A stretch of 64,000 bases of DNA, from positions 62,001 to 126,000 of the forward strand of contig WQYX01000001.1 of assembly GCA_009781005.1 (NCBI GenBank), given 5' to 3'. Positions 1 through 64,000 of this stretch are shown here, piece by piece (position 1 is the stretch's first letter; each line of letters opens with the position of its first letter). Position numbers and translations under genes: made by a program. Below the pieces are notes generated by a model that searched no databases, was not told where the DNA came from, and worked only from the letters and a program-made list of their open reading frames with translations. Origin of the DNA: Polyangiaceae bacterium (lineage in GTDB: Bacteria > Myxococcota_A > Polyangia > Polyangiales > Polyangiaceae).

Positions 1-89
1 CGTTACCGAGGGCCGCGGGAATGGATACGAGAAAGACACACCGCGAGAGATATCCTGAAGATTCGCGCCGTCAACCGCCGTAACGCGTT

Positions 90-857
90 TTATGTGCTTT
101 CGCCCCGCATGGATCCGATAGCGGAGGCGTCCGTCGCCGTGTCCACGCGATCGAGCCAGCCCGTGAGCGAGGGCCGCATGGCGATTTGCTGCGCCTGCGG
201 CTTCGTGAGCGGCGTCCTCAAAGAATGCAGCGGCGCGAAGATGGCGATGTCTGCGAGAGAAAGTTTCTCGGCGTCGCCCCAGAAGCCAGCTTTGGGTGCG
301 AGCCTTTCGAGGTGATCGAGCAGCCGGTGAAAGTCGTCCCAAAAGAGGCTCTCGCCAGCACGAAGCTCCCGCTCGAGCGACCGGATCATGGTCCTTCGAA
401 TTTTCGGAGCAACCATCGTGCGCACGAACCAGGGAGTGTCCTTGAAGAACGCGTCCCGAGCGATGGGCCAGTTGCGATCGTCCACCCATCGTGCCGCGAT
501 GACGAACGTCGCGAGCGAGCGGTCGGCCCAATCTTCCCAGAGCCATGCCTCGGCCCGGCCTCGCGCATCGCTTGGCAGAAGCACGCCCGGCGCAAGCTCG
601 TCGAGGGTCTCGAGAATTCGAGTCGAGTCGCATACGGGTCTTCCATCCACGAGAAGGATGGGGATTTGAGCCGCTGGGTTCAGCGAACGGAAATGGTAAG
701 GCAAGCCAAATCGCGACGTGTACGAGAGGCCGCACGCATGCAGAGCGCGGCGAGCCTTCAAACAGAAAGGCGAGTAGCTCTCGACGCGAGGAATCGTGGT
801 GAGGCGGAACTCACAGAGCACCAAGGAGGCGCGGTTCGTTGCGAAAGCATCTTTCAT
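90..857 (-). CDS. Glutathione S-transferase-like protein
   Basis: The product has 255 residues. Residues about 22-92 look like the thioredoxin-fold N-terminal domain of GSTs: a Ser-Pro-Phe-Cys-Leu-Lys stretch (29-34) stands where the active site of omega/Cys-type GSTs lies, followed by QIPILLVDG and a Asp-Ser pair (77-78) matching the usual glutathione-contacting ES/DS site. The rest is helix-rich with many Trp, as in GST C-terminal domains. GSTs usually conjugate or reduce with glutathione; the substrate is unknown. It is divergent from the WYL regulator, with 59 bases between the two starts, so that regulator may control it. A glutathione synthase gene lies 15 kb away. The ATG at 857 could be a little upstream of the true start. 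Confidence 0.75.
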   Translation of the reverse strand: MKDAFATNRASLVLCEFRLTTIPRVESYSPFCLKARRALHACGLSYTSRFGLPYHFRSLNPAAQIPILLVDGRPVCDSTRILETLDELAPGVLLPSDARGRAEAWLWEDWADRSLATFVIAARWVDDRNWPIARDAFFKDTPWFVRTMVAPKIRRTMIRSLERELRAGESLFWDDFHRLLDHLERLAPKAGFWGDAEKLSLADIAIFAPLHSLRTPLTKPQAQQIAMRPSLTGWLDRVDTATDASAIGSMRGEST

Positions 858-916
858 GGGAAGAGGATGCTCTTTCGTGATGTCAGCCTTATGTCAACTA
901 TATTGGCTGCAGAACG

Positions 917-1582
917 ATGCGTCGCACCGAACGCCTCTTTGCCCTCGCCGAAGTTCTTCGCGGGCGCCGTACGGGCATCACGGCAGAAGCTCTCGCCGAG
1001 CGCTTCGGCGTCACGGTGCGGACGATCTACCGCGATCTCGACGCACTCCGTGACGCCCACATGCCGCTCGCGGCCGAGCGCGGTCGCGGCGGAGGCTACG
1101 CACTCGATAAGAGCTATAGCCTGCCCCCCGTTAATTTCACCGCGCGCGAAGCAGCCGTGCTCGTCGCGCTCGGGCGCCACGCCGTCGACATGCGCCTCGT
1201 GCCCTTCGAGGAAACGCTCGAGAGCGCGCTCGACAAGGTGCGTGCTGCACTGTCGACGTCCGCGCAACGTGAGCTCGTCGATCGCCTGAAGGAGCTGAAG
1301 TTTTTCGGCATCCCCCAACACCCGAGCAAGAAGGCCGTGCGTGCCGCGCTCGAGCGCGCATGGTTCGAGCAGCAGCCGCTTCGCATCACCTACGTCGACA
1401 GCCAGTCGATCCAAACGACGCGCGACATCCGCATCGAGTCCGTCGTCATGGATCGCCATGACACACGCGTTCATGCGCTCGATCTCGGACGAGGAGATCG
1501 GCGCACCTTCCGGCTCGACCGCATTGCGAAAGCCGTGGTCATTACTCAGTCCTTCGTGTCCTCGGTCAACGCAGCAACGTAG
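917..1582 (+). CDS. HTH/WYL-domain transcriptional regulator (YafY type)
   Basis: The product has 221 residues. Residues 1-55 form a DeoR/HTH_11-type winged helix with the signature AERFGVTVRTIYRDLDALR. The C-terminal half resembles a WYL ligand-binding domain ending in FRLDRI. It stops where many relatives continue into a WCX extension, so it is a short version. Family members bind DNA and sense small ligands or nucleic acid through WYL. It is divergent from the GST-like gene, a usual arrangement for a local regulator and its target. Its 3' end overlaps the converging Fic gene by 37 bases. Confidence 0.8.
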   Translation: MRRTERLFALAEVLRGRRTGITAEALAERFGVTVRTIYRDLDALRDAHMPLAAERGRGGGYALDKSYSLPPVNFTAREAAVLVALGRHAVDMRLVPFEETLESALDKVRAALSTSAQRELVDRLKELKFFGIPQHPSKKAVRAALERAWFEQQPLRITYVDSQSIQTTRDIRIESVVMDRHDTRVHALDLGRGDRRTFRLDRIAKAVVITQSFVSSVNAAT

Positions 1583-2700
1583 GGTTTGTATAGGAATTGG
1601 CGATCGCGCAACTTTCCGGTTGCTTCCGTCAGAATGCCGAGCCCCATCAAACGTTTGACGGCATCTGCAACGGTCGGGTGTGCAAGCTGCAACTGCTTCG
1701 CCGCCGAAGGAATCGAAATCACGGCGTAACGCTTGACGAGTTCATAGAGTTTGAGCGCAGACGCAGACCCTTTCCCGCTGGTCGAGAGCACGCGCTCGCG
1801 ATCGCGTTCGAAGAGTTGCGCAACCGTTCGAGCCGTCTTCGTCGCCTGCACCGAAACGGATGCAACGCCATCAAGATAAAAGTGCATCCACCCCTCCCAG
1901 TCTCCGTGGGTTCGCAAGCGCTGGAGACGATCGTAATACTCTTGGCGGTGAGCCTTGAAATGAAGGCTCACGTAGAGGAGGGGTTGCGCGAGCACCTGCT
2001 CCGCTACCAAAACGAGCGTGATGAGCAAGCGCCCCACGCGACCGTTGCCGTCAAGGAACGGATGGATCGTTTCGAATTGGGCGTGAGCAATCCCCGCTTT
2101 CAGCACTGGCGGCGTTCGGCACGTCTCGTCGTTGAGAAACCTATCGAGATTCGACAGCGCGTCTCCCACGGCATGAGGAGGTGGAGGGACGTATCTTGCG
2201 TTGCCCGGTCGCGAACCGCCGATCCAATTTTGCGTTCGCCGAACCTCCCCCGGCGCCTTGTCACCGCCTCGAGTTCCTGCGACGAGTGCGCGATGCACCT
2301 CGCAGAGCAGACGCGTGCATAGGGGAAGTGTCTTTAACAGCTCGAGGCCGCACGTCATCGCTCGCACGTAGCTCGAGACTTCCTGCACGTCCGAGATCGG
2401 AACACCTGGAACGGCTTCATTTTCGAACGCCAGGAGATCCGAGAGAGACGACTGCGTGCCCTCGATCTGGCTCGAAAGCACGGCCTCCTTCCGGATGTAC
2501 ATGTAGAGAAACAGTTGCGGGTCAGGGAGAAGCTGCGCCAATCCGTCCAAGCGACCTACCGCGAGCGTTGCGCGCTCGATCGCGTCCTGCATGGCTGTGT
2601 CAACGTTCAGTGGCGGATGCGGCGGAAGCTTCGCTGGAAAAAAAGCTCGATAAGGCTCCGCACCTGGCTGCGTGACGAACTGCCCAGCTCGGTGGCTCAT
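1546..2700 (-). CDS. Fic-domain protein, probable AMPylase with N-terminal inhibitory helix
   Basis: The Fic motif HPFLDGNGRVGR is complete, including the catalytic His, so NMPylation of a protein target is the family expectation. An SSQIEG stretch near the N-terminus fits the (S/T)xxxE(G/N) inhibitory helix of class II Fic proteins, meaning the enzyme probably restrains itself. The C-terminal region looks like a winged helix ('LAHPTVADAVKRLMGLGIL'), typical of the large Fic/DUF4172-like proteins. I chose the ATG at 2700 because AAAGGA lies six bases upstream; the ATG at 2715 has no such site. No partner antitoxin gene is next to it. Confidence 0.88.
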   Translation of the reverse strand: MSHRAGQFVTQPGAEPYRAFFPAKLPPHPPLNVDTAMQDAIERATLAVGRLDGLAQLLPDPQLFLYMYIRKEAVLSSQIEGTQSSLSDLLAFENEAVPGVPISDVQEVSSYVRAMTCGLELLKTLPLCTRLLCEVHRALVAGTRGGDKAPGEVRRTQNWIGGSRPGNARYVPPPPHAVGDALSNLDRFLNDETCRTPPVLKAGIAHAQFETIHPFLDGNGRVGRLLITLVLVAEQVLAQPLLYVSLHFKAHRQEYYDRLQRLRTHGDWEGWMHFYLDGVASVSVQATKTARTVAQLFERDRERVLSTSGKGSASALKLYELVKRYAVISIPSAAKQLQLAHPTVADAVKRLMGLGILTEATGKLRDRQFLYKPYVAALTEDTKD

Positions 2701-2798
2701 AAAGGATCCTTTCATAGGGCCGGAGACTAAGAAAAGATACGCGCGATTGTTTTATTAGTGGGATGCGCTGTTAAACGTTCCTTACCTAGTGACTACTT

Positions 2799-2943
2799 AG
2801 AGCGTGTTCTACAGCCGTTGCGAGCGAATCGAGGCTAGGGCGGAGCGCGAGGAACTCGCGCAAGCGTACTTGTTGTACGTGCGCAGGCACCGCAGCGCCC
2901 AACCGACGAATCGATTCGCGCAGCAGGTTGTAGAACTCGCTCT
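2799..2943. repeat. Palindromic element A1 (family A)
   Basis: Imperfect palindrome of 145 bp. The left end reads AGAGCGTGTTCTACA and the right end, read on the other strand, AGAGCGAGTTCTACA. A central small palindrome is built on GTAC (GTACTTGTTGTAC). Related copies are at 7669-7813 and 57619-57764. The last base is shared with the TGA stop codon of the ArsA-like gene, so the element starts exactly where that gene ends. Confidence 0.9.
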
Positions 2944-3917
2944 CAGCCGAGCCGCCTGGCAAGCTCGTGGATCGCTTCGGGGGTTGCGGCATCCCTGAAG
3001 AGTTGGGGCAGAAACGACGGCGAGATCGGTAGCTCCGATGACAGGCGCGAGAGGCTCTCGGCTTGCACGCGCTCGCGCATGGCTCGCGCGCGTGCCGACG
3101 CGAAGACGACGTTCGACGGCGAACTCCGTTCGACGGGTGCGCCGGTGTCTTCGAGTGCCTTTCGTTCCTCCCTCGAAAAAAGCGGAGGCAAAACGCTGTT
3201 GACGACGACTTTGCCGATGGGCAATTCGAGCTCGACGTCGATGGCTCGCGCGAGCTCGATGGTCTCCGTGATGGCCATCTCCTCCGGTAGCGTGACGAGG
3301 ACGACGGCGCATTGTTTCGGATCCTGAAAGAGTTTCCATGCGCGCTCGGCGTCGCGGCGAAGGACGCCCGGCGGGACCACATCGAGGATCACCTTTGGTA
3401 CGCGAAGCATGTCGAGGCCGTGTCCCGTTGCGGGTGCATCGAGGACGACGACGTCGTAAACGGGACTCTCGTCCGCACGCGTCTCGGTGGTGTGCCACCA
3501 CGCCTTGCCGAGCATCGTCCATTCCTGCATGCCGGGCACGGCGCGGAAAAACGCGCGCACGTACTTGTTGTCGAAGAGCAGCTTGAACAGCGTCTCCGAG
3601 CGGAGCGCCATCATTCCGTATTCGTGCAGCGCATTCTCCGGATCCATGTTGACGGCCCAGACGTTCGGCGCCACGGGCACCACGTCCGAGCCGATGGGGG
3701 CCGCGCCGAGCATCGTCGACAGGCGCTCCTTTGCGTTGCACATGCAGACGAGCACGCGCTTGCCTTTGTTGGCGAGCGCCACGGCCTCGGCGGCACACAC
3801 GGTTGTCTTGCCAACACCGCCTTTGCCCGTGACGATGAGAAAGCGCTTCGTTTCGAGTCCCGCCGGGTGAGCCGAGTGAATTGTCCGCTGGCTTTTTCGG
3901 GGCTCGGAAGCCGACAT
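2943..3917 (-). CDS. ArsA/GET3-family anion-transporting ATPase
   Basis: The product has 324 residues. The deviant Walker A motif GKGGVGKTT lies near residue 30, and a Walker-B-like VVVLDAPATGHGLDML is present; both are typical of the ArsA/GET3 branch of SIMIBI ATPases. Family members move arsenite or handle tail-anchored membrane proteins. Single-domain bacterial homologues without ars genes nearby, as here, have no settled role, and myxobacteria often carry them in pairs. I chose the ATG at 3917; a TTG directly before it would add one residue. The stop codon shares its last base with palindromic element A1. The gene is divergent from RNase J. Confidence 0.85.
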   Translation of the reverse strand: MSASEPRKSQRTIHSAHPAGLETKRFLIVTGKGGVGKTTVCAAEAVALANKGKRVLVCMCNAKERLSTMLGAAPIGSDVVPVAPNVWAVNMDPENALHEYGMMALRSETLFKLLFDNKYVRAFFRAVPGMQEWTMLGKAWWHTTETRADESPVYDVVVLDAPATGHGLDMLRVPKVILDVVPPGVLRRDAERAWKLFQDPKQCAVVLVTLPEEMAITETIELARAIDVELELPIGKVVVNSVLPPLFSREERKALEDTGAPVERSSPSNVVFASARARAMRERVQAESLSRLSSELPISPSFLPQLFRDAATPEAIHELARRLG

Positions 3918-3992
3918 CAAGGCCCCTCATAGCATGCTCCGTCGTGCATCGAGACCGGGCTTGCGCGGCGCGGCGCGTGCTAGATCCGGGAC

Positions 3993-5627
3993 GTGCTGCG
4001 CCTTCTTCCGCTCGGTGGTCTCGGTGAGGTCGGCATGAATTGCATGGCCCTCGAGCAGCATGGAGAAGTGCTGCTCATCGACTGCGGCGTGAGCTTCGAC
4101 CATCGCGGCCTCGGCGTCGACGTGGTCCATCCGGATTTTTCCTCGCTCGACACGTTCGGCGCGCGCGTCGTTGGGGTCGTCATCACGCACGGCCACGAAG
4201 ATCACATTGGCGCGCTGCCGTATTTGCTAAATCGCTACGACGTCCCGATTTGGGCGCCGCCGTACGCGATCGGCCTCATCGAAGAGCGTTTGAGAGAGCA
4301 CAGGGTGCTCGCCTACGCGCGCATTCGTCCGTCGCATCCGCGTGAGTCCTTCGAGGTTGGTTCGTTCTCCGTCGAACCGATTCGCGTCACGCACTCGATC
4401 GCGGACGCCACCGCACTTGCGATCGAAACCAACGCCGGCACCGTCGTGCACACCGGCGATTTCAAGATCGACGACACTCCGACCGACGGCGAGCACTTCG
4501 ATGCAGAGCGCTTGCGCGAGCTAGGCGACCGCGGAGTCCTACTTTTGATGAGCGACTCGACGAACATCGATATCGCAGGCCCCGCGGGCAGCGAGATGGG
4601 CGTTGGCGATGCGCTCGAGGGTCTCGTCGCGAGCGCGAAGAGCGCAGTCGTCGTCGCCATGTTCGCGTCGAACGTGCACCGGCTCCGGCTCCTCGGCGAC
4701 ATCGCGATACGCCACGGTAGGAAGATCGTCGTCCTCGGTCGGGGCGTCGGCACGCACACCCGCGTGGCCCGCCGCACGGGCTACTTGCCGTGGCCCGACC
4801 ATCTCGTCTGTCCGGAGACGATGGCACCCGAGCTCCCGCGCTCCAAGGTGCTCGGGATTGCCACCGGTTCGCAAGGCGAGGCGCGTGCTGCTCTCGCGCG
4901 CCTCGCGCGCGGAGAGCATCCCACGTTCGAGATCGCTCCGGGCGATCGCGTCGTCCTCTCTTCCCGCACCATCCCGGGCAACGAGCCCGAGGTTCAAGCG
5001 ATCGTCGATCTTCTGATCCGGCGAGGGTGCGACGTGCACTCGCGGATCACCGACGAGAACGTTCACGTCAGCGGCCACGCGCATCGGATCGAGCAGCGGC
5101 GCATGATCGAGCTCGTTCGGCCGACGAACTTCGTGCCCGTGCACGGCACCCTCCACCACCTCACGCGCCACGCTGCGCTCGCTCGCGAAGTCGGTGTCCC
5201 GAACGTTGCCGTGATCGACGATGGCACGGTTGCCGAGATCACCAGCCATGGCATCGCGATCCGCGAAAGAGTCGCAACGGGTCGCGTTCACGTCTATGCG
5301 GGGCACGAGCTCGGGCCTGACGTCCTGCGGGCGCGTATGTTCTTGGCCGAACAGGGGGTCGCGTCGTGCCTCATCGTGGTGGATGCGGCCGGCTCAGTGC
5401 ACGCCGTTGACGTGAAGACCCGCGGCGTCGTGGATGAAGCGTGCTTCGGACGCGAAATCGAAGAGGCGAAAGGTGCCGTTCGGCGCGCGATCCTCGAGCT
5501 TGACGTAGATGCAGAGGACGAGAAAATGGCGGATCATGCGCGGCTCGCGATTCGGCACACGTTCTGGAAATCTCGAGGCATCAAACCCATGACCATCGTG
5601 CACGTTCATCGTCTCGGGCAAGCATGA
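3993..5627 (+). CDS. rnj: Ribonuclease J
   Basis: The product has 544 residues, close to the usual length of about 555. It is a metallo-beta-lactamase/beta-CASP nuclease: the metal motif THGHEDH is at 65-71, followed by HTGDFKID, SDSTN, the beta-CASP GSQGEARAAL region, and the C-terminal VSGHAH and PVHGT motifs that define RNase J. It is expected to have 5'-3' exonuclease and endonuclease activity on mRNA and rRNA in the cytoplasm. The start is a GTG; no upstream in-frame start keeps the family N-terminus. The stop overlaps the ATG of the CHAD gene by four bases, so the two are probably translationally coupled. Confidence 0.93.
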   Translation: MLRLLPLGGLGEVGMNCMALEQHGEVLLIDCGVSFDHRGLGVDVVHPDFSSLDTFGARVVGVVITHGHEDHIGALPYLLNRYDVPIWAPPYAIGLIEERLREHRVLAYARIRPSHPRESFEVGSFSVEPIRVTHSIADATALAIETNAGTVVHTGDFKIDDTPTDGEHFDAERLRELGDRGVLLLMSDSTNIDIAGPAGSEMGVGDALEGLVASAKSAVVVAMFASNVHRLRLLGDIAIRHGRKIVVLGRGVGTHTRVARRTGYLPWPDHLVCPETMAPELPRSKVLGIATGSQGEARAALARLARGEHPTFEIAPGDRVVLSSRTIPGNEPEVQAIVDLLIRRGCDVHSRITDENVHVSGHAHRIEQRRMIELVRPTNFVPVHGTLHHLTRHAALAREVGVPNVAVIDDGTVAEITSHGIAIRERVATGRVHVYAGHELGPDVLRARMFLAEQGVASCLIVVDAAGSVHAVDVKTRGVVDEACFGREIEEAKGAVRRAILELDVDAEDEKMADHARLAIRHTFWKSRGIKPMTIVHVHRLGQA

Positions 5628-6547
5628 GCGACGATAGACATCCGCGGGCGGGCGCTTACGCCGTGAAGAAGCTCCGCGAGCTCGACGCCGTGCTCGTCGA
5701 AACCATCCCGCGCGTCCGAGATCACGCCGATGACGAAGCCATCCACGATCTTCGTGTGGCCATCCGCCGGCTCCGGACGATGCTCAAGATGACGCGTTCG
5801 CTCTTCGGCAGATGGCACTCGGATGTCGTGAGGCGCGCGTTCACCGACGTCATGCGCGCAACCGGTGAGTTGCGTGACGAAGAAGTGCTCGAAGAGACCC
5901 TTGCCGACGCCGCGGACGATCCGTCCTTCTCGCACTGGGTGAAGAGTCGCAGCGCACGGGAGAAGAAGCTTCGCCACGCCGTTGGCGTGCGCATCGAGCG
6001 CGGCGAGCTCGATCGAGCGCGCCTGCTCCTGAAGGCCATGCTCGTCTTCCACGTGGATCCCGGACGAGATCTCGATCTGTCGCGTTTCGCTCGGCGCACG
6101 GTCGAGAAGGCGCGCCGCGTCGTCGAAAAGCGAAGGGACGTCGAGGTTGCCGACGTGCTCGGATTGCACGAGCTTCGCATCGCTTACAAAGAGCTGCGTT
6201 ACGCCATCGAGTTGCTCGCTGAAGCGTTGCCGCTCGACGCGCGCGCCATGCTGGAGCCGTCGGTCGTCTTCCAAAAGCGGCTCGGTGAGATCCACGACGT
6301 CGATGCGGCGATTGAAACCGTGACGAGTGCCCGCCATCTCAAGCCGCAGGTCAAGGACAACGCGCTCTCCACGCTCCAACAAACCCGAGCCAAACGCGTT
6401 GCCAAGTACCTCCGGGAGCTCGATCCGCTCGGATCTGCTGCTCAGCAGGTAAGCGAAAGCGGGAGAGCCGGACCGCAACAAGAGGAAGCGCTGGAAAAGG
6501 CACTGGGTGAGGTTGACGCGTCGACCAAAGAATCGCTCTCAAGTTGA
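5624..6547 (+). CDS. CHAD-domain protein
   Basis: The product has 307 residues and is mostly charged alpha-helix. The N-terminal IHDLRVAIRRLRTMLK is the histidine-containing signature of CHAD domains, and a second conserved block, LHELRIAYKELRYAIELL, lies in the C-terminal half. CHAD proteins bind inorganic polyphosphate. There is no CYTH triphosphatase domain, so this is a stand-alone CHAD protein. Its ATG overlaps the RNase J stop (ATGA), placing it in an RNA-decay operon; the functional link is only inferred. The last 45 residues are low-complexity and unlike the family core. Confidence 0.88.
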   Translation: MSDDRHPRAGAYAVKKLRELDAVLVETIPRVRDHADDEAIHDLRVAIRRLRTMLKMTRSLFGRWHSDVVRRAFTDVMRATGELRDEEVLEETLADAADDPSFSHWVKSRSAREKKLRHAVGVRIERGELDRARLLLKAMLVFHVDPGRDLDLSRFARRTVEKARRVVEKRRDVEVADVLGLHELRIAYKELRYAIELLAEALPLDARAMLEPSVVFQKRLGEIHDVDAAIETVTSARHLKPQVKDNALSTLQQTRAKRVAKYLRELDPLGSAAQQVSESGRAGPQQEEALEKALGEVDASTKESLSS

Positions 6548-6554
6548 CACACGC

Positions 6555-6584
6555 TTGACCCACCTAGACCTGGTGCAAGATACT
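6555..6584 (+). promoter_or_regulatory. Possible sigma70-type promoter
   Basis: TTGACC (6555-6560) and GATACT (6579-6584) are separated by 18 bases, 54 bases before the TTG start of the zinc-ribbon/FHA gene. A second TTGACA lies at 6544. This is a pattern match only. Confidence 0.3.
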
Positions 6585-6637
6585 TGTTTTGCCTCGTTTC
6601 GGTTCCCTGCGGGACCTGTGCGATCGCGGAGGCTCGA

Positions 6638-7669
6638 TTGATTACGTGTCCCAAGTGCAGCAAGGACAATCAGGATCACTACAAATTTTGCTTGGGATGT
6701 GGCGCCGAGCTGCCCCGCGACGTGGGCCCTAAGCCGTTCGTCCCGCAGACACCCATCCCCACGAGGCTGCCGACGCAACCTCCGATGGTCCCCGTTGTTC
6801 CGCCGCCGCCGCCGGTCCCGAACGTGGTCCCGGCCCCGGTAAACGTCGCGCCGCCGGAACCGAACGAGGTTGCGGCCCGGACGCCGTTCGCACCGGAGAT
6901 TTCTTCGGTGTGCCAATGCCCGCAGTGCGGTCACACGAATGCGACATCGAATTTGTTTTGCAGCGGGTGTGGTTTCCGGCTCGAACAGGCCGCTCCTCGG
7001 TCCGTTCGGCAGCCCGCGGTCGCGGCCCCGAGCACGCCTGGGTCGATCGTCCTGACGGCACTGCGAGCGGACGGAACCGAGGCTGCCACGTATGCGCTGC
7101 CAACGGCGACGATGACCGTCGGTCGCGAGACGGGTGCCATCTTCGCCGGTGACAGCTATCTCTCGCCGCGCCATGCAACGTTCACGCAGACGGCAAGCCG
7201 CGTCACGATTCGAGACGAAGGCTCGCTCAACGGCGTCTACAAGAAATTGGTTCGCGATGCCCCGGTCGAACTGAAACCGAATGACGTCTTTCGTATCGGC
7301 CAAGAGATCATCAAGTACGAGGCACTCACGCCGCAGGCGCCTTCGCCGGACGGTGTCGAGCGACTCGGCTCGCCCGCGACGGGCTATGTCGGTCGCATTG
7401 CGCTCGTCATTGGTCGCGACGTGACGGGCAACGCATTTCCAGTTCCGGAAACCGGCGTGCATCTCGGTCGCGAGCGCGGCGACGTCCTCTTCCCCGAAGA
7501 TGGTTATGTCTCGGGCCTGCACTGCCGGCTGTCATGGGAAGATGGCCGGCTGATGCTGACCGATCTCGGAAGCTCGAACGGTTCGTTCCTGCGTCTTCGC
7601 GAGGAAACGGAGATCAGGTCGGGCGACATTCTTTTGATGGGGCAGCAGTTGTTCCGCGTCGCAATCTGA
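6638..7669 (+). CDS. Two-zinc-ribbon, two-FHA-domain protein
   Basis: The product has 343 residues and no signal peptide. Order: zinc ribbon 1 (CPKCS...CLGCG, starting at residue 3), a Pro-rich linker, zinc ribbon 2 (CPQCG...CSGCG), FHA 1 (VGRETG, SPRHA, GSLNG) and FHA 2 (LGRERG, SGLHC, GSSNGSF). FHA domains bind phosphothreonine, so the protein probably docks to a target of one of the many Ser/Thr kinases of such a genome. I place the start at the TTG at 6638 because GCGGAGG stands five bases before it and the zinc ribbon begins two codons later; an ATG-like start further upstream has no such support. Palindromic element A2 shares the last base of the stop codon. Confidence 0.85.
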   Translation: MITCPKCSKDNQDHYKFCLGCGAELPRDVGPKPFVPQTPIPTRLPTQPPMVPVVPPPPPVPNVVPAPVNVAPPEPNEVAARTPFAPEISSVCQCPQCGHTNATSNLFCSGCGFRLEQAAPRSVRQPAVAAPSTPGSIVLTALRADGTEAATYALPTATMTVGRETGAIFAGDSYLSPRHATFTQTASRVTIRDEGSLNGVYKKLVRDAPVELKPNDVFRIGQEIIKYEALTPQAPSPDGVERLGSPATGYVGRIALVIGRDVTGNAFPVPETGVHLGRERGDVLFPEDGYVSGLHCRLSWEDGRLMLTDLGSSNGSFLRLREETEIRSGDILLMGQQLFRVAI

Positions 7670-7813
7670 GAGCATGTCTCCCAGCCTGCTGCGCGCCGCG
7701 ATGCCTTCGTTGGGCCCTGCGGTGCCTGCGCACGTACAACAACGTACGCTTACGCGGGCTCCTCGGGCCCGCCTTGGCCTCGCGTCGCTCGCGACGGCTG
7801 GTAGACATGCTCT
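7669..7813. repeat. Palindromic element A2 (family A)
   Basis: Imperfect palindrome of 145 bp in the opposite orientation to A1. The ends are AGAGCATGTCTCCCAGCC and, on the other strand, AGAGCATGTCTACCAGCC. The centre contains GTACAACAACGTAC. Its first base is the A of the upstream TGA stop codon. Confidence 0.9.
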
Positions 7814-7834
7814 GAGATTTGCAAGGGGGGACCA

Positions 7835-8236
7835 ATGACGACGTCTCTGAGAACGATTCGCGTTGTCGCTGCGGTGGTCGAGCGGGAGGGTCGTTATCTC
7901 ATCACGCAGCGGCGCGCGGGTGCCGTGCTCCCGTGGATGTGGGAATTTCCAGGCGGGCGCGTTGAGCCGGGCGAGACCGATCAAGAAGCACTCAAGCGCG
8001 AACTATTGCACCGGCTCGGCGTCGAGATCGACGTTGGCAAACTCATCTCGTGCGTGAATCACCCGTATGAGCATTACGCTGTCGACTTGTTCCTTTACGA
8101 GTGCACGCTCGTGACAGAGAACCTCGAGCCGCGCGCGGTCAACGCATTCACATGGGTCACAAGCGAGCAGTTCGATCGGTACACGTTCACGCCCGCCGAC
8201 GAAGCGTCGATGAACAAGTTGCTCGATATTGGTTAG
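7835..8236 (+). CDS. Nudix-fold protein (MutT-like) with altered catalytic box
   Basis: The product has 133 residues, the size of MutT-type 8-oxo-dGTP hydrolases, and begins with the typical IRVVAAVVEREGRYLITQRR. The Nudix box aligns as G-RVEPG-E-TDQEALK-RELLHRLGV. The two Glu residues of the REUxEE core, which bind the catalytic metal, are replaced by His-Arg. The ATG has a strong GGGGGG-type ribosome site. Either the protein has lost hydrolase activity or uses other residues; the rest of the fold appears intact. Its stop overlaps the converging transporter gene by four bases. Confidence 0.85.
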   Translation: MTTSLRTIRVVAAVVEREGRYLITQRRAGAVLPWMWEFPGGRVEPGETDQEALKRELLHRLGVEIDVGKLISCVNHPYEHYAVDLFLYECTLVTENLEPRAVNAFTWVTSEQFDRYTFTPADEASMNKLLDIG

Positions 8237-8919
8237 GCGAGGGAGGCGAGCGACAACCAAGCCCACCAGAGGCCGATGCCGAGTGAGGCTACGGCACTTA
8301 CGCCGACGAGGATGGGCAGCGCGCGCGCCGAGCGAGTGATGCGAGCGAGCGGCCAGCCCAAAACTCCTGCGAGCGCCGACATGCCCACGGCCGCACCGAA
8401 CGCGTAGATCGCGATGAACGACAGCGCGAACGCCGCTGACGGCACGCGCGCCGCGATGAGCGCGGCGAGCGCGCCGCTGCCCGCGAGGCCGTGAATGAGA
8501 CCGATGGCAAACGGCAGGCGCGCGAGCGACCAGCGTCCGACGTGCACGTGATCATCCTCGCGCGCCGCGTGCACGTGAGCACGTGTGCCGTGACGATGCG
8601 CGACAGGGGCACCCGATGCGCCGAGACGAGCTTGCAGAAGACCGCGAACGCCAAGGACGATGAGTACGATCGCGACGACGAGCTCGAACGCATCACTGGC
8701 GAGCGCCGGAAGTTCAGCGCGAAAGAGCGCAAGTGCGCCTCCGAACGCGATGAGCATCACACCGTGCCCCGCACCCCACGCAGCCGCATAGCGAACGGTG
8801 GTGAGCGCGTTCTTCTCACCTGCGACGAGCGTTGAGACCGCAGCGAGATGATCCGGCTCGAGAGCGTGCCGAAGGCCGCTCACGAAACCAACGGCACAAG
8901 CTGTGAGCGCTGCAAGCAT
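8233..8919 (-). CDS. Nickel/cobalt (NicO/UreH-like) transporter
   Basis: The product has about 228 residues and six or so hydrophobic segments. RHALEPDHLAAVST fits the HX4DH metal signature of nickel/cobalt permeases, with a second conserved region IGLIHGLAGSGAL and a His-rich loop (HRHGTRAHVHAAREDDHVHV) in the middle, which may bind metal. It lies in the inner membrane and is expected to move Ni2+ or Co2+. No urease or hydrogenase genes are nearby. A GTG at 8937 would extend it by six residues but lies in the arm of a hairpin, so I prefer the ATG at 8919. Confidence 0.75.
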   Translation of the reverse strand: MLAALTACAVGFVSGLRHALEPDHLAAVSTLVAGEKNALTTVRYAAAWGAGHGVMLIAFGGALALFRAELPALASDAFELVVAIVLIVLGVRGLLQARLGASGAPVAHRHGTRAHVHAAREDDHVHVGRWSLARLPFAIGLIHGLAGSGALAALIAARVPSAAFALSFIAIYAFGAAVGMSALAGVLGWPLARITRSARALPILVGVSAVASLGIGLWWAWLSLASLA

Positions 8920-8930
8920 CCCCGCGACCT

Positions 8931-8958
8931 GTAGCACGAATTTTCAGGATCGTGCTAC
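8931..8958 (-). terminator. Hairpin after rpsI
   Basis: GTAGCACGA and TCGTGCTAC form a nine-base perfect stem separated by ten bases, 22 bases past the rpsI stop. There is no clear T-run, so its role as a terminator is uncertain. It sits in the short gap between rpsI and the transporter on the same strand. Confidence 0.4.
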
Positions 8959-8980
8959 CTGCCAGGACACGACAAGCGCG

Positions 8981-9379
8981 TTACCGTTTGCTGTATTGGA
9001 AGCGCTTTCGAGCGCCCGGCTGACCGTACTTCTTGCGCTCCTTCTTGCGCGCGTCGCGCGTGAGGAAGCCGGCGCGCTTGATGACCGAGCGGCGCTCTGG
9101 ATCCATGACGATGAGGGCGCGCGAGATCCCGTGACGCATGGCCTCGGCTTGGGCTGAGTGGCCGCCACCTTTGACCGTGGCCCACACGTCGAACTGGTCA
9201 GTTGCTTCGAGCAGCTCGAGGGCCTGCTTCATGACCATGATCGACGTTTCGCGCTCGAAGTACTGGTCCGCCGGCTTGTCATTCACGGTGACCTCGCCGG
9301 TGCCAGGGGAAACCCAGACACGAGCGATGGCTGTCTTGCGTTTGCCGGTCGCGTAGGTGCGGTTGGTCGCGGTGCTCAT
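8981..9379 (-). CDS. rpsI: 30S ribosomal protein S9
   Basis: The product has 132 residues, normal for bacterial S9. The N-terminus [19 protein letters not shown], the central [20 protein letters not shown] and the C-terminal tail ending RKRFQYSKR, which reaches the ribosomal P-site tRNA, are all diagnostic. It follows rplM after eight bases, the conserved L13-S9 operon order. Confidence 0.98.
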
Positions 9380-9387
9380 CTTCGTCC

Positions 9388-9882
9388 TTACTTGATCTCG
9401 AGAACCTGGGGCTTCTGCGCCGCATGCGGATGATCCGGCGTTGCGTAGACCTTCAATTTGGTGAACATCGCGCGGCCGAGAACGTTCTTCGGGAGCATCC
9501 CTTTGACGGCCTTCTCTACCGGGAAAACCGGTTTGCGCGCCATGATGCGGCGAACGCTCTCTTGCTTGAGGCCGCCAGGAATGCCCGAGTGATGCGAGTA
9601 CAGTTTCTGATCGAGCTTGTTGCCGGTGAGTTTGATTTTGTCCGCGTTCACGACGATGACGAAATCACCCACGTCGACGTGAGGAGAAAACGTTGGCTTG
9701 TGTTTGCCGCGGATGACGTGGGCGACTGCGCTTGCCAAGCGGCCGAGCGATTTGCCCGTTGCATCCACGACCCACCATGCGCGGCTTGCGTCCGCCTGTT
9801 CCTTCGTGGCCACGAAGCCCTTGTTCGGGTTGCGACGAGCGATGGGAGTTGGTTTCTCGGCGGCGGCCTCTGGCGTTGCCAT
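9388..9882 (-). CDS. rplM: 50S ribosomal protein L13
   Basis: The L13 core starts at about residue 30 ([16 protein letters not shown]) and includes the signature [23 protein letters not shown] in its usual place (quoted in part: [12 protein letters not shown]). The total of 164 residues is longer than the typical 140-150 because of a Pro/Ala/Lys-rich N-terminal extension. I chose the ATG at 9882 because AGAGGAAA stands upstream at 9887-9894; an upstream start at 9909 has no such site. First gene of the rplM-rpsI operon. Confidence 0.97.
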
Positions 9883-10021
9883 GACATTTCCTCTGTGAAT
9901 CGCAGACACGGAAACAGGTAGCGTGCCGCGGCGAGCGGCAAGGGGGGCGAGAACGTACGAGGACCGTCGCGATTCGTCAAGATGAGAACGGTTGGACTGC
10001 TCTCAAGTTATCGTAAAGCAG

Positions 10022-11947
10022 TCAGAGTTCGATTTGCGTGCCGAGCTCGATGACGCGGTTCGGCGGAATCGAGAAGAAGGCATTTGCTGGGCGCGCGTTG
10101 CGGCTCATGAACGAAAAGAGGGCCTTTCGCCACTTTGCCATGCCGCGCCGATCCGTGATGAGCAACGTTTCGCGACCGAGGAAGAAGGTCGTGTCTGCCG
10201 TATGCGTCTCGAGACCCGCAGCTCGGCACCGCCGCATGAGATCGATGACGTTCGGTGTCTGCATGAAGCCGTAGGCCGCGATGACTTGGAAGAAGCCTTG
10301 GCCAAGATCGGCGATGCGCTCGATGCGACCGCTCTCGGTGATCTCCGGCACGTGCCACGTTTGAATAGACAGAAGCACGACTTGCTCGTGCAAGACTTTA
10401 TTGTGCTTGAAGTGGTGAAGCATCGCCGGCGGGGCGCCATCGGGATTCGACGTCATGAAGATCGCCGTGCCCCTCACGCGCTGTGGCTTGGTCTGGGCGA
10501 GGTCTTCGAGAAAGACGCTGATCGGCAATGTGGCCGCGCGGACGAATTCGCCGAGGCGGGCTCTGCCCCGGTGCCACGTCGTCATGAGCGTGAAGATGCC
10601 GAGACCCACGGCAAGCGGAAACCAGCCGCCCTCGGAAACCTTGTCCACGTTCGCGGTGAAGAACGACAGGTCGACAAAAAGAAAGCAGACGACGAGACCC
10701 ATCGACCAAAACCTGCTCCAGCCCCAGCGACGCGCGACGCCGTAAAAGAGCAGACTCGTGATGCTCATCGTGCCGGTCACGGCAATGCCGTACGCCGCGG
10801 CGAGTTTTGAAGACTCTTGCAGCGTGAGCACGAGCGCCGAGCACGCGATCATCAGGCCCGAGTTGATCTCCGGAATATAGATCTGGCCTTCGGCAGTGCC
10901 CGACGTGTGCTTGATGGTGACGCGCGGCCAGTAGCCGAGTTGAACGGCTTGCTGGGTCATCGAGAACGCGCCGGAGATGAGCGCTTGTGACGCGACGATG
11001 GTGGCGAGTGTTGCGATGGCGACGAGCGGGTAGCGCCAGACGCCCGAGACCATGTCGAAAAACGGGTTGTCGGCGGCGCCGCGCTCGATGAGGAGCGAGG
11101 CCTGACCGAAGTAACAGAGGATGAGCGCCGGATAGACGACGCAAAACCAGGCCGCGCGAATGGGTTTACGACCGAAGTGGCCCATGTCCGCGTAAAGCGC
11201 CTCGCCGCCCGTGATGCAGAGGACGACCGCGCCGAGGATGAGAAAACCATGCACTCCGTGCGCGGCGAAGAATTGGATCGCGTACGTGGGGCTGACGGCG
11301 GCGAGCACGCTCGGATGCTTGATGATCCAAGAGAGGCCGATTCCGCCGATCGTCAGAAGCCAGACGAGCATCGTGGGTCCGAACACCGCGCCCACCCCCG
11401 CCGTCCCTCGCCGCTGCGCGAGAAACAGCATGATCAGGATCACGACGGTGAGCGCGACGATGAACGTCCTAGATGCGAGGATCCCAGATGCGCCGCCCGC
11501 GCCGAGACCTTCGACGGCGCTGAGTACGCTGATGGCCGGCGTGATGACTCCGTCGCCGTAGAGGAGCGCGGCGCCGAAGAGGCCGAGCATCACGTAAGTG
11601 CGAACGGACCGCGTCTCCTTGCCGACCTTGGGCTTGAGCAGCGCGAGCAGTGCGAGGATGCCGCCTTCGCCATGGTTGTCTGCACGCATGACGAATATCA
11701 TGTATTTTACAACAATAACGAGCGTGAGCGACCAGAAGACGAGTGAGACGACGCCGAGCACGTTCGCCGGAGTGACGGGCACGCCGTGCTCGCCGGAGAA
11801 GCATTCCTTCAGCGAGTAGAGCGGCGATGTACCGATGTCGCCGTAGACGACACCGAGTGCGGCGAGCGACAACTTCGACAGATCACCCAACCCATGAATC
11901 TGTGGGGCGTGGGTGACTTCCCCGGCTTGCGCTGGCGCAGAGCTCAT
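10022..11947 (-). CDS. kup: Kup-type potassium uptake protein
   Basis: The product has 641 residues, close to the normal length of about 620-630. LAALGVVYGDIGTSPLYSLKE at the N-terminus is the family signature (core GDIGTSPLY), followed by about twelve membrane segments and a cytoplasmic C-terminal domain of about 180 residues. It imports K+ (and Cs+) by symport with H+ across the inner membrane. I chose the ATG at 11947, directly before the conserved region; the reading frame runs on upstream through the divergent thioredoxin gene without coding signal. No kdp or trk genes are nearby. Confidence 0.95.
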   Translation of the reverse strand: MSSAPAQAGEVTHAPQIHGLGDLSKLSLAALGVVYGDIGTSPLYSLKECFSGEHGVPVTPANVLGVVSLVFWSLTLVIVVKYMIFVMRADNHGEGGILALLALLKPKVGKETRSVRTYVMLGLFGAALLYGDGVITPAISVLSAVEGLGAGGASGILASRTFIVALTVVILIMLFLAQRRGTAGVGAVFGPTMLVWLLTIGGIGLSWIIKHPSVLAAVSPTYAIQFFAAHGVHGFLILGAVVLCITGGEALYADMGHFGRKPIRAAWFCVVYPALILCYFGQASLLIERGAADNPFFDMVSGVWRYPLVAIATLATIVASQALISGAFSMTQQAVQLGYWPRVTIKHTSGTAEGQIYIPEINSGLMIACSALVLTLQESSKLAAAYGIAVTGTMSITSLLFYGVARRWGWSRFWSMGLVVCFLFVDLSFFTANVDKVSEGGWFPLAVGLGIFTLMTTWHRGRARLGEFVRAATLPISVFLEDLAQTKPQRVRGTAIFMTSNPDGAPPAMLHHFKHNKVLHEQVVLLSIQTWHVPEITESGRIERIADLGQGFFQVIAAYGFMQTPNVIDLMRRCRAAGLETHTADTTFFLGRETLLITDRRGMAKWRKALFSFMSRNARPANAFFSIPPNRVIELGTQIEL

Positions 11948-12020
11948 GAAGCAACGGCTCACGTTAGCCCACCATCCGGCGGGCGTGCAACGAGGCTGCG
12001 TGCTATGCGACTCGGGCAGG

Positions 12021-12599
12021 ATGAGCCAGAACGCTTCCAACACGCGAGGCGACGTCCGCGAAGACGCGCTCGAGAAGCGCTCCAGCGTGGTGCGCTCGGT
12101 GCTGGTCATCCTCGCTCTCGGCGCCGGTTTCATCGTCGTTCCGCGCGTGATGCATGGCTACGTGAACCGAGGTCCCGCGGAAGATGCGCCGGACTTTACG
12201 GCCGTCGTGGTCGCCAACGCTCCGGACGGTCAGAAATCGCTGAACCTCGCGGCGCTGCGCGGCCACCCGGTGCTGCTCGATTTCTGGGCCACGTGGTGCC
12301 CTCCGTGCCAGGCCGAACTACCCATCATGAACGGGCTCGCTGCACGCTTCAAGGACAAGGGGCTCGTCGTCGTCGGCGTCAATACGAGCGACGAGGAAGG
12401 CCTTGCCGCGCCTCTCGTTGCTCGGCGCAACATCGGCTTCCCCATTGTGTATGACCGTGGCGACGCCATCGCGAGCAAGTACGGCGTGAACAATCTTCCA
12501 ACGCTCGTCCTGGTATCGAAAGAAGGAAAGATCGTCGCCGTCCGTCGCGGCGTCACCAGCGACTCCGACCTCGAACGTCTGATCCGACGAGAGCTTTAG
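12021..12599 (+). CDS. TlpA/ResA-like thioredoxin, membrane-anchored
   Basis: The product has 192 residues. One membrane segment (about 23-42) is followed by a periplasmic thioredoxin fold with the active site TWCPPC at 91-96 and the cis-proline region NNLPTLVLVS. Such proteins reduce or isomerise disulfides outside the inner membrane, often for cytochrome c maturation. A CcmE homologue (22 kb) and a multihaem cytochrome (51 kb) are in the window, though not adjacent. The ATG at 12021 gives the anchor right after a short cytoplasmic tail. It is divergent from kup and converges on the ABC ATPase with a four-base overlap. Confidence 0.85.
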   Translation: MSQNASNTRGDVREDALEKRSSVVRSVLVILALGAGFIVVPRVMHGYVNRGPAEDAPDFTAVVVANAPDGQKSLNLAALRGHPVLLDFWATWCPPCQAELPIMNGLAARFKDKGLVVVGVNTSDEEGLAAPLVARRNIGFPIVYDRGDAIASKYGVNNLPTLVLVSKEGKIVAVRRGVTSDSDLERLIRREL

Positions 12600-13414
12600 G
12601 CCCGTGCACGCATCGGTAGGAAGAAGCGCGCCCCGGTGAGATCGTTGACGCCGCAATAGAGGTCGGCGTCGAACGTTTCCTTCAGCGTGCTCCATGTCAT
12701 GACTTCGTCGACGCGTCCTTGCGCGATGACGCGCCCATCTTTCATGAGCACGACGCGATCGGCGAACTGCGCGGCGACGTTGAGATCGTGCATGACGACG
12801 AGGCACGCGAGCGCGCGCTCCTTCACCTCGGTTGCGAGGAGCTCGTAGAGATCCATCTGGTGGCGCACGTCGAGAAACGCGCCCGGCTCGTCGAGCAAGA
12901 GCACCTTTGGTTCCTGCGCGAGCGCGCGTGCAATGGCGACGCGTTTCTGCTCGCCGCCCGAGAGCGCGTGAGCGGGTCTGTCTGCGAGCGCGGTGAGGTC
13001 GCATCGAACGATGGCGTCTTCGACAACGGTGGCGTCCTTGTCACCAAGGATCATCCATGCACCTTGGTGAGGTGCTCGTCCCATGGTCACCACTTGTCGC
13101 ACGGTGAAGCCGAGGGCGTGTTGCTGCATTTGTTCGACGACGGCGAGCGAACGCGCCACGCTGGCTTTTCTGCGCGAAGAGGCGCCCGCGCAGAGCGGTT
13201 CGTCGAGCAGGAGTACCGTGCCGCGCGCCGGCGGAAGCAACCCCGACGCCACGCGAACGAGCGTGGTCTTGCCCGCGCCGTTCGGACCGAGCACGCACAC
13301 GAGCTCCCCTGCGCGCACGGCAAGATCGACGTCGCGCAGTTGCGCGCGCTCGTCCTTCACGGCGCCGTAGGAGGCCGTGACGTTTCGAAAGGCGAGGCAG
13401 GCACGCGGGTGCAA
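12596..13414 (-). CDS. ABC transporter ATP-binding protein, siderophore/haem/B12 type
   Basis: Walker A GPNGAGKTTL, signature LSGGEQKRVAIARAL, Walker B KVLLLDEPGAFLD and the H-loop VVMHDLN are all intact. The distance between motifs and the VRQVVTMGRAPHQGAW stretch fit the FecE/BtuD/HmuV branch, which energises uptake of chelated iron, haem or cobalamin. No permease or binding-protein gene is next to it, so it is an isolated component here. The start is unclear: the frame stays open to 13603, and TTG at 13414 gives the family-like N-terminus HPRACLAFRNVTASYG without a good ribosome site. Confidence 0.85.
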   Translation of the reverse strand: MHPRACLAFRNVTASYGAVKDERAQLRDVDLAVRAGELVCVLGPNGAGKTTLVRVASGLLPPARGTVLLLDEPLCAGASSRRKASVARSLAVVEQMQQHALGFTVRQVVTMGRAPHQGAWMILGDKDATVVEDAIVRCDLTALADRPAHALSGGEQKRVAIARALAQEPKVLLLDEPGAFLDVRHQMDLYELLATEVKERALACLVVMHDLNVAAQFADRVVLMKDGRVIAQGRVDEVMTWSTLKETFDADLYCGVNDLTGARFFLPMRARA

Positions 13415-13452
13415 ACTCAGAGACTCGTCGATAGCACGCCACCCTTGACGCG

Positions 13453-13575
13453 ATGACGACCTCCGTCTCTTCTTCTCCTGCCCGTGCGCCGATGAAGCTT
13501 GGCGCGCTTGCGCAGCCTTGGTTCGACGACGAGCGACCAGTTCGATGCGAGCTCGACGCCCTTTCACGCTCGTAG
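13453..13575 (+). CDS. Possible small protein of 40 residues
   Basis: An ATG-to-TAG frame of 41 codons lies in the gap upstream of the ABC ATPase, on the opposite strand. It contains a Pro-rich start and the stretch KLGALAQPWFDDERPVRCEL. I recognise no family and there is no strong ribosome site. It could be a real small protein, a remnant of a longer gene, or chance. Confidence 0.22.
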   Translation: MTTSVSSSPARAPMKLGALAQPWFDDERPVRCELDALSRS

Positions 13576-13657
13576 CTTCCCGTTTAAAGCGATTCGGCGG
13601 CAAAAAGTGACAGGAGCAGAAATCGCGTGCACTATCGATTTTTGTGCGCTAACGTAA

Positions 13658-14323
13658 ATGTTTTACGTGGAAAACAAGCCTCAGCCCGATAGCGCGGATT
13701 TGTCCGCAGGTGATGTTGTCGCAGATCAGCCGCGGCGCGTCATCAAGCGGTACTCGAACCGCAAGCTATACGACACGAAGGACAGCCGCTACGTCACGCT
13801 TCTGCAGATCGCGGAGATGATTCGCACGGGTGAGGAAGTGCAGATCATCGACAACAACACGAAAGACGATCTCACCGAGGTTACTCTCGCGCAGATCATC
13901 TACGAAGAGCAGAAGCAGAAGACATCCACGCGCCGTAGCGTGCCGCTCCAGGCGTTGAAGGAGCTTATCCACCAGCGCACCGAAAAGGTGCTCAGCGATT
14001 TGCGCGAAGGTCCGATCGGCCGCCTCATCCCCGGTGCAAAGTCGGGTGAGCCAACGGTTCCGCCGGTCTCCGCGGCGGAAGAAGAAGCGACCGAGGAGAC
14101 CGCACCGTCCGCAGCCGCGGCGGCTTTGAAGCCGAGCCTCGTGGATCAGGCGAAGGAAACGCTCGAAGACTGGCAGCAAAGGATCGACGAGCGCGTGAAA
14201 GCCATCGTCCCAGGCATTCTGCCGTGGCAACAGCTACAGCAGCTACAGCATGAGGTTAGCCGTCTCAACGCACGCGTCGACGAGCTCGAAGAGCAACTAA
14301 AGTCGCACGAGAAGCGCCCATAG
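13658..14323 (+). CDS. Polyhydroxyalkanoate synthesis regulator-like protein (PhaR family)
   Basis: The product has 221 residues. Residues 27-84 match the PHB/PHA accumulation regulator DNA-binding domain ([20 protein letters not shown] is the hallmark). A low-complexity Ala/Glu linker and a C-terminal coiled coil ([20 protein letters not shown]) follow, suggesting oligomerisation. In other bacteria PhaR binds DNA and PHA granules and represses phasin genes. No PHA synthase is in this window, so a broader regulatory role is possible. Palindromic element D1 begins nine bases after the stop. Confidence 0.85.
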
Positions 14324-14332
14324 CTTATTTAA

Positions 14333-14652
14333 ACCGCTTTCAAGTTGACGCGAGGTTTGGAACCCCTCGTAGGTTGCTCCCGTCGTCTTTTGGTCGATTT
14401 GCGTCGCATCGCTTCGTTGCTCCCCCTCGAGCTGCACAAGCAGCTCTCGTCGGAGCGCCTCGCGCTGCTGGCTTCGCGGTGCGACGCCGTGTGCGTGTGC
14501 TACTTGCACACGCACCTTGCAACTCGGCCAAAATACTCGGTCCACAACCTTCAGCGGACCGGAACAGCCTTCCCAGCCCGCGCGCAGGAAGGGCCACGGA
14601 GGTCCCGCCGAAGGCGCCGGCGATGCCGGGATCGCGTCAAATCGAAAGCGGT
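14333..14652. repeat. Palindromic element D1 (family D, long form)
   Basis: About 320 bp bounded by ACCGCTTTCAAGTTGACGCG and, on the other strand, ACCGCTTTCGATTTGACGCG. It holds the family D core GCGGACCGGAACAGCC but also about 190 bp not seen in the shorter copies (29867, 48269, 51994). It fills most of the gap between the PhaR-like gene and the sigma factor; no gene is visible in it. Confidence 0.8.
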
Positions 14653-14718
14653 CGACGTTTGGAATATGGTCCTTAGCCTCTCTGTTGGTCCTCCACAGAA
14701 AGGCGACTGTACGCGCCC

Positions 14719-15390
14719 ATGAGCTCCAGCGTCGTAGACAAAAAGAAGCAGGTTGACGTTTTCGCCGAGGAGGCGGTCGGCCATCTTGACGCGCTCTACA
14801 GCGTCGCATGCAAGCTCACGCGTAATCCCACGCACGCCGAAGATTTGGTGCAAGACACGCTGCTCAAAGCCATGCGGGCGCGCGACCAGTTCCACGCTGG
14901 CACGAACCTCAAAGCGTGGCTTTTTCGCATTCTCACGAACACGTTCATCAACAAGTATCGTCGCGGCGGGCTCGAACGATCCATCCTCGAGGGTCCTGAC
15001 GCCGATCCGCTCGTCGACGGTTGGGTGAGCGCGTCCACCATGCGGCAGCTTCGGGACCCTGAGCAGCAGGCGCTCTTGCCCATCGTCGAGGGCGAAGTGC
15101 AGCGTGCGCTCGATGCGCTGCCAACCGAGTTCAAGCTTGCGGTGATTCTCTGCGACGTCGAAGAGTTCAGCTACGAAGAGATTGCGCAGATCATGGGCTG
15201 CCCCGTTGGCACCGTGATGAGCCGCCTTCACCGCGGACGAAAACTTCTTCAGCGTTCCCTCTACAATCATGCTCTCGCCCTCGGTATCGTAAAAGGCGAG
15301 CCCGTGGCCGAAGCGAAGATCGAAACGAAACAAGACCAACGCCCCGCAGATCTCGCAGCGTTCCGTGCGCGAAAGCGGGGAGTGGCGTAG
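14719..15390 (+). CDS. ECF-type RNA polymerase sigma factor
   Basis: The product has 223 residues. Region 2 contains [21 protein letters not shown] and [19 protein letters not shown]; region 4 contains [41 protein letters not shown]. These are typical of RpoE-like ECF sigma factors. A 30-residue basic tail extends past region 4. The zinc-finger anti-sigma gene starts two bases after its stop, so the pair is one operon and the regulator is expected to be held inactive until a signal arrives. Confidence 0.93.
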
Positions 15391-15392
15391 TC

Positions 15393-16298
15393 ATGATTCT
15401 CGATGGCTGTAAAGCAACTGTTCGCTTGCTCGAACCGCTTCTCGATGGCGCGCTCGATCCTGTGAAGACCCTCGAAGTCGAGGATCACGTTGCAGCGTGT
15501 GAAGTTTGCCGCGAACGGTTCGCATTGGATCGCGCGATGCGCGGCTCGTTGAAGAAGAGCGTTCGTGTGGAAGCTCCGAGTGATGTGCGTGCTCGCATGC
15601 TTGCCGCTCTTGCGGGGGAGAGCGTGCGTGAGCAGGAGCGAATGCAACATCCCGCAGAGGAGGCGCCGTTCGCGCTCGTTGCAGGCGCCGAGAAGAGTTC
15701 GCATGAGGCACGGTCCGATCGCGGCATGCTTCGCCATTGGCGCACGGTGCTTCCGCTCGCCAGCGCCGCGGCGCTCGCACTCGCGTGGGCTTCGGCGGCG
15801 AAGCAGCCTGTCCTTCAGGGATCCACGGACGTGATGCGCGCGGGCTTTGGCAACGACGAGCTGCTTCGCGATTTCGTCGCGCAGCACTCGCGTCCGCTCC
15901 CGCCCGAGCAAACCGATCCCACGCAGGTGCAGAAACTCGAACGTTACGTCGGCGTGCCCGTGCACGTCCCTCACTTCACGCAAGCGCAGAACGCGCATTT
16001 CGTCGGCGGGCGGCTCGTTCCCCTGCACGGTGGCGAGCGCGCTGCCATGCTCCAGTACGAACTTCAGCAAGGGAGCAGCGTCCAGCGCGTGACGATTTTC
16101 GTGTATAATCCACGTAACGTGCAGGTGAGCGGAGCGTACCTTGCGCCGCGCGCCGTCGGCACCACCGAGGTCCGCGTGGGGCAAACGGATGGCTACTCGG
16201 TTGCGGTAACGCAGCAAGGCGGTGTGGGTTACACCATCGCGAGCGATCTCGATCCCGAGAGCAGCGCGATGCTCATTGCCTCCGCCCACCGCGACTGA
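15393..16298 (+). CDS. Zinc-finger anti-sigma factor, membrane-anchored
   Basis: The product has 301 residues. The ZAS motif is His32-x3-Cys36-x2-Cys39 (EVEDHVAACEVC), the metal site of anti-ECF factors that bind the sigma factor in the cytoplasm. A single hydrophobic segment (about residues 114-130, LPLASAAALALAWASAA) is followed by a periplasmic domain of about 165 residues with no family I recognise; it probably senses the signal. Placed two bases after the sigma gene. Confidence 0.9.
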   Translation: MILDGCKATVRLLEPLLDGALDPVKTLEVEDHVAACEVCRERFALDRAMRGSLKKSVRVEAPSDVRARMLAALAGESVREQERMQHPAEEAPFALVAGAEKSSHEARSDRGMLRHWRTVLPLASAAALALAWASAAKQPVLQGSTDVMRAGFGNDELLRDFVAQHSRPLPPEQTDPTQVQKLERYVGVPVHVPHFTQAQNAHFVGGRLVPLHGGERAAMLQYELQQGSSVQRVTIFVYNPRNVQVSGAYLAPRAVGTTEVRVGQTDGYSVAVTQQGGVGYTIASDLDPESSAMLIASAHRD

Positions 16299-16383
16299 AA
16301 ACGCGTTTTTTCTAGCTAACACGAGCTGACTTGCTTCGGGCGAAAGGGGCACAGTAGGCTGCGACGTAGCGAGGGAATTTCGC

Positions 16384-17349
16384 ATGCGCTTCGTTTACGT
16401 CATGGACCCGATGGATCGTGTTCTTCCAGACAAGGATACGACCTTTGCGTTCCAACGAGCCGCGCAAGCACGTGGCCATGTGGCTCTGCACTGCGAGCCG
16501 CGCGATCTGTTCGTGAAGGATGGCGAGGTTTGGGCGCGCACGCGCCGCCTTGTCGTGAGCAATACGGCTCCCCACGCCGTGTTCGGCGCCAACGAGGATG
16601 TCCGGCTTGCGGATGTCGATGCTGTCTTGATCCGCAAAGATCCGCCGTTCGACGCGCTCTATTTGTACGCGACCCAGCTACTCGAGCTCGCGCGCGACAA
16701 GACTGTCATCATGAACGATCCGCGCGGGCTACGCGACAGCAACGAAAAGCTTTACACGCTTCATTTCAAGAAATGGATGCCGCGTACGCTCGTGTCTTCG
16801 AACGAAGAGCAGTTGCTCTCCTTCTTGAAGAATGACATCGACGGTCATGGTGTCGTAAAGCCCCTCGATCTTGCTGGCGGAAGCGGCGTGATGATGCTCG
16901 CTCCGGGCGACAAAAACACGCGCTCGATCCTCCAGCTTCTCTCAGATGATGGACGGCGTCTCGTGATGCTGCAGGAGTTTCTTCCCGACGTCGTTCGCGG
17001 TGACAAACGCATGCTCTTGCTGGATGGGCAGATCCTCGGCGCCATCAACCGCGTCCCGCGCTCCGACGATCTTCGCTCGAACATCCACGTAGGCGGAAGT
17101 GTTGAGCCGTGCGCTGTCACCGATCATGAGCGCGCCATGGTTTCTGATATTGCTCCGCGCTTGGTGCGCGACGGTCTCGTGTTCGTGGGCCTCGACGTCA
17201 TTGGTGGCAAGCTCACCGAGGTCAATGTCACGTCGCCCACGGGCATCCAGCAACTCAGTCACCACTTGAATCGCGACGTTGCAGAGGACGTCGTCGTGTG
17301 GCTCGAATGCGCGGCCAACAGGCTCCGCGCAGCCACGAACGCGTCGTAG
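16384..17349 (+). CDS. gshB: Glutathione synthase
   Basis: The product has 321 residues, the standard length. MRFVYVMDPMDRV, VLIRKDPPFDALYLYATQLLE (core RKDPPFD), KPLDLAGGSGV and the C-terminal ATP-grasp metal site EVNVTSPTGIQQL are diagnostic. It joins glycine to gamma-glutamylcysteine using ATP in the cytoplasm. The gshA partner is not in the window. The FHA gene starts five bases after its stop, so the two may be co-transcribed. Confidence 0.96.
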   Translation: MRFVYVMDPMDRVLPDKDTTFAFQRAAQARGHVALHCEPRDLFVKDGEVWARTRRLVVSNTAPHAVFGANEDVRLADVDAVLIRKDPPFDALYLYATQLLELARDKTVIMNDPRGLRDSNEKLYTLHFKKWMPRTLVSSNEEQLLSFLKNDIDGHGVVKPLDLAGGSGVMMLAPGDKNTRSILQLLSDDGRRLVMLQEFLPDVVRGDKRMLLLDGQILGAINRVPRSDDLRSNIHVGGSVEPCAVTDHERAMVSDIAPRLVRDGLVFVGLDVIGGKLTEVNVTSPTGIQQLSHHLNRDVAEDVVVWLECAANRLRAATNAS

Positions 17350-17353
17350 CTCG

Positions 17354-18328
17354 ATGCCCATCACGATCATCATCCGAACGGTGGCCGAGAGCGGCGGCAC
17401 TGACGAACCCCCGTCGCTCACGTTCGATGGTACGCGCATCGTGATTGGGCGCGGATCGGGCAGCGACGTGCGTCTGCCCGATCCAACCGTGAGCACGCGC
17501 CACGCAACGATTCGTGCGCTCGACACGGAGTACGCAGTCGTTGACGAAGACAGCACGAACGGCACGCTCGTCGGCGGCGTCAAACTCGTGCCGCAGACAC
17601 CGCGCATCGTAAAATCCGGCGATATGGTGCGCATTGGGCGCGTCTGGCTCGAAGTCATGATTGGGCAGAAGGCCGCGACAGCCGATCTCGGGCTCGCCAC
17701 GCGCGATCTTGCCCTCGCGCTCGTTCGCGCCGCGATGAATGCGCTCGGTGACGACACGGTCACCAAGCTCCGCATCGTCGAGGGTGCAGATCTCGGTGGG
17801 GTTCTTCGCTTGACCGACTCCGAACATTGCTACCTCATTGGTCGCGCCGAGCGGTGCGATCTGCCGCTTGCCGATCAGGATTGCTCTCGCGAGCATGCAT
17901 CGGTGACGAGACGCGGGGGCCAAGTATTTCTGCGCGACAACGATTCGCACAACGGCGTCGTGCTCGGAGAATCACGCATCCCCAGAGGTCGCGACGTGCC
18001 GTGGCGATCGCCCATGATGGCCCGCATTGGTTGTACGGTGCTTGCCCTCGATGAACCCGTCACGCGTGCGCTCGCAGAGCTCGAGGCAGCGGCCGACGAA
18101 CCGCTTGCCGAAGAGGACGCGCCCGCGCCGCCGCCGCCATCGCGCATATGCGGCGCTTCACGTGCGAGCGAGGCACCGGTCATGCCTGTTGCGCAGATCG
18201 ATCCCAGGACGAACATCGCCCCGCGCCGCCGCCCGCGCCGCTGGAGCATCACCGAGATCCTCATCGTTGTGTTCGCGAGCGCCGTCATTGCCGTAAGTGT
18301 TGCGGCCCTCGCCTGGGTGCTGAAGTGA
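17354..18328 (+). CDS. Double-FHA protein with C-terminal membrane anchor
   Basis: The product has 324 residues. FHA 1 (IGRGSGSDVRLPD, VSTRHATI, STNGTLV) and FHA 2 (IGRAERCDLPLAD, CSREHASV, SHNGVVLG) both keep the phosphothreonine-contact residues. A Pro/Glu-rich stretch and a basic segment (APRRRPRRW) come before one membrane helix near the C-terminus (ILIVVFASAVIAVSVAALAWVL). This puts the FHA domains in the cytoplasm, tethered to the membrane. It is likely to bind a kinase-modified partner. A perfect hairpin follows the stop. Confidence 0.87.
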   Translation: MPITIIIRTVAESGGTDEPPSLTFDGTRIVIGRGSGSDVRLPDPTVSTRHATIRALDTEYAVVDEDSTNGTLVGGVKLVPQTPRIVKSGDMVRIGRVWLEVMIGQKAATADLGLATRDLALALVRAAMNALGDDTVTKLRIVEGADLGGVLRLTDSEHCYLIGRAERCDLPLADQDCSREHASVTRRGGQVFLRDNDSHNGVVLGESRIPRGRDVPWRSPMMARIGCTVLALDEPVTRALAELEAAADEPLAEEDAPAPPPPSRICGASRASEAPVMPVAQIDPRTNIAPRRRPRRWSITEILIVVFASAVIAVSVAALAWVLK

Positions 18329-18359
18329 AAAAGTCGCCGGGGGATCTCCCAACGGATTA

Positions 18360-18391
18360 GCGCTACTGCCGGAAGTATTCCGGCAGTAGCG
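18360..18391. terminator. Short hairpin E1 (family E)
   Basis: CGCTACTGCCGGAA, loop GTA, TTCCGGCAGTAGCG: a perfect 14-base stem. It lies between the converging ends of the FHA gene and the first cysteine-rich lipoprotein gene and could end transcription from both sides. Similar hairpins are at 20739 and 56001, and a half copy near 56169. Confidence 0.7.
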
Positions 18392-18396
18392 TTAGG

Positions 18397-19158
18397 TTAG
18401 TTGGTGGGACAAGCGTTATAACAAGCCAGCATTGCACTGCAGTCGGCGTCGAGCGTGCACGCTAGGGCCGGTGCTGTGGCGCACGCATAAAGGACAGTGT
18501 CTCGGTTGAGGCAGTTGTCACATGGGTCGCCCGATATGGGCTGGGAGCCCTTGCAGGCCGAATCTGCACACTCGGTCGCGCATAGGCCACTGCTGCCGTC
18601 TGTGGCTCCATTGTCCGTACACGCGCAATGAAAGAATGCACGCGAGTAGACTGCGCCGCCGCTCGTATGATTGCTCACGCAACACGACTGGCACGCATCG
18701 AGCGAATCGGCGCTCTTGCAGGCCGCGTCATCATTCCCCGCGGAGCAGCGGTTGACGCAATCCCACATGGTGGTGCAATCGGGAATCGACTGACACGTGG
18801 TGCCGACTGAGGCGATGCATTCTCCGTAGGTCAGCAAGGAATTGAGGCAGGTGTCGCATGCGTCGCCCGCTTGCGGCGCAGTTGAGGGCGTGGCGCACTG
18901 TGTTGATGCGCATACCACCGCGCAATTGCCAGCAGCGCCGTTTCCAGTGCCATTGCATGCACAGTGATAAAAAGACGCGAGGAAAGCTGGTTTCCCGTCC
19001 GGGTGGTCAGTGGCGCAGCACTGCTGGCAGTCGTCTATTGTGCCCATGCCCATGCAAACCTTGTCGGGGTCAGGGTCGGCGTGGAATGACGAGCAGGCAG
19101 GCACAAGAGCAATGAACGACACGAGCGAAGCTATGACGACCAATATCAAAATTCGCAT
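18397..19158 (-). CDS. Cysteine-rich lipoprotein, paralogue 1
   Basis: The product has 253 residues. A signal peptide ends in a lipobox, LVPAC with Cys22, so it is probably lipidated. Two tandem copies of a domain of about 95 residues follow, each with the order CxxCC (CQQCC / CQSCC), CACxxxG, CAxxCAxxxC and CDxCLN. I know no named family. The product is closest to the two proteins encoded next to it and shares the sequence DPDKVCM and CADSACKGS with paralogue 2. The many Cys suggest a disulfide-rich secreted protein. Confidence 0.75.
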   Translation of the reverse strand: MRILILVVIASLVSFIALVPACSSFHADPDPDKVCMGMGTIDDCQQCCATDHPDGKPAFLASFYHCACNGTGNGAAGNCAVVCASTQCATPSTAPQAGDACDTCLNSLLTYGECIASVGTTCQSIPDCTTMWDCVNRCSAGNDDAACKSADSLDACQSCCVSNHTSGGAVYSRAFFHCACTDNGATDGSSGLCATECADSACKGSQPISGDPCDNCLNRDTVLYACATAPALACTLDADCSAMLACYNACPTN

Positions 19159-19245
19159 GGAGCTAGTCCCCCTTGAAAAGGGTTATGCAATTCATTTGGA
19201 TTCAACACTCGCGCACCCAAACATCAGTGCCGGAAACGGAAGGAT

Positions 19246-20028
19246 TCACTGACATGCGCTGCGGCACACGAACATCGCGCTGCAGTCGGAATCCTGCATG
19301 CATGCCGTGTAGGCAGCGCCGTTACATGCATTGTTGGCTGCCTGCTGGTTGAGGCAGTTGTCGCATGCGCTGCCCGTGATCGGAATGGATCCCTTGCAGG
19401 CCGAATCTGCACACTCCGCGGCACATATGCCGCTGCTATTGCCGCTCGTGGCCCCATAACCCGTGCAGGCACACACATAATACGTAGCAAGGTAGACTGC
19501 GAAACCGTGATCGTGGTTGGTGTTGCAACATGACTGGCACGCGCTGAGGGAGCCCGCATTTTTGCAGGCGGGGTCACTGACATCGGCCCCCCCTTCGGCA
19601 CCTGCATCGGTCGTGCAGCGGGTGACGCAGGTGTTCAATGCAGTACAGTCAGGCACGGCCTGACACATCGTCTGGATCGTAGAGCTGCATTGTTCGAGGG
19701 TCGTTGCGTTCTGGAGGCATTTGTCGCACGTGCTGTTTGCCTGCGGAGCAACGGAGGGGGTCGCACACTGCGTTGTTGCACATTCCGTCGCGCAAACTCC
19801 CGCAGCGCCACTGCTCGTGCCGGTGCAAGCGCACTGATTGCGAGCCGCGAAAAAGGTTCCTGATCCGTTCGAGTGATTGGCCATGCAGCATGACGCGCAG
19901 TTCTCCGCCGTGCCGGTGCTCATGCAAACCTTGTCGGGGTCAGAGTCGGCACGGAATGACGAACACGCGGGTGCAAGAGGAAAGAGCAGCGCGAGCAAAG
20001 TCGTGACGACGAAGATCGAAATTCGCAT
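19246..20028 (-). CDS. Cysteine-rich lipoprotein, paralogue 2
   Basis: The product has 260 residues and the same plan as paralogue 1: MRISIFVVTTLLALLFPLAPAC with lipobox Cys22, then two Cys-rich domains. The linker has an extra acidic insert (DAGAEGGADVSD). The ATG at 20028 matches the start of both neighbours and has a GGGCGGA ribosome site; the frame stays open upstream without coding sense. The spacing to paralogues 1 and 3 is about 90 bases on each side. Confidence 0.75.
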   Translation of the reverse strand: MRISIFVVTTLLALLFPLAPACSSFRADSDPDKVCMSTGTAENCASCCMANHSNGSGTFFAARNQCACTGTSSGAAGVCATECATTQCATPSVAPQANSTCDKCLQNATTLEQCSSTIQTMCQAVPDCTALNTCVTRCTTDAGAEGGADVSDPACKNAGSLSACQSCCNTNHDHGFAVYLATYYVCACTGYGATSGNSSGICAAECADSACKGSIPITGSACDNCLNQQAANNACNGAAYTACMQDSDCSAMFVCRSACQ

Positions 20029-20114
20029 GGGTCCGCCCTTTAAAAAGTTATGCAATTGATTTGGATTCAACTCCTGCGCGCGCAAAACATCAGCGCCTGG
20101 GCCGCGTTGACGAG

Positions 20115-20624
20115 TTACTGGCAGGCGCTGTTGCAAGCGAGGAGCATGGCGCAGCCGGTGTTGGCATAACACTCTTCGTAGATTGCGCCGGTGCAAGCGT
20201 CTTGGTAGGCCTGCTGACTCTCGCAGGCGACGCATGCGCTGTCAGCGTCGTAGCCTTGGCAGGCCGAAGCTGCGCACGCGTCCGCGCACACACCTCTGCC
20301 ACCGTCTGTGGCCCCCGTGCCTGCGCACGCGCACTGACTCATGACGTTGACGAACATCTTGGCGCCGGTCAGGTGGTTGTTGACGCAGCACCGCAGACAC
20401 GCGTCGGACGAGCCGGCATCTGCGCAGATCGTGTCGACATTCGAGTCTCCTGCCTCGACGTCCGCGCCTGCTTCGACGATGGGCGTGTTCGAGTCTCCTG
20501 CCTCGACGTCCGCGCCTGCTTCGACGATGGGCGTGTTCGAGTCTGTGTTGGATGATGAGCACGCAGGCGTGAAAATAAAAAATGACGCAAACGAAGTTGC
20601 GACAACGAAAGATGAAATCCGCAT
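20115..20624 (-). CDS. Cysteine-rich lipoprotein, paralogue 3 (single domain, repeat linker)
   Basis: The product has 169 residues. It shares the signal and lipobox (TPAC, Cys22) but has only one Cys-rich domain. After the lipobox there are two identical 16-residue units, SNTPIVEAGADVEAGD, encoded by two perfect 48-bp repeats. The spacer probably holds the Cys-rich domain away from the membrane. First gene of the three-gene paralogous run. Confidence 0.72.
   Translation of the reverse strand: MRISSFVVATSFASFFIFTPACSSSNTDSNTPIVEAGADVEAGDSNTPIVEAGADVEAGDSNVDTICADAGSSDACLRCCVNNHLTGAKMFVNVMSQCACAGTGATDGGRGVCADACAASACQGYDADSACVACESQQAYQDACTGAIYEECYANTGCAMLLACNSACQ
20443..20538. repeat. Two perfect 48-bp tandem repeats
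   Basis: Copies at 20443-20490 and 20491-20538 are identical base for base and lie in frame in lipoprotein paralogue 3. Perfect identity suggests recent duplication and likely length variation between strains. Confidence 0.95.
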
Positions 20625-20738
20625 GGCTTTACCTTACCTTGAAAGAATTTGAGATTGAGATTCAATAACTTCTTAACAAGTTATAAGGGCACTGCCGAAG
20701 ACGCCAAAAACGACGTGAAGCCGTGGCGGATTGGGCTA

Positions 20739-20771
20739 GCGCTACTGCCGGAATGCTTCCAGCAGTAGTGC
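20739..20771. terminator. Short hairpin E2 (family E)
   Basis: GCGCTACTGCCGGAA, loop TGC, TTCCAGCAGTAGTGC. The two mismatches against a perfect copy are both G-T (wobble) pairs when read as RNA. It starts three bases past the stop of the TPR gene, on the same strand as it. Confidence 0.65.
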
Positions 20772-20774
20772 TCA

Positions 20775-21635
20775 TCAGAACGCGCCGCCGAGGGAGAGAC
20801 CCGCGAAGCCTGGTCCCACGGTTGGCGTGACGGTTGGCTTCTTCGCGCTGCGCGATTCTATGGATCCGGTGGGTTCCAGGAAATGCCAGATGAGACCGCC
20901 CACGGCGACGGCTGCACCGGCGCCCATGAGAACGATGCCCGTAGTGCCCTGGGTTCTTGACTTGCCTGCTCGGTCCCTGTCGGCCTGGAGATCTGCGTCG
21001 GATTCACCGACCCCCTTGACACAGGTACCCGAACCTGACTCGCAGTTCGAGGGCATGCTGGGTTTCGTCACCAAGATCACCGCACCGGTGATCACTGCGG
21101 CTCCGCCGACGCCAACGACAACCCATGGCAAAATCGTGTGCGAGCGCTCCGGGGCGGGCCGCTGCTGTTCCACCACGGGTTCTTTCGCCTTCGACTCGGC
21201 GGCGATACGCTTTTGAATGTTCTCCATGCGAGCGCGGAGCGAGGCGTCCGCGTTGCTGGCCGGCACGCGATCAAAGTACGCCTGGAGCGCGTTCAGCGCC
21301 TCCTGCAGGTCGCCCTTCGATTCGTACGCGCGCGAGATGTTGATGAGCAACTCGGGCTTCGTGCAGTCGCGCCGATATGCTTCACGATACTGGGCGATGG
21401 CGGCATCCCAGTTGCTGTTGTCGTACGCACTGCGCCCAGCAAGGTAGGCGTCATGTGCGGCGTTGCTTTCTTCGGGCGAGATCGCCCGCCCCGTGCAGGA
21501 CGGATACGGCGGAGCGCCCGCCGTGGCCGTCGCTGTCGCCGGAGCACCCGCCGCAGTCGACTGAGCGTACGCGGGTGTGGAGAAAGCGGTGAACAAGAGA
21601 AGACCAAAACCAAGAGCAGACGTACTTGTGCGCAT
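20775..21635 (-). CDS. Exported TPR protein with two membrane segments
   Basis: The product has 286 residues. A signal peptide (cleavage near AYA-QS) is followed by TPR-like helices (residues about 55-150, AAHDAYLAGRSAYDNSNWDAA). Two hydrophobic segments (ILPWVVVGVGGAAVITGAVI and TGIVLMGAGAAVAVGGLIW) flank a loop with two Cys. The plan is the same as the TPR protein at 62208-63242 and is common in Myxococcota, where its function is unknown; it is probably a cell-envelope scaffold. Confidence 0.75.
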   Translation of the reverse strand: MRTSTSALGFGLLLFTAFSTPAYAQSTAAGAPATATATAGAPPYPSCTGRAISPEESNAAHDAYLAGRSAYDNSNWDAAIAQYREAYRRDCTKPELLINISRAYESKGDLQEALNALQAYFDRVPASNADASLRARMENIQKRIAAESKAKEPVVEQQRPAPERSHTILPWVVVGVGGAAVITGAVILVTKPSMPSNCESGSGTCVKGVGESDADLQADRDRAGKSRTQGTTGIVLMGAGAAVAVGGLIWHFLEPTGSIESRSAKKPTVTPTVGPGFAGLSLGGAF

Positions 21636-21805
21636 GACTATTCTGAATGGCGCAGTCTACAACGTTCCAAGCCTGAGGCGAGAGGCTCTGTCGCAGTAAA
21701 AGCATCCGGAGTCGCCGAGAGGCTCTTTTCGTTATAGAAATGTCGGCTGGAGTGAGGGCATGTCCACAAACCTGCTACTCGCCACGGTTCGCGGACACGT
21801 TCGAG

Positions 21806-22378
21806 TTATTGCACGGCGGCGTGCGGCGCCTTTTCGCCGTTCGCCTCCTTTTGCTTCATCTCGTATTTACTTGGGCACTTTGCGAGAACGTTGCTTGCTT
21901 CGAGCGAGCTGTCGGACAAAAATTCGCCCTCGACCGTCACGCCCACGTCCACGCCGGGAGTGTCGCGAAACGTGTCCGGCACCACGCACTTGGCGAACCG
22001 AACGGGCAACTCGACGCCATTCTTCTCGATGGTGAAGCGATACTCGCACGGCGTGTCGCGCTTGGTGAGCGAGCCGTGGACAAGATTCCCCTCTGCGCGA
22101 ACGGGCTTGCCGATAAACTTCGCCTTCTCCGCGATGAGCGCGTCGACGGGCTTCGAGTACATGCCCTTGTCCTGCATGCCGACGAGGACGAGAGCAACGA
22201 TGGCCGCCGCGGCCATGACGAGCGGGACGAGGAGCAAGAGCCGCTTGCGCGCGCCATTCTCGTCCTCCTCCTCGCCATGCGAGCCGCGCGTTCGGGCGCG
22301 AACGGGAACTTCGAGATTCGACGCGTCACCTTCGCGACTCTCCGTGACGGCGATTGCGGAATGCGACGCGTTACTCAT
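21806..22378 (-). CDS. ccmE: CcmE-like haem chaperone with CxxxY motif
   Basis: The product has 190 residues. A cytoplasmic N-terminal tail rich in acidic residues is followed by a membrane helix (about 45-68) and a small periplasmic OB-like domain (VRAEGNLVHGSL, GVTVEGEF). The haem site aligns to LAKCPSKYE: Cys168 and Tyr172 replace the His of the classic HxxxY motif. CcmE with CxxxY is known from Desulfovibrio and archaea. The protein would pass haem to cytochrome c; a multihaem cytochrome is encoded at 50.7 kb. Two further Cys (111, 131) could form a disulfide. No other ccm genes are adjacent. Confidence 0.72.
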   Translation of the reverse strand: MSNASHSAIAVTESREGDASNLEVPVRARTRGSHGEEEDENGARKRLLLLVPLVMAAAAIVALVLVGMQDKGMYSKPVDALIAEKAKFIGKPVRAEGNLVHGSLTKRDTPCEYRFTIEKNGVELPVRFAKCVVPDTFRDTPGVDVGVTVEGEFLSDSSLEASNVLAKCPSKYEMKQKEANGEKAPHAAVQ

Positions 22379-22480
22379 ACGACACCATAAATTGTAGTCT
22401 CCGTGACGTCGAGGTCAATGCATCCATGGTACCTCGAAACCCAAGTGCTACGATGATGAGCGCTTGGGGACGAGCCTTCC

Positions 22481-23056
22481 ATGACCGACGTACTCTCGAA
22501 GCCGGTACTCGTTCTCAATCGCATCTTTCAGCCGGTGCAGCTAACGACGGTAAAACGCGCTTTCATTCTCCTTTACGGTGGCGCCGCCTACGCCGTCGAC
22601 GAAGATGGAGAAGAGTACGATTTCGAGCTGTGGCGGAGGCTGCCGGTGCGTCACACGGACGACGCGTTACCCATTGTTGGCAACGCGCTTCGCGTGCCTC
22701 GCGTCCTGCACTTGCACCGCTATGATCGCGCGCCGAAAATTACCGTTCGACTCACGCGTCGCAACTTGATGCTTCGTGACGGCCATCAGTGCCAGTACTG
22801 CGGCAAGCAGCCCCCGCTTCGCGATCTCAACATCGACCACGTGCTTCCGCGATCGCGGGGTGGTGCCGACTCATGGGAAAATCTCGTGACCGCATGTCGC
22901 TACTGCAACCTCCGCAAAGGCTGGCGGACGCCCGAGGAAGCGAACATGCGTCTCGCACGAAAACCCTCCCGGCCGAAGTGGTCGATGACCGCACAACTCC
23001 TGCATGCCGCGGCAACGAAGTACCGTGAGTGGGAGCCCTTTTTAAAGGCGAGCTAG
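22481..23056 (+). CDS. HNH endonuclease family protein
   Basis: The product has 191 residues. The C-terminal half is an HNH domain with a zinc site: CQYC (104-107), the catalytic region NIDHVLPRSRGG (His120), Asn134 in ENLVTAC, and CRYC (139-142). The N-terminal part VLVLNRIFQPVQLTTVKRAF is typical of the stand-alone HNH proteins found across many bacterial chromosomes, whose biological role is not settled. The stop codon TAG lies inside the terminal repeat of palindromic element B1. Confidence 0.87.
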   Translation: MTDVLSKPVLVLNRIFQPVQLTTVKRAFILLYGGAAYAVDEDGEEYDFELWRRLPVRHTDDALPIVGNALRVPRVLHLHRYDRAPKITVRLTRRNLMLRDGHQCQYCGKQPPLRDLNIDHVLPRSRGGADSWENLVTACRYCNLRKGWRTPEEANMRLARKPSRPKWSMTAQLLHAAATKYREWEPFLKAS

Positions 23057-23239
23057 CCCGGATCATTCATGACGCGATTGCGGTAGAAGGCCGAGACCGC
23101 AGCGAAAAGGGCGCACGCCGTATCGCAGAACCGAGGCGTACTGTACGTACGCCGCAGGTCCGAGGAGCGCCGTACGCCCTTTGCAGCAAAGGGATCGGCT
23201 CTTCTAAGCGGAGTCGTCATGAATGATCCGGGCTAGCTC
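23050..23239. repeat. Palindromic element B1 (family B)
   Basis: About 190 bp bounded by GAGCTAGCCCGGATCATTC and its exact reverse complement. The centre holds GGCGTACTGTACGTACGCC. On the + strand one frame is open through most of it and encodes peptides very like those of copy B2 (34294-34473). It supplies the stop codon of the HNH gene. Confidence 0.92.
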
Positions 23240-23452
23240 CCGTCGCCGGCCTTCAGATCTGCGTCGCCCGCCTTCGTTGCTCGGCATTCGCCGGCGCCTT
23301 CGGCGCAGTCGGCTCGTCTTCGGCGAGACCTCAAGGCCCCGTACTTCAAGTACGCCTCCGGAGTCTGGTGGTGCCTTCGGCACAGGTCGGCCCGCCTGCG
23401 GCGGGACCTCAGGGCGGCCTTGGCGGGCTCGCATCTCTTTGGCCGGCTCGGT
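23237..23452. repeat. Palindromic element C1 (family C, long form)
   Basis: It begins CTCCCGTCGCCGGCCTTCAG and ends GCATCTCTTTGGCCGGCTCG, matching C2 at 31797-31916. Its centre CCGTACTTCAAGTACGCC is identical to that of C2, but about 95 extra bases of GCC/GGC-rich hairpins (GGCGCCTTCGGCGCAG and CCGCCTGCGGCGGGACC) flank it. It joins B1 directly, with a three-base overlap. Confidence 0.85.
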
Positions 23453-23557
23453 CCGCCGATCGCAACGAATGACGTTGTATGCGGCGTATTTGGCGCAAAA
23501 GAACGAAGGCGCCGGTGATGCCGACGCCTTCGCAAAATCATTTGTGAAGCAGGTCGA

Positions 23558-23905
23558 TCAGAACTCGGCGCGGCCCGCGTCTTTGCCAGCGTCCTTGTCA
23601 GCAAGCTCGGTGTAACCGGCGTCCTTGCCGGCATCCTTGTCAGCGAGCTCCGTGTAACCCGCATCTTTGCCGGCGTCCTTGTCAGCGAGCTCGGTGTAAC
23701 CGGCATCTTTGCCAGCGTCCTTGTCAGCGAGCTCCGTGTAGCCCGCATCGTCGCCGCACAAAACGATGTTCCCGCCGCTGTCTTGCCCGCCGTCCTTGGC
23801 ATCGTTGGCGCCCAGCGTTGCGGACGGCATGGCCGAGCCCACCGTTGCGACCGTTGCAGCCGCTGCAACACCGACGAACATCATCATAGCCTTCATACGC
23901 TTCAT
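23558..23905 (-). CDS. Small exported protein with four 14-residue repeats
   Basis: The product has 115 residues. A signal-like hydrophobic start (MKAMMMFVGVAAAATVATV) is followed by an acidic region made of four copies of GYTELADKDAGKDA. The ATG at 23905 has GGAGG eight bases upstream. The repeats give a low-complexity Asp/Lys/Ala protein of a kind common as a surface or periplasmic spacer in myxobacteria. I recognise no function. An 11-base perfect hairpin lies just upstream in the leader. Confidence 0.6.
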   Translation of the reverse strand: MKRMKAMMMFVGVAAAATVATVGSAMPSATLGANDAKDGGQDSGGNIVLCGDDAGYTELADKDAGKDAGYTELADKDAGKDAGYTELADKDAGKDAGYTELADKDAGKDAGRAEF

Positions 23906-23924
23906 GAAATCATCCTCCAACAGA

Positions 23925-23951
23925 CGAAACACGCATCCCGTGCGTGTTTCG
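23925..23951 (-). promoter_or_regulatory. Hairpin in the leader of the repeat protein
   Basis: CGAAACACGCA and TGCGTGTTTCG form a perfect 11-base stem around a five-base loop, 20 bases upstream of the ATG at 23905 and just before its GGAGG site. It could be an operator, an mRNA-stability hairpin or a transcription-control element. Confidence 0.45.
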
Positions 23952-24048
23952 CACGGCTCCGCGAGAAAGGCATTTATCTTAACAGCGAATCTGACCGGGT
24001 GCTTTGGATTTTTCCGTTAAATCGTCTTCATCTTATCGTATTACGCAT

Positions 24049-27000
24049 TTAGCTTTGGACGGGGTCCTCTGGTCTCGTGTGCGTCGTGTGTGCTTTGTTC
24101 TTCGATTTCCAGAGCATTTGTTTTGCCCGATTCGATACGACATAAAACGCCGGCACGACGACGAGGCTGAGAATCGTTGAAACCGTGAGTCCGCCGAGCA
24201 CGGCTGCGGCCATGGGGCTGCGCGTTTCGGTGCCCGGGCCGAGCCCGAGAATGGGCGGAACCGCTGACATCATGGTGGCCACGGTGGTCATCAAAATGGG
24301 TCGCAACCGGAGCGGGCCGGCCCTGAGCATGGCTGCATGGTGGTCAATGCCTTCGTGCTCGTGCACTTGATCGGCATACTCCACGAGCAAGATTGAATTC
24401 TTCTTCACGATGCCCATAAGAAGAAGCAATCCGATCATACTAAATAAATTGAGTGATTTGCCCGTGACGAGGAGGCCCAGAATGGCTCCGGAGATAGCCA
24501 ATGGCAGAATCGTGAGCACCGTGACGGGCGCAAGAAACGAATTGAACTGACTCGCGAGAACCATGTACGCCACGAGGACGCCGATGCCGAGCGCGAACCA
24601 AAGGCCGCTCGTCGTCTCCTCGAGCTGCGAAGCCTGACCGCTCGATACGACGCGAATGCCCATGGGCAGCGTCTTTGCGAGCTCGTTCACTTTCGCCATG
24701 GCTTCGGCCTGCGAGTGGCCGGGCGCAACGTTCGCCGTCATGCCAATCGCGCGCTCGCGATCGATGCGGCTGATGGTTTGCAGCACCGGCATCTCTTGTT
24801 GCGTGACGAGGAGCGACAGCGGAATGAGGTCGCCGGACTGGCTGCGAACCATGATGCTCGAGAGATCTTCGGGGCGCGTGCGTTGCGAAGCCATCAGGCG
24901 CATACGAATGTCGATGCGGCGCCCGTCGGCCGTCGAAAATTTGCCGACCGTGTTGCCGCCGACCAGCGTGCTCATGGTCTGCCCCAGATCGTTGATCGAA
25001 ACGCCGAGATCGGTTGCGCGTCTTCGATCGGGCAAGACTTGCAATTCCGAACCGCCAATCTGGTAATCGGAATTCGAATCCGTAATGAGACCGCTCGCGT
25101 CGAGTTGGTCTTTGAGTTTCATCGACGCGACGACGAGCTCGTTCCAGTCCGAGCCGCGCACCGTGAAGTCGACGGGCGATCCCTTGCTCGTACCGAAACC
25201 TTGCTGCGACGGATCTTGGATGGAAGCGCGCAGGCCCGCGATGCCCGAGAGATCTTTGCGGAGAGCCTGCATGAGATCCATGGCGCTTGTCTTGCGCTCT
25301 GCGGGCGGGACGAGCGTGAGCGACATTTGCCCCGAGGAACCCGAGAGCGTCACGAGCATGCGCTGGATCTCGGGATGCTTTTTGATTCGTTCCTCCGCGC
25401 GAGCAAGCAACGGCTGCGCGGCCGTGGGCGTCGAGCCAGCTTCCGTGGTGAGCCGCACGTTGAGCCGGCTCTGATCCTGCGAGGGGATGAATTCGGTTTT
25501 GATGCGCGTGGCAAGCGATACGGTGGCGGAGAGCACGACGATTGCGGTGAGCAGCACCTTGAGCGGATGGCGCAGCGCGATGGTGAGCGCGCGCGAGTAA
25601 AAACGCTCGACTGCGGAAAAACCCTTGTCGACGGCTTTGCCGACGCGGCTTCGACCTTCGCGCGAAGTTTGGAGCATCTGCGCGCAGCGCGCGGGGGCGA
25701 GCGTGATCGCCTCGAAGTAGGAGAGCATCACCGCGACCGAGAGCGTGATGCCGAATTGGAAAAAGAACTTGCCGATGACGCCGTTCATGAAGACGACGGG
25801 CAGGAAGATGGCGATGACGGCGAGCGTGGCCGCGAGGGCGGCAAAGGTGATTTCCTTCGTGCCCTCCGAGGATGCACGCACGCGATCTTTGCCCATCTCG
25901 GCGTGGCGATAAATGTTCTCCATGACCATGACCGCATCGTCGACGACGAGACCAACGGCAAGCGAGAGGCCGAGGAGCGTGAACGTGTTGAGCGTGAAGC
26001 CGAAGAAGTAAACCGATGCCACGGTGCCGAGGAGCGACATCGGAATGGCGAGCACGACGTTCATCGTGCTCGAGAGCGATCCCAGAAATAGCCAGCAGAC
26101 CAGGGCCGTTAGCGCGACGGCCATGCCGAGTTCGAGTTCGAGCTCGTGAACGGACTCTTCGATGAAGACCGTGGAGTCGAAGAGGACTTCGACCTTCATG
26201 CCTTCGGGCAGCGTTGCTTCGATTTCTTTGACCTTGTCGCGCACGCCTTGAGCAACGGCGACCGCGTTCGTCCCGCGCTGCTTGAGGATGCCGAGAGCCT
26301 GGAGCGGCACGCCGTCGAGGCGCGCGACGGACGTGACGTCTTCGAAGCCGTCTTCGACGAGCGCGACGTCGTCGAGGTAGACGGGCGCGGGTACTTTTTT
26401 GACGACGATCTTTCTGAAGGTATCGAGATCGAGCGCTTCGCCGAGCAGGCGCACGTCGAGCTGGCGATCGCCGGCCGCAAGCTGTCCGCCGGGTATGTCG
26501 ACGTGCTCGTTCTTGACGGCGTTGATGACGTCGTTGGCGACGACGCCCTTCTCCGAAAGCCGACTCGCGTCGAGCCAGACGCGCACGTTGCGATTGACGT
26601 AGCCATTCAGCGTGATCTGCCCGACGCCGGGTACGGTCTGAAGACTCTCTTGCACCTGATAGCGCGCGGCGTCGGCGAGCATCTGACGCGAATAAGGACC
26701 CGTGACGGCAATCTGCAAAATAGGCTGATCGTCGGGATTCGATTTGGAAACCGTGGCTGCTGGCACGTCCTTCGGCAGCGATCGCTGTGCGGAGGCAACG
26801 CGCGCTTGGATGTCTTGGAGCGCCAGATCGACGTTGCGCGACATGTCGAAGGTCACGGTGATGCGCCCCGTGCCCGAGCGCGCCTGCGAGGCAATTTGCT
26901 TGACCCCCTCGACCTGCGAAATCGATTCTTCGAGCGGCTGGATGATCTCGCGCTCGACCGCCGTTGGCGAGGCACCCGTCCAGGTGACCGACACCGAGAT

Positions 27001-27132
27001 GTTCGGGTAGTCGACGTCCGGGAACTGACTGATGCCAATGCGACTGAGCGCAACGATCCCGAAGAGCATCACGCCGGCCATGAGCATCCAGGCGAAGACG
27101 GGATTTTTGATCGATACGTCGGTGATGCTCAC
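24049..27132 (-). CDS. RND-family efflux permease
   Basis: The product has 1027 residues, the usual size of HAE1-type (AcrB/MdtB-like) pumps. It begins SITDVSIKNPVFAWMLM, has two six-helix halves with large periplasmic loops, and contains the proton-relay segment GLVVDDAVMVMENIYRH in helix 4. It is expected to export drugs or lipophilic compounds using the proton gradient. The GTG start overlaps the stop of the adaptor gene (GTGA); earlier in-frame codons are not supported. Last gene of the tolC-adaptor-RND operon. Confidence 0.93.
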   Translation of the reverse strand: MSITDVSIKNPVFAWMLMAGVMLFGIVALSRIGISQFPDVDYPNISVSVTWTGASPTAVEREIIQPLEESISQVEGVKQIASQARSGTGRITVTFDMSRNVDLALQDIQARVASAQRSLPKDVPAATVSKSNPDDQPILQIAVTGPYSRQMLADAARYQVQESLQTVPGVGQITLNGYVNRNVRVWLDASRLSEKGVVANDVINAVKNEHVDIPGGQLAAGDRQLDVRLLGEALDLDTFRKIVVKKVPAPVYLDDVALVEDGFEDVTSVARLDGVPLQALGILKQRGTNAVAVAQGVRDKVKEIEATLPEGMKVEVLFDSTVFIEESVHELELELGMAVALTALVCWLFLGSLSSTMNVVLAIPMSLLGTVASVYFFGFTLNTFTLLGLSLAVGLVVDDAVMVMENIYRHAEMGKDRVRASSEGTKEITFAALAATLAVIAIFLPVVFMNGVIGKFFFQFGITLSVAVMLSYFEAITLAPARCAQMLQTSREGRSRVGKAVDKGFSAVERFYSRALTIALRHPLKVLLTAIVVLSATVSLATRIKTEFIPSQDQSRLNVRLTTEAGSTPTAAQPLLARAEERIKKHPEIQRMLVTLSGSSGQMSLTLVPPAERKTSAMDLMQALRKDLSGIAGLRASIQDPSQQGFGTSKGSPVDFTVRGSDWNELVVASMKLKDQLDASGLITDSNSDYQIGGSELQVLPDRRRATDLGVSINDLGQTMSTLVGGNTVGKFSTADGRRIDIRMRLMASQRTRPEDLSSIMVRSQSGDLIPLSLLVTQQEMPVLQTISRIDRERAIGMTANVAPGHSQAEAMAKVNELAKTLPMGIRVVSSGQASQLEETTSGLWFALGIGVLVAYMVLASQFNSFLAPVTVLTILPLAISGAILGLLVTGKSLNLFSMIGLLLLMGIVKKNSILLVEYADQVHEHEGIDHHAAMLRAGPLRLRPILMTTVATMMSAVPPILGLGPGTETRSPMAAAVLGGLTVSTILSLVVVPAFYVVSNRAKQMLWKSKNKAHTTHTRPEDPVQS

Positions 27133-28346
27133 TCGGCTGCTCCCTTTTTGTCTTCGGGAAGCGAGGGTTGCCCGCCGTCTACTGCCGTCACTTGTGTCGC
27201 TCGCACGCGTGCCCCGTTCGACAGCGCTTCGGCGCCTCGAACGACGATCCAGTCGCCGGCGTTGATCCCGGTTCGGACTTCCACCCAGCCGTCCTTCGAG
27301 TTCATGCCGAGCGTGACGACGCGCTCCTCGGCCACGTCGTCTTTGACGACGTACGCGACGTAGCCGTGATCGGTCGCGCGCGTTGCCGAACGCGGGATCA
27401 CCGGTGCGTCGCGCGTTGCGCCCACGTCGATCGCCACGTCGCAGAACGATCCCGGACGCAGCCAATAGCGATGATCGTCGGCGTCGACCTGACCGGTGAT
27501 CGAGACCATGTGCGTCGCCGGATCGGCCGAGGCGCTGACGAGCGTGATCTTCGCGGTGAAGGTGCGCTGCGTCTCGCGCATGGTGAAGTTCGCAGTCATC
27601 CCGGGCTTGATGCGCGGCGCATCCGCCGGCTCGACCTGGAAGCGCAAGAGCATCGGGTCGTCTTGCAGGAGCGTGGCCATCACGTAACCCGCGTTGACGT
27701 ATTGTCCGGTCTCGACGGTGCGCGTTTGGATGACGCCCGACATGGGTGCGCGCACGGCGGAGTCGCGCAAGTTCAAGTCAGCAACTTTCAGGTTTTCGTT
27801 GGCAACGGCGGTATCGGCCTTCGCGGTGAGGCTCTTGGTACGGTAACTTGCGAGCTCTTCGCCCGGGATGAGTCCTGGATTCGTGGCGCTCGCTCCTTCG
27901 CGACGCGCGACCATGGCCTCCGTGTCCGCTTGCGCGGCCATCGTCTTGTCGAGTGCGGCCTTCGCGCTGTTGACGGCGAGCCGGTAGCGCTGCGAATCGA
28001 TGACGACGAGCACGTCGCCGGCTTTGACTTCTTGGCCTTCGCGGAAGGCCACGCGATCGACCGCGCCCGCCACGCGTGCCGTCACTTGCACGCGTTCGAA
28101 TGCGTCCACGGAGCCAGGAGCCGTCACGACGTAATCGAGTTTCTTCGATTCGACCTGCAAGATGTCGGCGGCAAAGGTGAGACCCGCGCCACGCCCGGCT
28201 TTGCCACTACTGGCTGCCGCGGCGCTCTCTTTCTTGCACGCGCTGAGCGCGAGCGGAGTGAGCGGGACGAACGTGCAGAGAAGAAAGATGGTTGCTCGTT
28301 TTTTACTGCGGGCCATTGAAAGCGACTTCATCGTGCGTCTCTTCAT
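27129..28346 (-). CDS. RND efflux periplasmic adaptor (membrane fusion protein)
   Basis: The product has 405 residues. A lipobox LSAC (Cys37) suggests a lipid anchor. The order is as in AcrA: lipoyl half (VDRVAFREGQEVKAGDVLVV), alpha-hairpin, second lipoyl half (VRAPMSGVIQTRTVETGQYV), beta-barrel and a C-terminal membrane-proximal domain. It links the RND pump to TolC. Its ATG overlaps the TolC stop by four bases, and its stop overlaps the RND start by four bases. Confidence 0.93.
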   Translation of the reverse strand: MKRRTMKSLSMARSKKRATIFLLCTFVPLTPLALSACKKESAAAASSGKAGRGAGLTFAADILQVESKKLDYVVTAPGSVDAFERVQVTARVAGAVDRVAFREGQEVKAGDVLVVIDSQRYRLAVNSAKAALDKTMAAQADTEAMVARREGASATNPGLIPGEELASYRTKSLTAKADTAVANENLKVADLNLRDSAVRAPMSGVIQTRTVETGQYVNAGYVMATLLQDDPMLLRFQVEPADAPRIKPGMTANFTMRETQRTFTAKITLVSASADPATHMVSITGQVDADDHRYWLRPGSFCDVAIDVGATRDAPVIPRSATRATDHGYVAYVVKDDVAEERVVTLGMNSKDGWVEVRTGINAGDWIVVRGAEALSNGARVRATQVTAVDGGQPSLPEDKKGAAE

Positions 28347-29680
28347 CGTGTTCCGGGGGACGGGACGTCCTCGTCAATGGGCCCGAGCCCGAGCGCGAGG
28401 CGCAGATCGAGGTAGGCCTGTTCCATCTGCAACTTCGCGGTTGCAACGCTCACTTCGGAATCGAACCGCCTGCCGTTTGCGTCGATGACTTCTATCGCCT
28501 TGGCAAGACCCTGACGGTAGAGGATCTCCGTCTCGTCCACGTTCTTCTGCGCGGAGGCGAGCGCGTCGTTGAGGATGCGGTACGAATCGCGGGCGGAGCG
28601 GAGGCTGATGACGGCGATCTTCACATCGTTCTCGACGGAGCGGCGGAGCAGTTGCTCGTCGAGCGCTTGGCTGTCCGCCTGCGCCAGGCGCGTGCGTCGA
28701 TCGGCGTAGCGCGCACCGGCGTCGAAGATCGCCCACGAGAGGTTCAACGTTGCGGACTCGTCCAGCGCTCGCTCCGTGGAGAGAGGATCGGGGAGGATGC
28801 GCAATTGCGCCTGGAGCGACGCCGATGGAATGAGTCGGTAGAGCGGCTCGCGCGCGCTTGCGCGCAGTGCCTCCGTGCGCTCATGCGCGGAGCGCACGTC
28901 CGCTCGTCGATCTTGCGCCGTCTTGATCTGGTTGGTCGAGGCAGATCCAAAATTTTGCGCAGAGTTCGTCGTTCGCTCGGGCGCCGCGAGTGGGCTCGTC
29001 ACGGGGCGTCCCAGCAGAAACGATAGTTGCTGCCGTGCGCGCGCGAGGGCGCCCTCGTCCTGCGCGACCTCACGTTGCGACGACGCGAGATCGATCTTCG
29101 AGCGCGTCGCATCGTTCGTGCTCGTGAGTCCAGCCTGCGCGAGCGCTTCGGAGTTGTGCAAGTTTGCTTGCGCCGTTTCGAGCTTGCGCTTCGCGGCTTC
29201 GAGCACGCGCTCGGCCGTCAGCACCTGGAGGAACGCGCGCGCCGTGTCGAAGGCAAGAACGCGTGTATCCTGCAACGCGCCCCACTTCTCGGATTCGAGC
29301 TGATGAGATGCCTGCGAGTATTGCGGAAACGCGCTCGGATTGAGCACCGGCTGCGACAGAGTCACGGTGCCGGCGTGCGTGAAGTTGCGGTTCGCGCTGT
29401 CCTCGGTTGCGCGCCATTGGGTGGAGCCTGCGGCCGTCAGCGAGGGGAAGAACGCCGTGCGCGCCCTGTCGAGCTGCCCCGTGGCCGTGTCGACACGCAG
29501 AGGTGCTTTGAGCGCGCGCTCGTTGTACGAGAGCGCCACCTTGATGGCGTCTTCGAGACGTAAGGGGGAGTCGTTTGGCGGGTGCGCTTCCGTCTCCTCA
29601 CCTGGCGCATCCTGAGCGTTCGCGCCGGCTGGCAGAAGGAGCAGCGGCGCAAGCAAGAACAGGCAGGATACACGCATCAA
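28343..29680 (-). CDS. TolC-family outer-membrane efflux protein
   Basis: The product has 445 residues. A signal peptide (MMRVSCLFLLAPLLLLPAG) is followed by two OEP repeats, long alpha-helical stretches and residues such as SLRLEDAIKVALSYN (quoted in part) and SWAIFDAGARYADRR, typical of TolC proteins. It forms the outer-membrane channel of the pump encoded downstream. First gene of the three-gene operon; all junctions overlap, so the three are probably translated together. Confidence 0.92.
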   Translation of the reverse strand: MMRVSCLFLLAPLLLLPAGANAQDAPGEETEAHPPNDSPLRLEDAIKVALSYNERALKAPLRVDTATGQLDRARTAFFPSLTAAGSTQWRATEDSANRNFTHAGTVTLSQPVLNPSAFPQYSQASHQLESEKWGALQDTRVLAFDTARAFLQVLTAERVLEAAKRKLETAQANLHNSEALAQAGLTSTNDATRSKIDLASSQREVAQDEGALARARQQLSFLLGRPVTSPLAAPERTTNSAQNFGSASTNQIKTAQDRRADVRSAHERTEALRASAREPLYRLIPSASLQAQLRILPDPLSTERALDESATLNLSWAIFDAGARYADRRTRLAQADSQALDEQLLRRSVENDVKIAVISLRSARDSYRILNDALASAQKNVDETEILYRQGLAKAIEVIDANGRRFDSEVSVATAKLQMEQAYLDLRLALGLGPIDEDVPSPGTR

Positions 29681-29866
29681 CGGGCCTTCCTCGTGAGGTC
29701 GCGAACCGGGGAAGACCGGATTCCGCGGGGCGCATCATGCTCGCCCATCGCGGCACGCTGACGCAAGCCCCCGGTCCCGTCGCGCTCGCATCACCGCGGA
29801 TTCGCGGTTGCGCTCGAGAGAAACCCGTGGAGCTGCGGCACAAAAAAAAGTAGCATCGGTTTTTAG

Positions 29867-29986
29867 ACCGCTTTCAAGTTGACGCGAGGTCAAGGCGGGG
29901 CCGAGGAGCGGACCGGAACAGCCTTGAAGGCTTTGAGGACCGCACCGCAGGCCCCAACGATGAGATCGCGGCAAATCGAAAGCGGT
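29867..29986. repeat. Palindromic element D2 (family D)
   Basis: 120 bp bounded by ACCGCTTTCAAGTTGACGCG and, on the other strand, ACCGCTTTCGATTTGCCGCG. The centre is AGCCTTGAAGGCT. It ends five bases before the 5' end of tRNA-Ser and is the only copy that lies at the 5' side of a gene. Confidence 0.92.
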
Positions 29987-29991
29987 GTGTC

Positions 29992-30076
29992 GGAGGAGTG
30001 GCCGAGTGGTCTAAGGCAGCGGTTTTGAAAACCGCCGTACGGTAACGTACCGGGAGTTCGAATCTCTCCTCCTCCG
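29992..30076 (+). tRNA. tRNA-Ser(UGA)
   Basis: 85 bases. The acceptor stem is GGAGGAG with CTCCTCC, discriminator G, and no encoded CCA. The anticodon loop TTTGAAA gives anticodon TGA on a GCGGT/ACCGC stem. There is a long class II variable arm (GTACGGTAACGTAC) and the T-arm GGGAG-TTCGAAT-CTCTC, as expected for serine tRNA. Confidence 0.96.
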
Positions 30077-30144
30077 CCCGAGTTTTTCAGTCGTTTCAGC
30101 GTCGGTGCTCGTTTCGGTGAAACGGCCGTGGTAGCCACGGAGGG

Positions 30145-30768
30145 ATGAGGATACGCGCCGTCTGGACGAAGGAGTCCGTCGCTCGGTGGGAGGCACCGCT
30201 TTGGCAGTGGTTTAAGGTGCTCGACCAGTATGGGGATGCGGTCCCGGATGATGTTGCGTATTGGTACAACGAACGCGCAACGTTGAGCACCTTGGCGGGT
30301 GCCCTGTGGCGCTCGGGGGGCGTGGTTTTGGAGGAGTACTCGACCGTTCGAGTCGATGACGGCTCGCGTGCCCTTGAAAGCCATGGACGCGTGGATCTCT
30401 GGTGCAAGATCGGCGAAGCCGACTACACGATCGAGGCGAAACAGGGCTATTGCAAGGGTCACAAGGAATTCAACTCCTTGGCTGCCGATCGACTCAAGGA
30501 GGCATCAAATCAGTGCAACACCGACAAATACCCGGGAACTTATCAGCTCGCGATGGTCTTCATCGTCCCGAGCTTGAAGGAACGCCCGACCGACATGAGG
30601 GAGTGGGTGGATGTTGTCCAATCATTCAACGCGGATTTGGCGGATTTGAAAGCTTTATACCTTGATGTGGAGGGGCCCCAGTCGAAGATGGGAGAAGCAA
30701 AGGACAGGTACTTCCCGGGTGTCGTGCTGCTCGCACGCCTGGTTTCCAAGCATGGATCTGGTGGATGA
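30145..30768 (+). CDS. Uncharacterised protein with possible PD-(D/E)XK nuclease core
   Basis: The product has 207 residues and is unlike any named family I recognise. Asp84 in GRVDLWCK and Glu97-x-Lys99 in YTIEAKQGY, 13 residues apart on predicted beta-strands, fit the D-(x)n-ExK core of PD-(D/E)XK nucleases; Glu43 in the preceding helix would be the fourth residue. Trp, Tyr and Asn are more common than in its neighbours and the local sequence is less GC-rich. It lies 69 bases after tRNA-Ser, a usual place for acquired DNA. No partner methyltransferase is adjacent. Confidence 0.6.
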   Translation: MRIRAVWTKESVARWEAPLWQWFKVLDQYGDAVPDDVAYWYNERATLSTLAGALWRSGGVVLEEYSTVRVDDGSRALESHGRVDLWCKIGEADYTIEAKQGYCKGHKEFNSLAADRLKEASNQCNTDKYPGTYQLAMVFIVPSLKERPTDMREWVDVVQSFNADLADLKALYLDVEGPQSKMGEAKDRYFPGVVLLARLVSKHGSGG

Positions 30769-31108
30769 GTAAGCGACCGTCTACGCCTTCTCCGCTCTTC
30801 GTTTACAGGTACTGCCCCTATTATCGAATAGAGCAGACATCGAGGCGGAAAGAATTCTGTCCAATCATTTTGCGTGCTCATGGTCTGGGATCTCCCTCGG
30901 ACAGCTATTGCACGAGCTTGGAATGCGGCAGAGGTATTCCAATTGACTGAGATACGTGTCTGCGGCGGATGTGCGTGAATGTAAAGATGTGCCCGACAAT
31001 CTCGAGATCAATTGCAAAAATGCGCGGCATGGGTCCACAATTAGGGCTCTGTCGCTGCCCGTGCGGCGAGGAGTCCTTTCCAGTCATTGTCCTCATAAGG
31101 AAGTTGCC
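30769..31108. other. Gap of 340 bases without a recognised gene
   Basis: No convincing reading frame, RNA or repeat is visible. The last 12 bases hold the ribosome site (TAAGGAAG) of aqpZ. Base composition is closer to even than in the flanking genes. Confidence 0.6.
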
Positions 31109-31795
31109 ATGAAGCAGTATGCTGCGGAATTGTTCGGTACGTTCTGGCTCGTGCTCGGAGGTTGCGGCAGCGCCATCTTGGCAGCAGGCTTTCCGGGTCT
31201 GGGAATCGGCTTTCTTGGAGTTGCCCTGGCCTTTGGCCTGACCGTGTTGACCATGGCCTACGCCATTGGTCATATCTCAGGCTGCCACCTCAACCCGGCC
31301 GTATCCATCGGCCTCGTCGCGGGCGGTCGTTTCCCGGCCAGCAAATTGCCGGGTTACATCATTGCGCAGGTCCTCGGCGCCGTGCTTGCGGCGGGTGTGC
31401 TGTACCTGATTGCAAGTGGCAAGTCCGAATTCAGCCTTGCAGGTGGCTTTGCCAGCAATGGCTACGGTGACCATTCACCGGGCAAGTACGGCATGCTTGC
31501 CGCGCTGGTTTGCGAAGTCGTGATGACGGCCATGTTCCTGATTGTCATTCTCGGCTCCACCGACAAGCGCGCTCCGGCAGGCTTTGCTCCGATCGCCATC
31601 GGCTTGTGCCTCACGCTGATCCATCTCATCAGCATTCCGGTGACGAACACCTCGGTCAATCCCGCGCGCAGCACCGGCGTGGCGCTGTTCGCCGGTGGCT
31701 GGGCACTACAACAACTCTGGCTGTTCTGGGTTGCGCCGATCCTCGGCGCCGTGCTCGGCGCCACGGTTTATCGCTACATCGGCAGCGAAGAGTAA
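31109..31795 (+). CDS. aqpZ: Aquaporin Z
   Basis: The product has 228 residues and six membrane segments with two half-helices carrying NPA boxes, HLNPAVSIG and SVNPARSTG. Arg after the second NPA and the small residues of the filter fit water-specific AqpZ rather than GlpF. The text [14 protein letters not shown] matches the AqpZ loop. TAAGGAAG stands before the ATG; the frame is open further upstream but is not coding-like. It passes water across the inner membrane. Element C2 starts one base past the stop. Confidence 0.95.
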
Positions 31796-31796
31796 A

Positions 31797-31916
31797 CTCC
31801 GTCGCCGGCCTGCAGATATGCTTCGCCCGCCTTCGTTGCTCGGCCTCCCCCGTACTTCAAGTACGCCTCCGGCCTCGCAGCCTCGGCGGGCTCGCATCTC
31901 TTTGGCCGGCTCGGAG
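31797..31916. repeat. Palindromic element C2 (family C, short form)
   Basis: 120 bp bounded by CTCCGTCGCCGGCC and, on the other strand, CTCCGAGCCGGCC. The centre is CCGTACTTCAAGTACGCC. It begins one base after the aqpZ stop codon. Confidence 0.9.
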
Positions 31917-31994
31917 ATTGTGCTCCTAATGGGAGTACAATCCCGTCGCGGTGTGTCGCGGTGTAACGAGTGCGCGGAGGGGTCCACTTAACAT

Positions 31995-32954
31995 TCACCA
32001 TCGCGCGGCGCGCGCTCGCTTATCGCGATACATGCGGGCGTCGGCGCGCATGAACACGCTGTCGGCTGTCTCGCCTGGCTGAGCGAGCGCGACGCCGACG
32101 GAGAACGATGCGCCGTATCGCGCCGTGCGGGTCTCGAAACGTGCGCGGAGCCGCTTGACCGCAACGTCGGCTTCTTCGGCTGAAACGTCGAGCAGGAGGA
32201 GCGCGAACTCGTCTCCGCCGACGCGAGCAATCAGGTCACCGGAGCGCAACGTGATCCGCGCCGATCGCGCGAGAGCTCGCAGCACTTCGTCGCCCGCGGA
32301 ATGTCCATACTCGTCGTTCACGGTCTTGAAGCCATCGAGATCGATGAATGCGACGGCTACGTTGCGCCGCCGTCGCTGGCGAAGCTCGTGGCGGACGAGA
32401 CCCATGAAGTGCGCGCGCTGCGGCAGTCCCGTGACCGAATCGGCACTGGCCTTGTCGAGCGCTCGCTCGATGAGCGACGGCGTCACGACGATGGGGCGAC
32501 TTTCATGCTCGGTCTCCTTGCGGCGATGCGCGCCGTCGAGGATTAGAAGATCGAGCGCCGCGACGCGCACGTGGACTTCGCGGCCGAGCGCCTTCGACAT
32601 GCGCCGCCGGTGCGCGAGCACGCGGCGAAACAGCGTTCTCGCCGTGGGCTCGCCGATCTGCTCCATGCCGAGCATTCGCCGCATGATTTCGACGTGCGGC
32701 GTAGGCGTCACCGTTGCGAACTTGGCGACGAGCACAGTGAGCTCGTCGTCCGAGGTGACGCGGTCGAACGAGTCATCTCGAATGACGCTCCGCGCCTCGC
32801 TGACGCGACTCTTCACGCGCGCGTGTTGTGGGCCACGTGATGCCAAGCGTCGCCGTCCTTGGCTTGACGATGCGAGCTCTGCAAATTGCGTCACGCGCGC
32901 CGCCTCCGTTATTGTTCTTCGTGCACGCGACATGCCCGTGGTGGGTGCTGACAC
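31995..32954 (-). CDS. GGDEF-domain protein, probable diguanylate cyclase
   Basis: The product has 319 residues and no membrane segment. The C-terminal 165 residues hold a complete GGDEF domain: DSVTGLPQRAHF, VAVAFIDLDGFKTVND and RVGGDEFALLL with the catalytic Glu. I see no RxxD product-inhibition site directly before the GGDEF strand. The N-terminal 150 residues are helical and unknown to me, so they are probably the sensor or partner site. It would make cyclic di-GMP. It lies downstream of Ku on the same strand, with 14 bases between them. Confidence 0.88.
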   Translation of the reverse strand: MSAPTTGMSRARRTITEAARVTQFAELASSSQGRRRLASRGPQHARVKSRVSEARSVIRDDSFDRVTSDDELTVLVAKFATVTPTPHVEIMRRMLGMEQIGEPTARTLFRRVLAHRRRMSKALGREVHVRVAALDLLILDGAHRRKETEHESRPIVVTPSLIERALDKASADSVTGLPQRAHFMGLVRHELRQRRRRNVAVAFIDLDGFKTVNDEYGHSAGDEVLRALARSARITLRSGDLIARVGGDEFALLLLDVSAEEADVAVKRLRARFETRTARYGASFSVGVALAQPGETADSVFMRADARMYRDKRARAARW

Positions 32955-32968
32955 GAGCGTTGATGTGC

Positions 32969-33853
32969 TCAGCTCGCGACGCCCTTCTTCTTGGTTTTCT
33001 CGCTTTCTGCGCGCGGTTCGGCTTTCTTCGGTCCTTTCTTGATGACGAGCGGCGGCTCTGACGGGGCGGTTTCGGACTTGCCCTCCGTATGCGCAACGCT
33101 CCGCTTGAGTGCCTCGAGTAAATCGATGATTTTTGTCTTCGGGACTTCGGGCGCCGTCGTCACTTCCTGCCCGGCGATCTTCTCATCGACGGTCTGCCGA
33201 ACCTTGTCCGCCCACGTGTCGCGAAACTGGGATGGATCGAACGTATCGCGATCGAGTTGTCGAATGAGTTTGTCGGCGAGTTCGAGTTCGATGGGCTTGA
33301 ATTCGAATGTGCCGCCTGTTTCGATTTCATCGAACGAACGAACTTCGTCCGCGTAAAAGCACTCGTGCAAAATGAGGCCTTTCTTGTATGGCCGCACGAG
33401 AACGAGATTGTCTTTGCCCCTCTGCGCGAAGCGACCAACGGCGAGCCGTCCGGCGCTCTCGAGAGATTCTGCGAGTAGGCGATAAGCGCGCTCTGCGCCC
33501 TTGTCGGGTCCGAGGAAATACGTCTTCTCGATGTAGAGGAAGTCCACGGTGCTTGCCGGCACGAATTGGGCGAGTTCGAGGATGCCGCTGCGTGCAGCCT
33601 CCATGGCTTTCAATTCTTCGTCCGTGAACTTTACGTACTGATCGCGCGCATACTCGAAGCCGCGCACGGTGTCTGCGCGCTCGACCACCACGTTCTCGGC
33701 GGGGCAGACCATCTGCTGTTTGAGCCGGCCGCCGCACGTGTGATGCAACAAATTGAAACTCACCGACTTTGGGGACGTCGCCGTAAAGAGCTTGAACGGA
33801 ATGGAGACGAGGCCGAACGAGATGGTTCCGGACCCGATGGATCGCGCTGCCAT
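32969..33853 (-). CDS. ku: Ku protein (non-homologous end joining)
   Basis: The product has 294 residues. The N-terminus AARSIGSGTISFGLVSIPFKL and later motifs (FVPASTVDFLYIEKTYFLGPDKG, quoted in part as FLYIEKTYFLGPDKG) are diagnostic of bacterial Ku. It forms a homodimer that encircles DNA ends and recruits a ligase. The C-terminal tail is Lys-rich (KKGPKKAEPRAESEKTKKKG), typical of Ku proteins with an extended DNA-binding tail. No LigD is in the window. Confidence 0.96.
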   Translation of the reverse strand: MAARSIGSGTISFGLVSIPFKLFTATSPKSVSFNLLHHTCGGRLKQQMVCPAENVVVERADTVRGFEYARDQYVKFTDEELKAMEAARSGILELAQFVPASTVDFLYIEKTYFLGPDKGAERAYRLLAESLESAGRLAVGRFAQRGKDNLVLVRPYKKGLILHECFYADEVRSFDEIETGGTFEFKPIELELADKLIRQLDRDTFDPSQFRDTWADKVRQTVDEKIAGQEVTTAPEVPKTKIIDLLEALKRSVAHTEGKSETAPSEPPLVIKKGPKKAEPRAESEKTKKKGVAS

Positions 33854-33920
33854 TCGTCGATCTTAATTCCGGATTGGCGTGAGAACTCGCCGGATCGCTG
33901 GGGTGCGATCGCGATGCTCG

Positions 33921-34631
33921 TCAAGGTGTGGCAGTCGAACAAACCTTGGACAGTAGAGGCGAGAGGATTTGCGTATCGAAGACGAGATACGCGCGCCAAT
34001 GGAGCACGATCGCCGTCAGGAGAAGGACGACGAGCGCAATCGCCAACGCGGCGAGAGAGCGGCGACGAGATGTCTGCGCATGCGCGGCGACGGGCGCCAC
34101 GTGAGTCCACGGTCGTGGCGGCAGAACTTCGGGCGGCGGCACGAAGATCCGAGGTTGCGAATCGAGCGGTGCGGCACATGCGCGAAGTGCCGCAGCAAGC
34201 CGCTCACGATCTATCGCGCTCGTTGGCAGATCGTGTGGCTCCAAGCAATGCGTCGTTGGCGCCTCCGAAGGCATTGGGACATCGGAATCATCTAGCTCGG
34301 AGAATTCATGACGACTCCGCGTAGAAGAGCCGATCCCTTTGCTGCAAAGGACGTACGGCGTTTCTCGGCCCTGCGGCGTACGTACAGTACGCCTCGGTCC
34401 TGCGATACGGCGTGCGCCCTTTTCGCTGCGGTTTCGGCCTTCTATCGCAATCGCGTCATGAATTCTCTGAGCTAGGGCGGGTTGCGTTACTTCTTCGGGT
34501 GAGATCACGGTGATCTCATCGTCGTACCTATCGATCGCGATCCTCTTCGCTTCGATGGCACGGTTGCGCGTGCGTCCTCGTTCTTCAAGCCTTCGGGTGA
34601 GCCAGGCGGGCAGGGGCGGAATGGGTTCCAT
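33921..34631 (-). CDS. Uncharacterised membrane protein carrying an in-frame palindromic element
   Basis: The product has 236 residues. The N-terminal 50 residues are charged (PAWLTRRLEERGRTRNRAIE), the middle holds a Pro-rich stretch, and one membrane segment lies near the C-terminus (LAALAIALVVLLLTAIVLHW). Residues about 53-112 are encoded entirely by palindromic element B2, whose 180 bp keep the frame. Without it, the flanking parts would still form a protein of about 176 residues. I recognise no family. It lies 67 bases before Ku on the same strand and may be co-transcribed with it. Confidence 0.55.
   Translation of the reverse strand: MEPIPPLPAWLTRRLEERGRTRNRAIEAKRIAIDRYDDEITVISPEEVTQPALAQRIHDAIAIEGRNRSEKGARRIAGPRRTVRTPQGRETPYVLCSKGIGSSTRSRHEFSELDDSDVPMPSEAPTTHCLEPHDLPTSAIDRERLAAALRACAAPLDSQPRIFVPPPEVLPPRPWTHVAPVAAHAQTSRRRSLAALAIALVVLLLTAIVLHWRAYLVFDTQILSPLLSKVCSTATP
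34294..34473. repeat. Palindromic element B2 (family B), inside a gene
   Basis: 180 bp, exactly 60 codons. The ends are AGCTCGGAGAATTCATGACG and, on the other strand, AGCTCAGAGAATTCATGACG. The centre is GGCGTACGTACAGTACGCC. Read on the - strand it encodes RSEKGARRIAGPRRTVRTPQ in the same frame as the gene, where B1 (23050-23239, + strand) encodes RSEKGARRIAEPRRTVRTPQ. The end sequences differ between B1 and B2, but each copy stays self-complementary. Confidence 0.92.
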
Positions 34632-34702
34632 GGTGGTTTTTCACCCTTCGGCCGCGAACAGAGAAAGATGCTTCTTTTGACTGCACGCTATGCTCGCTGG
34701 CC

Positions 34703-35350
34703 ATGGCAACCATCGGACTCATCGGAGCAGGACACATCGGCAGCCAACTCGCGCGTCTCGCGGTCAAGAGCGGCTACGACGTCGTGATCAGCAACTCGCG
34801 TGGCCCCGAGACGTTGCAAGATCTCGTCAAGGAGCTCGGCTCGAAGGCGCGTGCCGCAACGTCCGTCGAAACCGCGAAAGCTGGCGACTTCGTGGTCGTC
34901 ACCATCCCGCTGAAGAACTACCGCGACGTGCCTGTTGCGCCTCTCGCGGGCAAGCTCGTGATCGACACGAACAACTACTACCCGCAGCGCGATGGACATA
35001 TTCGCGCCCTCGATGACGAGACCACGACGACCGCGGAGCTCCTGCAGGCGCACCTGCCGACGTCGAAGGTCGTCAAAGCGTTCAACCATATTTACGCCGC
35101 CGATCTCACGACGCACGGTCAACCTGCGGGCTCGAAGAATCGCCGCGCGCTCGCCATCGCGGGGAACGACGCGGACGCGAAAGCCAAGGTGACGCACCTC
35201 ATGGATCAATTCGGTTTCGACACCGTCGACATGGGGCCACTCGAGGAAGGTTGGCGCATCCAGCGCGACACACCGGGCTACGGTCCGCGCCGGAACGCGT
35301 CCGAGCTTCGCGCCAATCTCGCAGCGGCCAAGCGCTATCGAGACATGTAA
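34703..35350 (+). CDS. NADP-dependent oxidoreductase of the F420/YrpG-like Rossmann family
   Basis: The product has 215 residues. The N-terminal GLIGAGHIGSQLARLAVKSG is a Rossmann GxGxxG motif, and ISNSRGPE after the second strand fits NADP(H) binding. The C-terminal part (VVKAFNHIYAADL, ALAIAGNDADAKAKV) matches the NADPH:F420 oxidoreductase-like family. In organisms without F420 such proteins often act on other substrates; no F420 biosynthesis gene is seen here. Single gene, divergent from the membrane protein and converging on the lyase. Confidence 0.82.
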   Translation: MATIGLIGAGHIGSQLARLAVKSGYDVVISNSRGPETLQDLVKELGSKARAATSVETAKAGDFVVVTIPLKNYRDVPVAPLAGKLVIDTNNYYPQRDGHIRALDDETTTTAELLQAHLPTSKVVKAFNHIYAADLTTHGQPAGSKNRRALAIAGNDADAKAKVTHLMDQFGFDTVDMGPLEEGWRIQRDTPGYGPRRNASELRANLAAAKRYRDM

Positions 35351-35369
35351 AATACACGCATCTTGTTCG

Positions 35370-36695
35370 TCAAGATCGTGCTCTAACAATGGCGGCGAAG
35401 GACCGTGAACGAAGCTCGGGCAGGGTCAAGCCTGTCGCGACCACGTCGGCTTCGTCGAGTGCGCCGCACGACAGACCGCGAAGGAAGAAATTCACGAGGC
35501 CCTGTCCGGTTGCTGCGTCGTCGAACACCTGACCCTGGCGCGTGGCTTTCGTTGCGCGCTCGACGAACGTGGCAAGCCTTTTCCCCATCGCCTCGCGCTC
35601 GCCGAGGAAAAACGTGTAAAGTGCACCAAGTCGAGCGGGGATCTGCGCGGGGTGAAGATCCCAACCTTCGTAGATGCCGGCATGCAGCGCGCGGCGGACG
35701 TTTCCAGCATGGAGCTTCCAGGCGCCGTGGACGTCGGCCGTGTTGTCCGCGAGCTCGGTTTCGGTGAGCGGCGAAGCACCCGCTTTGTGCCGGCCGATAG
35801 GCAAGAGCGTCGTGGCGCCATCGACGATCGCTACCTCCGTTTCGGCGAGTGCAAACTGCATGATCATGCGCGCGGCATCGCACGCAGGGTGATCGAGGCG
35901 TTGTTCGCTCGCCGTCACGCCGAGCGCCGCGGTGAGATCATACGCGCCGAGATGGGCGGCCACCGCGCGTCCATCCGCGGCGGCGACCAACGCAGGCAAC
36001 GCGATGGCGCCGCTCTCGTCAATCAGAGCCCTCGGTGATTCGATCATGATCTCGATACCGAGGGTGCCGTGCGATATCCGGAGGGACTCTTCGAGCATCG
36101 TGAGCAGAATCGTGAGTGCAAGAACCTCGGTGGGCGAACTCACCTTCGGCAAGGTCACGGTGAACCCTCGCGGGACCGCCGCGGCCCTCTCCAGGAGCGT
36201 CGTGATGAAGATGTCGAGCGTTCGCACGCTGCGGGCGCGCGTGGCCGGCGTGAGCGATTTGACTCGAATGCCAATCACGGGGTGAGCGGCGCGTCCAAGC
36301 GTCGCAAGTTCCTCCGCGGCGCGCACGGCATCCGCGTCCTCTTCGGCGTCGGGTCGCGGTCCATAGCCGTCCTCGAAGTCGATGCACATTGCATCAATAG
36401 GAACACTCGCGAGTTTGTTCCGGACGCGCTCGGCAACGACGTCCGCGAGCGCGCCTTCGGCACCCACCGCTCTACCGAACTCCACGGCGTTGCTTCCGAA
36501 CGTCGACATCGCGCTCGCCGCGAGCTTTCCGAGCTTGCCGGGAGCTTCCGCTTTGAAGAGATGCGCGCCTCCGTAGAGCACGTGCACCGGGCGCCGCGCG
36601 AAAGTTGCCTCGGCCGCGCGGGCTGGCTCGTCGATCTCGATCCGTGCGAAGACCGCGTTGACGTGCTGCGCTGCGAGAGAGCTCGGGATCGTCAT
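35370..36695 (-). CDS. HpcH/HpaI-type aldolase/citrate lyase-like protein
   Basis: The product has 441 residues. IDAMCIDFEDGYGPRPDAEED and the later IEIMIESPRALID give the metal-site Glu/Asp of the HpcH/HpaI and CitE TIM-barrel fold. The length and both ends match the uncharacterised aldolase family often annotated as DUF6986 rather than the short CitE proteins. It probably cleaves or forms a carbon-carbon or acyl-CoA bond; the substrate is unknown. I chose the ATG at 36695, since a start at 36746 would overlap the divergent methyltransferase. Confidence 0.8.
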   Translation of the reverse strand: MTIPSSLAAQHVNAVFARIEIDEPARAAEATFARRPVHVLYGGAHLFKAEAPGKLGKLAASAMSTFGSNAVEFGRAVGAEGALADVVAERVRNKLASVPIDAMCIDFEDGYGPRPDAEEDADAVRAAEELATLGRAAHPVIGIRVKSLTPATRARSVRTLDIFITTLLERAAAVPRGFTVTLPKVSSPTEVLALTILLTMLEESLRISHGTLGIEIMIESPRALIDESGAIALPALVAAADGRAVAAHLGAYDLTAALGVTASEQRLDHPACDAARMIMQFALAETEVAIVDGATTLLPIGRHKAGASPLTETELADNTADVHGAWKLHAGNVRRALHAGIYEGWDLHPAQIPARLGALYTFFLGEREAMGKRLATFVERATKATRQGQVFDDAATGQGLVNFFLRGLSCGALDEADVVATGLTLPELRSRSFAAIVRARS

Positions 36696-36725
36696 GGCGA
36701 GCTGTTGTAAAGGAAGCTCTTGTCC

Positions 36726-37559
36726 GTGACAAATCGAGTTATCCACGGCGACTGCCTCGAAGTGCTTCCGCGCATTGCGGATGATTCAATCGATCTCGTT
36801 TACATCGATCCGCCGTTCAACACCGGGCGCATCCAGCGTCGCGAGCGACTTCGCACCGTGCGCGACACCGACGGCGATCGAACGGGATTCTCCGGCCACA
36901 GATACCGCACCGAGTGTGTGGCACTCGACACGGGTTTCGACGACGCGTTCGAAGATTACCTCGCGTTCCTCGAGCCACGACTTCGCGAGACGCGTCGCGT
37001 GCTCAAGCCGACCGGCAGCCTGTACTTTCACATCGACTACCGCGAGGTGCACTACTGCAAAGTGTTGCTCGATCGCATCTTTGGTCGCGCGTCGTTCCTG
37101 AACGAAATCATCTGGGCTTACGACTACGGCGCGCGCACGAAGAAACGCTGGCCCGCGAAGCACGACAACATTCTTTTCTATGTAAAGGATCCCGCTCTTT
37201 ATCACTTCGACGTCAGTGAGATCGACCGCATCCCGTACCTGGCGCCCGGTCTGGTTGGTCCTGAAAAAGCGGCGCGCGGCAAGCTCCCAACGGACACGTG
37301 GTGGCACACCATCGTGAGTCCCACGGGCAAAGAGAAACTCAATTATCCAACACAAAAACCTCTTGGTATTCTCAGGCGTATCGTGCGCGCGTCGTGTCCG
37401 AAGGGCGGAGTCGTTTTGGATTTCTTCGCAGGCAGCGGGACAACGGGAGCGGCGGCGCTCGCGTGCGGGCGCTCTTTCATTCTCGTCGACAACAGTCATG
37501 CAGCGATTGCGACGATGCGACGTCGGTTCGATGGACTGCTCGGCGTCTCGTTCGAGTGA
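36726..37559 (+). CDS. DNA methyltransferase (site-specific, orphan)
   Basis: The product has 277 residues. Motif IV DPPF (residues 28-31) comes before motif I FAGSGTT near the C-terminus, the order of beta-class amino-methyltransferases, so it would methylate adenine N6 or cytosine N4. IDYREVHYCKVLLD and NYPTQKPLGILRRIV (motif X) are also conserved. I prefer the GTG at 36726, nine bases after AAGGAAG; a TTG at 36720 is closer than normal. No restriction enzyme gene is adjacent; it is divergent from the lyase. Confidence 0.9.
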   Translation: MTNRVIHGDCLEVLPRIADDSIDLVYIDPPFNTGRIQRRERLRTVRDTDGDRTGFSGHRYRTECVALDTGFDDAFEDYLAFLEPRLRETRRVLKPTGSLYFHIDYREVHYCKVLLDRIFGRASFLNEIIWAYDYGARTKKRWPAKHDNILFYVKDPALYHFDVSEIDRIPYLAPGLVGPEKAARGKLPTDTWWHTIVSPTGKEKLNYPTQKPLGILRRIVRASCPKGGVVLDFFAGSGTTGAAALACGRSFILVDNSHAAIATMRRRFDGLLGVSFE

Positions 37560-37649
37560 AAGTCGCGTATGCGCACACGGAGGAGTAAACTTCAGGCCCA
37601 CGGTTGTGGTGTCGGATGACGCCCTGCCGCTGAAGCGTTCGAAGTTCCC

Positions 37650-39308
37650 ATGCATTTTCCCAACCCCGATGGCAGGTCGCGCGTGCACGTGCAGACCGAC
37701 GTGCCCGCGCAGCCTGCCGCACGCACCGAGGTCCCGCGTGCAAGGCGATGGGGGCTTCGCGTCGCCATCGTTGCCGTGCTTCTTACCGGAGCCGCGGGTG
37801 CCTCGGCCGCGCTCCGTGTTCGCTATCTGCCCGATGCACTCGTCCTGCCTGGCGTCATCGTCGATGGCGAACGCATTCCGAATGGCGCTGACGCAGCCAA
37901 GGTCCGAGCGATCATCGAGACGCACGCCGCGGCGCTCGCTGCACGCAAAGTGCTGCTCGTGATGTCTGGAAAAGCCGAGCCCGTGGCGGAGACCACGCTC
38001 GGGGCTCTCGGCGTTCGCGTGGATGTCGACGAGACGATGCGGATTGCGACGCGCATCGGAAAAGTTGGCGACGTCCTCACGCGCGCCGAGACAGCGAAGG
38101 CCGCGCGTAAGGGGCGCATCGACGTGCCGCTTCGCGTGGCGTTGGATCGGGATGTGGCAGTGCCCGTGCTCGAGAAGATCAAAGAGGCCGAGGACACGCA
38201 ACCCGTCTCCGCTCGTCTCGATCTCGAAAAGCACGCCACCATTGCGGAGAAGGAAGGTCGTTACATCGATATCGACGCAACCATCGCCAAGATCGAGGCG
38301 CGCGCGCGTGATCCGGAATCGAACGGCATCGCTGTCGAGATGCCCGTTGTTCTCTTTGCGCCGCGCGTGTCGTCAGCATTCTTGAAGAGTCTCGACATCT
38401 CCACCGTCGTCGCCGAGTACGAGACGTTTTTTTCGCGCGGAGGTGATCAGAAGAAGCGCGGAAAAAACATCGACAATGCCGCGCAGAAACTCGACGGCCT
38501 CGTCATGTCGCCGGGCGAGCTCGTGAGCTTCAACGACGTCGTCGGTGAACGCAGCGAAGCAAACGGCTTCCAGAAGAGTTGGGAGATCTTCAAAGGCGAG
38601 ATGGTGGAAGGTGTGGGCGGCGGCACCTGCCAGGTTGCCTCCACCTTTCACGCGGCCGTGTTCTTCGCGGGGTTCGACGTGCTCGAGCGACTGCCGCACT
38701 CACGTCCGAGCGCATATATCCCCATGGGGCTCGACTCAACGGTGGTCTACCCCGCCGTCGATCTCAAAGTGCGGAACCCCTACGACTTTCCGATCGTCGT
38801 TCACGCGAAGACGGAGGGCGGCAAGCTGCACATCGAACTGCTCGGCAAGACGCATCCGGTGGACACCCGCTTCGGACGCGAGCTCGTCTCGACCGCCTCG
38901 TACAAACGGAAGGTCGTCGAAGATGCGGCGCTCTCGGGCAAGAAGGTGCTCGTCAAGCAGCACGGCATCAACGGTTTTCGTATCAAACGCTCGCGCGTGC
39001 TGAAGTACGCGGACGGTCGGCGCAAGACAGAAACGTCCACGGACTTTTACCCGCCAACAACGGAGATCTACCACGTGCCCGTGGGCTTCGACGTCTCGCT
39101 GCTTCCGGCGCTTCCGGGCGGCGACGGCGAAGATTCAGATTCCGGTGGAGCACCGGCAGCCACTCCGGTCGCCGCAAGAGCATCCGCCACGACATGTGCA
39201 GATTGCAATAATTCGACGGACGGCGTCGAGTTCGTCAACGGACCTGGGGCGCACACACCAACGAACGCGCAAGTGAATCCGCAAAAGACAATGTGGATGA
39301 ATAGGTAG
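37650..39308 (+). CDS. VanW-family protein, membrane-anchored
   Basis: The product has 552 residues. One N-terminal membrane helix (LRVAIVAVLLTGAAGASAAL) is followed by a peptidoglycan-binding-like region and the VanW domain (LVSFNDVVGERSEANGF, GGGTCQVASTFHAAVFF, LPHSRPSAYIPMGLDSTV). The C-terminus is Ser/Pro-rich. VanW domains are widespread in envelope proteins and their action is not known. It lies just before a lytic transglycosylase gene on the same strand, in a wall-synthesis neighbourhood. Confidence 0.9.
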   Translation: MHFPNPDGRSRVHVQTDVPAQPAARTEVPRARRWGLRVAIVAVLLTGAAGASAALRVRYLPDALVLPGVIVDGERIPNGADAAKVRAIIETHAAALAARKVLLVMSGKAEPVAETTLGALGVRVDVDETMRIATRIGKVGDVLTRAETAKAARKGRIDVPLRVALDRDVAVPVLEKIKEAEDTQPVSARLDLEKHATIAEKEGRYIDIDATIAKIEARARDPESNGIAVEMPVVLFAPRVSSAFLKSLDISTVVAEYETFFSRGGDQKKRGKNIDNAAQKLDGLVMSPGELVSFNDVVGERSEANGFQKSWEIFKGEMVEGVGGGTCQVASTFHAAVFFAGFDVLERLPHSRPSAYIPMGLDSTVVYPAVDLKVRNPYDFPIVVHAKTEGGKLHIELLGKTHPVDTRFGRELVSTASYKRKVVEDAALSGKKVLVKQHGINGFRIKRSRVLKYADGRRKTETSTDFYPPTTEIYHVPVGFDVSLLPALPGGDGEDSDSGGAPAATPVAARASATTCADCNNSTDGVEFVNGPGAHTPTNAQVNPQKTMWMNR

Positions 39309-39319
39309 CCTTTTATTAA

Positions 39320-39338
39320 GTACTCTCGGCAAGAGTAC
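39320..39338 (+). terminator. Possible terminator after VanW
   Basis: GTACTCT and AGAGTAC form a seven-base stem around five bases, 12 bases past the VanW stop. CTCTTTATTT follows but is not a clean T-run. Confidence 0.35.
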
Positions 39339-39387
39339 AGCGCCTCTTTATTTGACGCGCGCGAGAGAGAATGTGCATGCTCGGCGC

Positions 39388-41532
39388 ATGGGCCTCCGAC
39401 GCTCGTCAGGAAAAGTCTGCTCTCGCGCGGTCGCTCTGCCGATGATCTTCGTGCTCACGGCGGGCAGCCCTGCGTACGCGGCGCCGTCGGCTTCCGCAGC
39501 GCGCGCCACCTCCACGAGCAGCAAGGCTGCGGGTAAGACCGCGAAGGGATCTGCCAAGAAGGCCGCCGGATCGGGCAACAAGTCGCCCGTCGGTTCAACG
39601 CAAGACGTGTCCGTGCGTCGCGCCGTTGCGGGTGGCCCAACGTTCGAGGACACGGCTTCGGGCGCCGACACTCCGGAGCTCCGCGCACTCTACGCGGCCG
39701 AGCGCGAACTCTTCCCGCCGGCCTCTGCGAACGTCGGAACGCCGTGGCCCGATGAGCTCCCGTTTCCGGTCGCGAGCAGCAGCGACCGCCCGCGCGTGCA
39801 TTCCTCCGGATTGCCGCCGGCGCCACCGCCGAGCGCGCCCATGCTCGCGGAAGGCGGACGAGATCTGTCGTGGCTCGCGAAGCTCGAGATGCCGGACTTG
39901 CCGGTGCGTTGGGATTCGCGCGTGGTGCGCTACCTCGAATTTTTCAAGGACGATCCTCGCGGCAAGAGCATGCTGACCAATTGGCTTCGCCGATCGGGTC
40001 GATACAAAGATTCGATTCGCAAGATCCTCCGGAACAAGGGCTTGCCCGAAGATCTCGTATGGCTCTCGATGATCGAAAGCGGCTTCGATCCGTCGGCGCG
40101 CTCGCCTGCCGGTGCCGTGGGGCTCTGGCAGTTCATGCCGGACACCGGGAGGATCTACGGACTTTCGCAAGACCGCTGGAGCGATCAGCGTAGGAGCTTG
40201 CTTGCTGCCACGGAGGCCGCCGCCGACTTTCTTTTGGATCTGCACCGCCGTTTCGGAAGTTGGGACCTCGCCATGGCCGCGTACAACATGGGTTACGGCG
40301 GCATGCTCTCGGCGGTGCGCAAGTACAACACGAACGACTTCTGGGCGCTGTCGAAGCTCGAAGGTTCATTGCCGTGGGAGACCACACTCTACGTGCCCAA
40401 GATTCTTGCGGCGGCGATCGTGTCGAAGAACCTTGCGGCCTTCGGACTCGAGGACGTCGTGGTGGAATCGCCGCTCGACGGCGAAGACGTCCTGGTCGCG
40501 CCCGGCACTTCGCTCGCTACCGTCGCGCAAGCGTGCGGCACGACGCAGAAGGAAGTCGAGCTCAGAAATCCCGAGCTTCGCGCATCGCGCACGCCGCCCG
40601 CACAAGAAGATCGATCGGACTATTCCGTGAAGGTCCCCGTTGGCAAGGCGAGTCACTGTACGCAAAATTTCGCGAAGGCGCGCCGCGAAGCGCCCGTTCT
40701 CGAACGCTACGTCGTTCGCTTCGGCGAGTCGCTCGAGCAAATTGCGCAGGCGCGTAAGATCGCGACGGCCAAGCTCGTCGAATTGAACGCCATTGTGCCC
40801 GGTGAGGTTGTCCGCGGCGGCACCGTGCTCTTCGTGCCGCGCTCCGAGAGCATGGCTTCGGCGTCCGACGAGCGTAAGGATCGAGGCGACAAGACGACGG
40901 CCAAAACAACAGACAGCTCGACGTTCGACGGCAAGCCCATCGTCGTCGTCCCGCAAGACATGTTCGTCTACCCGGATCGTCGGCGCGTCTTCTATCGCGT
41001 TCAGCCCGGCGACACGCTCCGCGAGATCTGTGCAGTGTTCAAGGTTTCGCCTGACGAGCTGCGGCGGTGGAACGGCGTCGATCCGTCGGCGCGTCTCGTG
41101 GAGGGCATGACGATGCAGCTCTTCGTCCCTCGCGACACGGATTTGTCGAACACCGTGGTGCTGTCCGAAGGCGCCGTGCATCCCGTCACGGCGGGCACCG
41201 ACGAATTCTTTCAGTATGCCGACGACAAAGGGCGGCGCCGCGTGGTCGTGACGGCAGCCGCCGGCGACACGCTCGAGTCCATCGGAAAGAAGTATCGCGT
41301 CAGCATTGCGCTCATGGAGCGCATCAACCGCCGGAGCCGCGCCGACGTTCTCGCAGCAGGCGACAGCGTTGTCGTGTGGGTGGCGGGGCCCTCCCATGCG
41401 GCATCGAGTGCGCACGCGGCAAGCGTTGGTGGGGTTGCCGCGACCAGTGCGCACTCGGGTCTCGGCGAGCCAACGCCGTTGCCTCCGCTCGGCTCAGCAC
41501 CGAATCCCGAATTTTTGCCGTCGCTCAAGTAG
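39388..41532 (+). CDS. Lytic transglycosylase with LysM repeats (MltD-like)
   Basis: The product has 714 residues. A signal peptide (VALPMIFVLTAGSPAYA) and a low-complexity linker come before an SLT domain with the catalytic Glu in SMIESGFDP and AVGLWQFMPDT, AMAAYNMGYGG. LysM domains follow: YVVRFGESLEQIAQAR, FYRVQPGDTLREICAVF and VVTAAAGDTLESIGKKY. It cuts glycan strands, forming anhydro-muropeptides, and anchors by LysM. I chose the ATG at 39388 because it gives the signal peptide. It precedes glmU by 46 bases. Confidence 0.92.
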   Translation: MGLRRSSGKVCSRAVALPMIFVLTAGSPAYAAPSASAARATSTSSKAAGKTAKGSAKKAAGSGNKSPVGSTQDVSVRRAVAGGPTFEDTASGADTPELRALYAAERELFPPASANVGTPWPDELPFPVASSSDRPRVHSSGLPPAPPPSAPMLAEGGRDLSWLAKLEMPDLPVRWDSRVVRYLEFFKDDPRGKSMLTNWLRRSGRYKDSIRKILRNKGLPEDLVWLSMIESGFDPSARSPAGAVGLWQFMPDTGRIYGLSQDRWSDQRRSLLAATEAAADFLLDLHRRFGSWDLAMAAYNMGYGGMLSAVRKYNTNDFWALSKLEGSLPWETTLYVPKILAAAIVSKNLAAFGLEDVVVESPLDGEDVLVAPGTSLATVAQACGTTQKEVELRNPELRASRTPPAQEDRSDYSVKVPVGKASHCTQNFAKARREAPVLERYVVRFGESLEQIAQARKIATAKLVELNAIVPGEVVRGGTVLFVPRSESMASASDERKDRGDKTTAKTTDSSTFDGKPIVVVPQDMFVYPDRRRVFYRVQPGDTLREICAVFKVSPDELRRWNGVDPSARLVEGMTMQLFVPRDTDLSNTVVLSEGAVHPVTAGTDEFFQYADDKGRRRVVVTAAAGDTLESIGKKYRVSIALMERINRRSRADVLAAGDSVVVWVAGPSHAASSAHAASVGGVAATSAHSGLGEPTPLPPLGSAPNPEFLPSLK

Positions 41533-41578
41533 CGTACGTTGGTCCTTCGTGCGTGCGACGAAATCGAAAGGAAATGCC

Positions 41579-42979
41579 ATGCTCGAGAAAACGACCGCGG
41601 TGATCCTTGCGGCGGGGCAGGGAACGCGGATGAAGAGTTCCCTACCGAAAGTGCTGCACTCCGTTGCGGGCAGGCCACTCGTTCACTACCCGGTGCGCGC
41701 TGCACTCGAAGCGGGTTGCGAAGAAGTCGTGGTCGTCGTCGGCCACGGCCGCGCGAACGTCGAAGCATATCTCTCGAGCACGTTCGGCTCCACCGGCAAG
41801 GTGAAAACGGCGCTGCAAAAAGAGCAGCGCGGAACGGGCGATGCGGCGCGCGCTGGACTCGACGCCGTCGGTCGCGATGCCGAGCGGGTGCTCCTCTTCT
41901 ACGGGGACGTGCCTCTCTTGACGGCACGCGACGTTGCGGCCGTCGTGAAGGCGCTCGAGGCGGACAGGACCGCCGCGATCGCCATGGCCACTTGCACCAC
42001 TGATGATCCCTTCGGTTATGGTCGTGTCGTGCGAGATGCGACGGGGCAGATTGCCGAGATCCGTGAAGAGCGTGATCTGCGCTCCGATGCGGAGCGGGCC
42101 ATCAAGGAGTGGAATCCCGGCATCTACGCGGCAAAGATCGCATTCTTGCAGAATGCACTCATGTCGCTCGAACCGAATAACGCACAGGGCGAGCTCTATC
42201 TCACCGACGTCGTGCGCTTCGCAGTAGCGCGCGGCAAATGCGTGATCGGTGTGCCGTCCTCTGCCGAGGTGATGGCCGGAGTCAACGACCGCGCACAGCT
42301 CGCCGAGATCGATCGCGCAATGTGCGACCGGCTGCTTCGCCGTTGGCGAACCGAAGGCGTGACGATCCGCGACGGCGCGCGCATCGAGGACGGCGTCGTC
42401 CTCGCTCGCGACGTAACCATTGAGAGCTTCGCTGTCCTGCGCGGAGCTACGCGCGTGGGCGAGGGCGCAACAGTGGACGTTGGGTGCGTGTTGACGAATG
42501 CGGATATCGGTGAGGGCGTGATGTTGAAGCCGTACAGCGTCGTGACGGATTCCGTGGTGCGGTCGCGAGCACAAATTGGCCCATTTTCACACTTGCGACC
42601 CGCAAGCGACATTGGTGAAGAAGCCCACGTCGGGAATTTCGTCGAGACGAAACAAACGACGATGGAGCACGGGGCAAAAGCCAACCACCTCGCCTATCTC
42701 GGCAACGGCATCGTGGGCGAAGCCGCGAATATTGGCGCGGGAACCATCTTTTGCAATTACGACGGTTTTCAAAAGCACACCACGCGCATTGGCAAAAATG
42801 CATTCATTGGATCGGATTCGCAGCTCGTTGCGCCCGTCACCGTTGGTGACGGCGCATACGTTGGAACCGGAACAACGGTGACGCGCGATGTGCCGGCGAA
42901 CGCGCTCGCGATTGGCCGCGCCAAACAAGAAAACAAAGAGGGATACGCGGACAGGCTGCGCGCACGCCTCAAGAAATGA
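41579..42979 (+). CDS. glmU: Bifunctional N-acetylglucosamine-1-phosphate uridyltransferase/glucosamine-1-phosphate acetyltransferase
   Basis: The product has 466 residues, standard for GlmU. The N-terminal pyrophosphorylase has LAAGQGTRMKSSLPKVLH, and the C-terminal left-handed beta-helix has repeated hexads up to YLGNGIVGEAANIGAGT and NYDGFQKHTTRIG. It makes UDP-GlcNAc for peptidoglycan. GAAAGGAAA stands before the ATG at 41579; the frame upstream lies within the transglycosylase gene. The 3' end overlaps the converging toxin gene by 11 bases. Confidence 0.97.
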   Translation: MLEKTTAVILAAGQGTRMKSSLPKVLHSVAGRPLVHYPVRAALEAGCEEVVVVVGHGRANVEAYLSSTFGSTGKVKTALQKEQRGTGDAARAGLDAVGRDAERVLLFYGDVPLLTARDVAAVVKALEADRTAAIAMATCTTDDPFGYGRVVRDATGQIAEIREERDLRSDAERAIKEWNPGIYAAKIAFLQNALMSLEPNNAQGELYLTDVVRFAVARGKCVIGVPSSAEVMAGVNDRAQLAEIDRAMCDRLLRRWRTEGVTIRDGARIEDGVVLARDVTIESFAVLRGATRVGEGATVDVGCVLTNADIGEGVMLKPYSVVTDSVVRSRAQIGPFSHLRPASDIGEEAHVGNFVETKQTTMEHGAKANHLAYLGNGIVGEAANIGAGTIFCNYDGFQKHTTRIGKNAFIGSDSQLVAPVTVGDGAYVGTGTTVTRDVPANALAIGRAKQENKEGYADRLRARLKK

Positions 42980-43352
42980 TTCGCGCCCAAGCTTGCTGCA
43001 TGAGCGCTTGATCATATGAAACGAGCGGAATGTTCTTTCTCTCTGCCTGAGCGACGAGGATGCGATCGAAAGGATCGCGATGCTCCCAATCGTAGCGGCC
43101 CGCGCGCGCCGCGCTTTCGAGATCCAAGCGCAGTGGCGTCAAACCAAGGCGAATGAGTTTATCGCGCGAAAGGATGCACGCCTCCACGTTGGGCCATTTT
43201 CCGAGGCGCGCTTTGGTGGCGATTTCCCAGTAGCTGGCGGCGCTCACGAAGCGCCTCGTGGCTCCTTCGATGATTCTGCGTGTTGATGCTTTGAGCTCGC
43301 GCGCATCCGTGAGCGCCCAAACGAAGACATGTGTATCGAGCAGAATACTCAT
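42969..43352 (-). CDS. PIN-domain toxin (VapC-like)
   Basis: The product has 127 residues, usual for PIN toxins. The acidic site is complete: Asp6 (ILLDTHVFVW), Glu43 (YWEIATK), Asp96 (PFDRILVAQA) and Asp114 (VSYDQAL). It is expected to cleave RNA. The ATG overlaps the antitoxin stop as ATGA, so the start at 43352 is strongly supported over one at 43361. The pair lies between glmU and murA, on the opposite strand to both. Confidence 0.92.
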   Translation of the reverse strand: MSILLDTHVFVWALTDARELKASTRRIIEGATRRFVSAASYWEIATKARLGKWPNVEACILSRDKLIRLGLTPLRLDLESAARAGRYDWEHRDPFDRILVAQAERKNIPLVSYDQALMQQAWARIIS

Positions 43353-43585
43353 AGGTTCCATGCGTCGAGCTCCTCGTTCGTCATAGGCGCGAATACGTCG
43401 AGCGGGGGAGAAGTCACCTTGTCCTTCAGCGCTCCAAAGCGAAAGCCAGGACTGTTTGCTTGCGCGATTGCCTCCGCCAGACCTGCTTCGGCGGCGCGCG
43501 ACAGGTTGATTCCGAGCTCTTTTGCGCGGGAGACCAGCTCCACGGGAAGCGAGACGTTGACAGGGGTTCTGCGAGGCATGCGCAT
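43349..43585 (-). CDS. Antitoxin with CcdA-like N-terminus and VapB/Phd-like C-terminus
   Basis: The product has 78 residues. The N-terminal half, [20 protein letters not shown], is a CcdA-type ribbon-helix-helix region, while the C-terminal tail, [19 protein letters not shown], matches the short toxin-binding tails of VapB/Phd-type partners of PIN toxins. Together with the overlap into the toxin gene, this marks a type II toxin-antitoxin operon, which is expected to repress itself. The start could also be the ATG at 43579, two codons later. Confidence 0.82.
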
Positions 43586-43687
43586 ATCTTGATGCGCATG
43601 GGTGTGCGCGTCAATGGCTACGCTATTGCCGTGTTTCGCCGCGTGGGGGGACTTGGCCCCGCTGCAGGAATTTGGCAAAGGATCTTC

Positions 43688-44971
43688 ATGGACGCACTCT
43701 GCATTCGCGGCACGGGCAAGCCCCTTAAAGGGAAGGTGCGGATTAGTGGCGCGAAAAACGCGGCGCTGCCCATCCTCTGCGCCACGCTTCTGTCGGACGG
43801 TGAGAGCCTTCTGCGCAATGTGCCGAAGCTGCGCGACATGGAAACGACGTCGGCACTCCTTCGTTTTCTCGGCCGCGACGTCGACTTCGCCGCGCCGGAG
43901 ATCCGCGTCCGCGCGGGATCGCAGGTGCGGCCAGAGGCGCCGTATGAGCTGGTCAAACAGATGCGTGCGAGCGTCCTCGTTCTCGGTCCGCTCGTCGCGC
44001 GCTTCGGTCGCGCGAAAGTTTCGCTTCCCGGTGGCTGTGCGATTGGCGCCCGGCCCATTGACCAGCATCTCAAGGGTCTCGAAGCGATGGGTGCGAGCAT
44101 TCGTCTCGAACGCGGCTACGTCATTGCCGAAGGTCCGGGTGGCGGCAGACTTCGCGGCGCGGAGTTCTCCTTCGACTTGCCTACAGTGACGGGCACCGAG
44201 AATCTCATGATGGCTGCCGCGCTTGCGAAGGGGCGCACCACGCTCGTCAATTGCGCACGGGAGCCCGAGGTTGAAGAGCTGGGACGCATTCTCAACAAGA
44301 TGGGTGCCAGGGTGAATGGTGCCGGCACCGACGTGATGCACATTGTGGGTGCCGAGCCTGGCGCGCTCGGGCCGTTTGATCATGCGATCATCCCCGATCG
44401 CATCGAGGCGGGCACGTACATGGTGGCCGCTTCCATCGTCGACGGCAGCGACGTTTTGCTCGAAGGCGCGGAGCTTCGCGATCTCGAGGCCCTTTCGATC
44501 AAGATGCGTGCAGCGGGCGTGGAGATCTCGAGCGAAGGACAGAACGTGCGCGTGCGTCGCCGCGGTCCACTCTGCGCGACGAACCTCGCGACTGCGCCCC
44601 ACCCCGGTTTTCCAACGGACATGCAGGCGCAATTTCTCGCGCTGATGTCGATGGCGAACGGTGAAAGTATCATCCGCGAGACCATCTTCGAGAACCGCTT
44701 CATGCATGTCCCCGAACTTCAGCGCATGGGCGCAAGCGTTGTCGTTCGCGGCAACACCGCGGTGGTGCAGGGCGTGAGGAAGCTCTATGGAGCGTCCGTG
44801 ATGGCGACTGATCTTCGTGCGAGCGCTTCGCTCGTCATCGCCGGCCTCGCGGCCGATGAGGAGACCGAGATTCGCCGCGTCTACCACCTCGATCGCGGCT
44901 ACGAACGCATCGAGGACAAGCTTCGTGCACTCGGTGGCGACGTGAAACGCGTGCGCGGCGCGGAGGCGTAA
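43688..44971 (+). CDS. murA: UDP-N-acetylglucosamine 1-carboxyvinyltransferase
   Basis: The product has 427 residues. [20 protein letters not shown] at the N-terminus and [22 protein letters not shown], quoted in part as [14 protein letters not shown], with the fosfomycin-binding catalytic Cys, are diagnostic. It adds enolpyruvate to UDP-GlcNAc, the first committed step of peptidoglycan synthesis. AAGGA lies five bases before the ATG at 43688. It lies near glmU, which makes its substrate, with the toxin-antitoxin pair between them. Confidence 0.97.
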
Positions 44972-45012
44972 CGTCCACGCCGCTTGTCTTTGCATGGTGC
45001 ACATGGCGCTCC

Positions 45013-45642
45013 TCACGGCGACGGTGTTGACCCTGCGTCCACGGCGTTCGGTGCGTCGAGGCGCACGAGCGGTCTCCACTTTCTGATCGCGGTCCGCCCG
45101 ATGCCTTTGACGCGCATGAGATCTTCAATGCGTTGAAAGCGTCCGATGCGGCGCCGCAGAGCGACGATCGCGGCGGCACGCTTGGCTCCGACACCAGGCA
45201 ACCGCCGGAACTCGTCTTCGCCGGCCGTGTTCAGGACCACCGGATCTGCAGGTGTGGCTCGAGTTCGCGCTCCGCCAGCGTGCTCGACGGGGAGCGCCGT
45301 GCCCGCATCCAATTGCAACTCAGTTGCGATTTCAGTCTCGGAGGCGGGCGCCGCTGCGTCGTTTTCGGTGATCAGCGGCGTTTCAACGGGCGGTGGGTTG
45401 TCCGTCAGCCCGAGCGCAACACCTGAATCTCGATCCCCATTTGACGGAGCGTACGTCGTAGTGGCGGCCGAGCTGGCGATTGCCGATCGCCCGATCCACG
45501 CCAAAAGGACGAGTGCGGCACCAATGCCGATCGCACGGACAAGCAGCGGCGCGAACGTGGAGGAGCGATAGCGTGCGCTGAGGGCGCACATGGCAAGGAC
45601 GATCTTCGATTGACCAGACAGAATGACGGCGGGCGTGTTCAT
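45013..45642 (-). CDS. ComEA-like helix-hairpin-helix DNA-binding protein, membrane-anchored
   Basis: The product has 209 residues. One membrane helix (IGIGAALVLLAWIG) and a variable spacer are followed by a C-terminal HhH pair, VVLNTAGEDEFRRLPGVGAK and LMRVKGIGRTAIRKWRPL, as in ComEA, the DNA receptor of natural transformation. No other com genes are here, so a different DNA-binding role is possible. I chose the ATG at 45642; the frame is open upstream but lacks coding sense. Confidence 0.78.
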   Translation of the reverse strand: MNTPAVILSGQSKIVLAMCALSARYRSSTFAPLLVRAIGIGAALVLLAWIGRSAIASSAATTTYAPSNGDRDSGVALGLTDNPPPVETPLITENDAAAPASETEIATELQLDAGTALPVEHAGGARTRATPADPVVLNTAGEDEFRRLPGVGAKRAAAIVALRRRIGRFQRIEDLMRVKGIGRTAIRKWRPLVRLDAPNAVDAGSTPSP

Positions 45643-45869
45643 CGGGGATCCTTTGGTGGTTTGGACCGTGTGAGCGAGGCACACGAGCGCCGCAGCGAGT
45701 TGCGGGCCAACGCGAGTTCCAAGGATTTCCCGGCCGGTCGTGAGTTGTCCGCCTGTCGCGGACAGGTCTCCGACGGACTGCCGACATGTCCCACGCGTTT
45801 GTCGGTCGTTGCCGGCCCGTGCTAAAAACTCTGTTTCGGCATGAAGGCCTGAACCGCGGAGGATTGACC

Positions 45870-46994
45870 ATGTCCAAGCAACACGACGCCGAACAATTGC
45901 ATCTTGCGCGTGTCGAGCACGAGCTCGCGCCACTCGGAGAGGGTGCGCATGCGTCGGACATGGGACGGCGCGCGTTTCTTGGAACGGCGGCTGCGGCCAC
46001 CGCGACCCTCGCCGTGTCAGGAGCGTTTGCGGGATCGGCTCCGGCGGGAAAGAGCCTCGCTGCCGCGCCGCCGAAAGGCTTTTCGCCCATGTCGGCACCA
46101 GGCAAGATTGTCAAAGTGACGAAGGCCAATAGCCTCAAACCCAATGGCCTCTATCCGAAAGACGAAGATGCGAAGGCCATGCTCGAAAAGGCCCTCTGTG
46201 AATTCACGGGCAAGAGCGATATGCCAACTGCCATTGCGCAATTCCTTCACAAGGACGATATCGTTTGCGTGAAGGTCAACGGAATTGCCAAGCAGAATAT
46301 GAGCAACAACAAAGAGCTCGTATTGCCGTTTCTCGAGGCCATGATTCAATCGGGCGTAAAGCCAGAGAACATTACCGTGCTCGAGCAGTATGGTGATTAT
46401 ATGGCGGGCACGCGCATCACGGCGAGCAACGTCCCGAAGGGCGTCAATCTTGCGATTCACAACAATGGCAATGCCACCATGGAAGATCGGCTTATTCCCG
46501 GAACCGGGGTAAGAACGAAATTCGTCAAATACCTCACGGACGCCACGGCAGTCGTGAACTTCGCGCTCATCAAAGATCACTCGATTTGCGGTTACACCGG
46601 GCAGCTCAAAAACATGACGCACGGCTGCACCATCAACCCAAGTGACTTCCATGCGCATCACGCGAGCCCCCAGATTGCGCAGCTCTTCGCGCAGGACGTG
46701 ATCAGAAGCCGTATGCGCCTGTGCATCGCCGACGCCTTCAAAGTCATGTTCGATGGCGGTCCGCTTTGGAAGCGTCCGGAGGCCGTCAAACCGTTCGAGT
46801 CCATCTACGTCTCGACCGATCCTGTGGCGATGGATGTCGTCGGTTGGGACGTCGTCGAAAAATTCCGCGCCGACCACAAGATGAAGTCCCTCACGGAATC
46901 AGGGCGTGAGCCGGCGTACATCAAGGCCGCCGCCGATCTCGGTCTCGGCGTCTTTGATCGCGCGCAAATCAAGGTCAAAGAGATCGTCATTTAG
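45870..46994 (+). CDS. DUF362-domain protein with twin-arginine-like signal
   Basis: The product has 374 residues. GRRAFLGTAAAATATLAVSG near residue 32 looks like a Tat signal, so the protein is probably exported in folded form. The rest (VCVKVNGIAKQNMSNNKE, ALIKDHSICGYTGQLKNMTHG, DPVAMDVVGWDVV) matches DUF362 proteins, some of which bind Fe-S clusters; I see no ferredoxin-type CxxCxxC motif here. GGAGG stands eight bases before the ATG at 45870. Function unknown. Confidence 0.85.
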   Translation: MSKQHDAEQLHLARVEHELAPLGEGAHASDMGRRAFLGTAAAATATLAVSGAFAGSAPAGKSLAAAPPKGFSPMSAPGKIVKVTKANSLKPNGLYPKDEDAKAMLEKALCEFTGKSDMPTAIAQFLHKDDIVCVKVNGIAKQNMSNNKELVLPFLEAMIQSGVKPENITVLEQYGDYMAGTRITASNVPKGVNLAIHNNGNATMEDRLIPGTGVRTKFVKYLTDATAVVNFALIKDHSICGYTGQLKNMTHGCTINPSDFHAHHASPQIAQLFAQDVIRSRMRLCIADAFKVMFDGGPLWKRPEAVKPFESIYVSTDPVAMDVVGWDVVEKFRADHKMKSLTESGREPAYIKAAADLGLGVFDRAQIKVKEIVI

Positions 46995-47051
46995 GGCGTG
47001 TCCCTGGATTCCGGACCGAGGCAGCGAGAGCGCGTTTTACGTGGAGCCTCT

Positions 47052-47140
47052 CGTTGACATTGACGTGGTCGTTCGACGGCGACGGCGACGTGAACGAAAC
47101 AACCGGTTCGTCGCCGTCGCCGTTCACGTCAAAGTCAACG
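47052..47140. repeat. Long inverted repeat, unrelated to families A-E
   Basis: A left arm starting CGTTGACATTGACGTG and ending GGCGACGGCGACG (47052-47090) and a right arm that, on the other strand, starts CGTTGACTTTGACGTG and ends GGCGACGGCGACG (47109-47140) can pair, with a bulge of several bases in the left arm. The gap of 306 bases between the DUF362 gene and the next gene holds nothing else I recognise. Confidence 0.7.
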
Positions 47141-47300
47141 ATCACGCTGACGAGTTGCCGCTGTGGTCTCTATCGCCCACATCTTTCGTTCCGTATCGGG
47201 CAGCGCAAACGGGGCATCGCGTCGCAAATGTTCGGAGGTTCGATCGCTCGGCGCGATCTGGCATCTTGCCGCGAGCGAGCATTCGTAGCATTCGCTTGTC

Positions 47301-48269
47301 GTGGATTCCAAAGATCTCCACGTGGCGGAAGCGAGCGGGCTCGCGGTGGACGCTCCACCAAGCGGACCGCGTGACGCCGTAGAGGAGCGCACGACCGCTA
47401 TCGATCTCGAGGACGTTCGCAAAGGCGGCGATGTCGTGATCGATCAAGCGTGCCTTGTCGTCATCTACGGTCCGGAGCTTGGCAGGCGAGCCACGCTCGT
47501 GAAGAGCATCTTCGAAATCGGACGATCTTCGCGCGCCGATCTTTTGATCGATCAAGAGAGCGTCAGCCGTCATCATGCACAGATCTTCTGGGACGGGCTG
47601 CGCCACACCCTCATTGATTTAGGCTCGACGAACGGCACGTTCATCAACGACCAGAGTGTGACGGAGCGCGTGCTTGCGGATGGTGATCAAATCAAGATCG
47701 GACAATCCATTCTCAAGTACATGGCCGGCGACAACGTCGAAGCTGCCTACCACGAAGTCATCTACCGCCTCATGACGACGGATACGCTCACGCAAACGTA
47801 CAATCGCCGCTACTTCAACGAGGCGCTCGATCGTGAGTATCACAGATCCCTTCGCTACCAGTGCGCGTTGTCACTCGTGATTTTCGACATCGATCACTTC
47901 AAGGACATCAACGATACCTACGGGCACGTTGCGGGGGACAACGTGCTTCGGCAGCTCGCGCTCGTCGTCAAGCCCCGCCTGCGAAGCCAGGACATTTTTG
48001 CGCGCGTGGGCGGAGAAGAATTCGCCGTCATGCTGCCCGAGGTCGAACTCGCCGGTGCGCGCATCGCGGCCGACAAGGTTCGTAAGCTCGTCGAGACCGC
48101 ACGCTTTTCCATCGATGACCCGAATGATCAAAAGGAGATCGGCTGTACGGTCAGCGCGGGCGTTGCCTCGTTCGACGAGCATATGGCATCTCCAACCATG
48201 CTCTACGAAAAGGCCGACGCAGCACTCTACATCGCAAAGAATCTCGGTCGTAACCGCATCTCCGGCTGA
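47301..48269 (+). CDS. FHA-GGDEF protein, probable diguanylate cyclase
   Basis: The product has 322 residues. An FHA domain lies at about residues 65-135 (IFEIGRSSRADLLI, VSRHHAQI, LGSTNGTFIND) and a GGDEF domain follows (DTLTQTYNRRYFNEAL, SLVIFDIDHFKDIND, RVGGEEFAVMLP). The variant GGEEF is active in known cyclases. It would make cyclic di-GMP in response to a phosphothreonine partner, linking kinase and c-di-GMP signalling. The start is a GTG. The final A of TGA is the first base of palindromic element D3. Confidence 0.92.
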   Translation: MDSKDLHVAEASGLAVDAPPSGPRDAVEERTTAIDLEDVRKGGDVVIDQACLVVIYGPELGRRATLVKSIFEIGRSSRADLLIDQESVSRHHAQIFWDGLRHTLIDLGSTNGTFINDQSVTERVLADGDQIKIGQSILKYMAGDNVEAAYHEVIYRLMTTDTLTQTYNRRYFNEALDREYHRSLRYQCALSLVIFDIDHFKDINDTYGHVAGDNVLRQLALVVKPRLRSQDIFARVGGEEFAVMLPEVELAGARIAADKVRKLVETARFSIDDPNDQKEIGCTVSAGVASFDEHMASPTMLYEKADAALYIAKNLGRNRISG

Positions 48270-48454
48270 CCGCTCTCGCTTTGGCGCGATCTCTTCGTTG
48301 GGCCTGCGCTGCGGTCCTCAAAGCCATACAAGGCTGTTCACTTCGCTTCGCTCCGTCGCTCTCACTGCACTCCGTCCACTTCGTGGACTCCGTGCAGTTC
48401 GAGTCCGGTCGCATCCCACGCTCCGCCTCGACCTCGCGCCAAATCGAGAGCGGT
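48269..48454. repeat. Palindromic element D3 (family D)
   Basis: 186 bp bounded by ACCGCTCTCGCTTTGGCGCG and, on the other strand, ACCGCTCTCGATTTGGCGCG. The core is inverted relative to D2 and D4 (TCTTCGTTGGGCCTGCGCTG) and has about 65 extra bases in the middle holding several TCC/GGA hairpins. It starts at the stop codon of the FHA-GGDEF gene. Confidence 0.9.
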
Positions 48455-48573
48455 CTACCACTCACTCCCGGGCTCAATGCATGTATGTTGCACGCGTCAT
48501 CAGCGCGGACATATAGCCTGCGACCGCGGGTATGCTGCTTGCGACACGTGCCCGTGGGTGAGGAGGCACTGCC

Positions 48574-49257
48574 ATGAACAGGAACATGCACTGGTTGACG
48601 ACGGCTCTCGACGGGTTTCTTGGGTTTCTCCCGAACCTCGTCGCAGGTTTATTCATTTTGCTGCTCGGGTACGTCATCTCGCGTGTTCTTTCGCGCGTGA
48701 CGCATTCGATTCTGCATCGCCTCGGGTTCGATCGCCTCATGACGAAGCTCGGCATCGTCAGTCGTAAAGAGTCCGATGTCGCGTCGCATTGGGCTGGCAC
48801 TGCCGTGTTCGTGGTTGCCATGCTTGCCACGGTGATGCAGGTGGCGCGCACATGGAACATGTCGTTCGTGGCCGCCGGCTTCGCGCGGCTCATCGAGTAC
48901 GCGCCGCACGTGCTTGGAGCGATCGTCATCTTCGGCGCGTCGGTGATCTTGGGCAACTGGGTCCGCGACCGACTGCTTCGCACACCAATCATGAACGAAG
49001 GCGATACGCGCGACGGCCAGATGCATCTCGTCCCGCCCGGGGCACGCGGTGTCATCATTGCCATCGGTGCTTTCATGGCGCTTCGCGAGCTGCAGATTGC
49101 GCCCGAGATCGTGAACACCGCGTTCTCGCTCACACTCGGCGCCATTGCACTCGCCGCGGCACTCGCGTTCGGGCTCGGCGGTCGCGACGTGGCCGCGCGC
49201 CTCGCGCAGTCCTGGTACGACAAGCGTCGCGGAGGTCCGTCTCTCGGCGCTACGTAA
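48574..49257 (+). CDS. Membrane protein with CmpX/MscS-type transmembrane helices
   Basis: The product has 227 residues and four or five hydrophobic segments. FLGFLPNLVAGLFILLLGYV and LALAAALAFGLGGRDVAARL (near the C-terminus) are the paired conserved TM_helix motifs of the mechanosensitive-channel-like CmpX group. There is no MscS beta-domain, so gating is uncertain; it probably lies in the inner membrane and helps with osmotic or ionic control. The ATG has GAGGAGG-like sequence upstream. Confidence 0.82.
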   Translation: MNRNMHWLTTALDGFLGFLPNLVAGLFILLLGYVISRVLSRVTHSILHRLGFDRLMTKLGIVSRKESDVASHWAGTAVFVVAMLATVMQVARTWNMSFVAAGFARLIEYAPHVLGAIVIFGASVILGNWVRDRLLRTPIMNEGDTRDGQMHLVPPGARGVIIAIGAFMALRELQIAPEIVNTAFSLTLGAIALAAALAFGLGGRDVAARLAQSWYDKRRGGPSLGAT

Positions 49258-49282
49258 CGCGTTCGAGTCGAGTAGCGAGCGA

Positions 49283-50335
49283 TCACCGGCAGGCGCCGCA
49301 CTCGGGGAGCGGCGCGCCGGGCTTGAGCTGCGCGATCCAGAGGCGAAGATTCTCTCGCTCGTCGAAGGTGAGCGCTTGCTGCCCGTAGCCTGTTACGTCA
49401 ACGGAGGGGTACGGCATCTGCGCGCCGAGCACGGCGTTGTCGAGCGCAGCTCGATCGGCGTCGCTCGTCATTGGCGACACCGGCACGAGCGGGACGAAGG
49501 GCGGAGGCGAGGGTTCTTGCGCCTGCGCCGCACATGTGACGTTCGGCGCAGGCAGCGGCTGCTCTGGGATTTTCGCGAGCGCCACCTTGTAGAGGAGCCA
49601 ACTGTTCCCCGGATTTCCTGGATCGATGAGGGGCATGTCGATGCCGAACACCGACCCGGCGGTCCGCGGGGTTCCCGCGACTGCGCCCGTGTTTGCTCCT
49701 TGCGCAACGCGGCTGATTGCCGTGTTCGCGAGGCCGCTCGACGTCGTAAGCACGAGGCCAGCGGCGGCTTGATTTCCGTCGCCGTGGCAGAGCGCCGAGC
49801 TGCACTTGTCGATGAAGATCGGCGTCACGTCACGACACAGATCGAGCGTTGGCTCTCCGGTTCCAACGCCGTTCGGTTCACCCACTGTGAAGGCGATCTC
49901 GAGCGTCTGATTTGGCGAGAGCGTTGCGCGATCGATCGCGCGAACACCGCCGAGATCGGAGTCGTCCTCGGGGATCCCAAGAAACAATTTGTATGTCAGA
50001 TTCTTGGTGAGCCACGGCCGTCCGGCGATCTGGCGTGCGAGCGTCACCGTGCGCGCCACCGGATCGTAGGAGACAGTTGGGAGCAAGCCAGACGTAACAT
50101 TTTGGTTGCTCGCGTCCGTAAGGCTGAACGACTGCCGAGTCACGGTCGACGGCAGGAGGTAGCGATCGAATGCGACGGTGATGACGCCGTCTTCCGGCAT
50201 CGGTCGATCGGGGCCCACGCTCACACCCGTGATGAAGATCGGCGGACCGACAACGCTCTCGTTGTGCGGATGCCCGCCGTCACACGCCGCTACGATCATC
50301 GCCACGACGAGCGACGCGCCGCCGCGTGAGGACAC
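49283..50335 (-). CDS. Lipoprotein with Big_5-like domain and CX4CH motif
   Basis: The product has 350 residues. A lipobox (VAAC, Cys18) follows a short signal. Residues about 35-150 match the bacterial Ig-like Big_5/SwmB type (GVSVGPDRPMPEDGVITVAF). The C-terminal half holds KCSSALCHGDG, where Cys-x4-Cys-His may bind haem in an unusual spacing, in a setting like di-/monohaem cytochromes with the region DMPLIDPGNPGNSWLLYK. The GTG start shares one base with the TAG of the upstream gene (TAGTG), so the two are coupled. It follows the multihaem cytochrome and outer-membrane barrel genes. Confidence 0.72.
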   Translation of the reverse strand: MSSRGGASLVVAMIVAACDGGHPHNESVVGPPIFITGVSVGPDRPMPEDGVITVAFDRYLLPSTVTRQSFSLTDASNQNVTSGLLPTVSYDPVARTVTLARQIAGRPWLTKNLTYKLFLGIPEDDSDLGGVRAIDRATLSPNQTLEIAFTVGEPNGVGTGEPTLDLCRDVTPIFIDKCSSALCHGDGNQAAAGLVLTTSSGLANTAISRVAQGANTGAVAGTPRTAGSVFGIDMPLIDPGNPGNSWLLYKVALAKIPEQPLPAPNVTCAAQAQEPSPPPFVPLVPVSPMTSDADRAALDNAVLGAQMPYPSVDVTGYGQQALTFDERENLRLWIAQLKPGAPLPECGACR

Positions 50336-50589
50336 TAGGAGTCGGAGTACATCGTGAGCTGCTCGCGAACCACCTGTTCGGTGACGCCGGTGCGGATGTG
50401 CTCCTTCAATACGTCAGCGAGGGTGATGAGCAGATCATCGACGCCCTTGTCCTCGATCAGTTTCTGAAGGAGTGCTTTTGCCTCGCGGCTCTCGTCTCCC
50501 CGCAGGAATTGGCGCACGGTGTCGAGCGAGATCTCGCCCTGGAAATCCAGGTACATGTTCTCCAGGAGATACCGTACAAGCTCTTTCAC
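50335..50589 (-). CDS. Uncharacterised 84-residue helical protein
   Basis: A small, wholly alpha-helical acidic protein (MKELVRYLLENMYLDFQGEI...) with no family I recognise and no signal peptide. AGGAGG stands upstream of the GTG start. Its stop shares a base with the GTG of the lipoprotein gene, showing one operon. It lies between the cytochrome and the lipoprotein, so it may be a cytoplasmic regulator or chaperone. Confidence 0.7.
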   Translation of the reverse strand: MKELVRYLLENMYLDFQGEISLDTVRQFLRGDESREAKALLQKLIEDKGVDDLLITLADVLKEHIRTGVTEQVVREQLTMYSDS

Positions 50590-50753
50590 CGAGAGCCTCC
50601 TTCTCGTGCTTTGACGCCGGGGCGGTGGGAAAATCCCACGATGAACTGCAAATGAGAAACGAACTGACCGTATAGCTTCCGGCGGCCTCGGGAGGCAACC
50701 CCGAATCGGGCTTGGTGGCGCGATTTGCCGAGTTTACGCGCTGATTTTTTGGA

Positions 50754-51995
50754 TCACCGGCACCTTGCAAGGACCGACGCCGACATCTCGTGACACACGA
50801 AGCAAGGCCGCGGGTTACGTCGCATCTGCGTCGCGCAATGGCTCGCGAAGTTCCCCAGGTGCGGATTGTAGCCGCCGCCGATCCCCTGGCCGCCGTGACA
50901 CGCGACGCAGTCACGTTCGATGTGGCAGCTCACGCACGCGTTGAGATTGCGCATGGCCTCGAACGAGTGATGTCCCGGTCTGCGCGGTGGATCACTCCAC
51001 ACCGATTTTGGCGGATGGAAACGACCTGGCTCGCGCACGCCGCTCGGGCCGCTCATCGACACGCCGAGCCGCTGGTGACACGGCAGGCAGAAGCTTTGCT
51101 CGCGGTGGCAGCTCGTGCACTTCTGCGTCGCGAGCCGCGCTTCGACCGGATGCATCGCGAGGTAGTCGCTCGGGTGGATGTTGCGCGGGCGCACGCGCCC
51201 GTCATGGCACCCTGCGCAGTACTCTTCTTTGTGGCAGTTCGCGCAGAACTCGGAGTCGTTGGCCGCAACCTGCTTGTGCCGCTGAAGAAAGTCCGGCGTG
51301 TGCTCCGCGTCGTGCAGACCTCGCTCCGGAAGGAGCACGCCGCTCGGAAAGACCGTGCGGAGGCGGCCGCCTTCGTTGGTGCCTCCCTTGATGTGGCACG
51401 TCTCGCACGCGCCCTTGGCATCACCGCTGGCGGGTGACTCCGGCTGCTGGTGACATCGCAGGCACGCGCGCATGCGAGGAAGATCGTCGCGCGTCGCAAG
51501 CTCGCTCTCCTGGACGTCGCCATGACACTGCGCGCAGCCAATGTTGCGTGCTCCGTGCTTTGCGTGGCTGAAGATCACGTTCGGCCGCGGTATTTCCAGT
51601 TTCGCGACCCGGTTGCCGTCGCCCTCTCGATATCCAACGTGGCAATGGTTGCACTTTCCCATCTTCTCGTCGTCGCCGGGCTGGACGTGATGGAGATCGA
51701 GATGGTTGGTGCCATGGCATGAATCACACGTCGTGCCTTGCGGCGTGAGGATCTCGCCGGAGGTTTGACTCGTGAGCGCATTTGGATGGCACGTCTTGCA
51801 TTCGAGCTTTTGGTCTTTGACGTGGGACTTGTGGTTGAAGCGGATCGTGATGTTTTGCGGCGGGAAGATGGCTTTGCTCGGGCCGCCGTTGTCGGCGTCG
51901 GATCTTGCGAACGCTGGCGCCTGTACGAACGCAAGGAGCGCCGCGACCACGAGGACACCAAGCAAGAACCAAAAAGCTGGCGCCAACGGTGGCAC
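50754..51995 (-). CDS. Thirteen-haem c-type cytochrome
   Basis: I count thirteen CxxCH motifs (CKTCH, CDSCH, CNHCH, CAQCH, CLRCH, CETCH, CANCH, CAGCH, CTSCH, CLPCH, CVSCH, CVACH, CFVCH) in about 410 residues, with many extra His for axial ligands. A hydrophobic N-terminal segment (FWFLLGVLVVAALLAFVQA) exports it. It probably carries electrons in the periplasm or through the outer membrane. The start is ambiguous: GTG at 51995 opens at the signal segment, while ATG at 52115 would add 40 residues encoded entirely by palindromic element D4. Most likely the GTG or a nearby TTG is used. Confidence 0.85.
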   Translation of the reverse strand: MPPLAPAFWFLLGVLVVAALLAFVQAPAFARSDADNGGPSKAIFPPQNITIRFNHKSHVKDQKLECKTCHPNALTSQTSGEILTPQGTTCDSCHGTNHLDLHHVQPGDDEKMGKCNHCHVGYREGDGNRVAKLEIPRPNVIFSHAKHGARNIGCAQCHGDVQESELATRDDLPRMRACLRCHQQPESPASGDAKGACETCHIKGGTNEGGRLRTVFPSGVLLPERGLHDAEHTPDFLQRHKQVAANDSEFCANCHKEEYCAGCHDGRVRPRNIHPSDYLAMHPVEARLATQKCTSCHREQSFCLPCHQRLGVSMSGPSGVREPGRFHPPKSVWSDPPRRPGHHSFEAMRNLNACVSCHIERDCVACHGGQGIGGGYNPHLGNFASHCATQMRRNPRPCFVCHEMSASVLARCR

Positions 51996-52112
51996 CGCAA
52001 ACGATTTGGTGCGAGGTCGAGGCGGGGCCGAGCAGCGGACCGGAACAGCCTTTTGGCTTTGAGGACCGCAGCGCAGGCACCAACGAAGAGATCGCGCCAA
52101 AGCGGAAGCGGT
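51994..52112. repeat. Palindromic element D4 (family D), at a gene junction
   Basis: 119 bp bounded by ACCGCAAACGATTTGGTGCG and, on the other strand, ACCGCTTCCGCTTTGGCGCG. The centre is AGCCTTTTGGCT. It fills the whole junction between the outer-membrane barrel gene (whose stop codon contains its first base, read on the - strand) and the cytochrome gene. Confidence 0.92.
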
Positions 52113-53575
52113 CATTTGGTGACCGCCAGGTTGAGCCAAAACATCAGGCGGAAGCGCTGCCCCGACAGCCGGTTGATGTCGTGCTCGAATTCCGCGAGCG
52201 CGAGCGATCTCGGCATAAGCTTGTATCCTGCACCAATCACGTACTGAGCAGAGACGGCGCTGCGACTCGTGCGGTCGGCGTCGTTCCACTGCCAGACGCC
52301 CGCACGCCCTTGCAGCACGTAACGCGTTTCGAGCACGCGCTCGCCGTAGACGTCCATGCCGATGCGATCGCTCGACATCGCGAAGTCGCCCGCGCCGCGC
52401 GCGCCGAACTGCCCTTCGCCCCATCGGTAGCGCACCGAGACGTCGCCGCCGCCCATGGGTTCGAACTCACTGTCTTCGGCGGCGGTTTGGACCATGAAGA
52501 CGCGTCCGCGCAGGCCTCCGGCGATGCTCAACTTTTCGGTTGCGTCCCAATTCGCGCGCACGGACAGATCGTTCATGGGGGAAGGCATGAAGAAATTCCA
52601 GATCGAGTCGGCGTCGAACGTGGGCACGTAGTAGTCGTAGTCGGCGCTCACCGTGACGCGTTTGGAGACGTAGGCGTCGACCGACGCGAAGAGGGTCGAC
52701 ATGCGTGCAATATACATGTCGTAAGCAAGCCCCGCTTTGGCTCCGCCAACGTTGGCGAGCGTTGCATCCATCGCGAAGCCCACGCGCTCCTGCGAGACGC
52801 GCCAGCCATCGTACGTGGTCGACGTGCCGGGACTGCTCGCAAATGCCGCGACGTTCGAACTGCCTGTATTTTCCACGCGTCGGTAGGTGAGCCGCCCGTG
52901 CAGCCAAGACAAGCCCGTCGTCTCGATGGCAAAGCCATAGGCGGGAGCCACGTCGTTCTGCTGAAACGACGTCCACGAGCCCGTGTCGTAGCCTGTTCGA
53001 TCCCCGCGCCAGATGCCGTCGCGCTCGTAGCGCGGCAAAGACAGCGGCATGCCCCCACGTTGCTCCATGCCTCCGTAGATCTCGGTTGCGAAGTAGTACG
53101 GCGTCGTGATCTTCACGAGGCCGCCGTCGAACGACCACCAGCCGAGCGCATCGGTCACGTACTGGCGGCCGATGCGGAAGCCGAGCCACCCGCCGAGAAA
53201 ACGACGGCCTTCGACATAGCCGTACATGAGATCCACGGGTCCGCGATCGAAGCCGGGGACGAGGCGGCCGAAGTTCGACACCTGCGTTTCCGCGCTGTCG
53301 CCGCCGTAGTCCGCGTCGTAGCGAAGGCGAGCGCGAAACGACAGCTCCGGCCCTTTGCCGTCCTTTGGTCGGTCGATCAGATCGTAGACCGCAACGCCGA
53401 GCGTCGTCGTCAGGCGCCGGCGCGTGATGACGGTTTCGCCCGATGGGCTGCGCATCTCGTAAAACTGCGCCGCCGAGTCGACAGTGAGTTCGGAGTCGGC
53501 AGCGCGGGCGATCCCGGCGTCCGCGAGTGTCGGCGGCGTAAGCAGAAGAGCGGCGACGGCGTGACGTGCGGACAT
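52112..53575 (-). CDS. Outer-membrane beta-barrel protein (porin-cytochrome partner)
   Basis: The product has 487 residues. A signal peptide (LLTPPTLADAGIARA) is followed by alternating beta-strands rich in Tyr and Gly, such as RGPVDLMYGYVEGRRFLGGW, AGLAYDMYIARMSTLFASV and SARYVIGAGYKLMPR-like text, and it ends in RLMFWLNLAVTK with an aromatic near the C-terminus. This is a large barrel of about 20-plus strands. Next to a 13-haem cytochrome it fits the barrel of a porin-cytochrome conduit (as MtrB or PioB), though I see no close match to either by eye. First gene of the operon. Confidence 0.8.
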   Translation of the reverse strand: MSARHAVAALLLTPPTLADAGIARAADSELTVDSAAQFYEMRSPSGETVITRRRLTTTLGVAVYDLIDRPKDGKGPELSFRARLRYDADYGGDSAETQVSNFGRLVPGFDRGPVDLMYGYVEGRRFLGGWLGFRIGRQYVTDALGWWSFDGGLVKITTPYYFATEIYGGMEQRGGMPLSLPRYERDGIWRGDRTGYDTGSWTSFQQNDVAPAYGFAIETTGLSWLHGRLTYRRVENTGSSNVAAFASSPGTSTTYDGWRVSQERVGFAMDATLANVGGAKAGLAYDMYIARMSTLFASVDAYVSKRVTVSADYDYYVPTFDADSIWNFFMPSPMNDLSVRANWDATEKLSIAGGLRGRVFMVQTAAEDSEFEPMGGGDVSVRYRWGEGQFGARGAGDFAMSSDRIGMDVYGERVLETRYVLQGRAGVWQWNDADRTSRSAVSAQYVIGAGYKLMPRSLALAEFEHDINRLSGQRFRLMFWLNLAVTK

Positions 53576-53731
53576 CGAGAAGTAGCGCTCCTCGCGGGCT
53601 GCGCCGTTAGCGGTTCAGACCGCAGCTTCGAGCGCCAAGGTCCGCGGTGCAAGCGTGTTCACCTTGAATGGCTCGAGTGGTCCCTTTCTTGACGCGTTGT
53701 CTCAAGGGGTGGCACCCTCTTCTCAAAGCCC

Positions 53732-55123
53732 GTGACGGATGCCGCACAGCGATACCGCGTCGTAGAAAAACTTGAATCAGGCGGCATGGCGGAAGTGTTC
53801 CGCGCCGAGAGCGAAGGCCTTCAAGGTTTTCGAAAGCAGGTCGCGATCAAACGTGTTCTGCCTCACCTGTCCGAGAAGAAGAAGTTCATCTCGATGTTCT
53901 TGGACGAAGCGCGTCTCTCGGCGCAGCTCTCGCACTCGAATTGCGTGCAGGTTTTCGATATCGGCGTTGGCGACAATGCTTTCTTCATCGTGATGGAGTT
54001 CGTTGACGGGGCGAACCTCAAATCGATCGCCGAGTCGTTGAAGAAGCAGGGGAAGGATTTCCCTGTCGCGTCGGCTGCCTGGATTGCCCAGGAAATTTCG
54101 AAGGGCCTCACGTACGCTCACGAGCTGACGGACTCGAACGGCACGCCACTTCGCATTGTCCATCGCGATATGTCTCCGCCGAACGTGCTGATTACGAAAT
54201 TCGGCGAAGTGAAGATTGTGGATTTTGGTCTGGCGAAAGCGAGCTCGCAGCTCGAGAAGAGCGAGCCCGGTATCATCAAGGGCAAGTTTTCCTACCTGTC
54301 TCCCGAAGCGGCCATGGGCCACGATGTTGACGCGCGCGCGGACATCTTCGCGGTCGGCATCATCCTCTGGGAGCTGCTCGCCGGACAGCGCTTGTTCCTC
54401 GGCGATACGGATTTTCAGACCGTCAAGAGAGTGCAAGCTGCACAGATCCCGCCGATTTCCGAAATCAATCACAAGGTGCCGCCGGAGCTCGAACGCATCG
54501 TCAACAAGGCGCTTACGAAGGATTTGCTTCGCCGTTACGCAACGGCCCGCGATCTTGGGCAAGATCTCGTGCGCTTCTTGTTCTCGTTCGGTCAGCCCAT
54601 CAGCGATTACGACATTGCCCAGATCGTGCAAGGCACGATGCGCGAGAAACGAGTCAAGACTCCTCAGGGATCGATCATCGACAAGCTGATTGAGGAGGCA
54701 CTTTTCGAGTTCACGTCGCTCAAAGAAGACGGCGCGGAGGAACACGGCAATCTTTCGGGCACACCGTCGACTCCGCTCGTTGCGGATTGGACTCACGAGA
54801 TCACCATCTCCAACGTCAAGCGGGCAGGCTACGATCCCGTTCGCGCGTCGCTCCCACCGGAGATTTTCGAACAAGGAAATTTGTCGGCGCTCGAGGATAC
54901 CGATTCCTCTCGGTTTCCAGCGAAGGTGGGTGAAGCTGCTTCTCGGTCCAAGCAACCCGCGAAGGGTGCAGACAAGGGCGCGTCCGACAGCAAGTCGAAT
55001 CCGCGATCGTCGAAGACGCCGCCCGCCGCAGGCATGACCGGGGTGATCGTCGGCTTGCTCGTTCTGCTCGCAGTCGCGGCGGGCCTCGTGGGCGCGTGGT
55101 TCACGGGCCTCCTTCCGCATTGA
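53732..55123 (+). CDS. Serine/threonine protein kinase with C-terminal membrane anchor
   Basis: The product has 463 residues. The Hanks kinase domain (about 8-280) is complete: glycine loop LESGGMAEVFRAE, VAIKRVL, catalytic loop HRDMSPPNVLI, DFG at VDFGLAKA and APE-like SPEAAMG. A low-complexity acidic/basic linker and one membrane helix at the C-terminus (MTGVIVGLLVLLAVAAGL) follow. The start is a GTG. It would phosphorylate Ser/Thr, perhaps for one of the FHA proteins encoded here. A partial family A element begins one base after the stop. Confidence 0.94.
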   Translation: MTDAAQRYRVVEKLESGGMAEVFRAESEGLQGFRKQVAIKRVLPHLSEKKKFISMFLDEARLSAQLSHSNCVQVFDIGVGDNAFFIVMEFVDGANLKSIAESLKKQGKDFPVASAAWIAQEISKGLTYAHELTDSNGTPLRIVHRDMSPPNVLITKFGEVKIVDFGLAKASSQLEKSEPGIIKGKFSYLSPEAAMGHDVDARADIFAVGIILWELLAGQRLFLGDTDFQTVKRVQAAQIPPISEINHKVPPELERIVNKALTKDLLRRYATARDLGQDLVRFLFSFGQPISDYDIAQIVQGTMREKRVKTPQGSIIDKLIEEALFEFTSLKEDGAEEHGNLSGTPSTPLVADWTHEITISNVKRAGYDPVRASLPPEIFEQGNLSALEDTDSSRFPAKVGEAASRSKQPAKGADKGASDSKSNPRSSKTPPAAGMTGVIVGLLVLLAVAAGLVGAWFTGLLPH

Positions 55124-55190
55124 CCTGCTGCGAGCCGCGATGCCGGCGTTGGGCTCTGCGCTCATTTGCGCGTGGCCCTTCGCGTGAGCT
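55124..55190. repeat. Partial family A element (A4, decayed)
   Basis: CCTGCTGCGAGCCGCGATGC and GCGTTGGGCTCTGCGCTCAT closely match the first part of the A2 core at 7683-7730 (CCTGCTGCGCGCCGCGATGC and TCGTTGGGCCCTGCGGTGC). The outer end and right half are missing. It lies between the kinase and SUMF1 genes, again starting at a stop codon. Confidence 0.6.
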
Positions 55191-55202
55191 ATCGATGGCA
55201 CC

Positions 55203-55961
55203 GTGGTTTCTCGCCGGCTGTTCGTCCTGCTCTTCGTGGCCGCGGGCCTTGGCGGTCCACTCGCAACCACCACGCCGTCGGAGGGCCGGTCTCGACCGTG
55301 CCTAACGGGCATGGCGCACATCGCGATGCCGGGTATGCATGCATTCTGCATAGATCGCTGGGAGGCGCAGGTCGTCGAGATTCGGGGGAGGAAAGAGATC
55401 GCTCACACGCCCACGCAGCCAGTAACGAACCTTCAGGTGAAGGCCGTCACGCGCGCCGGCGTGATGCCGCAGGCGTATATCTCGAGGAACGAGGCGGAGG
55501 CAGCATGCAAGGCTTCGAAGAAGCGCCTCTGCTCCGGTGACGAATGGGAGCACGCATGCCAGGGAAGGGTGCCGACCACCTTCCCGTACGGCGACGAGCG
55601 CAAGGCTGGCTACTGCAACGATGGTGGACGCGCACCACTTGCGTCGCTCCATCCCGAGCTCGGTGAGGATGTTTACGCGTCGAGCGAGGCATTGAACGAT
55701 CCGCGCATCAACCAAGCAGAGAACACGGTGGCAAAGACTGGATCGTTTGCAAAATGCAAGAATACGTTCGGTGTTTACGACATGGTTGGCAACCTGCACG
55801 AGTGGGTATCTGACGTGCAGGGATCACGCGGGACGTTCCGCGGTGGCTACTACCAAGACACGCATATCAACGGTGACGGCTGCAAGTACCGCACGGTGGC
55901 GCACGATCCGAATTATCACGACTACTCGACGGGATTCCGCTGTTGCGCCGATCCGAAGTAG
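55203..55961 (+). CDS. Exported SUMF1/FGE-domain protein
   Basis: The product has 252 residues and begins with a signal segment (LFVLLFVAAGLGGPLA). SUMF1 hallmarks are present: IDRWEAQ, EAACKASKKRLCSGDEWEHAC (quoted in part as KRLCSGDEWEHAC), VYDMVGNLHEWVSD, RGGYY and TGFRCC. The two catalytic Cys of true formylglycine-generating enzymes lie after RGG; here only one Cys is in that region (GDGCKYRT), so it probably does not mature sulfatases. Such domains also act as binding folds next to kinases. The GTG start lies 80 bases after the kinase gene. Confidence 0.85.
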   Translation: MVSRRLFVLLFVAAGLGGPLATTTPSEGRSRPCLTGMAHIAMPGMHAFCIDRWEAQVVEIRGRKEIAHTPTQPVTNLQVKAVTRAGVMPQAYISRNEAEAACKASKKRLCSGDEWEHACQGRVPTTFPYGDERKAGYCNDGGRAPLASLHPELGEDVYASSEALNDPRINQAENTVAKTGSFAKCKNTFGVYDMVGNLHEWVSDVQGSRGTFRGGYYQDTHINGDGCKYRTVAHDPNYHDYSTGFRCCADPK

Positions 55962-56000
55962 CCATGGGATATGAAAAGTATGAACGCGCGACGGGCTTTA

Positions 56001-56033
56001 GCACTCCTGCCGGAAGTATTCCGGCAGGAGTGC
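56001..56033. terminator. Short hairpin E3 (family E) with hairpin-rich flank
   Basis: GCACTCCTGCCGGAA, loop GTA, TTCCGGCAGGAGTGC, extended by two pairs outside (55999-56035). It is a 15-17 base perfect stem. The next 150 bases, to the M18 stop at 56183, hold more hairpins (AGCCGCGGGAGCGGCT, GGGGGCGCCGCGCCCCC) and a half-copy of E ending TTCCGGCAGTAGCG at about 56183. Confidence 0.7.
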
Positions 56034-56182
56034 TAGCAAAGCCGCGGGAGCGGCTTTTCGGAGGGGTGAATTGCCGGCGAAAGCGGGCAAGAGGGGGCGC
56101 CGCGCCCCCTTGAGACAAGTGAACACGACGGGTTTCCGCGAAGCGGAAACGCATAGCCCGGAACGAAGTTCCGGCAGTAGCG

Positions 56183-57493
56183 TTAATCTGGGTCGGCGCA
56201 GCCGTAGAAAAGGTCGAGCACGCGCGTCATCATCGCCGGATCTTCGCTGCCGCAGAGTTCGCGAATCGAATGCATGCTCAGCATGGGGCTGCCCACGTCG
56301 ACGGTGCGAATGCCGAGGAGCGTCGAGGTGATGGGGCCGATCGTCGAGCCGCAAGGTAGATCCGTGCGGTGTACGTAGTTTTGCGCGGGCACTTCGGCGC
56401 GCGCGCAGAGATCGCGAAAGAGAGCCGCCATTTTGCCGCTCGTCGCGTAGCGTTGTTGGCTATTCGTCTTGATGACCGGACCGCCGTTCAGGACGGGTTT
56501 GTGGCGTGTTTCGTGGCGTGATTCGTAATTTGGATGGACCGCATGCGCCATGTCTGCAGACACGCAGAGCGAGCCGGCGAGTGCGCGATGGAAGCTTTCG
56601 CGGCCGCCGCCGCGGCCGAGGACGATGCGCTCGAGTGTGCGCGGCAACGCCGCGGAGTGCGCGCCGTACGCGGTCTCGCTGCCAACCTCTTCATGGTCGA
56701 ACAGTGCGCAGACGGCCACGACGTCGCTTGCCTCCACGCGCTCGGCCGCGGCGATGATCGCGCAGATGGCCGCGTGCGACATGGCGAGATTGTCCAGACG
56801 CGCGCCGAAGATCATCTCGCCGCCGCGCCCTCCGCGCGTCGGCGGAACGACGTCGTAGAGCATGAGTTCGTTGCCTGCGATGCGCTCTCGGTCGACGCCG
56901 ATCTTGTCCGCGAGCATTGCCCGAAGATCTTTCGCGCTCTCGTTCGCGAGACCGAAGATCGGCGCGAGGTGCTCCTGGCGATTGAGCACGACCCCCTTGT
57001 CGTTCACGTCGCGATCGAGATGGATCGCGAGCTGCGCGACGCGAAGCATGGGTTCGTCGAATCGAACGAGGCGCGTTTCGAGTCGCGACGAGCCGTCGTT
57101 TGGTGCGAGGAAAACCCTGCCTGCGAGCGACAGATCCCGATCGAGCCACGAGTTCAACAAGGCGCCGCCGTAAACCTCGACGCCGAGCTGCGCGTAGCCT
57201 TCTTTCGTGTACTCGGGCGCGGGCTTGAGCCGGAGGTTCGGGCTGTCGGTATGGGCACCGACGATGCGAAAGCCCGAGATCGGTTTCTTCTCGGGCACGA
57301 TGAACGCAAGCAGACTCGATCCGCCGTGCGCGAAAAGGTAGCGACCGGGCGCGAGATCTTCCCATGAATCGGTCTCGGCAAGGGCCGAAAATCCAGCCGT
57401 GCGAAGGCGCCGCTGCGCGCTCTCCACGGCGTGAAAGGGTGTTGGGGATTCGCCGAGGTACGCGAGCAAATCAATCAAAATAGGATCGATCAC
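56183..57493 (-). CDS. apeB: M18-family aminopeptidase
   Basis: The product has 436 residues, standard for the family. The metal ligands are in VGAHTDSPNLRLKP (His), FDHEEVGSE (Glu pair) and the Asp region AHSAALPRTL; HAVHPNYESRHETRH with the terminal His and GSTIGPITSTLLGIRTVDVG (quoted in part) are typical. It removes N-terminal Asp/Glu or other residues from peptides in the cytoplasm as a large homo-oligomer. The ATG at 57493 starts MIDPILIDLLAYLGESPTPF. The gene ends near the E hairpin cluster. Confidence 0.95.
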   Translation of the reverse strand: MIDPILIDLLAYLGESPTPFHAVESAQRRLRTAGFSALAETDSWEDLAPGRYLFAHGGSSLLAFIVPEKKPISGFRIVGAHTDSPNLRLKPAPEYTKEGYAQLGVEVYGGALLNSWLDRDLSLAGRVFLAPNDGSSRLETRLVRFDEPMLRVAQLAIHLDRDVNDKGVVLNRQEHLAPIFGLANESAKDLRAMLADKIGVDRERIAGNELMLYDVVPPTRGGRGGEMIFGARLDNLAMSHAAICAIIAAAERVEASDVVAVCALFDHEEVGSETAYGAHSAALPRTLERIVLGRGGGRESFHRALAGSLCVSADMAHAVHPNYESRHETRHKPVLNGGPVIKTNSQQRYATSGKMAALFRDLCARAEVPAQNYVHRTDLPCGSTIGPITSTLLGIRTVDVGSPMLSMHSIRELCGSEDPAMMTRVLDLFYGCADPD

Positions 57494-57531
57494 GAGCTCC
57501 TTCTAGCCTACGCTAGGCCTCGCGATCCCCG

Positions 57532-57613
57532 GCACGGGTGGCGAAACTGGCAGACGCAGCGGATTTAGGTTCCGCCGCCGCAAGGCATGAGGGTTCAATT
57601 CCCTCCCCGTGCA
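57532..57613 (+). tRNA. tRNA-Leu(UAG)
   Basis: 82 bases. The acceptor stem is GCACGGG with CCCGTGC, discriminator A, and no encoded CCA. The anticodon loop TTTAGGT on a GCGGA/TCCGC stem gives TAG. A class II variable arm (CGCCGCAAGGCAT region) and the T-arm GAGGG-TTCAATT-CCCTC are present. Palindromic element A3 begins five bases after its 3' end. Confidence 0.96.
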
Positions 57614-57618
57614 CTCTA

Positions 57619-57764
57619 AGAGCGAGTTCGACAGCCGTCGCGAGCGAATCGAGGTTAGGGCAGAGCGCGAGGAGCCCACGAAAGCGTACTTATCGTACGT
57701 GCGCAGGCACCGCAGCGCCCAACCGACGAATCGATTTCGCGCAGCAGGCTGCCCTACACGCTCT
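57619..57764. repeat. Palindromic element A3 (family A)
   Basis: 146 bp bounded by AGAGCGAGTTCGACAGCC and, on the other strand, AGAGCGTGTAGGGCAGCC. The centre is GTACTTATCGTAC. It begins five bases past the 3' end of tRNA-Leu. Confidence 0.9.
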
Positions 57765-58221
57765 AAGTTCTCGGAATCATTCGGACCTTCGCCGCGATCG
57801 GCCGCTCGCGACCGTGTCGCGGGTGCGGTCGCCGGGTTTCGCTCGACGCACATTGCACATTTGCCTTGAGTCTCGCGTCGAGGATTCGGAGGCTCGGACT
57901 GGCTGGAAACACAACCCGCTGTCTCGTGGGTGTCAACCGAGCGGCCGCGGCTCGTTCGTGCGCACTGACGATCTTGCGCGCCCACGCCATTGCCGGACAC
58001 CAAGCTCGGTGCGTGTGCGGTCCATCCGGTGGCAGATCATTGGTGGACGCCTGATGGATGGTACCCCGGGGCGTCATCCGCTGGTCGGGGTGGCCTGTCC
58101 GGGGTTGCCAGGGATGCCTGGCATGTCCCAACTCCGGAACTGAAAACTGTCAGTGACAAATCAAGGAATACGGGAGGAGACATGCCCAGCACCCCGGCTC
58201 GACAGTATTGAGGGGGTGCGC
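57765..58221. other. Gap of about 450 bases without a recognised gene
   Basis: No coding frame with a plausible start and no RNA gene is visible. It includes mixed GC-rich sequence, and the last part holds GAGGAGA and AGGGGG stretches upstream of short ORFs. Confidence 0.5.
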
Positions 58222-58350
58222 ATGGCGGACAGCCCTCTTTTTGTGTGCGCGCCCCTGCAAATCCTCACATGGGATTACATCCGCCGACCAGAAGTGCGGC
58301 ATTCCGTCTGCGCGAAAAATCCCATGACACCTCGCCACTGCGGATCGTAA
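58222..58350 (+). CDS. Possible small ORF of 42 residues upstream of the kinase
   Basis: ATG (MADSPLFVCAPLQILTWDYI...) with AGGGGG six bases upstream. It ends 11 bases before the kinase start at 58362. There is no recognised motif. It could be a leader peptide or a small protein, or chance. Confidence 0.28.
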   Translation: MADSPLFVCAPLQILTWDYIRRPEVRHSVCAKNPMTPRHCGS

Positions 58351-58361
58351 GCTGCACCTTC

Positions 58362-61001
58362 ATGACCCGAACGAGGACCAAACGCGATCTCACTCTTCTC
58401 AAAGAGGGCCAGATGCTGCGATACCATGAGCAGCAGTACGAGATCCAGGAGATCCTCGGCTCAGGGGGTGGGGGCCAGGTGCTCCTCGTCAAAAATCGCC
58501 ATCTCAAAAATTTGTCCGTTATCAAAGTTCTCCACCGCGATTTGGCTCGCGACGAACGCTACGTGAAGCGCTTCGAGGAGGAAGCCTGTGTACTGGCAGG
58601 GTTAAATGACCCAGGCCTTGTCAAAGTCTTGCAACAAGGTCGCTTATCCGATCCTGTCGGTCTTCCCTTTATGCAAATGGAATATATTGAAGGAGAAACA
58701 CTGCGCGACATTCTCAATCGAAAGAAGATGCTTCCAGTTGAGGTGAGGCTCATCATATTGATTCAGGTCTTTTCTACTCTGGCGAATTCTCACAAGGCAG
58801 GTATCATTCATAGGGATATAAAGCCTGAAAATATCCTCATTGTGGAGTCTCCAACAGGTCTTGTGGTAAAGATCTTCGATTTCGGTATTTTTCTGCACGA
58901 TGAACGGGCTCCGGAGTCGGGTTCATTCGTAGGAACAATATGTTACGCTTCGCCCGAACAGCTCCGCGGATTTGATATCGACGGAAAGTCCGACATCTAC
59001 TCGGTTGGGGTCATAGCCTACGAGATGTCGACGGGCAAGCGACCGTTTTCCGACGTTTACGATGGCTCTTTTGAAAGCATGTGTAAGACCATCGGCATCA
59101 AAGTGCTTCCCCTCGTATCCGTCGATCCGAGCATTCCTATCGAGTTTAGCGAATTCGTCGAGGCGCTGCTTGAAAAGGATGTTTCGATGCGGCCGACAGC
59201 GGAGGCGGGTAAACAGAGGGGAAAAGCGGTTCAACAGCAGCTTTTTGTCCGTCACGGTGCGCCACACACGATGGAAGACGCGCAAGTGCGGGCAGCCGAG
59301 GTGGAACGGATCGACATCGAGGACGTGGAAAATCGAACGTCACCGGACGGGAGAATCTCGACCTTCGCGAGAGAGGATTTTGGGAAGGCTGAGACCGAGC
59401 GCGATACGGCTCATCGCATTCAACAGTCCGGGGATACCGATCGTATGAACGAACACGAATCGGGAGAGCGCACCAGGATTCCTGATGGGTCGGACCCTCC
59501 AGAGTCACCGAGCGCTATCGCTGCATACCTTGATTCTTTAGGGTCTTCGGAATCCCCGAATCATGCCATCGTCGACGAGGCCGACGTGAACGACCGAGTC
59601 AGATACCCGACGACGGAGCGAGTTGAGCCAACGGTCGTATCGCAGTCCGAAGATCGAGTGTATGATAAAGATGATAAAATGGTGGTTGCCCAGCGAGGGG
59701 ATGGGACACTGCGCCGGGGTGACGGAGAAGTCCAACTACCGGATCCCCCGAATCGCGCCTCCGATCTTGGAGATGACCACCCCAAAGGCCTCACGGAAGA
59801 AGAGTTGCGTGTCGTGTGCGGGGCACTCGTAGACGAAGCCGTACGCGTTCTGCGACCGCTGCTATCGAGCTACACCCTCGAGCATATGTCCATTTATCGC
59901 CGAGACGCAGCGGCCGACTTCATGGAAACCTTGCGAGCGAAACCCTTCGCAGAAGCCGTCCAATCCATTCGAGCCGAGATTGCGGAAGTGGCCACGGAGC
60001 TGGCTGCCCAGCGCCAGAACAGCAAAGGCCGTGCGGATGCGATGCCTGAACCGCCCCAGCAAGAGGCCGGTGCTCCAGAAGGCAGTGACGCCCCAGCAAC
60101 GAACCTTCCCGCCTCCTCGAATGATGCCTCCGATGAAAGTGATTCCTCAGAAGGCCCCACGGACGAAGAGGTGCGTGCCATGGCTAAGGAACTTACGGAC
60201 GAAGCCATAAGTGTCTTGCGAGCGGACCTCCATGGCGAGGAGGCGTTGCTCGTCGTCCGACGAAACTACGAGGCGGCGGCGCTGCGGGAACTTCGCGCGG
60301 GCCCTTTCGAGGAAGTCGTCCGCAGAATTCGAACCAACATCGCGGAATGGGCCGCCAAGCGCCAGGCCAGAAAAAGCCATGCGGACGTGGTGCCGGACGA
60401 AGAGTTGTGTGCCGTGTGTGAGGAGCTCGTGGACGAAGCCGCACGCGTTCTGATGCCGAACTCTACGAGCGAGGAGCGAGCTGCTCCTCGCCGAAAGTTA
60501 GCGGGAATATTCATAACGTCGTTGCGGGCAGACCCCTCCGAGGAGAACATCCGTTCCATTCGAGAGATGATCGCCACGAAGCGCGAGGAAATGGCCGCGG
60601 AGCGTGCCAGGATACTCAATGAGCCGGCCGCCGCAACGCTCGCGCCCGTCGTCAGTCATAGGAAGGTGACGTGGAAGAACATTGCCATTTATGGCTTGCT
60701 TTTGGTTATCTCTTCTATTCTAGCTTTGGGGGTGTTCCACCTCCTGGGTTACTTCGACCTTAGGTCAATCCTCACGCACCCCGAGCCCGGCGCCGCTCCT
60801 CCGCCCCTCGTCGAACCGGCGGCACGCACGGTGACTCCGCCTTCGCCTGCGTCCTCTGCCTCCGCCACCGAAGTGTTACCTCCGACACCTAAGATCGCGC
60901 CTTCCGCCGTAAAACGCCCCGTGTCCCCCGCCTCCTCGAGTTCCGCGCGCGAGACGGATGAGTCCCTGCGGTTCTATGAAAAGGATCGGAGAACCCGATG
61001 A
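58362..61001 (+). CDS. Serine/threonine kinase with three tandem helical repeats
   Basis: The product has about 879 residues. A complete kinase domain (about 25-300) has GSGGGGQV, VIKVLHR, HRDIKPENIL, FDFGI and SPEQLRG. After a 180-residue charged linker come three repeats of about 80 residues (near 478, 600 and 679), each starting EE(L/V)-x-A-x2-x-L-x-DEA-x-x-VLR/M and continuing helical. One membrane helix follows (IAIYGLLLVISSILALGVF) and a Pro-rich tail. The repeats are not a domain I know. The start could also be the ATG at 58413, just after AGAGGG. The first gene of an operon; its stop overlaps the next ATG (ATGA). Confidence 0.9.
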   Translation: MTRTRTKRDLTLLKEGQMLRYHEQQYEIQEILGSGGGGQVLLVKNRHLKNLSVIKVLHRDLARDERYVKRFEEEACVLAGLNDPGLVKVLQQGRLSDPVGLPFMQMEYIEGETLRDILNRKKMLPVEVRLIILIQVFSTLANSHKAGIIHRDIKPENILIVESPTGLVVKIFDFGIFLHDERAPESGSFVGTICYASPEQLRGFDIDGKSDIYSVGVIAYEMSTGKRPFSDVYDGSFESMCKTIGIKVLPLVSVDPSIPIEFSEFVEALLEKDVSMRPTAEAGKQRGKAVQQQLFVRHGAPHTMEDAQVRAAEVERIDIEDVENRTSPDGRISTFAREDFGKAETERDTAHRIQQSGDTDRMNEHESGERTRIPDGSDPPESPSAIAAYLDSLGSSESPNHAIVDEADVNDRVRYPTTERVEPTVVSQSEDRVYDKDDKMVVAQRGDGTLRRGDGEVQLPDPPNRASDLGDDHPKGLTEEELRVVCGALVDEAVRVLRPLLSSYTLEHMSIYRRDAAADFMETLRAKPFAEAVQSIRAEIAEVATELAAQRQNSKGRADAMPEPPQQEAGAPEGSDAPATNLPASSNDASDESDSSEGPTDEEVRAMAKELTDEAISVLRADLHGEEALLVVRRNYEAAALRELRAGPFEEVVRRIRTNIAEWAAKRQARKSHADVVPDEELCAVCEELVDEAARVLMPNSTSEERAAPRRKLAGIFITSLRADPSEENIRSIREMIATKREEMAAERARILNEPAAATLAPVVSHRKVTWKNIAIYGLLLVISSILALGVFHLLGYFDLRSILTHPEPGAAPPPLVEPAARTVTPPSPASSASATEVLPPTPKIAPSAVKRPVSPASSSSARETDESLRFYEKDRRTR

Positions 61002-62233
61002 TCGACGATCGTGAAAAAGAAGAGGCGAACGATCGTGAAAACGAAGGCAACGCGGACGCGAGTATCACGGACGTAACCGGAATCCCAGTGGAAGCATTGG
61101 ATCAGCGGTTAGAGAATTTCGTCCAGCACGGCCGGCTGATGATGATGCAGGAGGAGAAGATAGAGATTGACCTTAAGAAGGTGCCCAAAAGGAAGAAGTT
61201 TGATAAGTTTGACAAGGCAAAAGGGGAGAAGGAGAAGTTCAAGACGGATTACGAGCCTCCCCCCGATAATAGGCAGCTTGCCCATACGGCAAGGTTGCCG
61301 CTGCTGGCTCCTTCGGATGGGGCTGCAACTGAGACGACGGCGGTGATGCGAGAAAGCAATCGACCGACGCCGATGCGACCTCCAGCGGAGCCCGAGGTAG
61401 AAACGCAGGAAACGACGGTGCCGATGGTGATGGGGCGTGCGGTTTCGGAGGCTGTGCCAAGAAGTGACCGTCTGACGCCATCCCTGCCCCCTCCGAAGTC
61501 GGTGTATAAACAGACCTTGCTGGGTGTTGCGCCGGAAGCAAACCATGAGGAACGGCGCAAGAGCGAGGCTGGGACGGAGACGCCGGAGACGAAAGGGAAC
61601 ACGGCGAGGATGCCTGCGGTTGTGCCGGGATGCGATTATCCGACGCCGCCATCGTTACCAGCCGATCCGGACAAGATCACATCTCCGGAGACGCCCGCGT
61701 CGAAACGCGCGAAGATGCAGCCGGTGGCGATACCGATAAATCCGCGTCCGGTGCTGACGCGGAAGCCCCCGGTGAAGGAGGCAGTTAAGGCGGAAAGGGT
61801 TGTCAGCTCGGCGCGCAAATGGGGAGTTTATGCGGGGATAGCTGTGGCGGCTGTCGCCGTGGTGGGGTTGGTGGGGGCGGTCGTGGTGATGTCGAAGGGG
61901 GAGGACAAGAAAGACGCAAGCGCGGATGCATCGGTGGCGAGTGTGGTGCCGGTGGCGATTTCTCCGCCGCCGCCGAGTGCCACGAGTCCGCCGGTGGTGG
62001 AGGTGGCAGAGAGTGATGCGAGCGATGTTGCAAGCCACCATGATGCAAGCAGTGTTGCGCCGGCGACGCCTGTGCCGACTTTGACGAGCACGAGGAAGCC
62101 GACGGTGCGTGAGAAGGGACATCGAACTGGCGCGGTGAAACCTACAACACCGATCCCAGTAGCTCCATCTCCGACAAGGCATGAACCCGAGAAGCTAAGG
62201 CCAACCCATGAAGATCCAGACACTGTTCTCTAG
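60998..62233 (+). CDS. Membrane-anchored, low-complexity protein downstream of the kinase
   Basis: The product has 411 residues. The N-terminal 270 are charged and Pro/Thr-rich with many possible phosphorylation sites (KQTLLGVAP, NRPTPMRPP). One membrane helix (about 275-305, YAGIAVAAVAVVGLVGAVVVM) is followed by a Ser/Pro/Thr-rich outside tail. I recognise no domain. Its ATG overlaps the kinase stop and its end overlaps the TPR gene by 26 bases, so it is probably a kinase substrate or adaptor, though that is inferred from order. Confidence 0.75.
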   Translation: MIDDREKEEANDRENEGNADASITDVTGIPVEALDQRLENFVQHGRLMMMQEEKIEIDLKKVPKRKKFDKFDKAKGEKEKFKTDYEPPPDNRQLAHTARLPLLAPSDGAATETTAVMRESNRPTPMRPPAEPEVETQETTVPMVMGRAVSEAVPRSDRLTPSLPPPKSVYKQTLLGVAPEANHEERRKSEAGTETPETKGNTARMPAVVPGCDYPTPPSLPADPDKITSPETPASKRAKMQPVAIPINPRPVLTRKPPVKEAVKAERVVSSARKWGVYAGIAVAAVAVVGLVGAVVVMSKGEDKKDASADASVASVVPVAISPPPPSATSPPVVEVAESDASDVASHHDASSVAPATPVPTLTSTRKPTVREKGHRTGAVKPTTPIPVAPSPTRHEPEKLRPTHEDPDTVL

Positions 62234-63242
62234 GAAAATCCTCTTGTATCCAACCTTCGCTTGCACATTCCTGTTCGCATTAGGGGCATCTCCGGCATTT
62301 GCTGAAACACCACAACAAATCGCGGAGGCACATTTCAAGACTGGATTGAAATTGTATGATCAATCGAGCTATGAAGCGGCACGGTTGGAGTTTTTGCAAG
62401 CACAATCGGTGTATCCGCGGGCGGCACTTTTAAGAAATTTGGCGCTCTGCGAGCTGAAAACGAATCGGCCTCTCGAGGCCATTCAGCATTTGCGCGCATA
62501 CCTGGCCGATCCAGAGGCGGATAAAAGAGAGCTCGCGAAGAAGAATCTTGAAGAGGCCTTGGCGAGAACAGGTCATGTCAATGTGCAGGCAACGGATGGC
62601 ACAACACTCGCCGTTGACGGCAAACCGCAACCGCAGCAGGGAAATGCGCCGTTCAAGGAAGCGCTGGATGTGCTGCCTGGCAAGCATGGGATTGAAGCGC
62701 GGCTTGGCAACCGAACGCGCAGTATCGAGGTGGATGCACCGGCTGGAAGTACGGTGGAAGTGGATCTTCGCTTTGAGCCGCCGGTGGTTGCGCCTGAGAA
62801 AACTGCGCCATCTGTGGTGTTGTCGAGCATGAGGACGTTGACCCCACCGCCTGTAGAAGCCGAGCGTGGCAGCAATAACGCGCGATATCTGGTGTCGGGT
62901 TCCCTCGTGGCACTTGGCGTGGTGGGTGTGGGGCTTGGAATTGGATTTACAGCGGCTGCCAACAGCGCCGCAAGTGACGTTGCGGAGGCTAAAGCAACGA
63001 GCGGGACGTACGCGTGCACGGGCACCACAGGCGGGGATTGTAGTTCGCGAAAAGGCAACGAGGATGCGCGGGCAAGAGATTCAAATATTGCGATGGGCAT
63101 GTACATCGGTGGAGGCGTTCTTCTTGCCGCCGGGGTGACGACGTATTTTGTGTGGCCGAAGCTGGTGAAGCAGCAGTTGGGCAGTGTTGCGCCTTGGATA
63201 GGCAAGGATGTGGCTGGATTTGCTTATGGAAAGGAATTTTGA
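62208..63242 (+). CDS. Exported TPR protein with two C-terminal membrane segments
   Basis: The product has 344 residues. A signal peptide (AFALGASPAFA-like; cleavage near AFA-ET) is followed by TPR helices (AEAHFKTGLKLYDQSSYEAA), a beta-rich PEGA-like region (GHVNVQATDGTTLAVDGKPQ) and two hydrophobic segments (LVSGSLVALGVVGVGLGIGF and MYIGGGVLLAAGVTTYFV) with a Cys-containing loop. Its plan is the same as the protein at 20775-21635. It probably sits in the periplasm or envelope, in a complex with the kinase partner encoded upstream. Confidence 0.8.
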   Translation: MKIQTLFSRKILLYPTFACTFLFALGASPAFAETPQQIAEAHFKTGLKLYDQSSYEAARLEFLQAQSVYPRAALLRNLALCELKTNRPLEAIQHLRAYLADPEADKRELAKKNLEEALARTGHVNVQATDGTTLAVDGKPQPQQGNAPFKEALDVLPGKHGIEARLGNRTRSIEVDAPAGSTVEVDLRFEPPVVAPEKTAPSVVLSSMRTLTPPPVEAERGSNNARYLVSGSLVALGVVGVGLGIGFTAAANSAASDVAEAKATSGTYACTGTTGGDCSSRKGNEDARARDSNIAMGMYIGGGVLLAAGVTTYFVWPKLVKQQLGSVAPWIGKDVAGFAYGKEF

Positions 63243-63243
63243 C

Positions 63244-64000
63244 ATGCGCACGATCTCGGTATTGGCGATGCTAGGAGGAATCCTTGTCGTGGGTGCGGCG
63301 CATGCTGCTTGTTACAAGACGACCTGCGAAGGCTACGGAACATGTCCCTATCCGGACGATTACTCAAAGGATGCCACCCCGGATGTCAATATCCCCGACG
63401 GTTGCGACGCCACCGCAGACCCAAAAGACTTCCCCGCCTGTCTCATTGACTCCTATGCAGTCTTCATCGACTCCAATAACGGCGATGACAGTGCCCCCGG
63501 GACAAAGACATCTCCGGTCAAGACCATCACTCATGCCTTGACGCTTCTTGGTGACAAGCCTCGCATCTACATTTGCGGCGATGGCACCTTGACCGAGCAC
63601 GTGGAGCTCGCGAGCACCATCTCTCTTGTCGGTGGCTATGACTGCTCATGGACGTACACCGGGCAGAAACCGAAGATCTCTCCAACAACCATCGGCCCAG
63701 CACTCACGCTAACGAAGCTGGACCAAGTCATCATCTCGGACCTTGCGTTTGAGGCGCAAAGTGCCACCAACCCAGGCGAATCTTCTATTGCAGTCATCGC
63801 CAATCAGTCGAACGTCAATTTTAAGCGATGTGACTTGAGGGCCGGAGCAGGCCAGAACGGTCGGGATGGCAACGCAGGGGTAGCGAGCACGAATTACGAC
63901 ACCACCAAGACACGAGCGCCAACGGGCAATTCTGCGACTGGTTCGACTGGCGGAGACTCACAAGACTGCTCCACCAATCGTTGTGCGACGGGTCCCCAAT
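63244..64000 (+). CDS. Secreted parallel beta-helix-type protein (5' part, runs off the window)
   Basis: The frame starts at the ATG at 63244, one base past the TPR stop, and stays open for 252 codons to the window end. MRTISVLAMLGGILVVGAAHA is a signal peptide. Next come Cys-rich text (CYKTTCEGYGTCPYPDDYS) and a repeat unit AVFIDSNNGDDSAPGTKTSP, V(K)TITHALTLLGDK, typical of DUF1565/right-handed beta-helix surface proteins (DSxNGNDSxPGTxxxPxKTIxxAL). It is then Gly/Thr/Ser-rich. Expected to be exported and exposed; its 3' end is not seen. Confidence 0.75.
   Translation, partial: MRTISVLAMLGGILVVGAAHAACYKTTCEGYGTCPYPDDYSKDATPDVNIPDGCDATADPKDFPACLIDSYAVFIDSNNGDDSAPGTKTSPVKTITHALTLLGDKPRIYICGDGTLTEHVELASTISLVGGYDCSWTYTGQKPKISPTTIGPALTLTKLDQVIISDLAFEAQSATNPGESSIAVIANQSNVNFKRCDLRAGAGQNGRDGNAGVASTNYDTTKTRAPTGNSATGSTGGDSQDCSTNRCATGPQ

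Follow-up and report, generated by a model that had tools for sequence, protein, structure and literature searches.

Elements of this general kind are known from several bacteria. RUP of Streptococcus pneumoniae is about 107 nt long and folded, has ends like those of IS630-Spn1, uses TA targets and is enriched between convergent genes (PMC2229807, PMC3049150). The 127-bp ERIC/IRU elements (length from PMC2759123) have a terminal TA with duplication, reach up to 711 copies per genome and are intergenic, lying at gene 3' ends in Yersinia, and the descriptions compared here do not name their mover (PMC2229807, PMC10969869). The Correia/NEMIS elements of Neisseria exist as ~107- and ~155-nt versions differing by an internal module and show a TA duplication and more than 120 copies (PMC2229807, PMC10969869). 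QMITE2 of Coxiella has been reported chiefly from 3' untranslated regions (PMC10969869), while the REP/REPIN repeats with RAYT are palindromic, intergenic and high-copy, built of 20–40-nt units with a GTAG or CGTC tag (PMC3733652).

The palindromic families A, A', B, C and D studied here, identified from a 64-kb stretch of a Polyangiaceae genome (the window), are most probably MITE-like, non-autonomous DNA transposons of several families, each element forming an imperfect palindrome from end to end. As far as the cited descriptions go, they resemble RUP in being folded, in their excess between convergent genes, in the TA targets of A' and B and, for A, in terminal sequences that match a resident IS; they differ in the IS5-type ends and TNA target of A, in comprising several families, two with a common core, and in that their placement at stop codons was measured. 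Relative to ERIC/IRU as described, the differences are the TNA type and IS5 ends of A, a core kept across the order, and the nesting of B in A. The likeness drawn to QMITE2 is one of position, at gene 3' ends, whereas Correia/NEMIS elements are reported to map mostly upstream of genes; unlike the REP/REPIN repeats described, A–D had no linked RAYT that we could find. Small mobile hairpins appear to fill a bacterial genome while limiting harm through stop codons left intact or rebuilt. They offer a testable case for three questions: why palindromic repeats number in the hundreds in some genomes, whether gene ends are their targets or simply the places where they persist, and whether different transposition systems can have a structured core in common.

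The first-pass annotation had listed eleven copies in the window (three A, two B, two C and four D) bounded by inverted repeats, and family profiles recovered all 11, although inserts split the matches to C1, D1 and D3 into pieces. Each listed copy folds into a long hairpin, all families have terminal inverted repeats, and the elements, being short and without a transposase gene, are non-autonomous as had been proposed. The edges first given needed correction: A starts with GAGC and B with GCCC, the TNA or TA outside them belongs to the target, and B measures 177–180 nt rather than 190. Apart from insert-bearing versions, element lengths are narrowly spread between 120 and 180 nt (two cyanobacterial loci, L132 and L133, were excluded from the length, flank and later counts).

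Among the A copies, A1 (2799–2943, plus strand) has its edge at the TGA stop of the minus-strand gene 2943–3917 and the flanking 3-mers TTA and TCA, an imperfect duplication. A2 (7669–7813, minus strand) spans 143 nt from GAGC to GCTC within a perfect TGA duplication, the left TGA being the stop codon of the plus-strand gene 7112–7669; in congener G009, the orthologous TGA carries a D element instead. A3 (57619–57764, plus strand), immediately preceded by a tRNA-Leu, shows a TAA duplication and has ends GAGCGAGTTCGACAGCC, similar to the IS end GAGCGTGTTCGACAGCA. Both B copies are flanked by CTA and TAG, and for B1 (23056–23233, plus strand; B2 is at 34295–34472, minus strand) the TAG serves as stop codon for the plus-strand gene 22481–23056, and the G009 ortholog of this gene terminates at the same residue. 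C1 (23237–23452, plus strand) adjoins B1 and contains extra short hairpins between its arms, several with C-TTCG-G loops, while C2 (31797–31916, plus strand) lies immediately 3' of the predicted plus-strand gene 31109–31795. The canonical 120-nt D2 (29867–29986, plus strand) stands immediately upstream of a tRNA-Ser, and the orthologous G009 site has no element. D1 (14333–14652, plus strand) reaches 320 nt, with D ends and a large internal insert such that the D profile matches the right part only; D3 (48269–48454, minus strand) is a 186-nt D with a hairpin insert and an edge at the end of the plus-strand gene 47301–48269; and D4 (51994–52112, plus strand) sits at the stop of the minus-strand gene 52112–53575, whose last residue corresponds to that of the G009 ortholog. 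A further fragment reported at 55124, with 73% identity over 40 nt in the first comparison, is probably a remnant: searched alone (160 bases), it matched the A' profile over ~40 nt (E 4.5e-8, borderline once scaled to 464 kb), but it was missed at the cut-offs used for the family searches.

Using profile searches with hits merged into elements, we found 72 elements in 464 kb of the home genome, or ~1.5 per 10 kb (bases 10001–30000 of contigs C2–C21 plus the window), and 32 in 400 kb of congener G009 (bases 10001–30000 of contigs C1–C20). The former scales to about 740 per genome, in line with the hundreds of copies anticipated, and a 74-region repeat cluster in the 464 kb consists mainly of these elements. 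Chance similarity between hairpins fails as an explanation: all 40 places scored for A (of 476 candidates) were at least 85% identical and the 40 best places scored for D (of 423) at least 95%. Other families of the order also contain copies with compensated stems, and elsewhere in the phylum the model matches were weaker. Where searches gave 62, 54 or 8 matches per genome, these figures are ceilings on the number scored and not copy numbers. A D match was absent from 10 of the 11 congeners searched, and at five D positions (D2, D4 and three in locus L223) the G009 counterpart gave no profile hit at E<=1, while the control was found. Rfam 15 yielded only two tRNAs at gathering score in the window and no match to any element at six loci at E<=1, which agrees with the earlier statement that no named element was recognized. 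Searches of the open-licence PMC literature, a scope that left ISfinder and most subscription papers outside, showed nothing on these elements or on stop-codon-targeting MITEs; the general kind is familiar, but these families look undescribed.

The proposal of one modular family holds in part. The elements are modular and dispersed, and a model of A-type copies from the home genome and relatives (R3), containing no D copy from the home genome or G009, finds D2 (E 5e-14) and D4 (E 2.7e-11); judged by their sequences, A and D belong together through a common core. B and C are not convincingly tied to them: B scored only E 6.8e-4 with model R2 and 0.83 with R3, the segment 21755–21803, which holds no recognizable element, scored as well as B, and C reached only 0.042 and 0.4, respectively, on the opposite strand. 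The central GTAC...GTAC stem is present in A, B and C, as noted at first, and also in A'. A, A' and D have the same core with different ends and duplications, the D ends being GACCGCTTTC, and the insertion signatures are of at least three kinds (TNA for A, TA for A' and B, none for D).

Compensatory changes affect 17 of 49 pairs in A and 8 of 61 in B, bearing out the expectation of a structured family, and two order-wide alignments show 26/35 and 24/42 compensated pairs. The order-wide alignment of 14 copies (A5) has compensated changes at each of its 17 outer pairs and invariant internal boxes, unpaired bases included, while three copies, all from one genome (G018: L279, L280 and L297), have wholly different ends. 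These patterns, together with the one core shared by A, A' and D, are what one would expect if the core were an old structured-RNA or single-strand-DNA parasite and itself the selected unit, with ends borrowed from a resident transposon. We regard this as unlikely, as the end exchange in the alignment depends mainly on those three copies, the ends could have diverged along with their IS families, and the strand-specific evidence is mixed. A fuller version, in which an order-wide parasitic single-strand core was repeatedly captured by IS5-type/TNA, TA-type and duplication-less, stop-recognizing, fixed-polarity systems, so that unrelated enzymes spread one core into gene ends, we likewise hold with low confidence. 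As a separate observation, the covariation reaches past the ends that a transposase needs, which counts against the MITE reading.

Returning to MITE-like transposition, the flanks of A show signs of a target duplication. An identical 3-mer was present on both sides in 23 of 31 copies (shuffled mean 7.3; none of 200 shuffles as high; in this and the other duplication counts, copies with flanks <15 nt were excluded), and all 23 duplications are TNA, the target of the IS1031-type group of the IS5 family. TA duplications were seen for A' in 8/17 copies and for B in 17/22, values matched by one and three of 200 shuffles, respectively. B splits CTAG into CTA-B-TAG; its flanks match the A profile in 6/22 copies, one of which fits D better, and the empty CTAG site is visible in uninterrupted A copies. 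One nested D copy (L059) would fit a TA duplication within CTAG.

The ends of A match those of IS5-family fragments of the same genome in 15 of 17 bases of the terminal repeats. Beside transposase pieces, these fragments have the right ends GAGCATGTTTACCAGGA (L200, L202) or GAGCGTGTTCGACAGCA (L196, L203; a variant in L198), and the four pieces scanned (L200, L202, L203 and L196) match NF033580 (IS5 family), L196 above the cut-off. A is thus like an IS5-family IS in its terminal repeats and TNA duplication but unlike it in having no gene, and its interior, a conserved hairpin, was not seen in the IS pieces. None of 10 DDE_Tnp_1 places held an intact IS5 element with A-type ends on both sides, the pieces lying near contig ends and L196 being without a central part. 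At the places of two transposase families, PF01609 and PF01797, no B, C or D ends were found except for a D element itself in L200. An IS5-type transposase may move A in trans, and a second, TA-duplicating enzyme would move A' and B.

For D, duplications were at the shuffled level (9/75 against 8.7, with several registers tried), and mutual information between the D flanks revealed nothing; there is, however, a one-sided YTA preference at the insertion site. We infer mobility because near-identical copies are dispersed and G009 sites lack D, no duplication being seen; a further enzyme would place D after YTA without duplication. A Y1 enzyme could yield such a duplication-less, one-sided site preference, and the elements are palindromic, high-copy and intergenic like REP/REPIN repeats, for which a Y1 (RAYT) transposase is the mover. 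The sole Y1_Tnp match in the home genome is, however, an IS200-type gene in a 2.5-kb locus without these element ends, G009 has no such match despite many D copies, and A differs in its TNA duplication and its ends of IS5 type; we consider a REP/REPIN-type origin highly improbable. For D itself, a Y1/RAYT origin was rejected as unsupported, no repeat-flanked RAYT gene being found in either genome.

With genes predicted by a codon-usage script, merged elements were flush with stop codons (<=5 nt from the element edge) more often than site availability predicts: 27 of 72 in the home genome (null <=0.19, p 1.8e-4) and 13 of 32 in G009 (null <=0.144, p 2.6e-4), counts that are inflated for D, A' and B because their ends can themselves create a stop. 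A alone gave 9/24 against 0.134 (p 0.003). One of the 72 and three of the 32 elements lay mostly within a predicted gene.

Such placement could also mean that the elements are host-domesticated 3'-end RNAs, in which a hairpin after the stop would terminate or protect the mRNA and copies would be retained for their usefulness. The median gap in the home genome is 12 nt to the neighboring gene 3' end versus 182 nt to the 5' start, elements lie between convergent genes in 16 of 27 classified cases in G009 (against 42 of 211 intergenic regions) and 14 of 70 at home (against 26 of 215), the compensatory changes are strong, and of 34 distinct copies in relatives, 31 have a plus strand that folds more stably than the minus strand. 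At home, by contrast, only 18/31 A, 10/17 A', 12/22 B and 25/75 D copies have the more stable fold on the plus strand. The wobble test, using structures derived without G–U, was nonsignificant (G–U to A–C opposites 24:16, p 0.27 at home; 10:3, p 0.09 in relatives), leaving the transcript folding suggested by the first-pass annotation possible but unproven. Orientation in tandem contexts at home is unbiased (18 same, 24 opposite), flush D copies run against the gene in 21 of 25 cases, and 10 of 11 congeners lack a D match. A host role thus seems improbable to us. An apparent G–U excess in the RNAalifold pair tables was discarded as a sign of RNA-level selection in view of the ratios obtained with structures derived without G–U, and local GC skew was rejected as the source of a strand bias, there being no trend (D 29:22).

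Under MITE-like transposition, an insertion whose TNA or TA target lies within a stop codon would spare the protein, so that copies would accumulate at gene 3' ends: the TNA duplication would repeat TAA or TGA, TA and the first G of the element would give TAG, and insertions elsewhere would be purged more often. The conserved core would serve the element and not the host, through its stability or through recognition as a single strand or hairpin. Neutral insertion and purging do not predict the polarity of D at stops (21 copies opposite to the gene, 4 in the same direction). Among the 12 of 43 flush genes with ortholog hits of at least 64% identity reaching the C terminus (11 pairs), 7 end at the same residue as the ortholog, 2 within one amino acid, and 3 differ by 4–18 amino acids.

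Family profiles recovered all 11 window copies of the palindromic elements listed in the first-pass annotation, three of them in pieces because of inserts, and each copy folded as a single long imperfect hairpin. The additional fragment proposed at 55124 fell below the cut-offs in the window search and gave, when searched alone, a match of about 40 nt to the A' profile. The window corresponds to G000:C1:62001-126000 of the 4.77-Mb home genome (199 contigs). In BLAST searches of this genome, the 40 scored of 476 first-look candidates for A showed 85–100% identity and the best 40 of 423 for D 95–100%; B had 39 further places among 40 scored, the window copy B2 being counted among the 39, and of the 22 matches to C, eight (C2 among them) were close to full length. 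Across 20 regions of 20 kb and the window (464 kb in total), 85 profile hits merged into 72 elements (27 D, 24 A, 10 B, 6 A' and 5 C), which by extrapolation scales to about 740 for the whole genome, in line with the hundreds of copies named in the first-pass annotation as potential support. The congener G009 contained 32 elements in 400 kb sampled, 24 of them D. Several contig ends were occupied by D copies.

The elements function like a set of MITEs, small nonautonomous transposons without a transposase gene. Inserted A copies have the layout TNA-GAGC...GCTC-TNA. Identical flanking 3-mers were found in 23 of 31 A copies, TNA in every case, and none of 200 shuffles scored as high. TA flanked A' on both sides in 8 of 17 copies (1 of 200 shuffles as high), and B had identical flanking 2-mers in 17 of 22 (3 of 200 shuffles as high; TA is near-universal there). 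Flanks matching an A element split at the CTAG site surrounded six of these 22 B copies (in one, D was the better match), and a single CTAG, the unfilled B site, was present in many uninterrupted A copies. D preferred YTA(G) on its left side, and matching flanks in 9 of 75 copies equaled the shuffled level; D did not show the duplication and is classed only as MITE-like. The G009 counterparts of all five D positions compared carried no element. In four loci (L047 1476-1621, L173 1472-1625 and the left flanks of L044 and L190), a short 5' piece of D with target-like sequence directly precedes a full D copy, resembling an aborted or tandem insertion. At L223 13941-14361, a C/D pair marks a break in the synteny of G000 with G009, its flanks matching different places in opposite orientation on one G009 contig.

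Among 10 places with the transposase domain DDE_Tnp_1 in G000 and G009, five G000 loci had A-like terminal repeats: GAGCATGTTTACCAGGA at L200 and L202, GAGCGTGTTCGACAGCA at L196 and L203, and a variant at L198. The first and the A consensus GAGCATGTTTACCAGCC agree except in the last two of 17 bases, and the second has 2 mismatches in 17 to window copy A3. Transposase pieces in L200, L202, L203 and L196 matched the IS5 family transposase model NF033580 of NCBIfam, L196 above its cut-off. Having shown the features tested, A is a candidate IS5-related MITE of putative mobility. The only IS200-type Y1 transposase found in G000 (L204 1471-1902) had no A–D element ends in its locus, and no Y1 gene was found in G009; the DDE_Tnp_1 and Y1 places examined yielded no mover for B, C or D.

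Compensatory changes were strong in A (17 of 49 pairs among 25 sequences) and B (8 of 61 pairs among 22 sequences). The covariation score of A was equaled by 0 of 500 shuffles and exceeded all slid controls, while its number of pair types was reached by 16 of 500. For B, the corresponding shuffle figures were 0 and 296 of 500. Mean entropies marked the apical loop as hypervariable in D (0.97 bits vs. 0.09 in paired and 0.18 in internal-loop positions) and A (0.86 vs. 0.44 and 0.34), with no hypervariability in B (0.11 bits). In the D copies L031–L060 and A copies L001–L030, otherwise near-identical hairpins differ at the tip, as though each move cut or recopied it. Additional hairpins or other DNA separate the arms of some D copies (window 14333-14652 and 48269-48454; L148, L166, L048, L011 and L170); the L170 version reaches 446 nt and includes several palindromes of the GTAGGGGC type.

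With the home genome counted, the A model R2 had matches in 15 of 58 relatives, representing 13 of 45 genera, and the D model R1 in 5 of 58. Among the 11 congeners searched, D matches were absent from 10 and A matches from nine; G009 had both and G005 two A matches. A model built from A-type copies of several genomes (R3) had matches in 19 genomes of a phylum-wide sample of 377, with eight candidates scored per genome, and matches outside the order were weaker. The type of about 140 nt, aligned with the home A copies included, conserved the core GAGGA..GCGTAC-loop-GTACGTGAGC..CCGCAG and had compensated changes in 26 of 35 pairs. In the 123- to 125-nt type (14 copies), 24 of 42 pairs were compensated, including 17 of 17 outer pairs, and inner boxes such as CGCGCAGCAG were invariant; the outer changes came mainly from three copies in the relative G018 whose ends differ wholly. 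Of the single superfamily A–D proposed earlier, the A/D link stood, as R3, containing no home D copy, strongly matched window copies D2 and D4; B and C were at best marginal. Three distant members of R3 (L310–L312) had earlier matched the D model as well.

Taken together, orientation, mismatch counts and strand stability suggest a single-strand role of the core in the relatives and leave it unproven at home. Orientation in G000 tandem contexts was unbiased (18 same, 24 opposite), and the counts of G–U against A–C opposites were 24:16 at home and 10:3 in relatives, neither significant, with structures derived without G–U. Of 34 distinct copies from relatives, 31 folded more stably as the plus strand; the home counts were 18 of 31 (A), 10 of 17 (A'), 12 of 22 (B) and 25 of 75 (D).

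One of the 72 G000 elements and three of the 32 G009 elements lay mostly inside a predicted gene; 27 and 13, respectively, had an edge no more than 5 nt from a predicted stop codon. Among comparable empty TA, CTAG, CTNAG and YTAG sites outside coding sequence, the share in stop codons was at most 0.19 in G000 and 0.144 in G009 (excess P = 1.8e-4 and 2.6e-4). As the ends of D, A' and B can themselves make a stop, A provides the cleaner test: 9 of 24 were at stop codons vs. 0.134 for empty CTNAG (P = 0.003). For 12 of 43 flush genes (11 gene pairs), an ortholog match of at least 64% identity reached the C terminus, ending at the same residue in seven, within one residue in two and 4–18 residues off in three, all adjoining D; these comparisons argue that most flush stops are native. 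The G000 gene 7112-7669 ends GTC GCA ATC TGA, followed by the element GAGCATG...GCTC and a second TGA, and its G009 ortholog reads GTC GCC GTC T followed by GACCGCTTTC, with a D occupying this stop codon. Of 25 D copies at stops, 21 were antiparallel to the gene (11:2 in G000, 10:2 in G009), and the other families stood at 10:8 (opposite:same).

Nearness to gene 3' ends is common to the A–D elements and, according to published work, to RUP (PMC2229807, PMC3049150), ERIC (PMC2229807, PMC10969869) and QMITE2 (PMC10969869), for which it was already known. Distinctive are the core common to families with different duplications, the differing ends, the stop-codon placement and the D polarity. We found no published work on the A–D elements in the open-licence literature.

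Other repeats were noted as well. A multihairpin repeat of about 190 nt at 55996-56187, absent from the first-pass annotation, has at least 13 matching places in G009 and no second copy in the 464 kb of G000; two near-perfect palindromes of about 41 nt with a CTGCCGGAAGTATTCCGGCAG core (18355-18395 and 20736-20776) resemble its ends. A second repeat cluster in G009 (25 regions in 400 kb, including L226 12519-12604) consists of REP-like palindromes that resemble GGGGCGCGATGAATCGCGCCCC and have GTAG ends. Another G000 family, TAAGTGGACCCC..., as at L217 3630-3745 (eight regions, median 107 nt), falls apart from A–D in this clustering. Tandem repeats in the window comprise 42-nt units at 23561-23770, which fall inside the predicted gene 23558-23920, and a 48-nt sequence duplicated exactly at 20440-20535.

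Follow-up and report, generated by a model that had tools for sequence, protein, structure and literature searches.

The window analysed here, a 64-kb stretch of DNA from a Polyangiaceae bacterium, carries two inverted copies (B1 and B2) of a quasi-palindromic repeat, and B2 lies within an open reading frame that runs through it uninterrupted. The question raised by this locus is whether B2 is a mobile element able to enter protein genes in frame. Our main reading, to which we give a probability of roughly 0.8, is that B2 belongs to a family of non-autonomous DNA transposons (MITE) whose insertion is frame-neutral and tolerated in proteins.

A high-copy repeat with the structure of a MITE

Searching the 4.77-Mb source genome with the core pattern of the element gave 102 matches, in comparison with none for the reversed control pattern. 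This confirms the repeat reported by the first-pass annotation and shows it to be a family of around 100 copies, far above chance. We defined the ends of the element by aligning 36 full copies, which gave a core of 178 bp for B2, flanked on each side by a TA inside CTAG (Table 1). TA flanks were present on both sides in 23 of the 36 full copies and on one side in 9 more, with the extended CTA..TAG context in 20 of them. CTAG itself occurs 21 times in the window, against the 223 occurrences expected from base composition. The core has terminal inverted repeats at each end (GCCCGGATnATTCATGACG...), which lie within a near full-length hairpin. Together with the short target-site duplication (TA), the high copy number and a length insufficient for a transposase gene, these are the features of a MITE, and it is because of the TA/CTAG target duplication that we consider the element a MITE in structure. 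Adding one TA to the core gives 180 bp, so the insertion is frame-neutral and contributes exactly 60 codons, as had been noted from the sequence. An Rfam search of the window returned only tRNAs.

Table 1. Coordinates of B2, B1 and neighbouring features in the window
Feature	Position	Strand	Basis
B2 element core, 178 bp, quasi-palindrome	34295..34472	- (stop-free frame)	36-copy alignment, RNA fold, translation
B2 TA target duplication, left, in CTAG 34292-34295	34293..34294	.	sequence; 36-copy flank count
B2 TA target duplication, right, in CTAG 34472-34475	34473..34474	.	sequence; 36-copy flank count
B2 terminal inverted repeat, left arm = outer hairpin stem	34295..34313	+	alignment, fold, covariation
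B2 terminal inverted repeat, right arm = outer hairpin stem	34454..34472	-	alignment, fold, covariation
Putative orphan host gene (236 aa including the insert, 176 aa excluding it), C-terminal hydrophobic segment	33921..34631	-	ORF; codon scores
Host N-terminal part, 52 codons	34476..34631	-	host frame best of six, 0.133 per codon
Host C-terminal part, 124 codons + stop	33921..34295	-	host frame best of six, weak, 0.057 per codon
Candidate ribosome-binding site GAAGGG upstream of host ATG	34644..34649	-	sequence inspection; inference
Ku DNA-binding protein gene, next downstream of host ORF	32969..33853	-	PF02735, E 6.4e-42
NADP oxidoreductase (F420-dependent type) gene, divergent neighbour	34703..35350	+	PF03807
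B1 element core, orientation opposite to B2; plus frame broken by TGA	23056..23233	+	alignment, translation
B1 left TA; TAG 23054-23056 = HNH gene stop codon	23054..23055	.	sequence
B1 right TA	23234..23235	.	sequence
HNH endonuclease gene, stop codon in B1's target CTAG	22481..23056	+	sequence

The distribution of the element is narrow. Among 57 relatives it was found in only one, a sister genome of the same genus (G009), with a few divergent copies, and a scan of GTDB contigs with the element peptide returned a single contig, from Polyangiaceae bacterium isolate Emb289P4bin44. Emb289 refers to the termite Embiratermes neotenicus (PMC7024585), and the source genome belongs to the same genus as a Polyangiaceae bin from termite gut. 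At 4.8 and 4.2 Mb, respectively, the source genome and G009 are smaller than each of the ten further genus members searched (6.6 to 11.9 Mb).

A candidate mover and route of insertion

We propose that the element would be moved by a transposase of the IS630/Tc1 type, or by another one targeting TA/CTAG. A copy that lands in the right orientation at a site read as CTA-G would add 60 codons with no frameshift, and such an insertion could survive where the protein tolerates an extra segment, as in signal-peptide n-regions, leader peptides or surface loops. Proteins would be unchanged by copies that land between genes or on a TAG stop codon. IS630-family elements duplicate TA, and a CTAG preference of IS630 is cited in the same source (PMC2170065). 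With MITEs of the IS630/Tc1-mariner type the element shares the TA duplication, the CTAG preference, the terminal inverted repeats and the lack of a transposase gene; it differs from them in being palindromic over nearly its whole length and in that we found no partner transposase. No IS630 transposase (PF13358) was detected in the source genome or the sister genome, the PF13358 and PF01609 searches gave no autonomous element with these ends, and no copy of the element's terminal repeat lay beside the transposases that were found. Since no partner transposase sharing these ends was recovered, we speak of a likeness to IS630 and do not claim membership.

The open reading frame around B2

The minus strand of B2 encodes LAQRIHDAIAIEGRNRSEKGARRIAGPRRTVRTPQGRETPYVLCSKGIGSSTRSRHEFSE, which forms residues 53-112 of a 236-aa ORF. 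The first-pass annotation had located B2 inside a gene; the coding of these residues holds, whereas the standing of the ORF as a gene is less firm. We found no Pfam or NCBIfam match for it, and no orthologue in the 57 relatives, in the syntenic loci or in the GTDB contig scan. Its codon bias is low, with 0.133 and 0.057 per codon for the N- and C-terminal parts in comparison with 0.09 to 0.30 in trained genes. These results would fit a spurious ORF: B2 would simply lie in the space separating the Ku gene from the divergent oxidoreductase gene, where GC-rich DNA happens to leave a 236-aa frame open. Several other copies, some of them apparently intergenic, are also crossed by ORFs of 214 to 534 codons, and most full copies lack a coding frame on both sides. 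However, on each flank the host frame scores highest among the six, and the ORF occupies the gap between its neighbours, has a plausible start region and ends in a clear C-terminal hydrophobic segment. We place a chance frame short of even odds. We lean towards the host ORF being a real gene, and likewise towards its product being an orphan protein that evolves fast, is probably anchored in the membrane and tolerates B2 as an insert.

One could also argue that the two flanks of B2 were wrongly joined during assembly, as a short repeat present at around 100 sites can break or mislead it. The source genome is in 199 contigs, many of which stop within a copy of the element, and no relative has the B2 locus in synteny. 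Yet the element is just 178 bp long, and the tolB and pseudokinase copies described below are exempt from this objection because both of their flanks match relatives. We regard a misjoin at B2 as improbable.

B1 and copies outside coding sequence

B1 is an inverted copy of B2, 92% complementary to it over 184 nt. An earlier statement that the same frame is open in B1 over 23050-23239 and encodes almost the same peptide proved right for the peptide and wrong for the frame: the plus frame matches the B2 peptide and then reads ...SRHE*SG, with a TGA three codons before the end of the element. Nor is B1 inserted within a gene. Its insertion site coincides with the TAG that ends the HNH gene, and because this stop codon lies within the CTAG target, the end of the HNH protein is unchanged by the insertion. 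Two further copies (L078 and L114) are also on TAG stop codons. Most copies seem to be outside genes, and each of the other copies that we examined closely was either on a TAG stop codon or ahead of the start of a gene. Two copies considered as out-of-frame gene disruptions (L081 and L115) were rejected, since both are upstream of gene starts.

In-frame copies in conserved genes

In the only tolB gene found in the source genome, the element is inserted in frame in the n-region of the signal peptide, between MHAQVTRP and LVVLAGIAALVLTLALPAGAQA, ahead of the hydrophobic core of the signal peptide. A TolB match was present in all 28 relatives compared, and the insert was absent in each of the 15 with aligned N-termini. 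Upstream of tolB the DNA of the sister genome is nearly identical, and its gene shares the ATG but has no insert. In G009 itself, the element lies in the inter-lobe loop of a pseudokinase, with a gap at this position in 9 of 9 aligned homologues, four of them close. A 187-bp copy directly precedes GFTLVEL in a pilin-like gene and is absent in relatives. Finally, a lipoprotein gene at a contig end carries the element in its signal peptide; the adjacent paralogue, 76% identical, reads MIVALRLRPWTSALLVSSLSFSIAAC without it. All four genes read through the element in the same minus frame. Judging from these alignments, several proteins, including TolB, appear to carry the element as a foreign stretch.

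The TA pair is degraded in the conserved-gene copies (CTA/GAG, TAA/TGG and CAA/TTG), so the duplication is not readable in tolB, the pseudokinase and the pilin-like gene, and these three copies look like old insertions. The in-frame copies do not imply that in-frame insertion is preferred, because the insertions that can be seen are those that were tolerated. As we found no second tolB in the genome, translation of the insert can be tested directly with the tolB copy. The uninterrupted orthologues and the lipoprotein paralogue make it possible to ask whether placement in loops and signal peptides gives tolerance.

The hairpin and the reading frame

The RNA fold of B2 is a single long hairpin of -105.9 kcal/mol (z -10.7). 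Across 23 copies, 15 of its pairs were changed on both sides, and the covariation between arms was 0.119, against 0.067 when shuffled and at most 0.045 when slid, exceeding every shuffle and every slid control. The two tips of a given copy were identical in 15 of the 23 copies, compared to a shuffle mean of 4.0.

The minus frame of the element reads CTA GCC CGG ATn ATT CAT GAC ... and is stop-free in many copies: 16 of the 23 that are exactly 178 bp long. Through an idealised CTA-element-TAG context, it is fully open in 16 of the 34 full copies of this genome. Among random 178-mers of the same composition, 59% have an open frame. Variants were evenly distributed over the three codon positions (29/29/29), with no excess at third positions, and the nonsynonymous to synonymous ratio was 61:26, against 389:142 opportunities. 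By these two counts we saw no purifying selection on the element peptide, which appears not to be under selection. Given the proportion of random sequences with an open frame and the even codon positions, we take the open frame as permissive and not as a sign of a functional peptide.

The strength of the fold, the paired changes, the matching tips and the lack of a third-position excess would all suit an element maintained for its hairpin, as RNA or as single-stranded DNA, with coding being incidental. But template switching at palindromes, in which one arm is copied from the other, predicts the same covariation, and our controls fit either process. In one copy (L119, 121-298), the left arm complements the right without mismatch over 37 bp, as read from the alignment, which suggests that the left arm was rewritten from the right by template switching. 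Maintenance through the hairpin is, to our mind, on the unlikely side.

Comparison with known elements

Rickettsia provides the best-known cases of palindromic repeats that invade genes in frame, and the element described here is a high-copy myxobacterial case. Rickettsia palindromic elements (RPE) are around 150 bp long, palindromic and present in many copies, and they insert in frame in unrelated genes with an open frame throughout (PMC10969869). Size, palindromy, copy number, open frame and in-frame insertion are common to both. In contrast to RPE, the element has a TA/CTAG target duplication and a Polyangiaceae host, and most of its copies are seemingly outside genes. Its mode of action resembles that of RPE: tolerated, frame-neutral insertion. 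This likeness had first been drawn from B2; it is upheld instead by the copies in tolB, the pseudokinase, the pilin-like gene and the lipoprotein, where the insert is in frame and missing from relatives or from the paralogue. The similarities in size, palindromy and in-frame insertion (PMC10969869) could be taken to mean that the element is a true member of the RPE families. We consider this extremely improbable: we found no sequence homology to known RPE families, the element peptides had no match in NCBIfam, RPE models included, and among the 57 relatives the element occurs only in G009 besides the source genome.

ERIC-type repeats are long imperfect palindromes. Some copies of ERIC and similar palindromic intergenic repeats contain an ORF (PMC10969869); they belong to another host group and presumably differ from the element in sequence. 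QMITE2 of Coxiella burnetii is a MITE of 150-190 bp with around 50 copies, some of them in frame in ORFs (PMC5896051). It shares with the element its MITE nature, a similar length and some in-frame insertions in ORFs, but it has longer direct repeats of variable sequence and is mainly located in 3' untranslated or intergenic regions. In-frame MITE fusions have been described before (PMC10969869, PMC5896051). A literature search on MITEs in myxobacteria gave no description of an element of this kind.

A broader and more tentative proposal, which we hold to be rather unlikely as a whole, is that an independent lineage of frame-neutral palindromic elements would exist outside Rickettsiales, in smaller-genome Polyangiaceae related to the termite-gut bin. 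The length, target site and open frame of such elements would suit entry into proteins, to which they would donate a 60-residue segment, above all in signal and leader peptides, and more than one repeat family would be doing so in the same genomes. Whether in-frame invasion accompanies genome shrinkage is a question that can also be asked with this system.

Other repeats

A second repeat family is present in the window at 29867-29986 and 51994-52112. A stretch that by eye resembles its translation occurs in dozens of places in G009, and the pseudokinase of that genome also contains it in frame, towards its C-terminus (query residues ~263-311). At another locus (L132, G000:C116, bases 1-1600), the frame of an MFS transporter continues through another repeat and, at the contig start, enters the element, which suggests a compound in-frame insertion.

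Within the window we also observed two 121-bp repeats, 90% identical, at 2796-2916 and 57616-57736, the second beginning two bases past a tRNA-Leu gene (57532-57614). A small palindrome (AGCGCTACTGCCGGAA...TTCCGGCAGTAGCG) is present in two inverted copies at 18355-18395 and 20736-20776, and a tandem repeat of around five 42-bp units spans 23561-23770.
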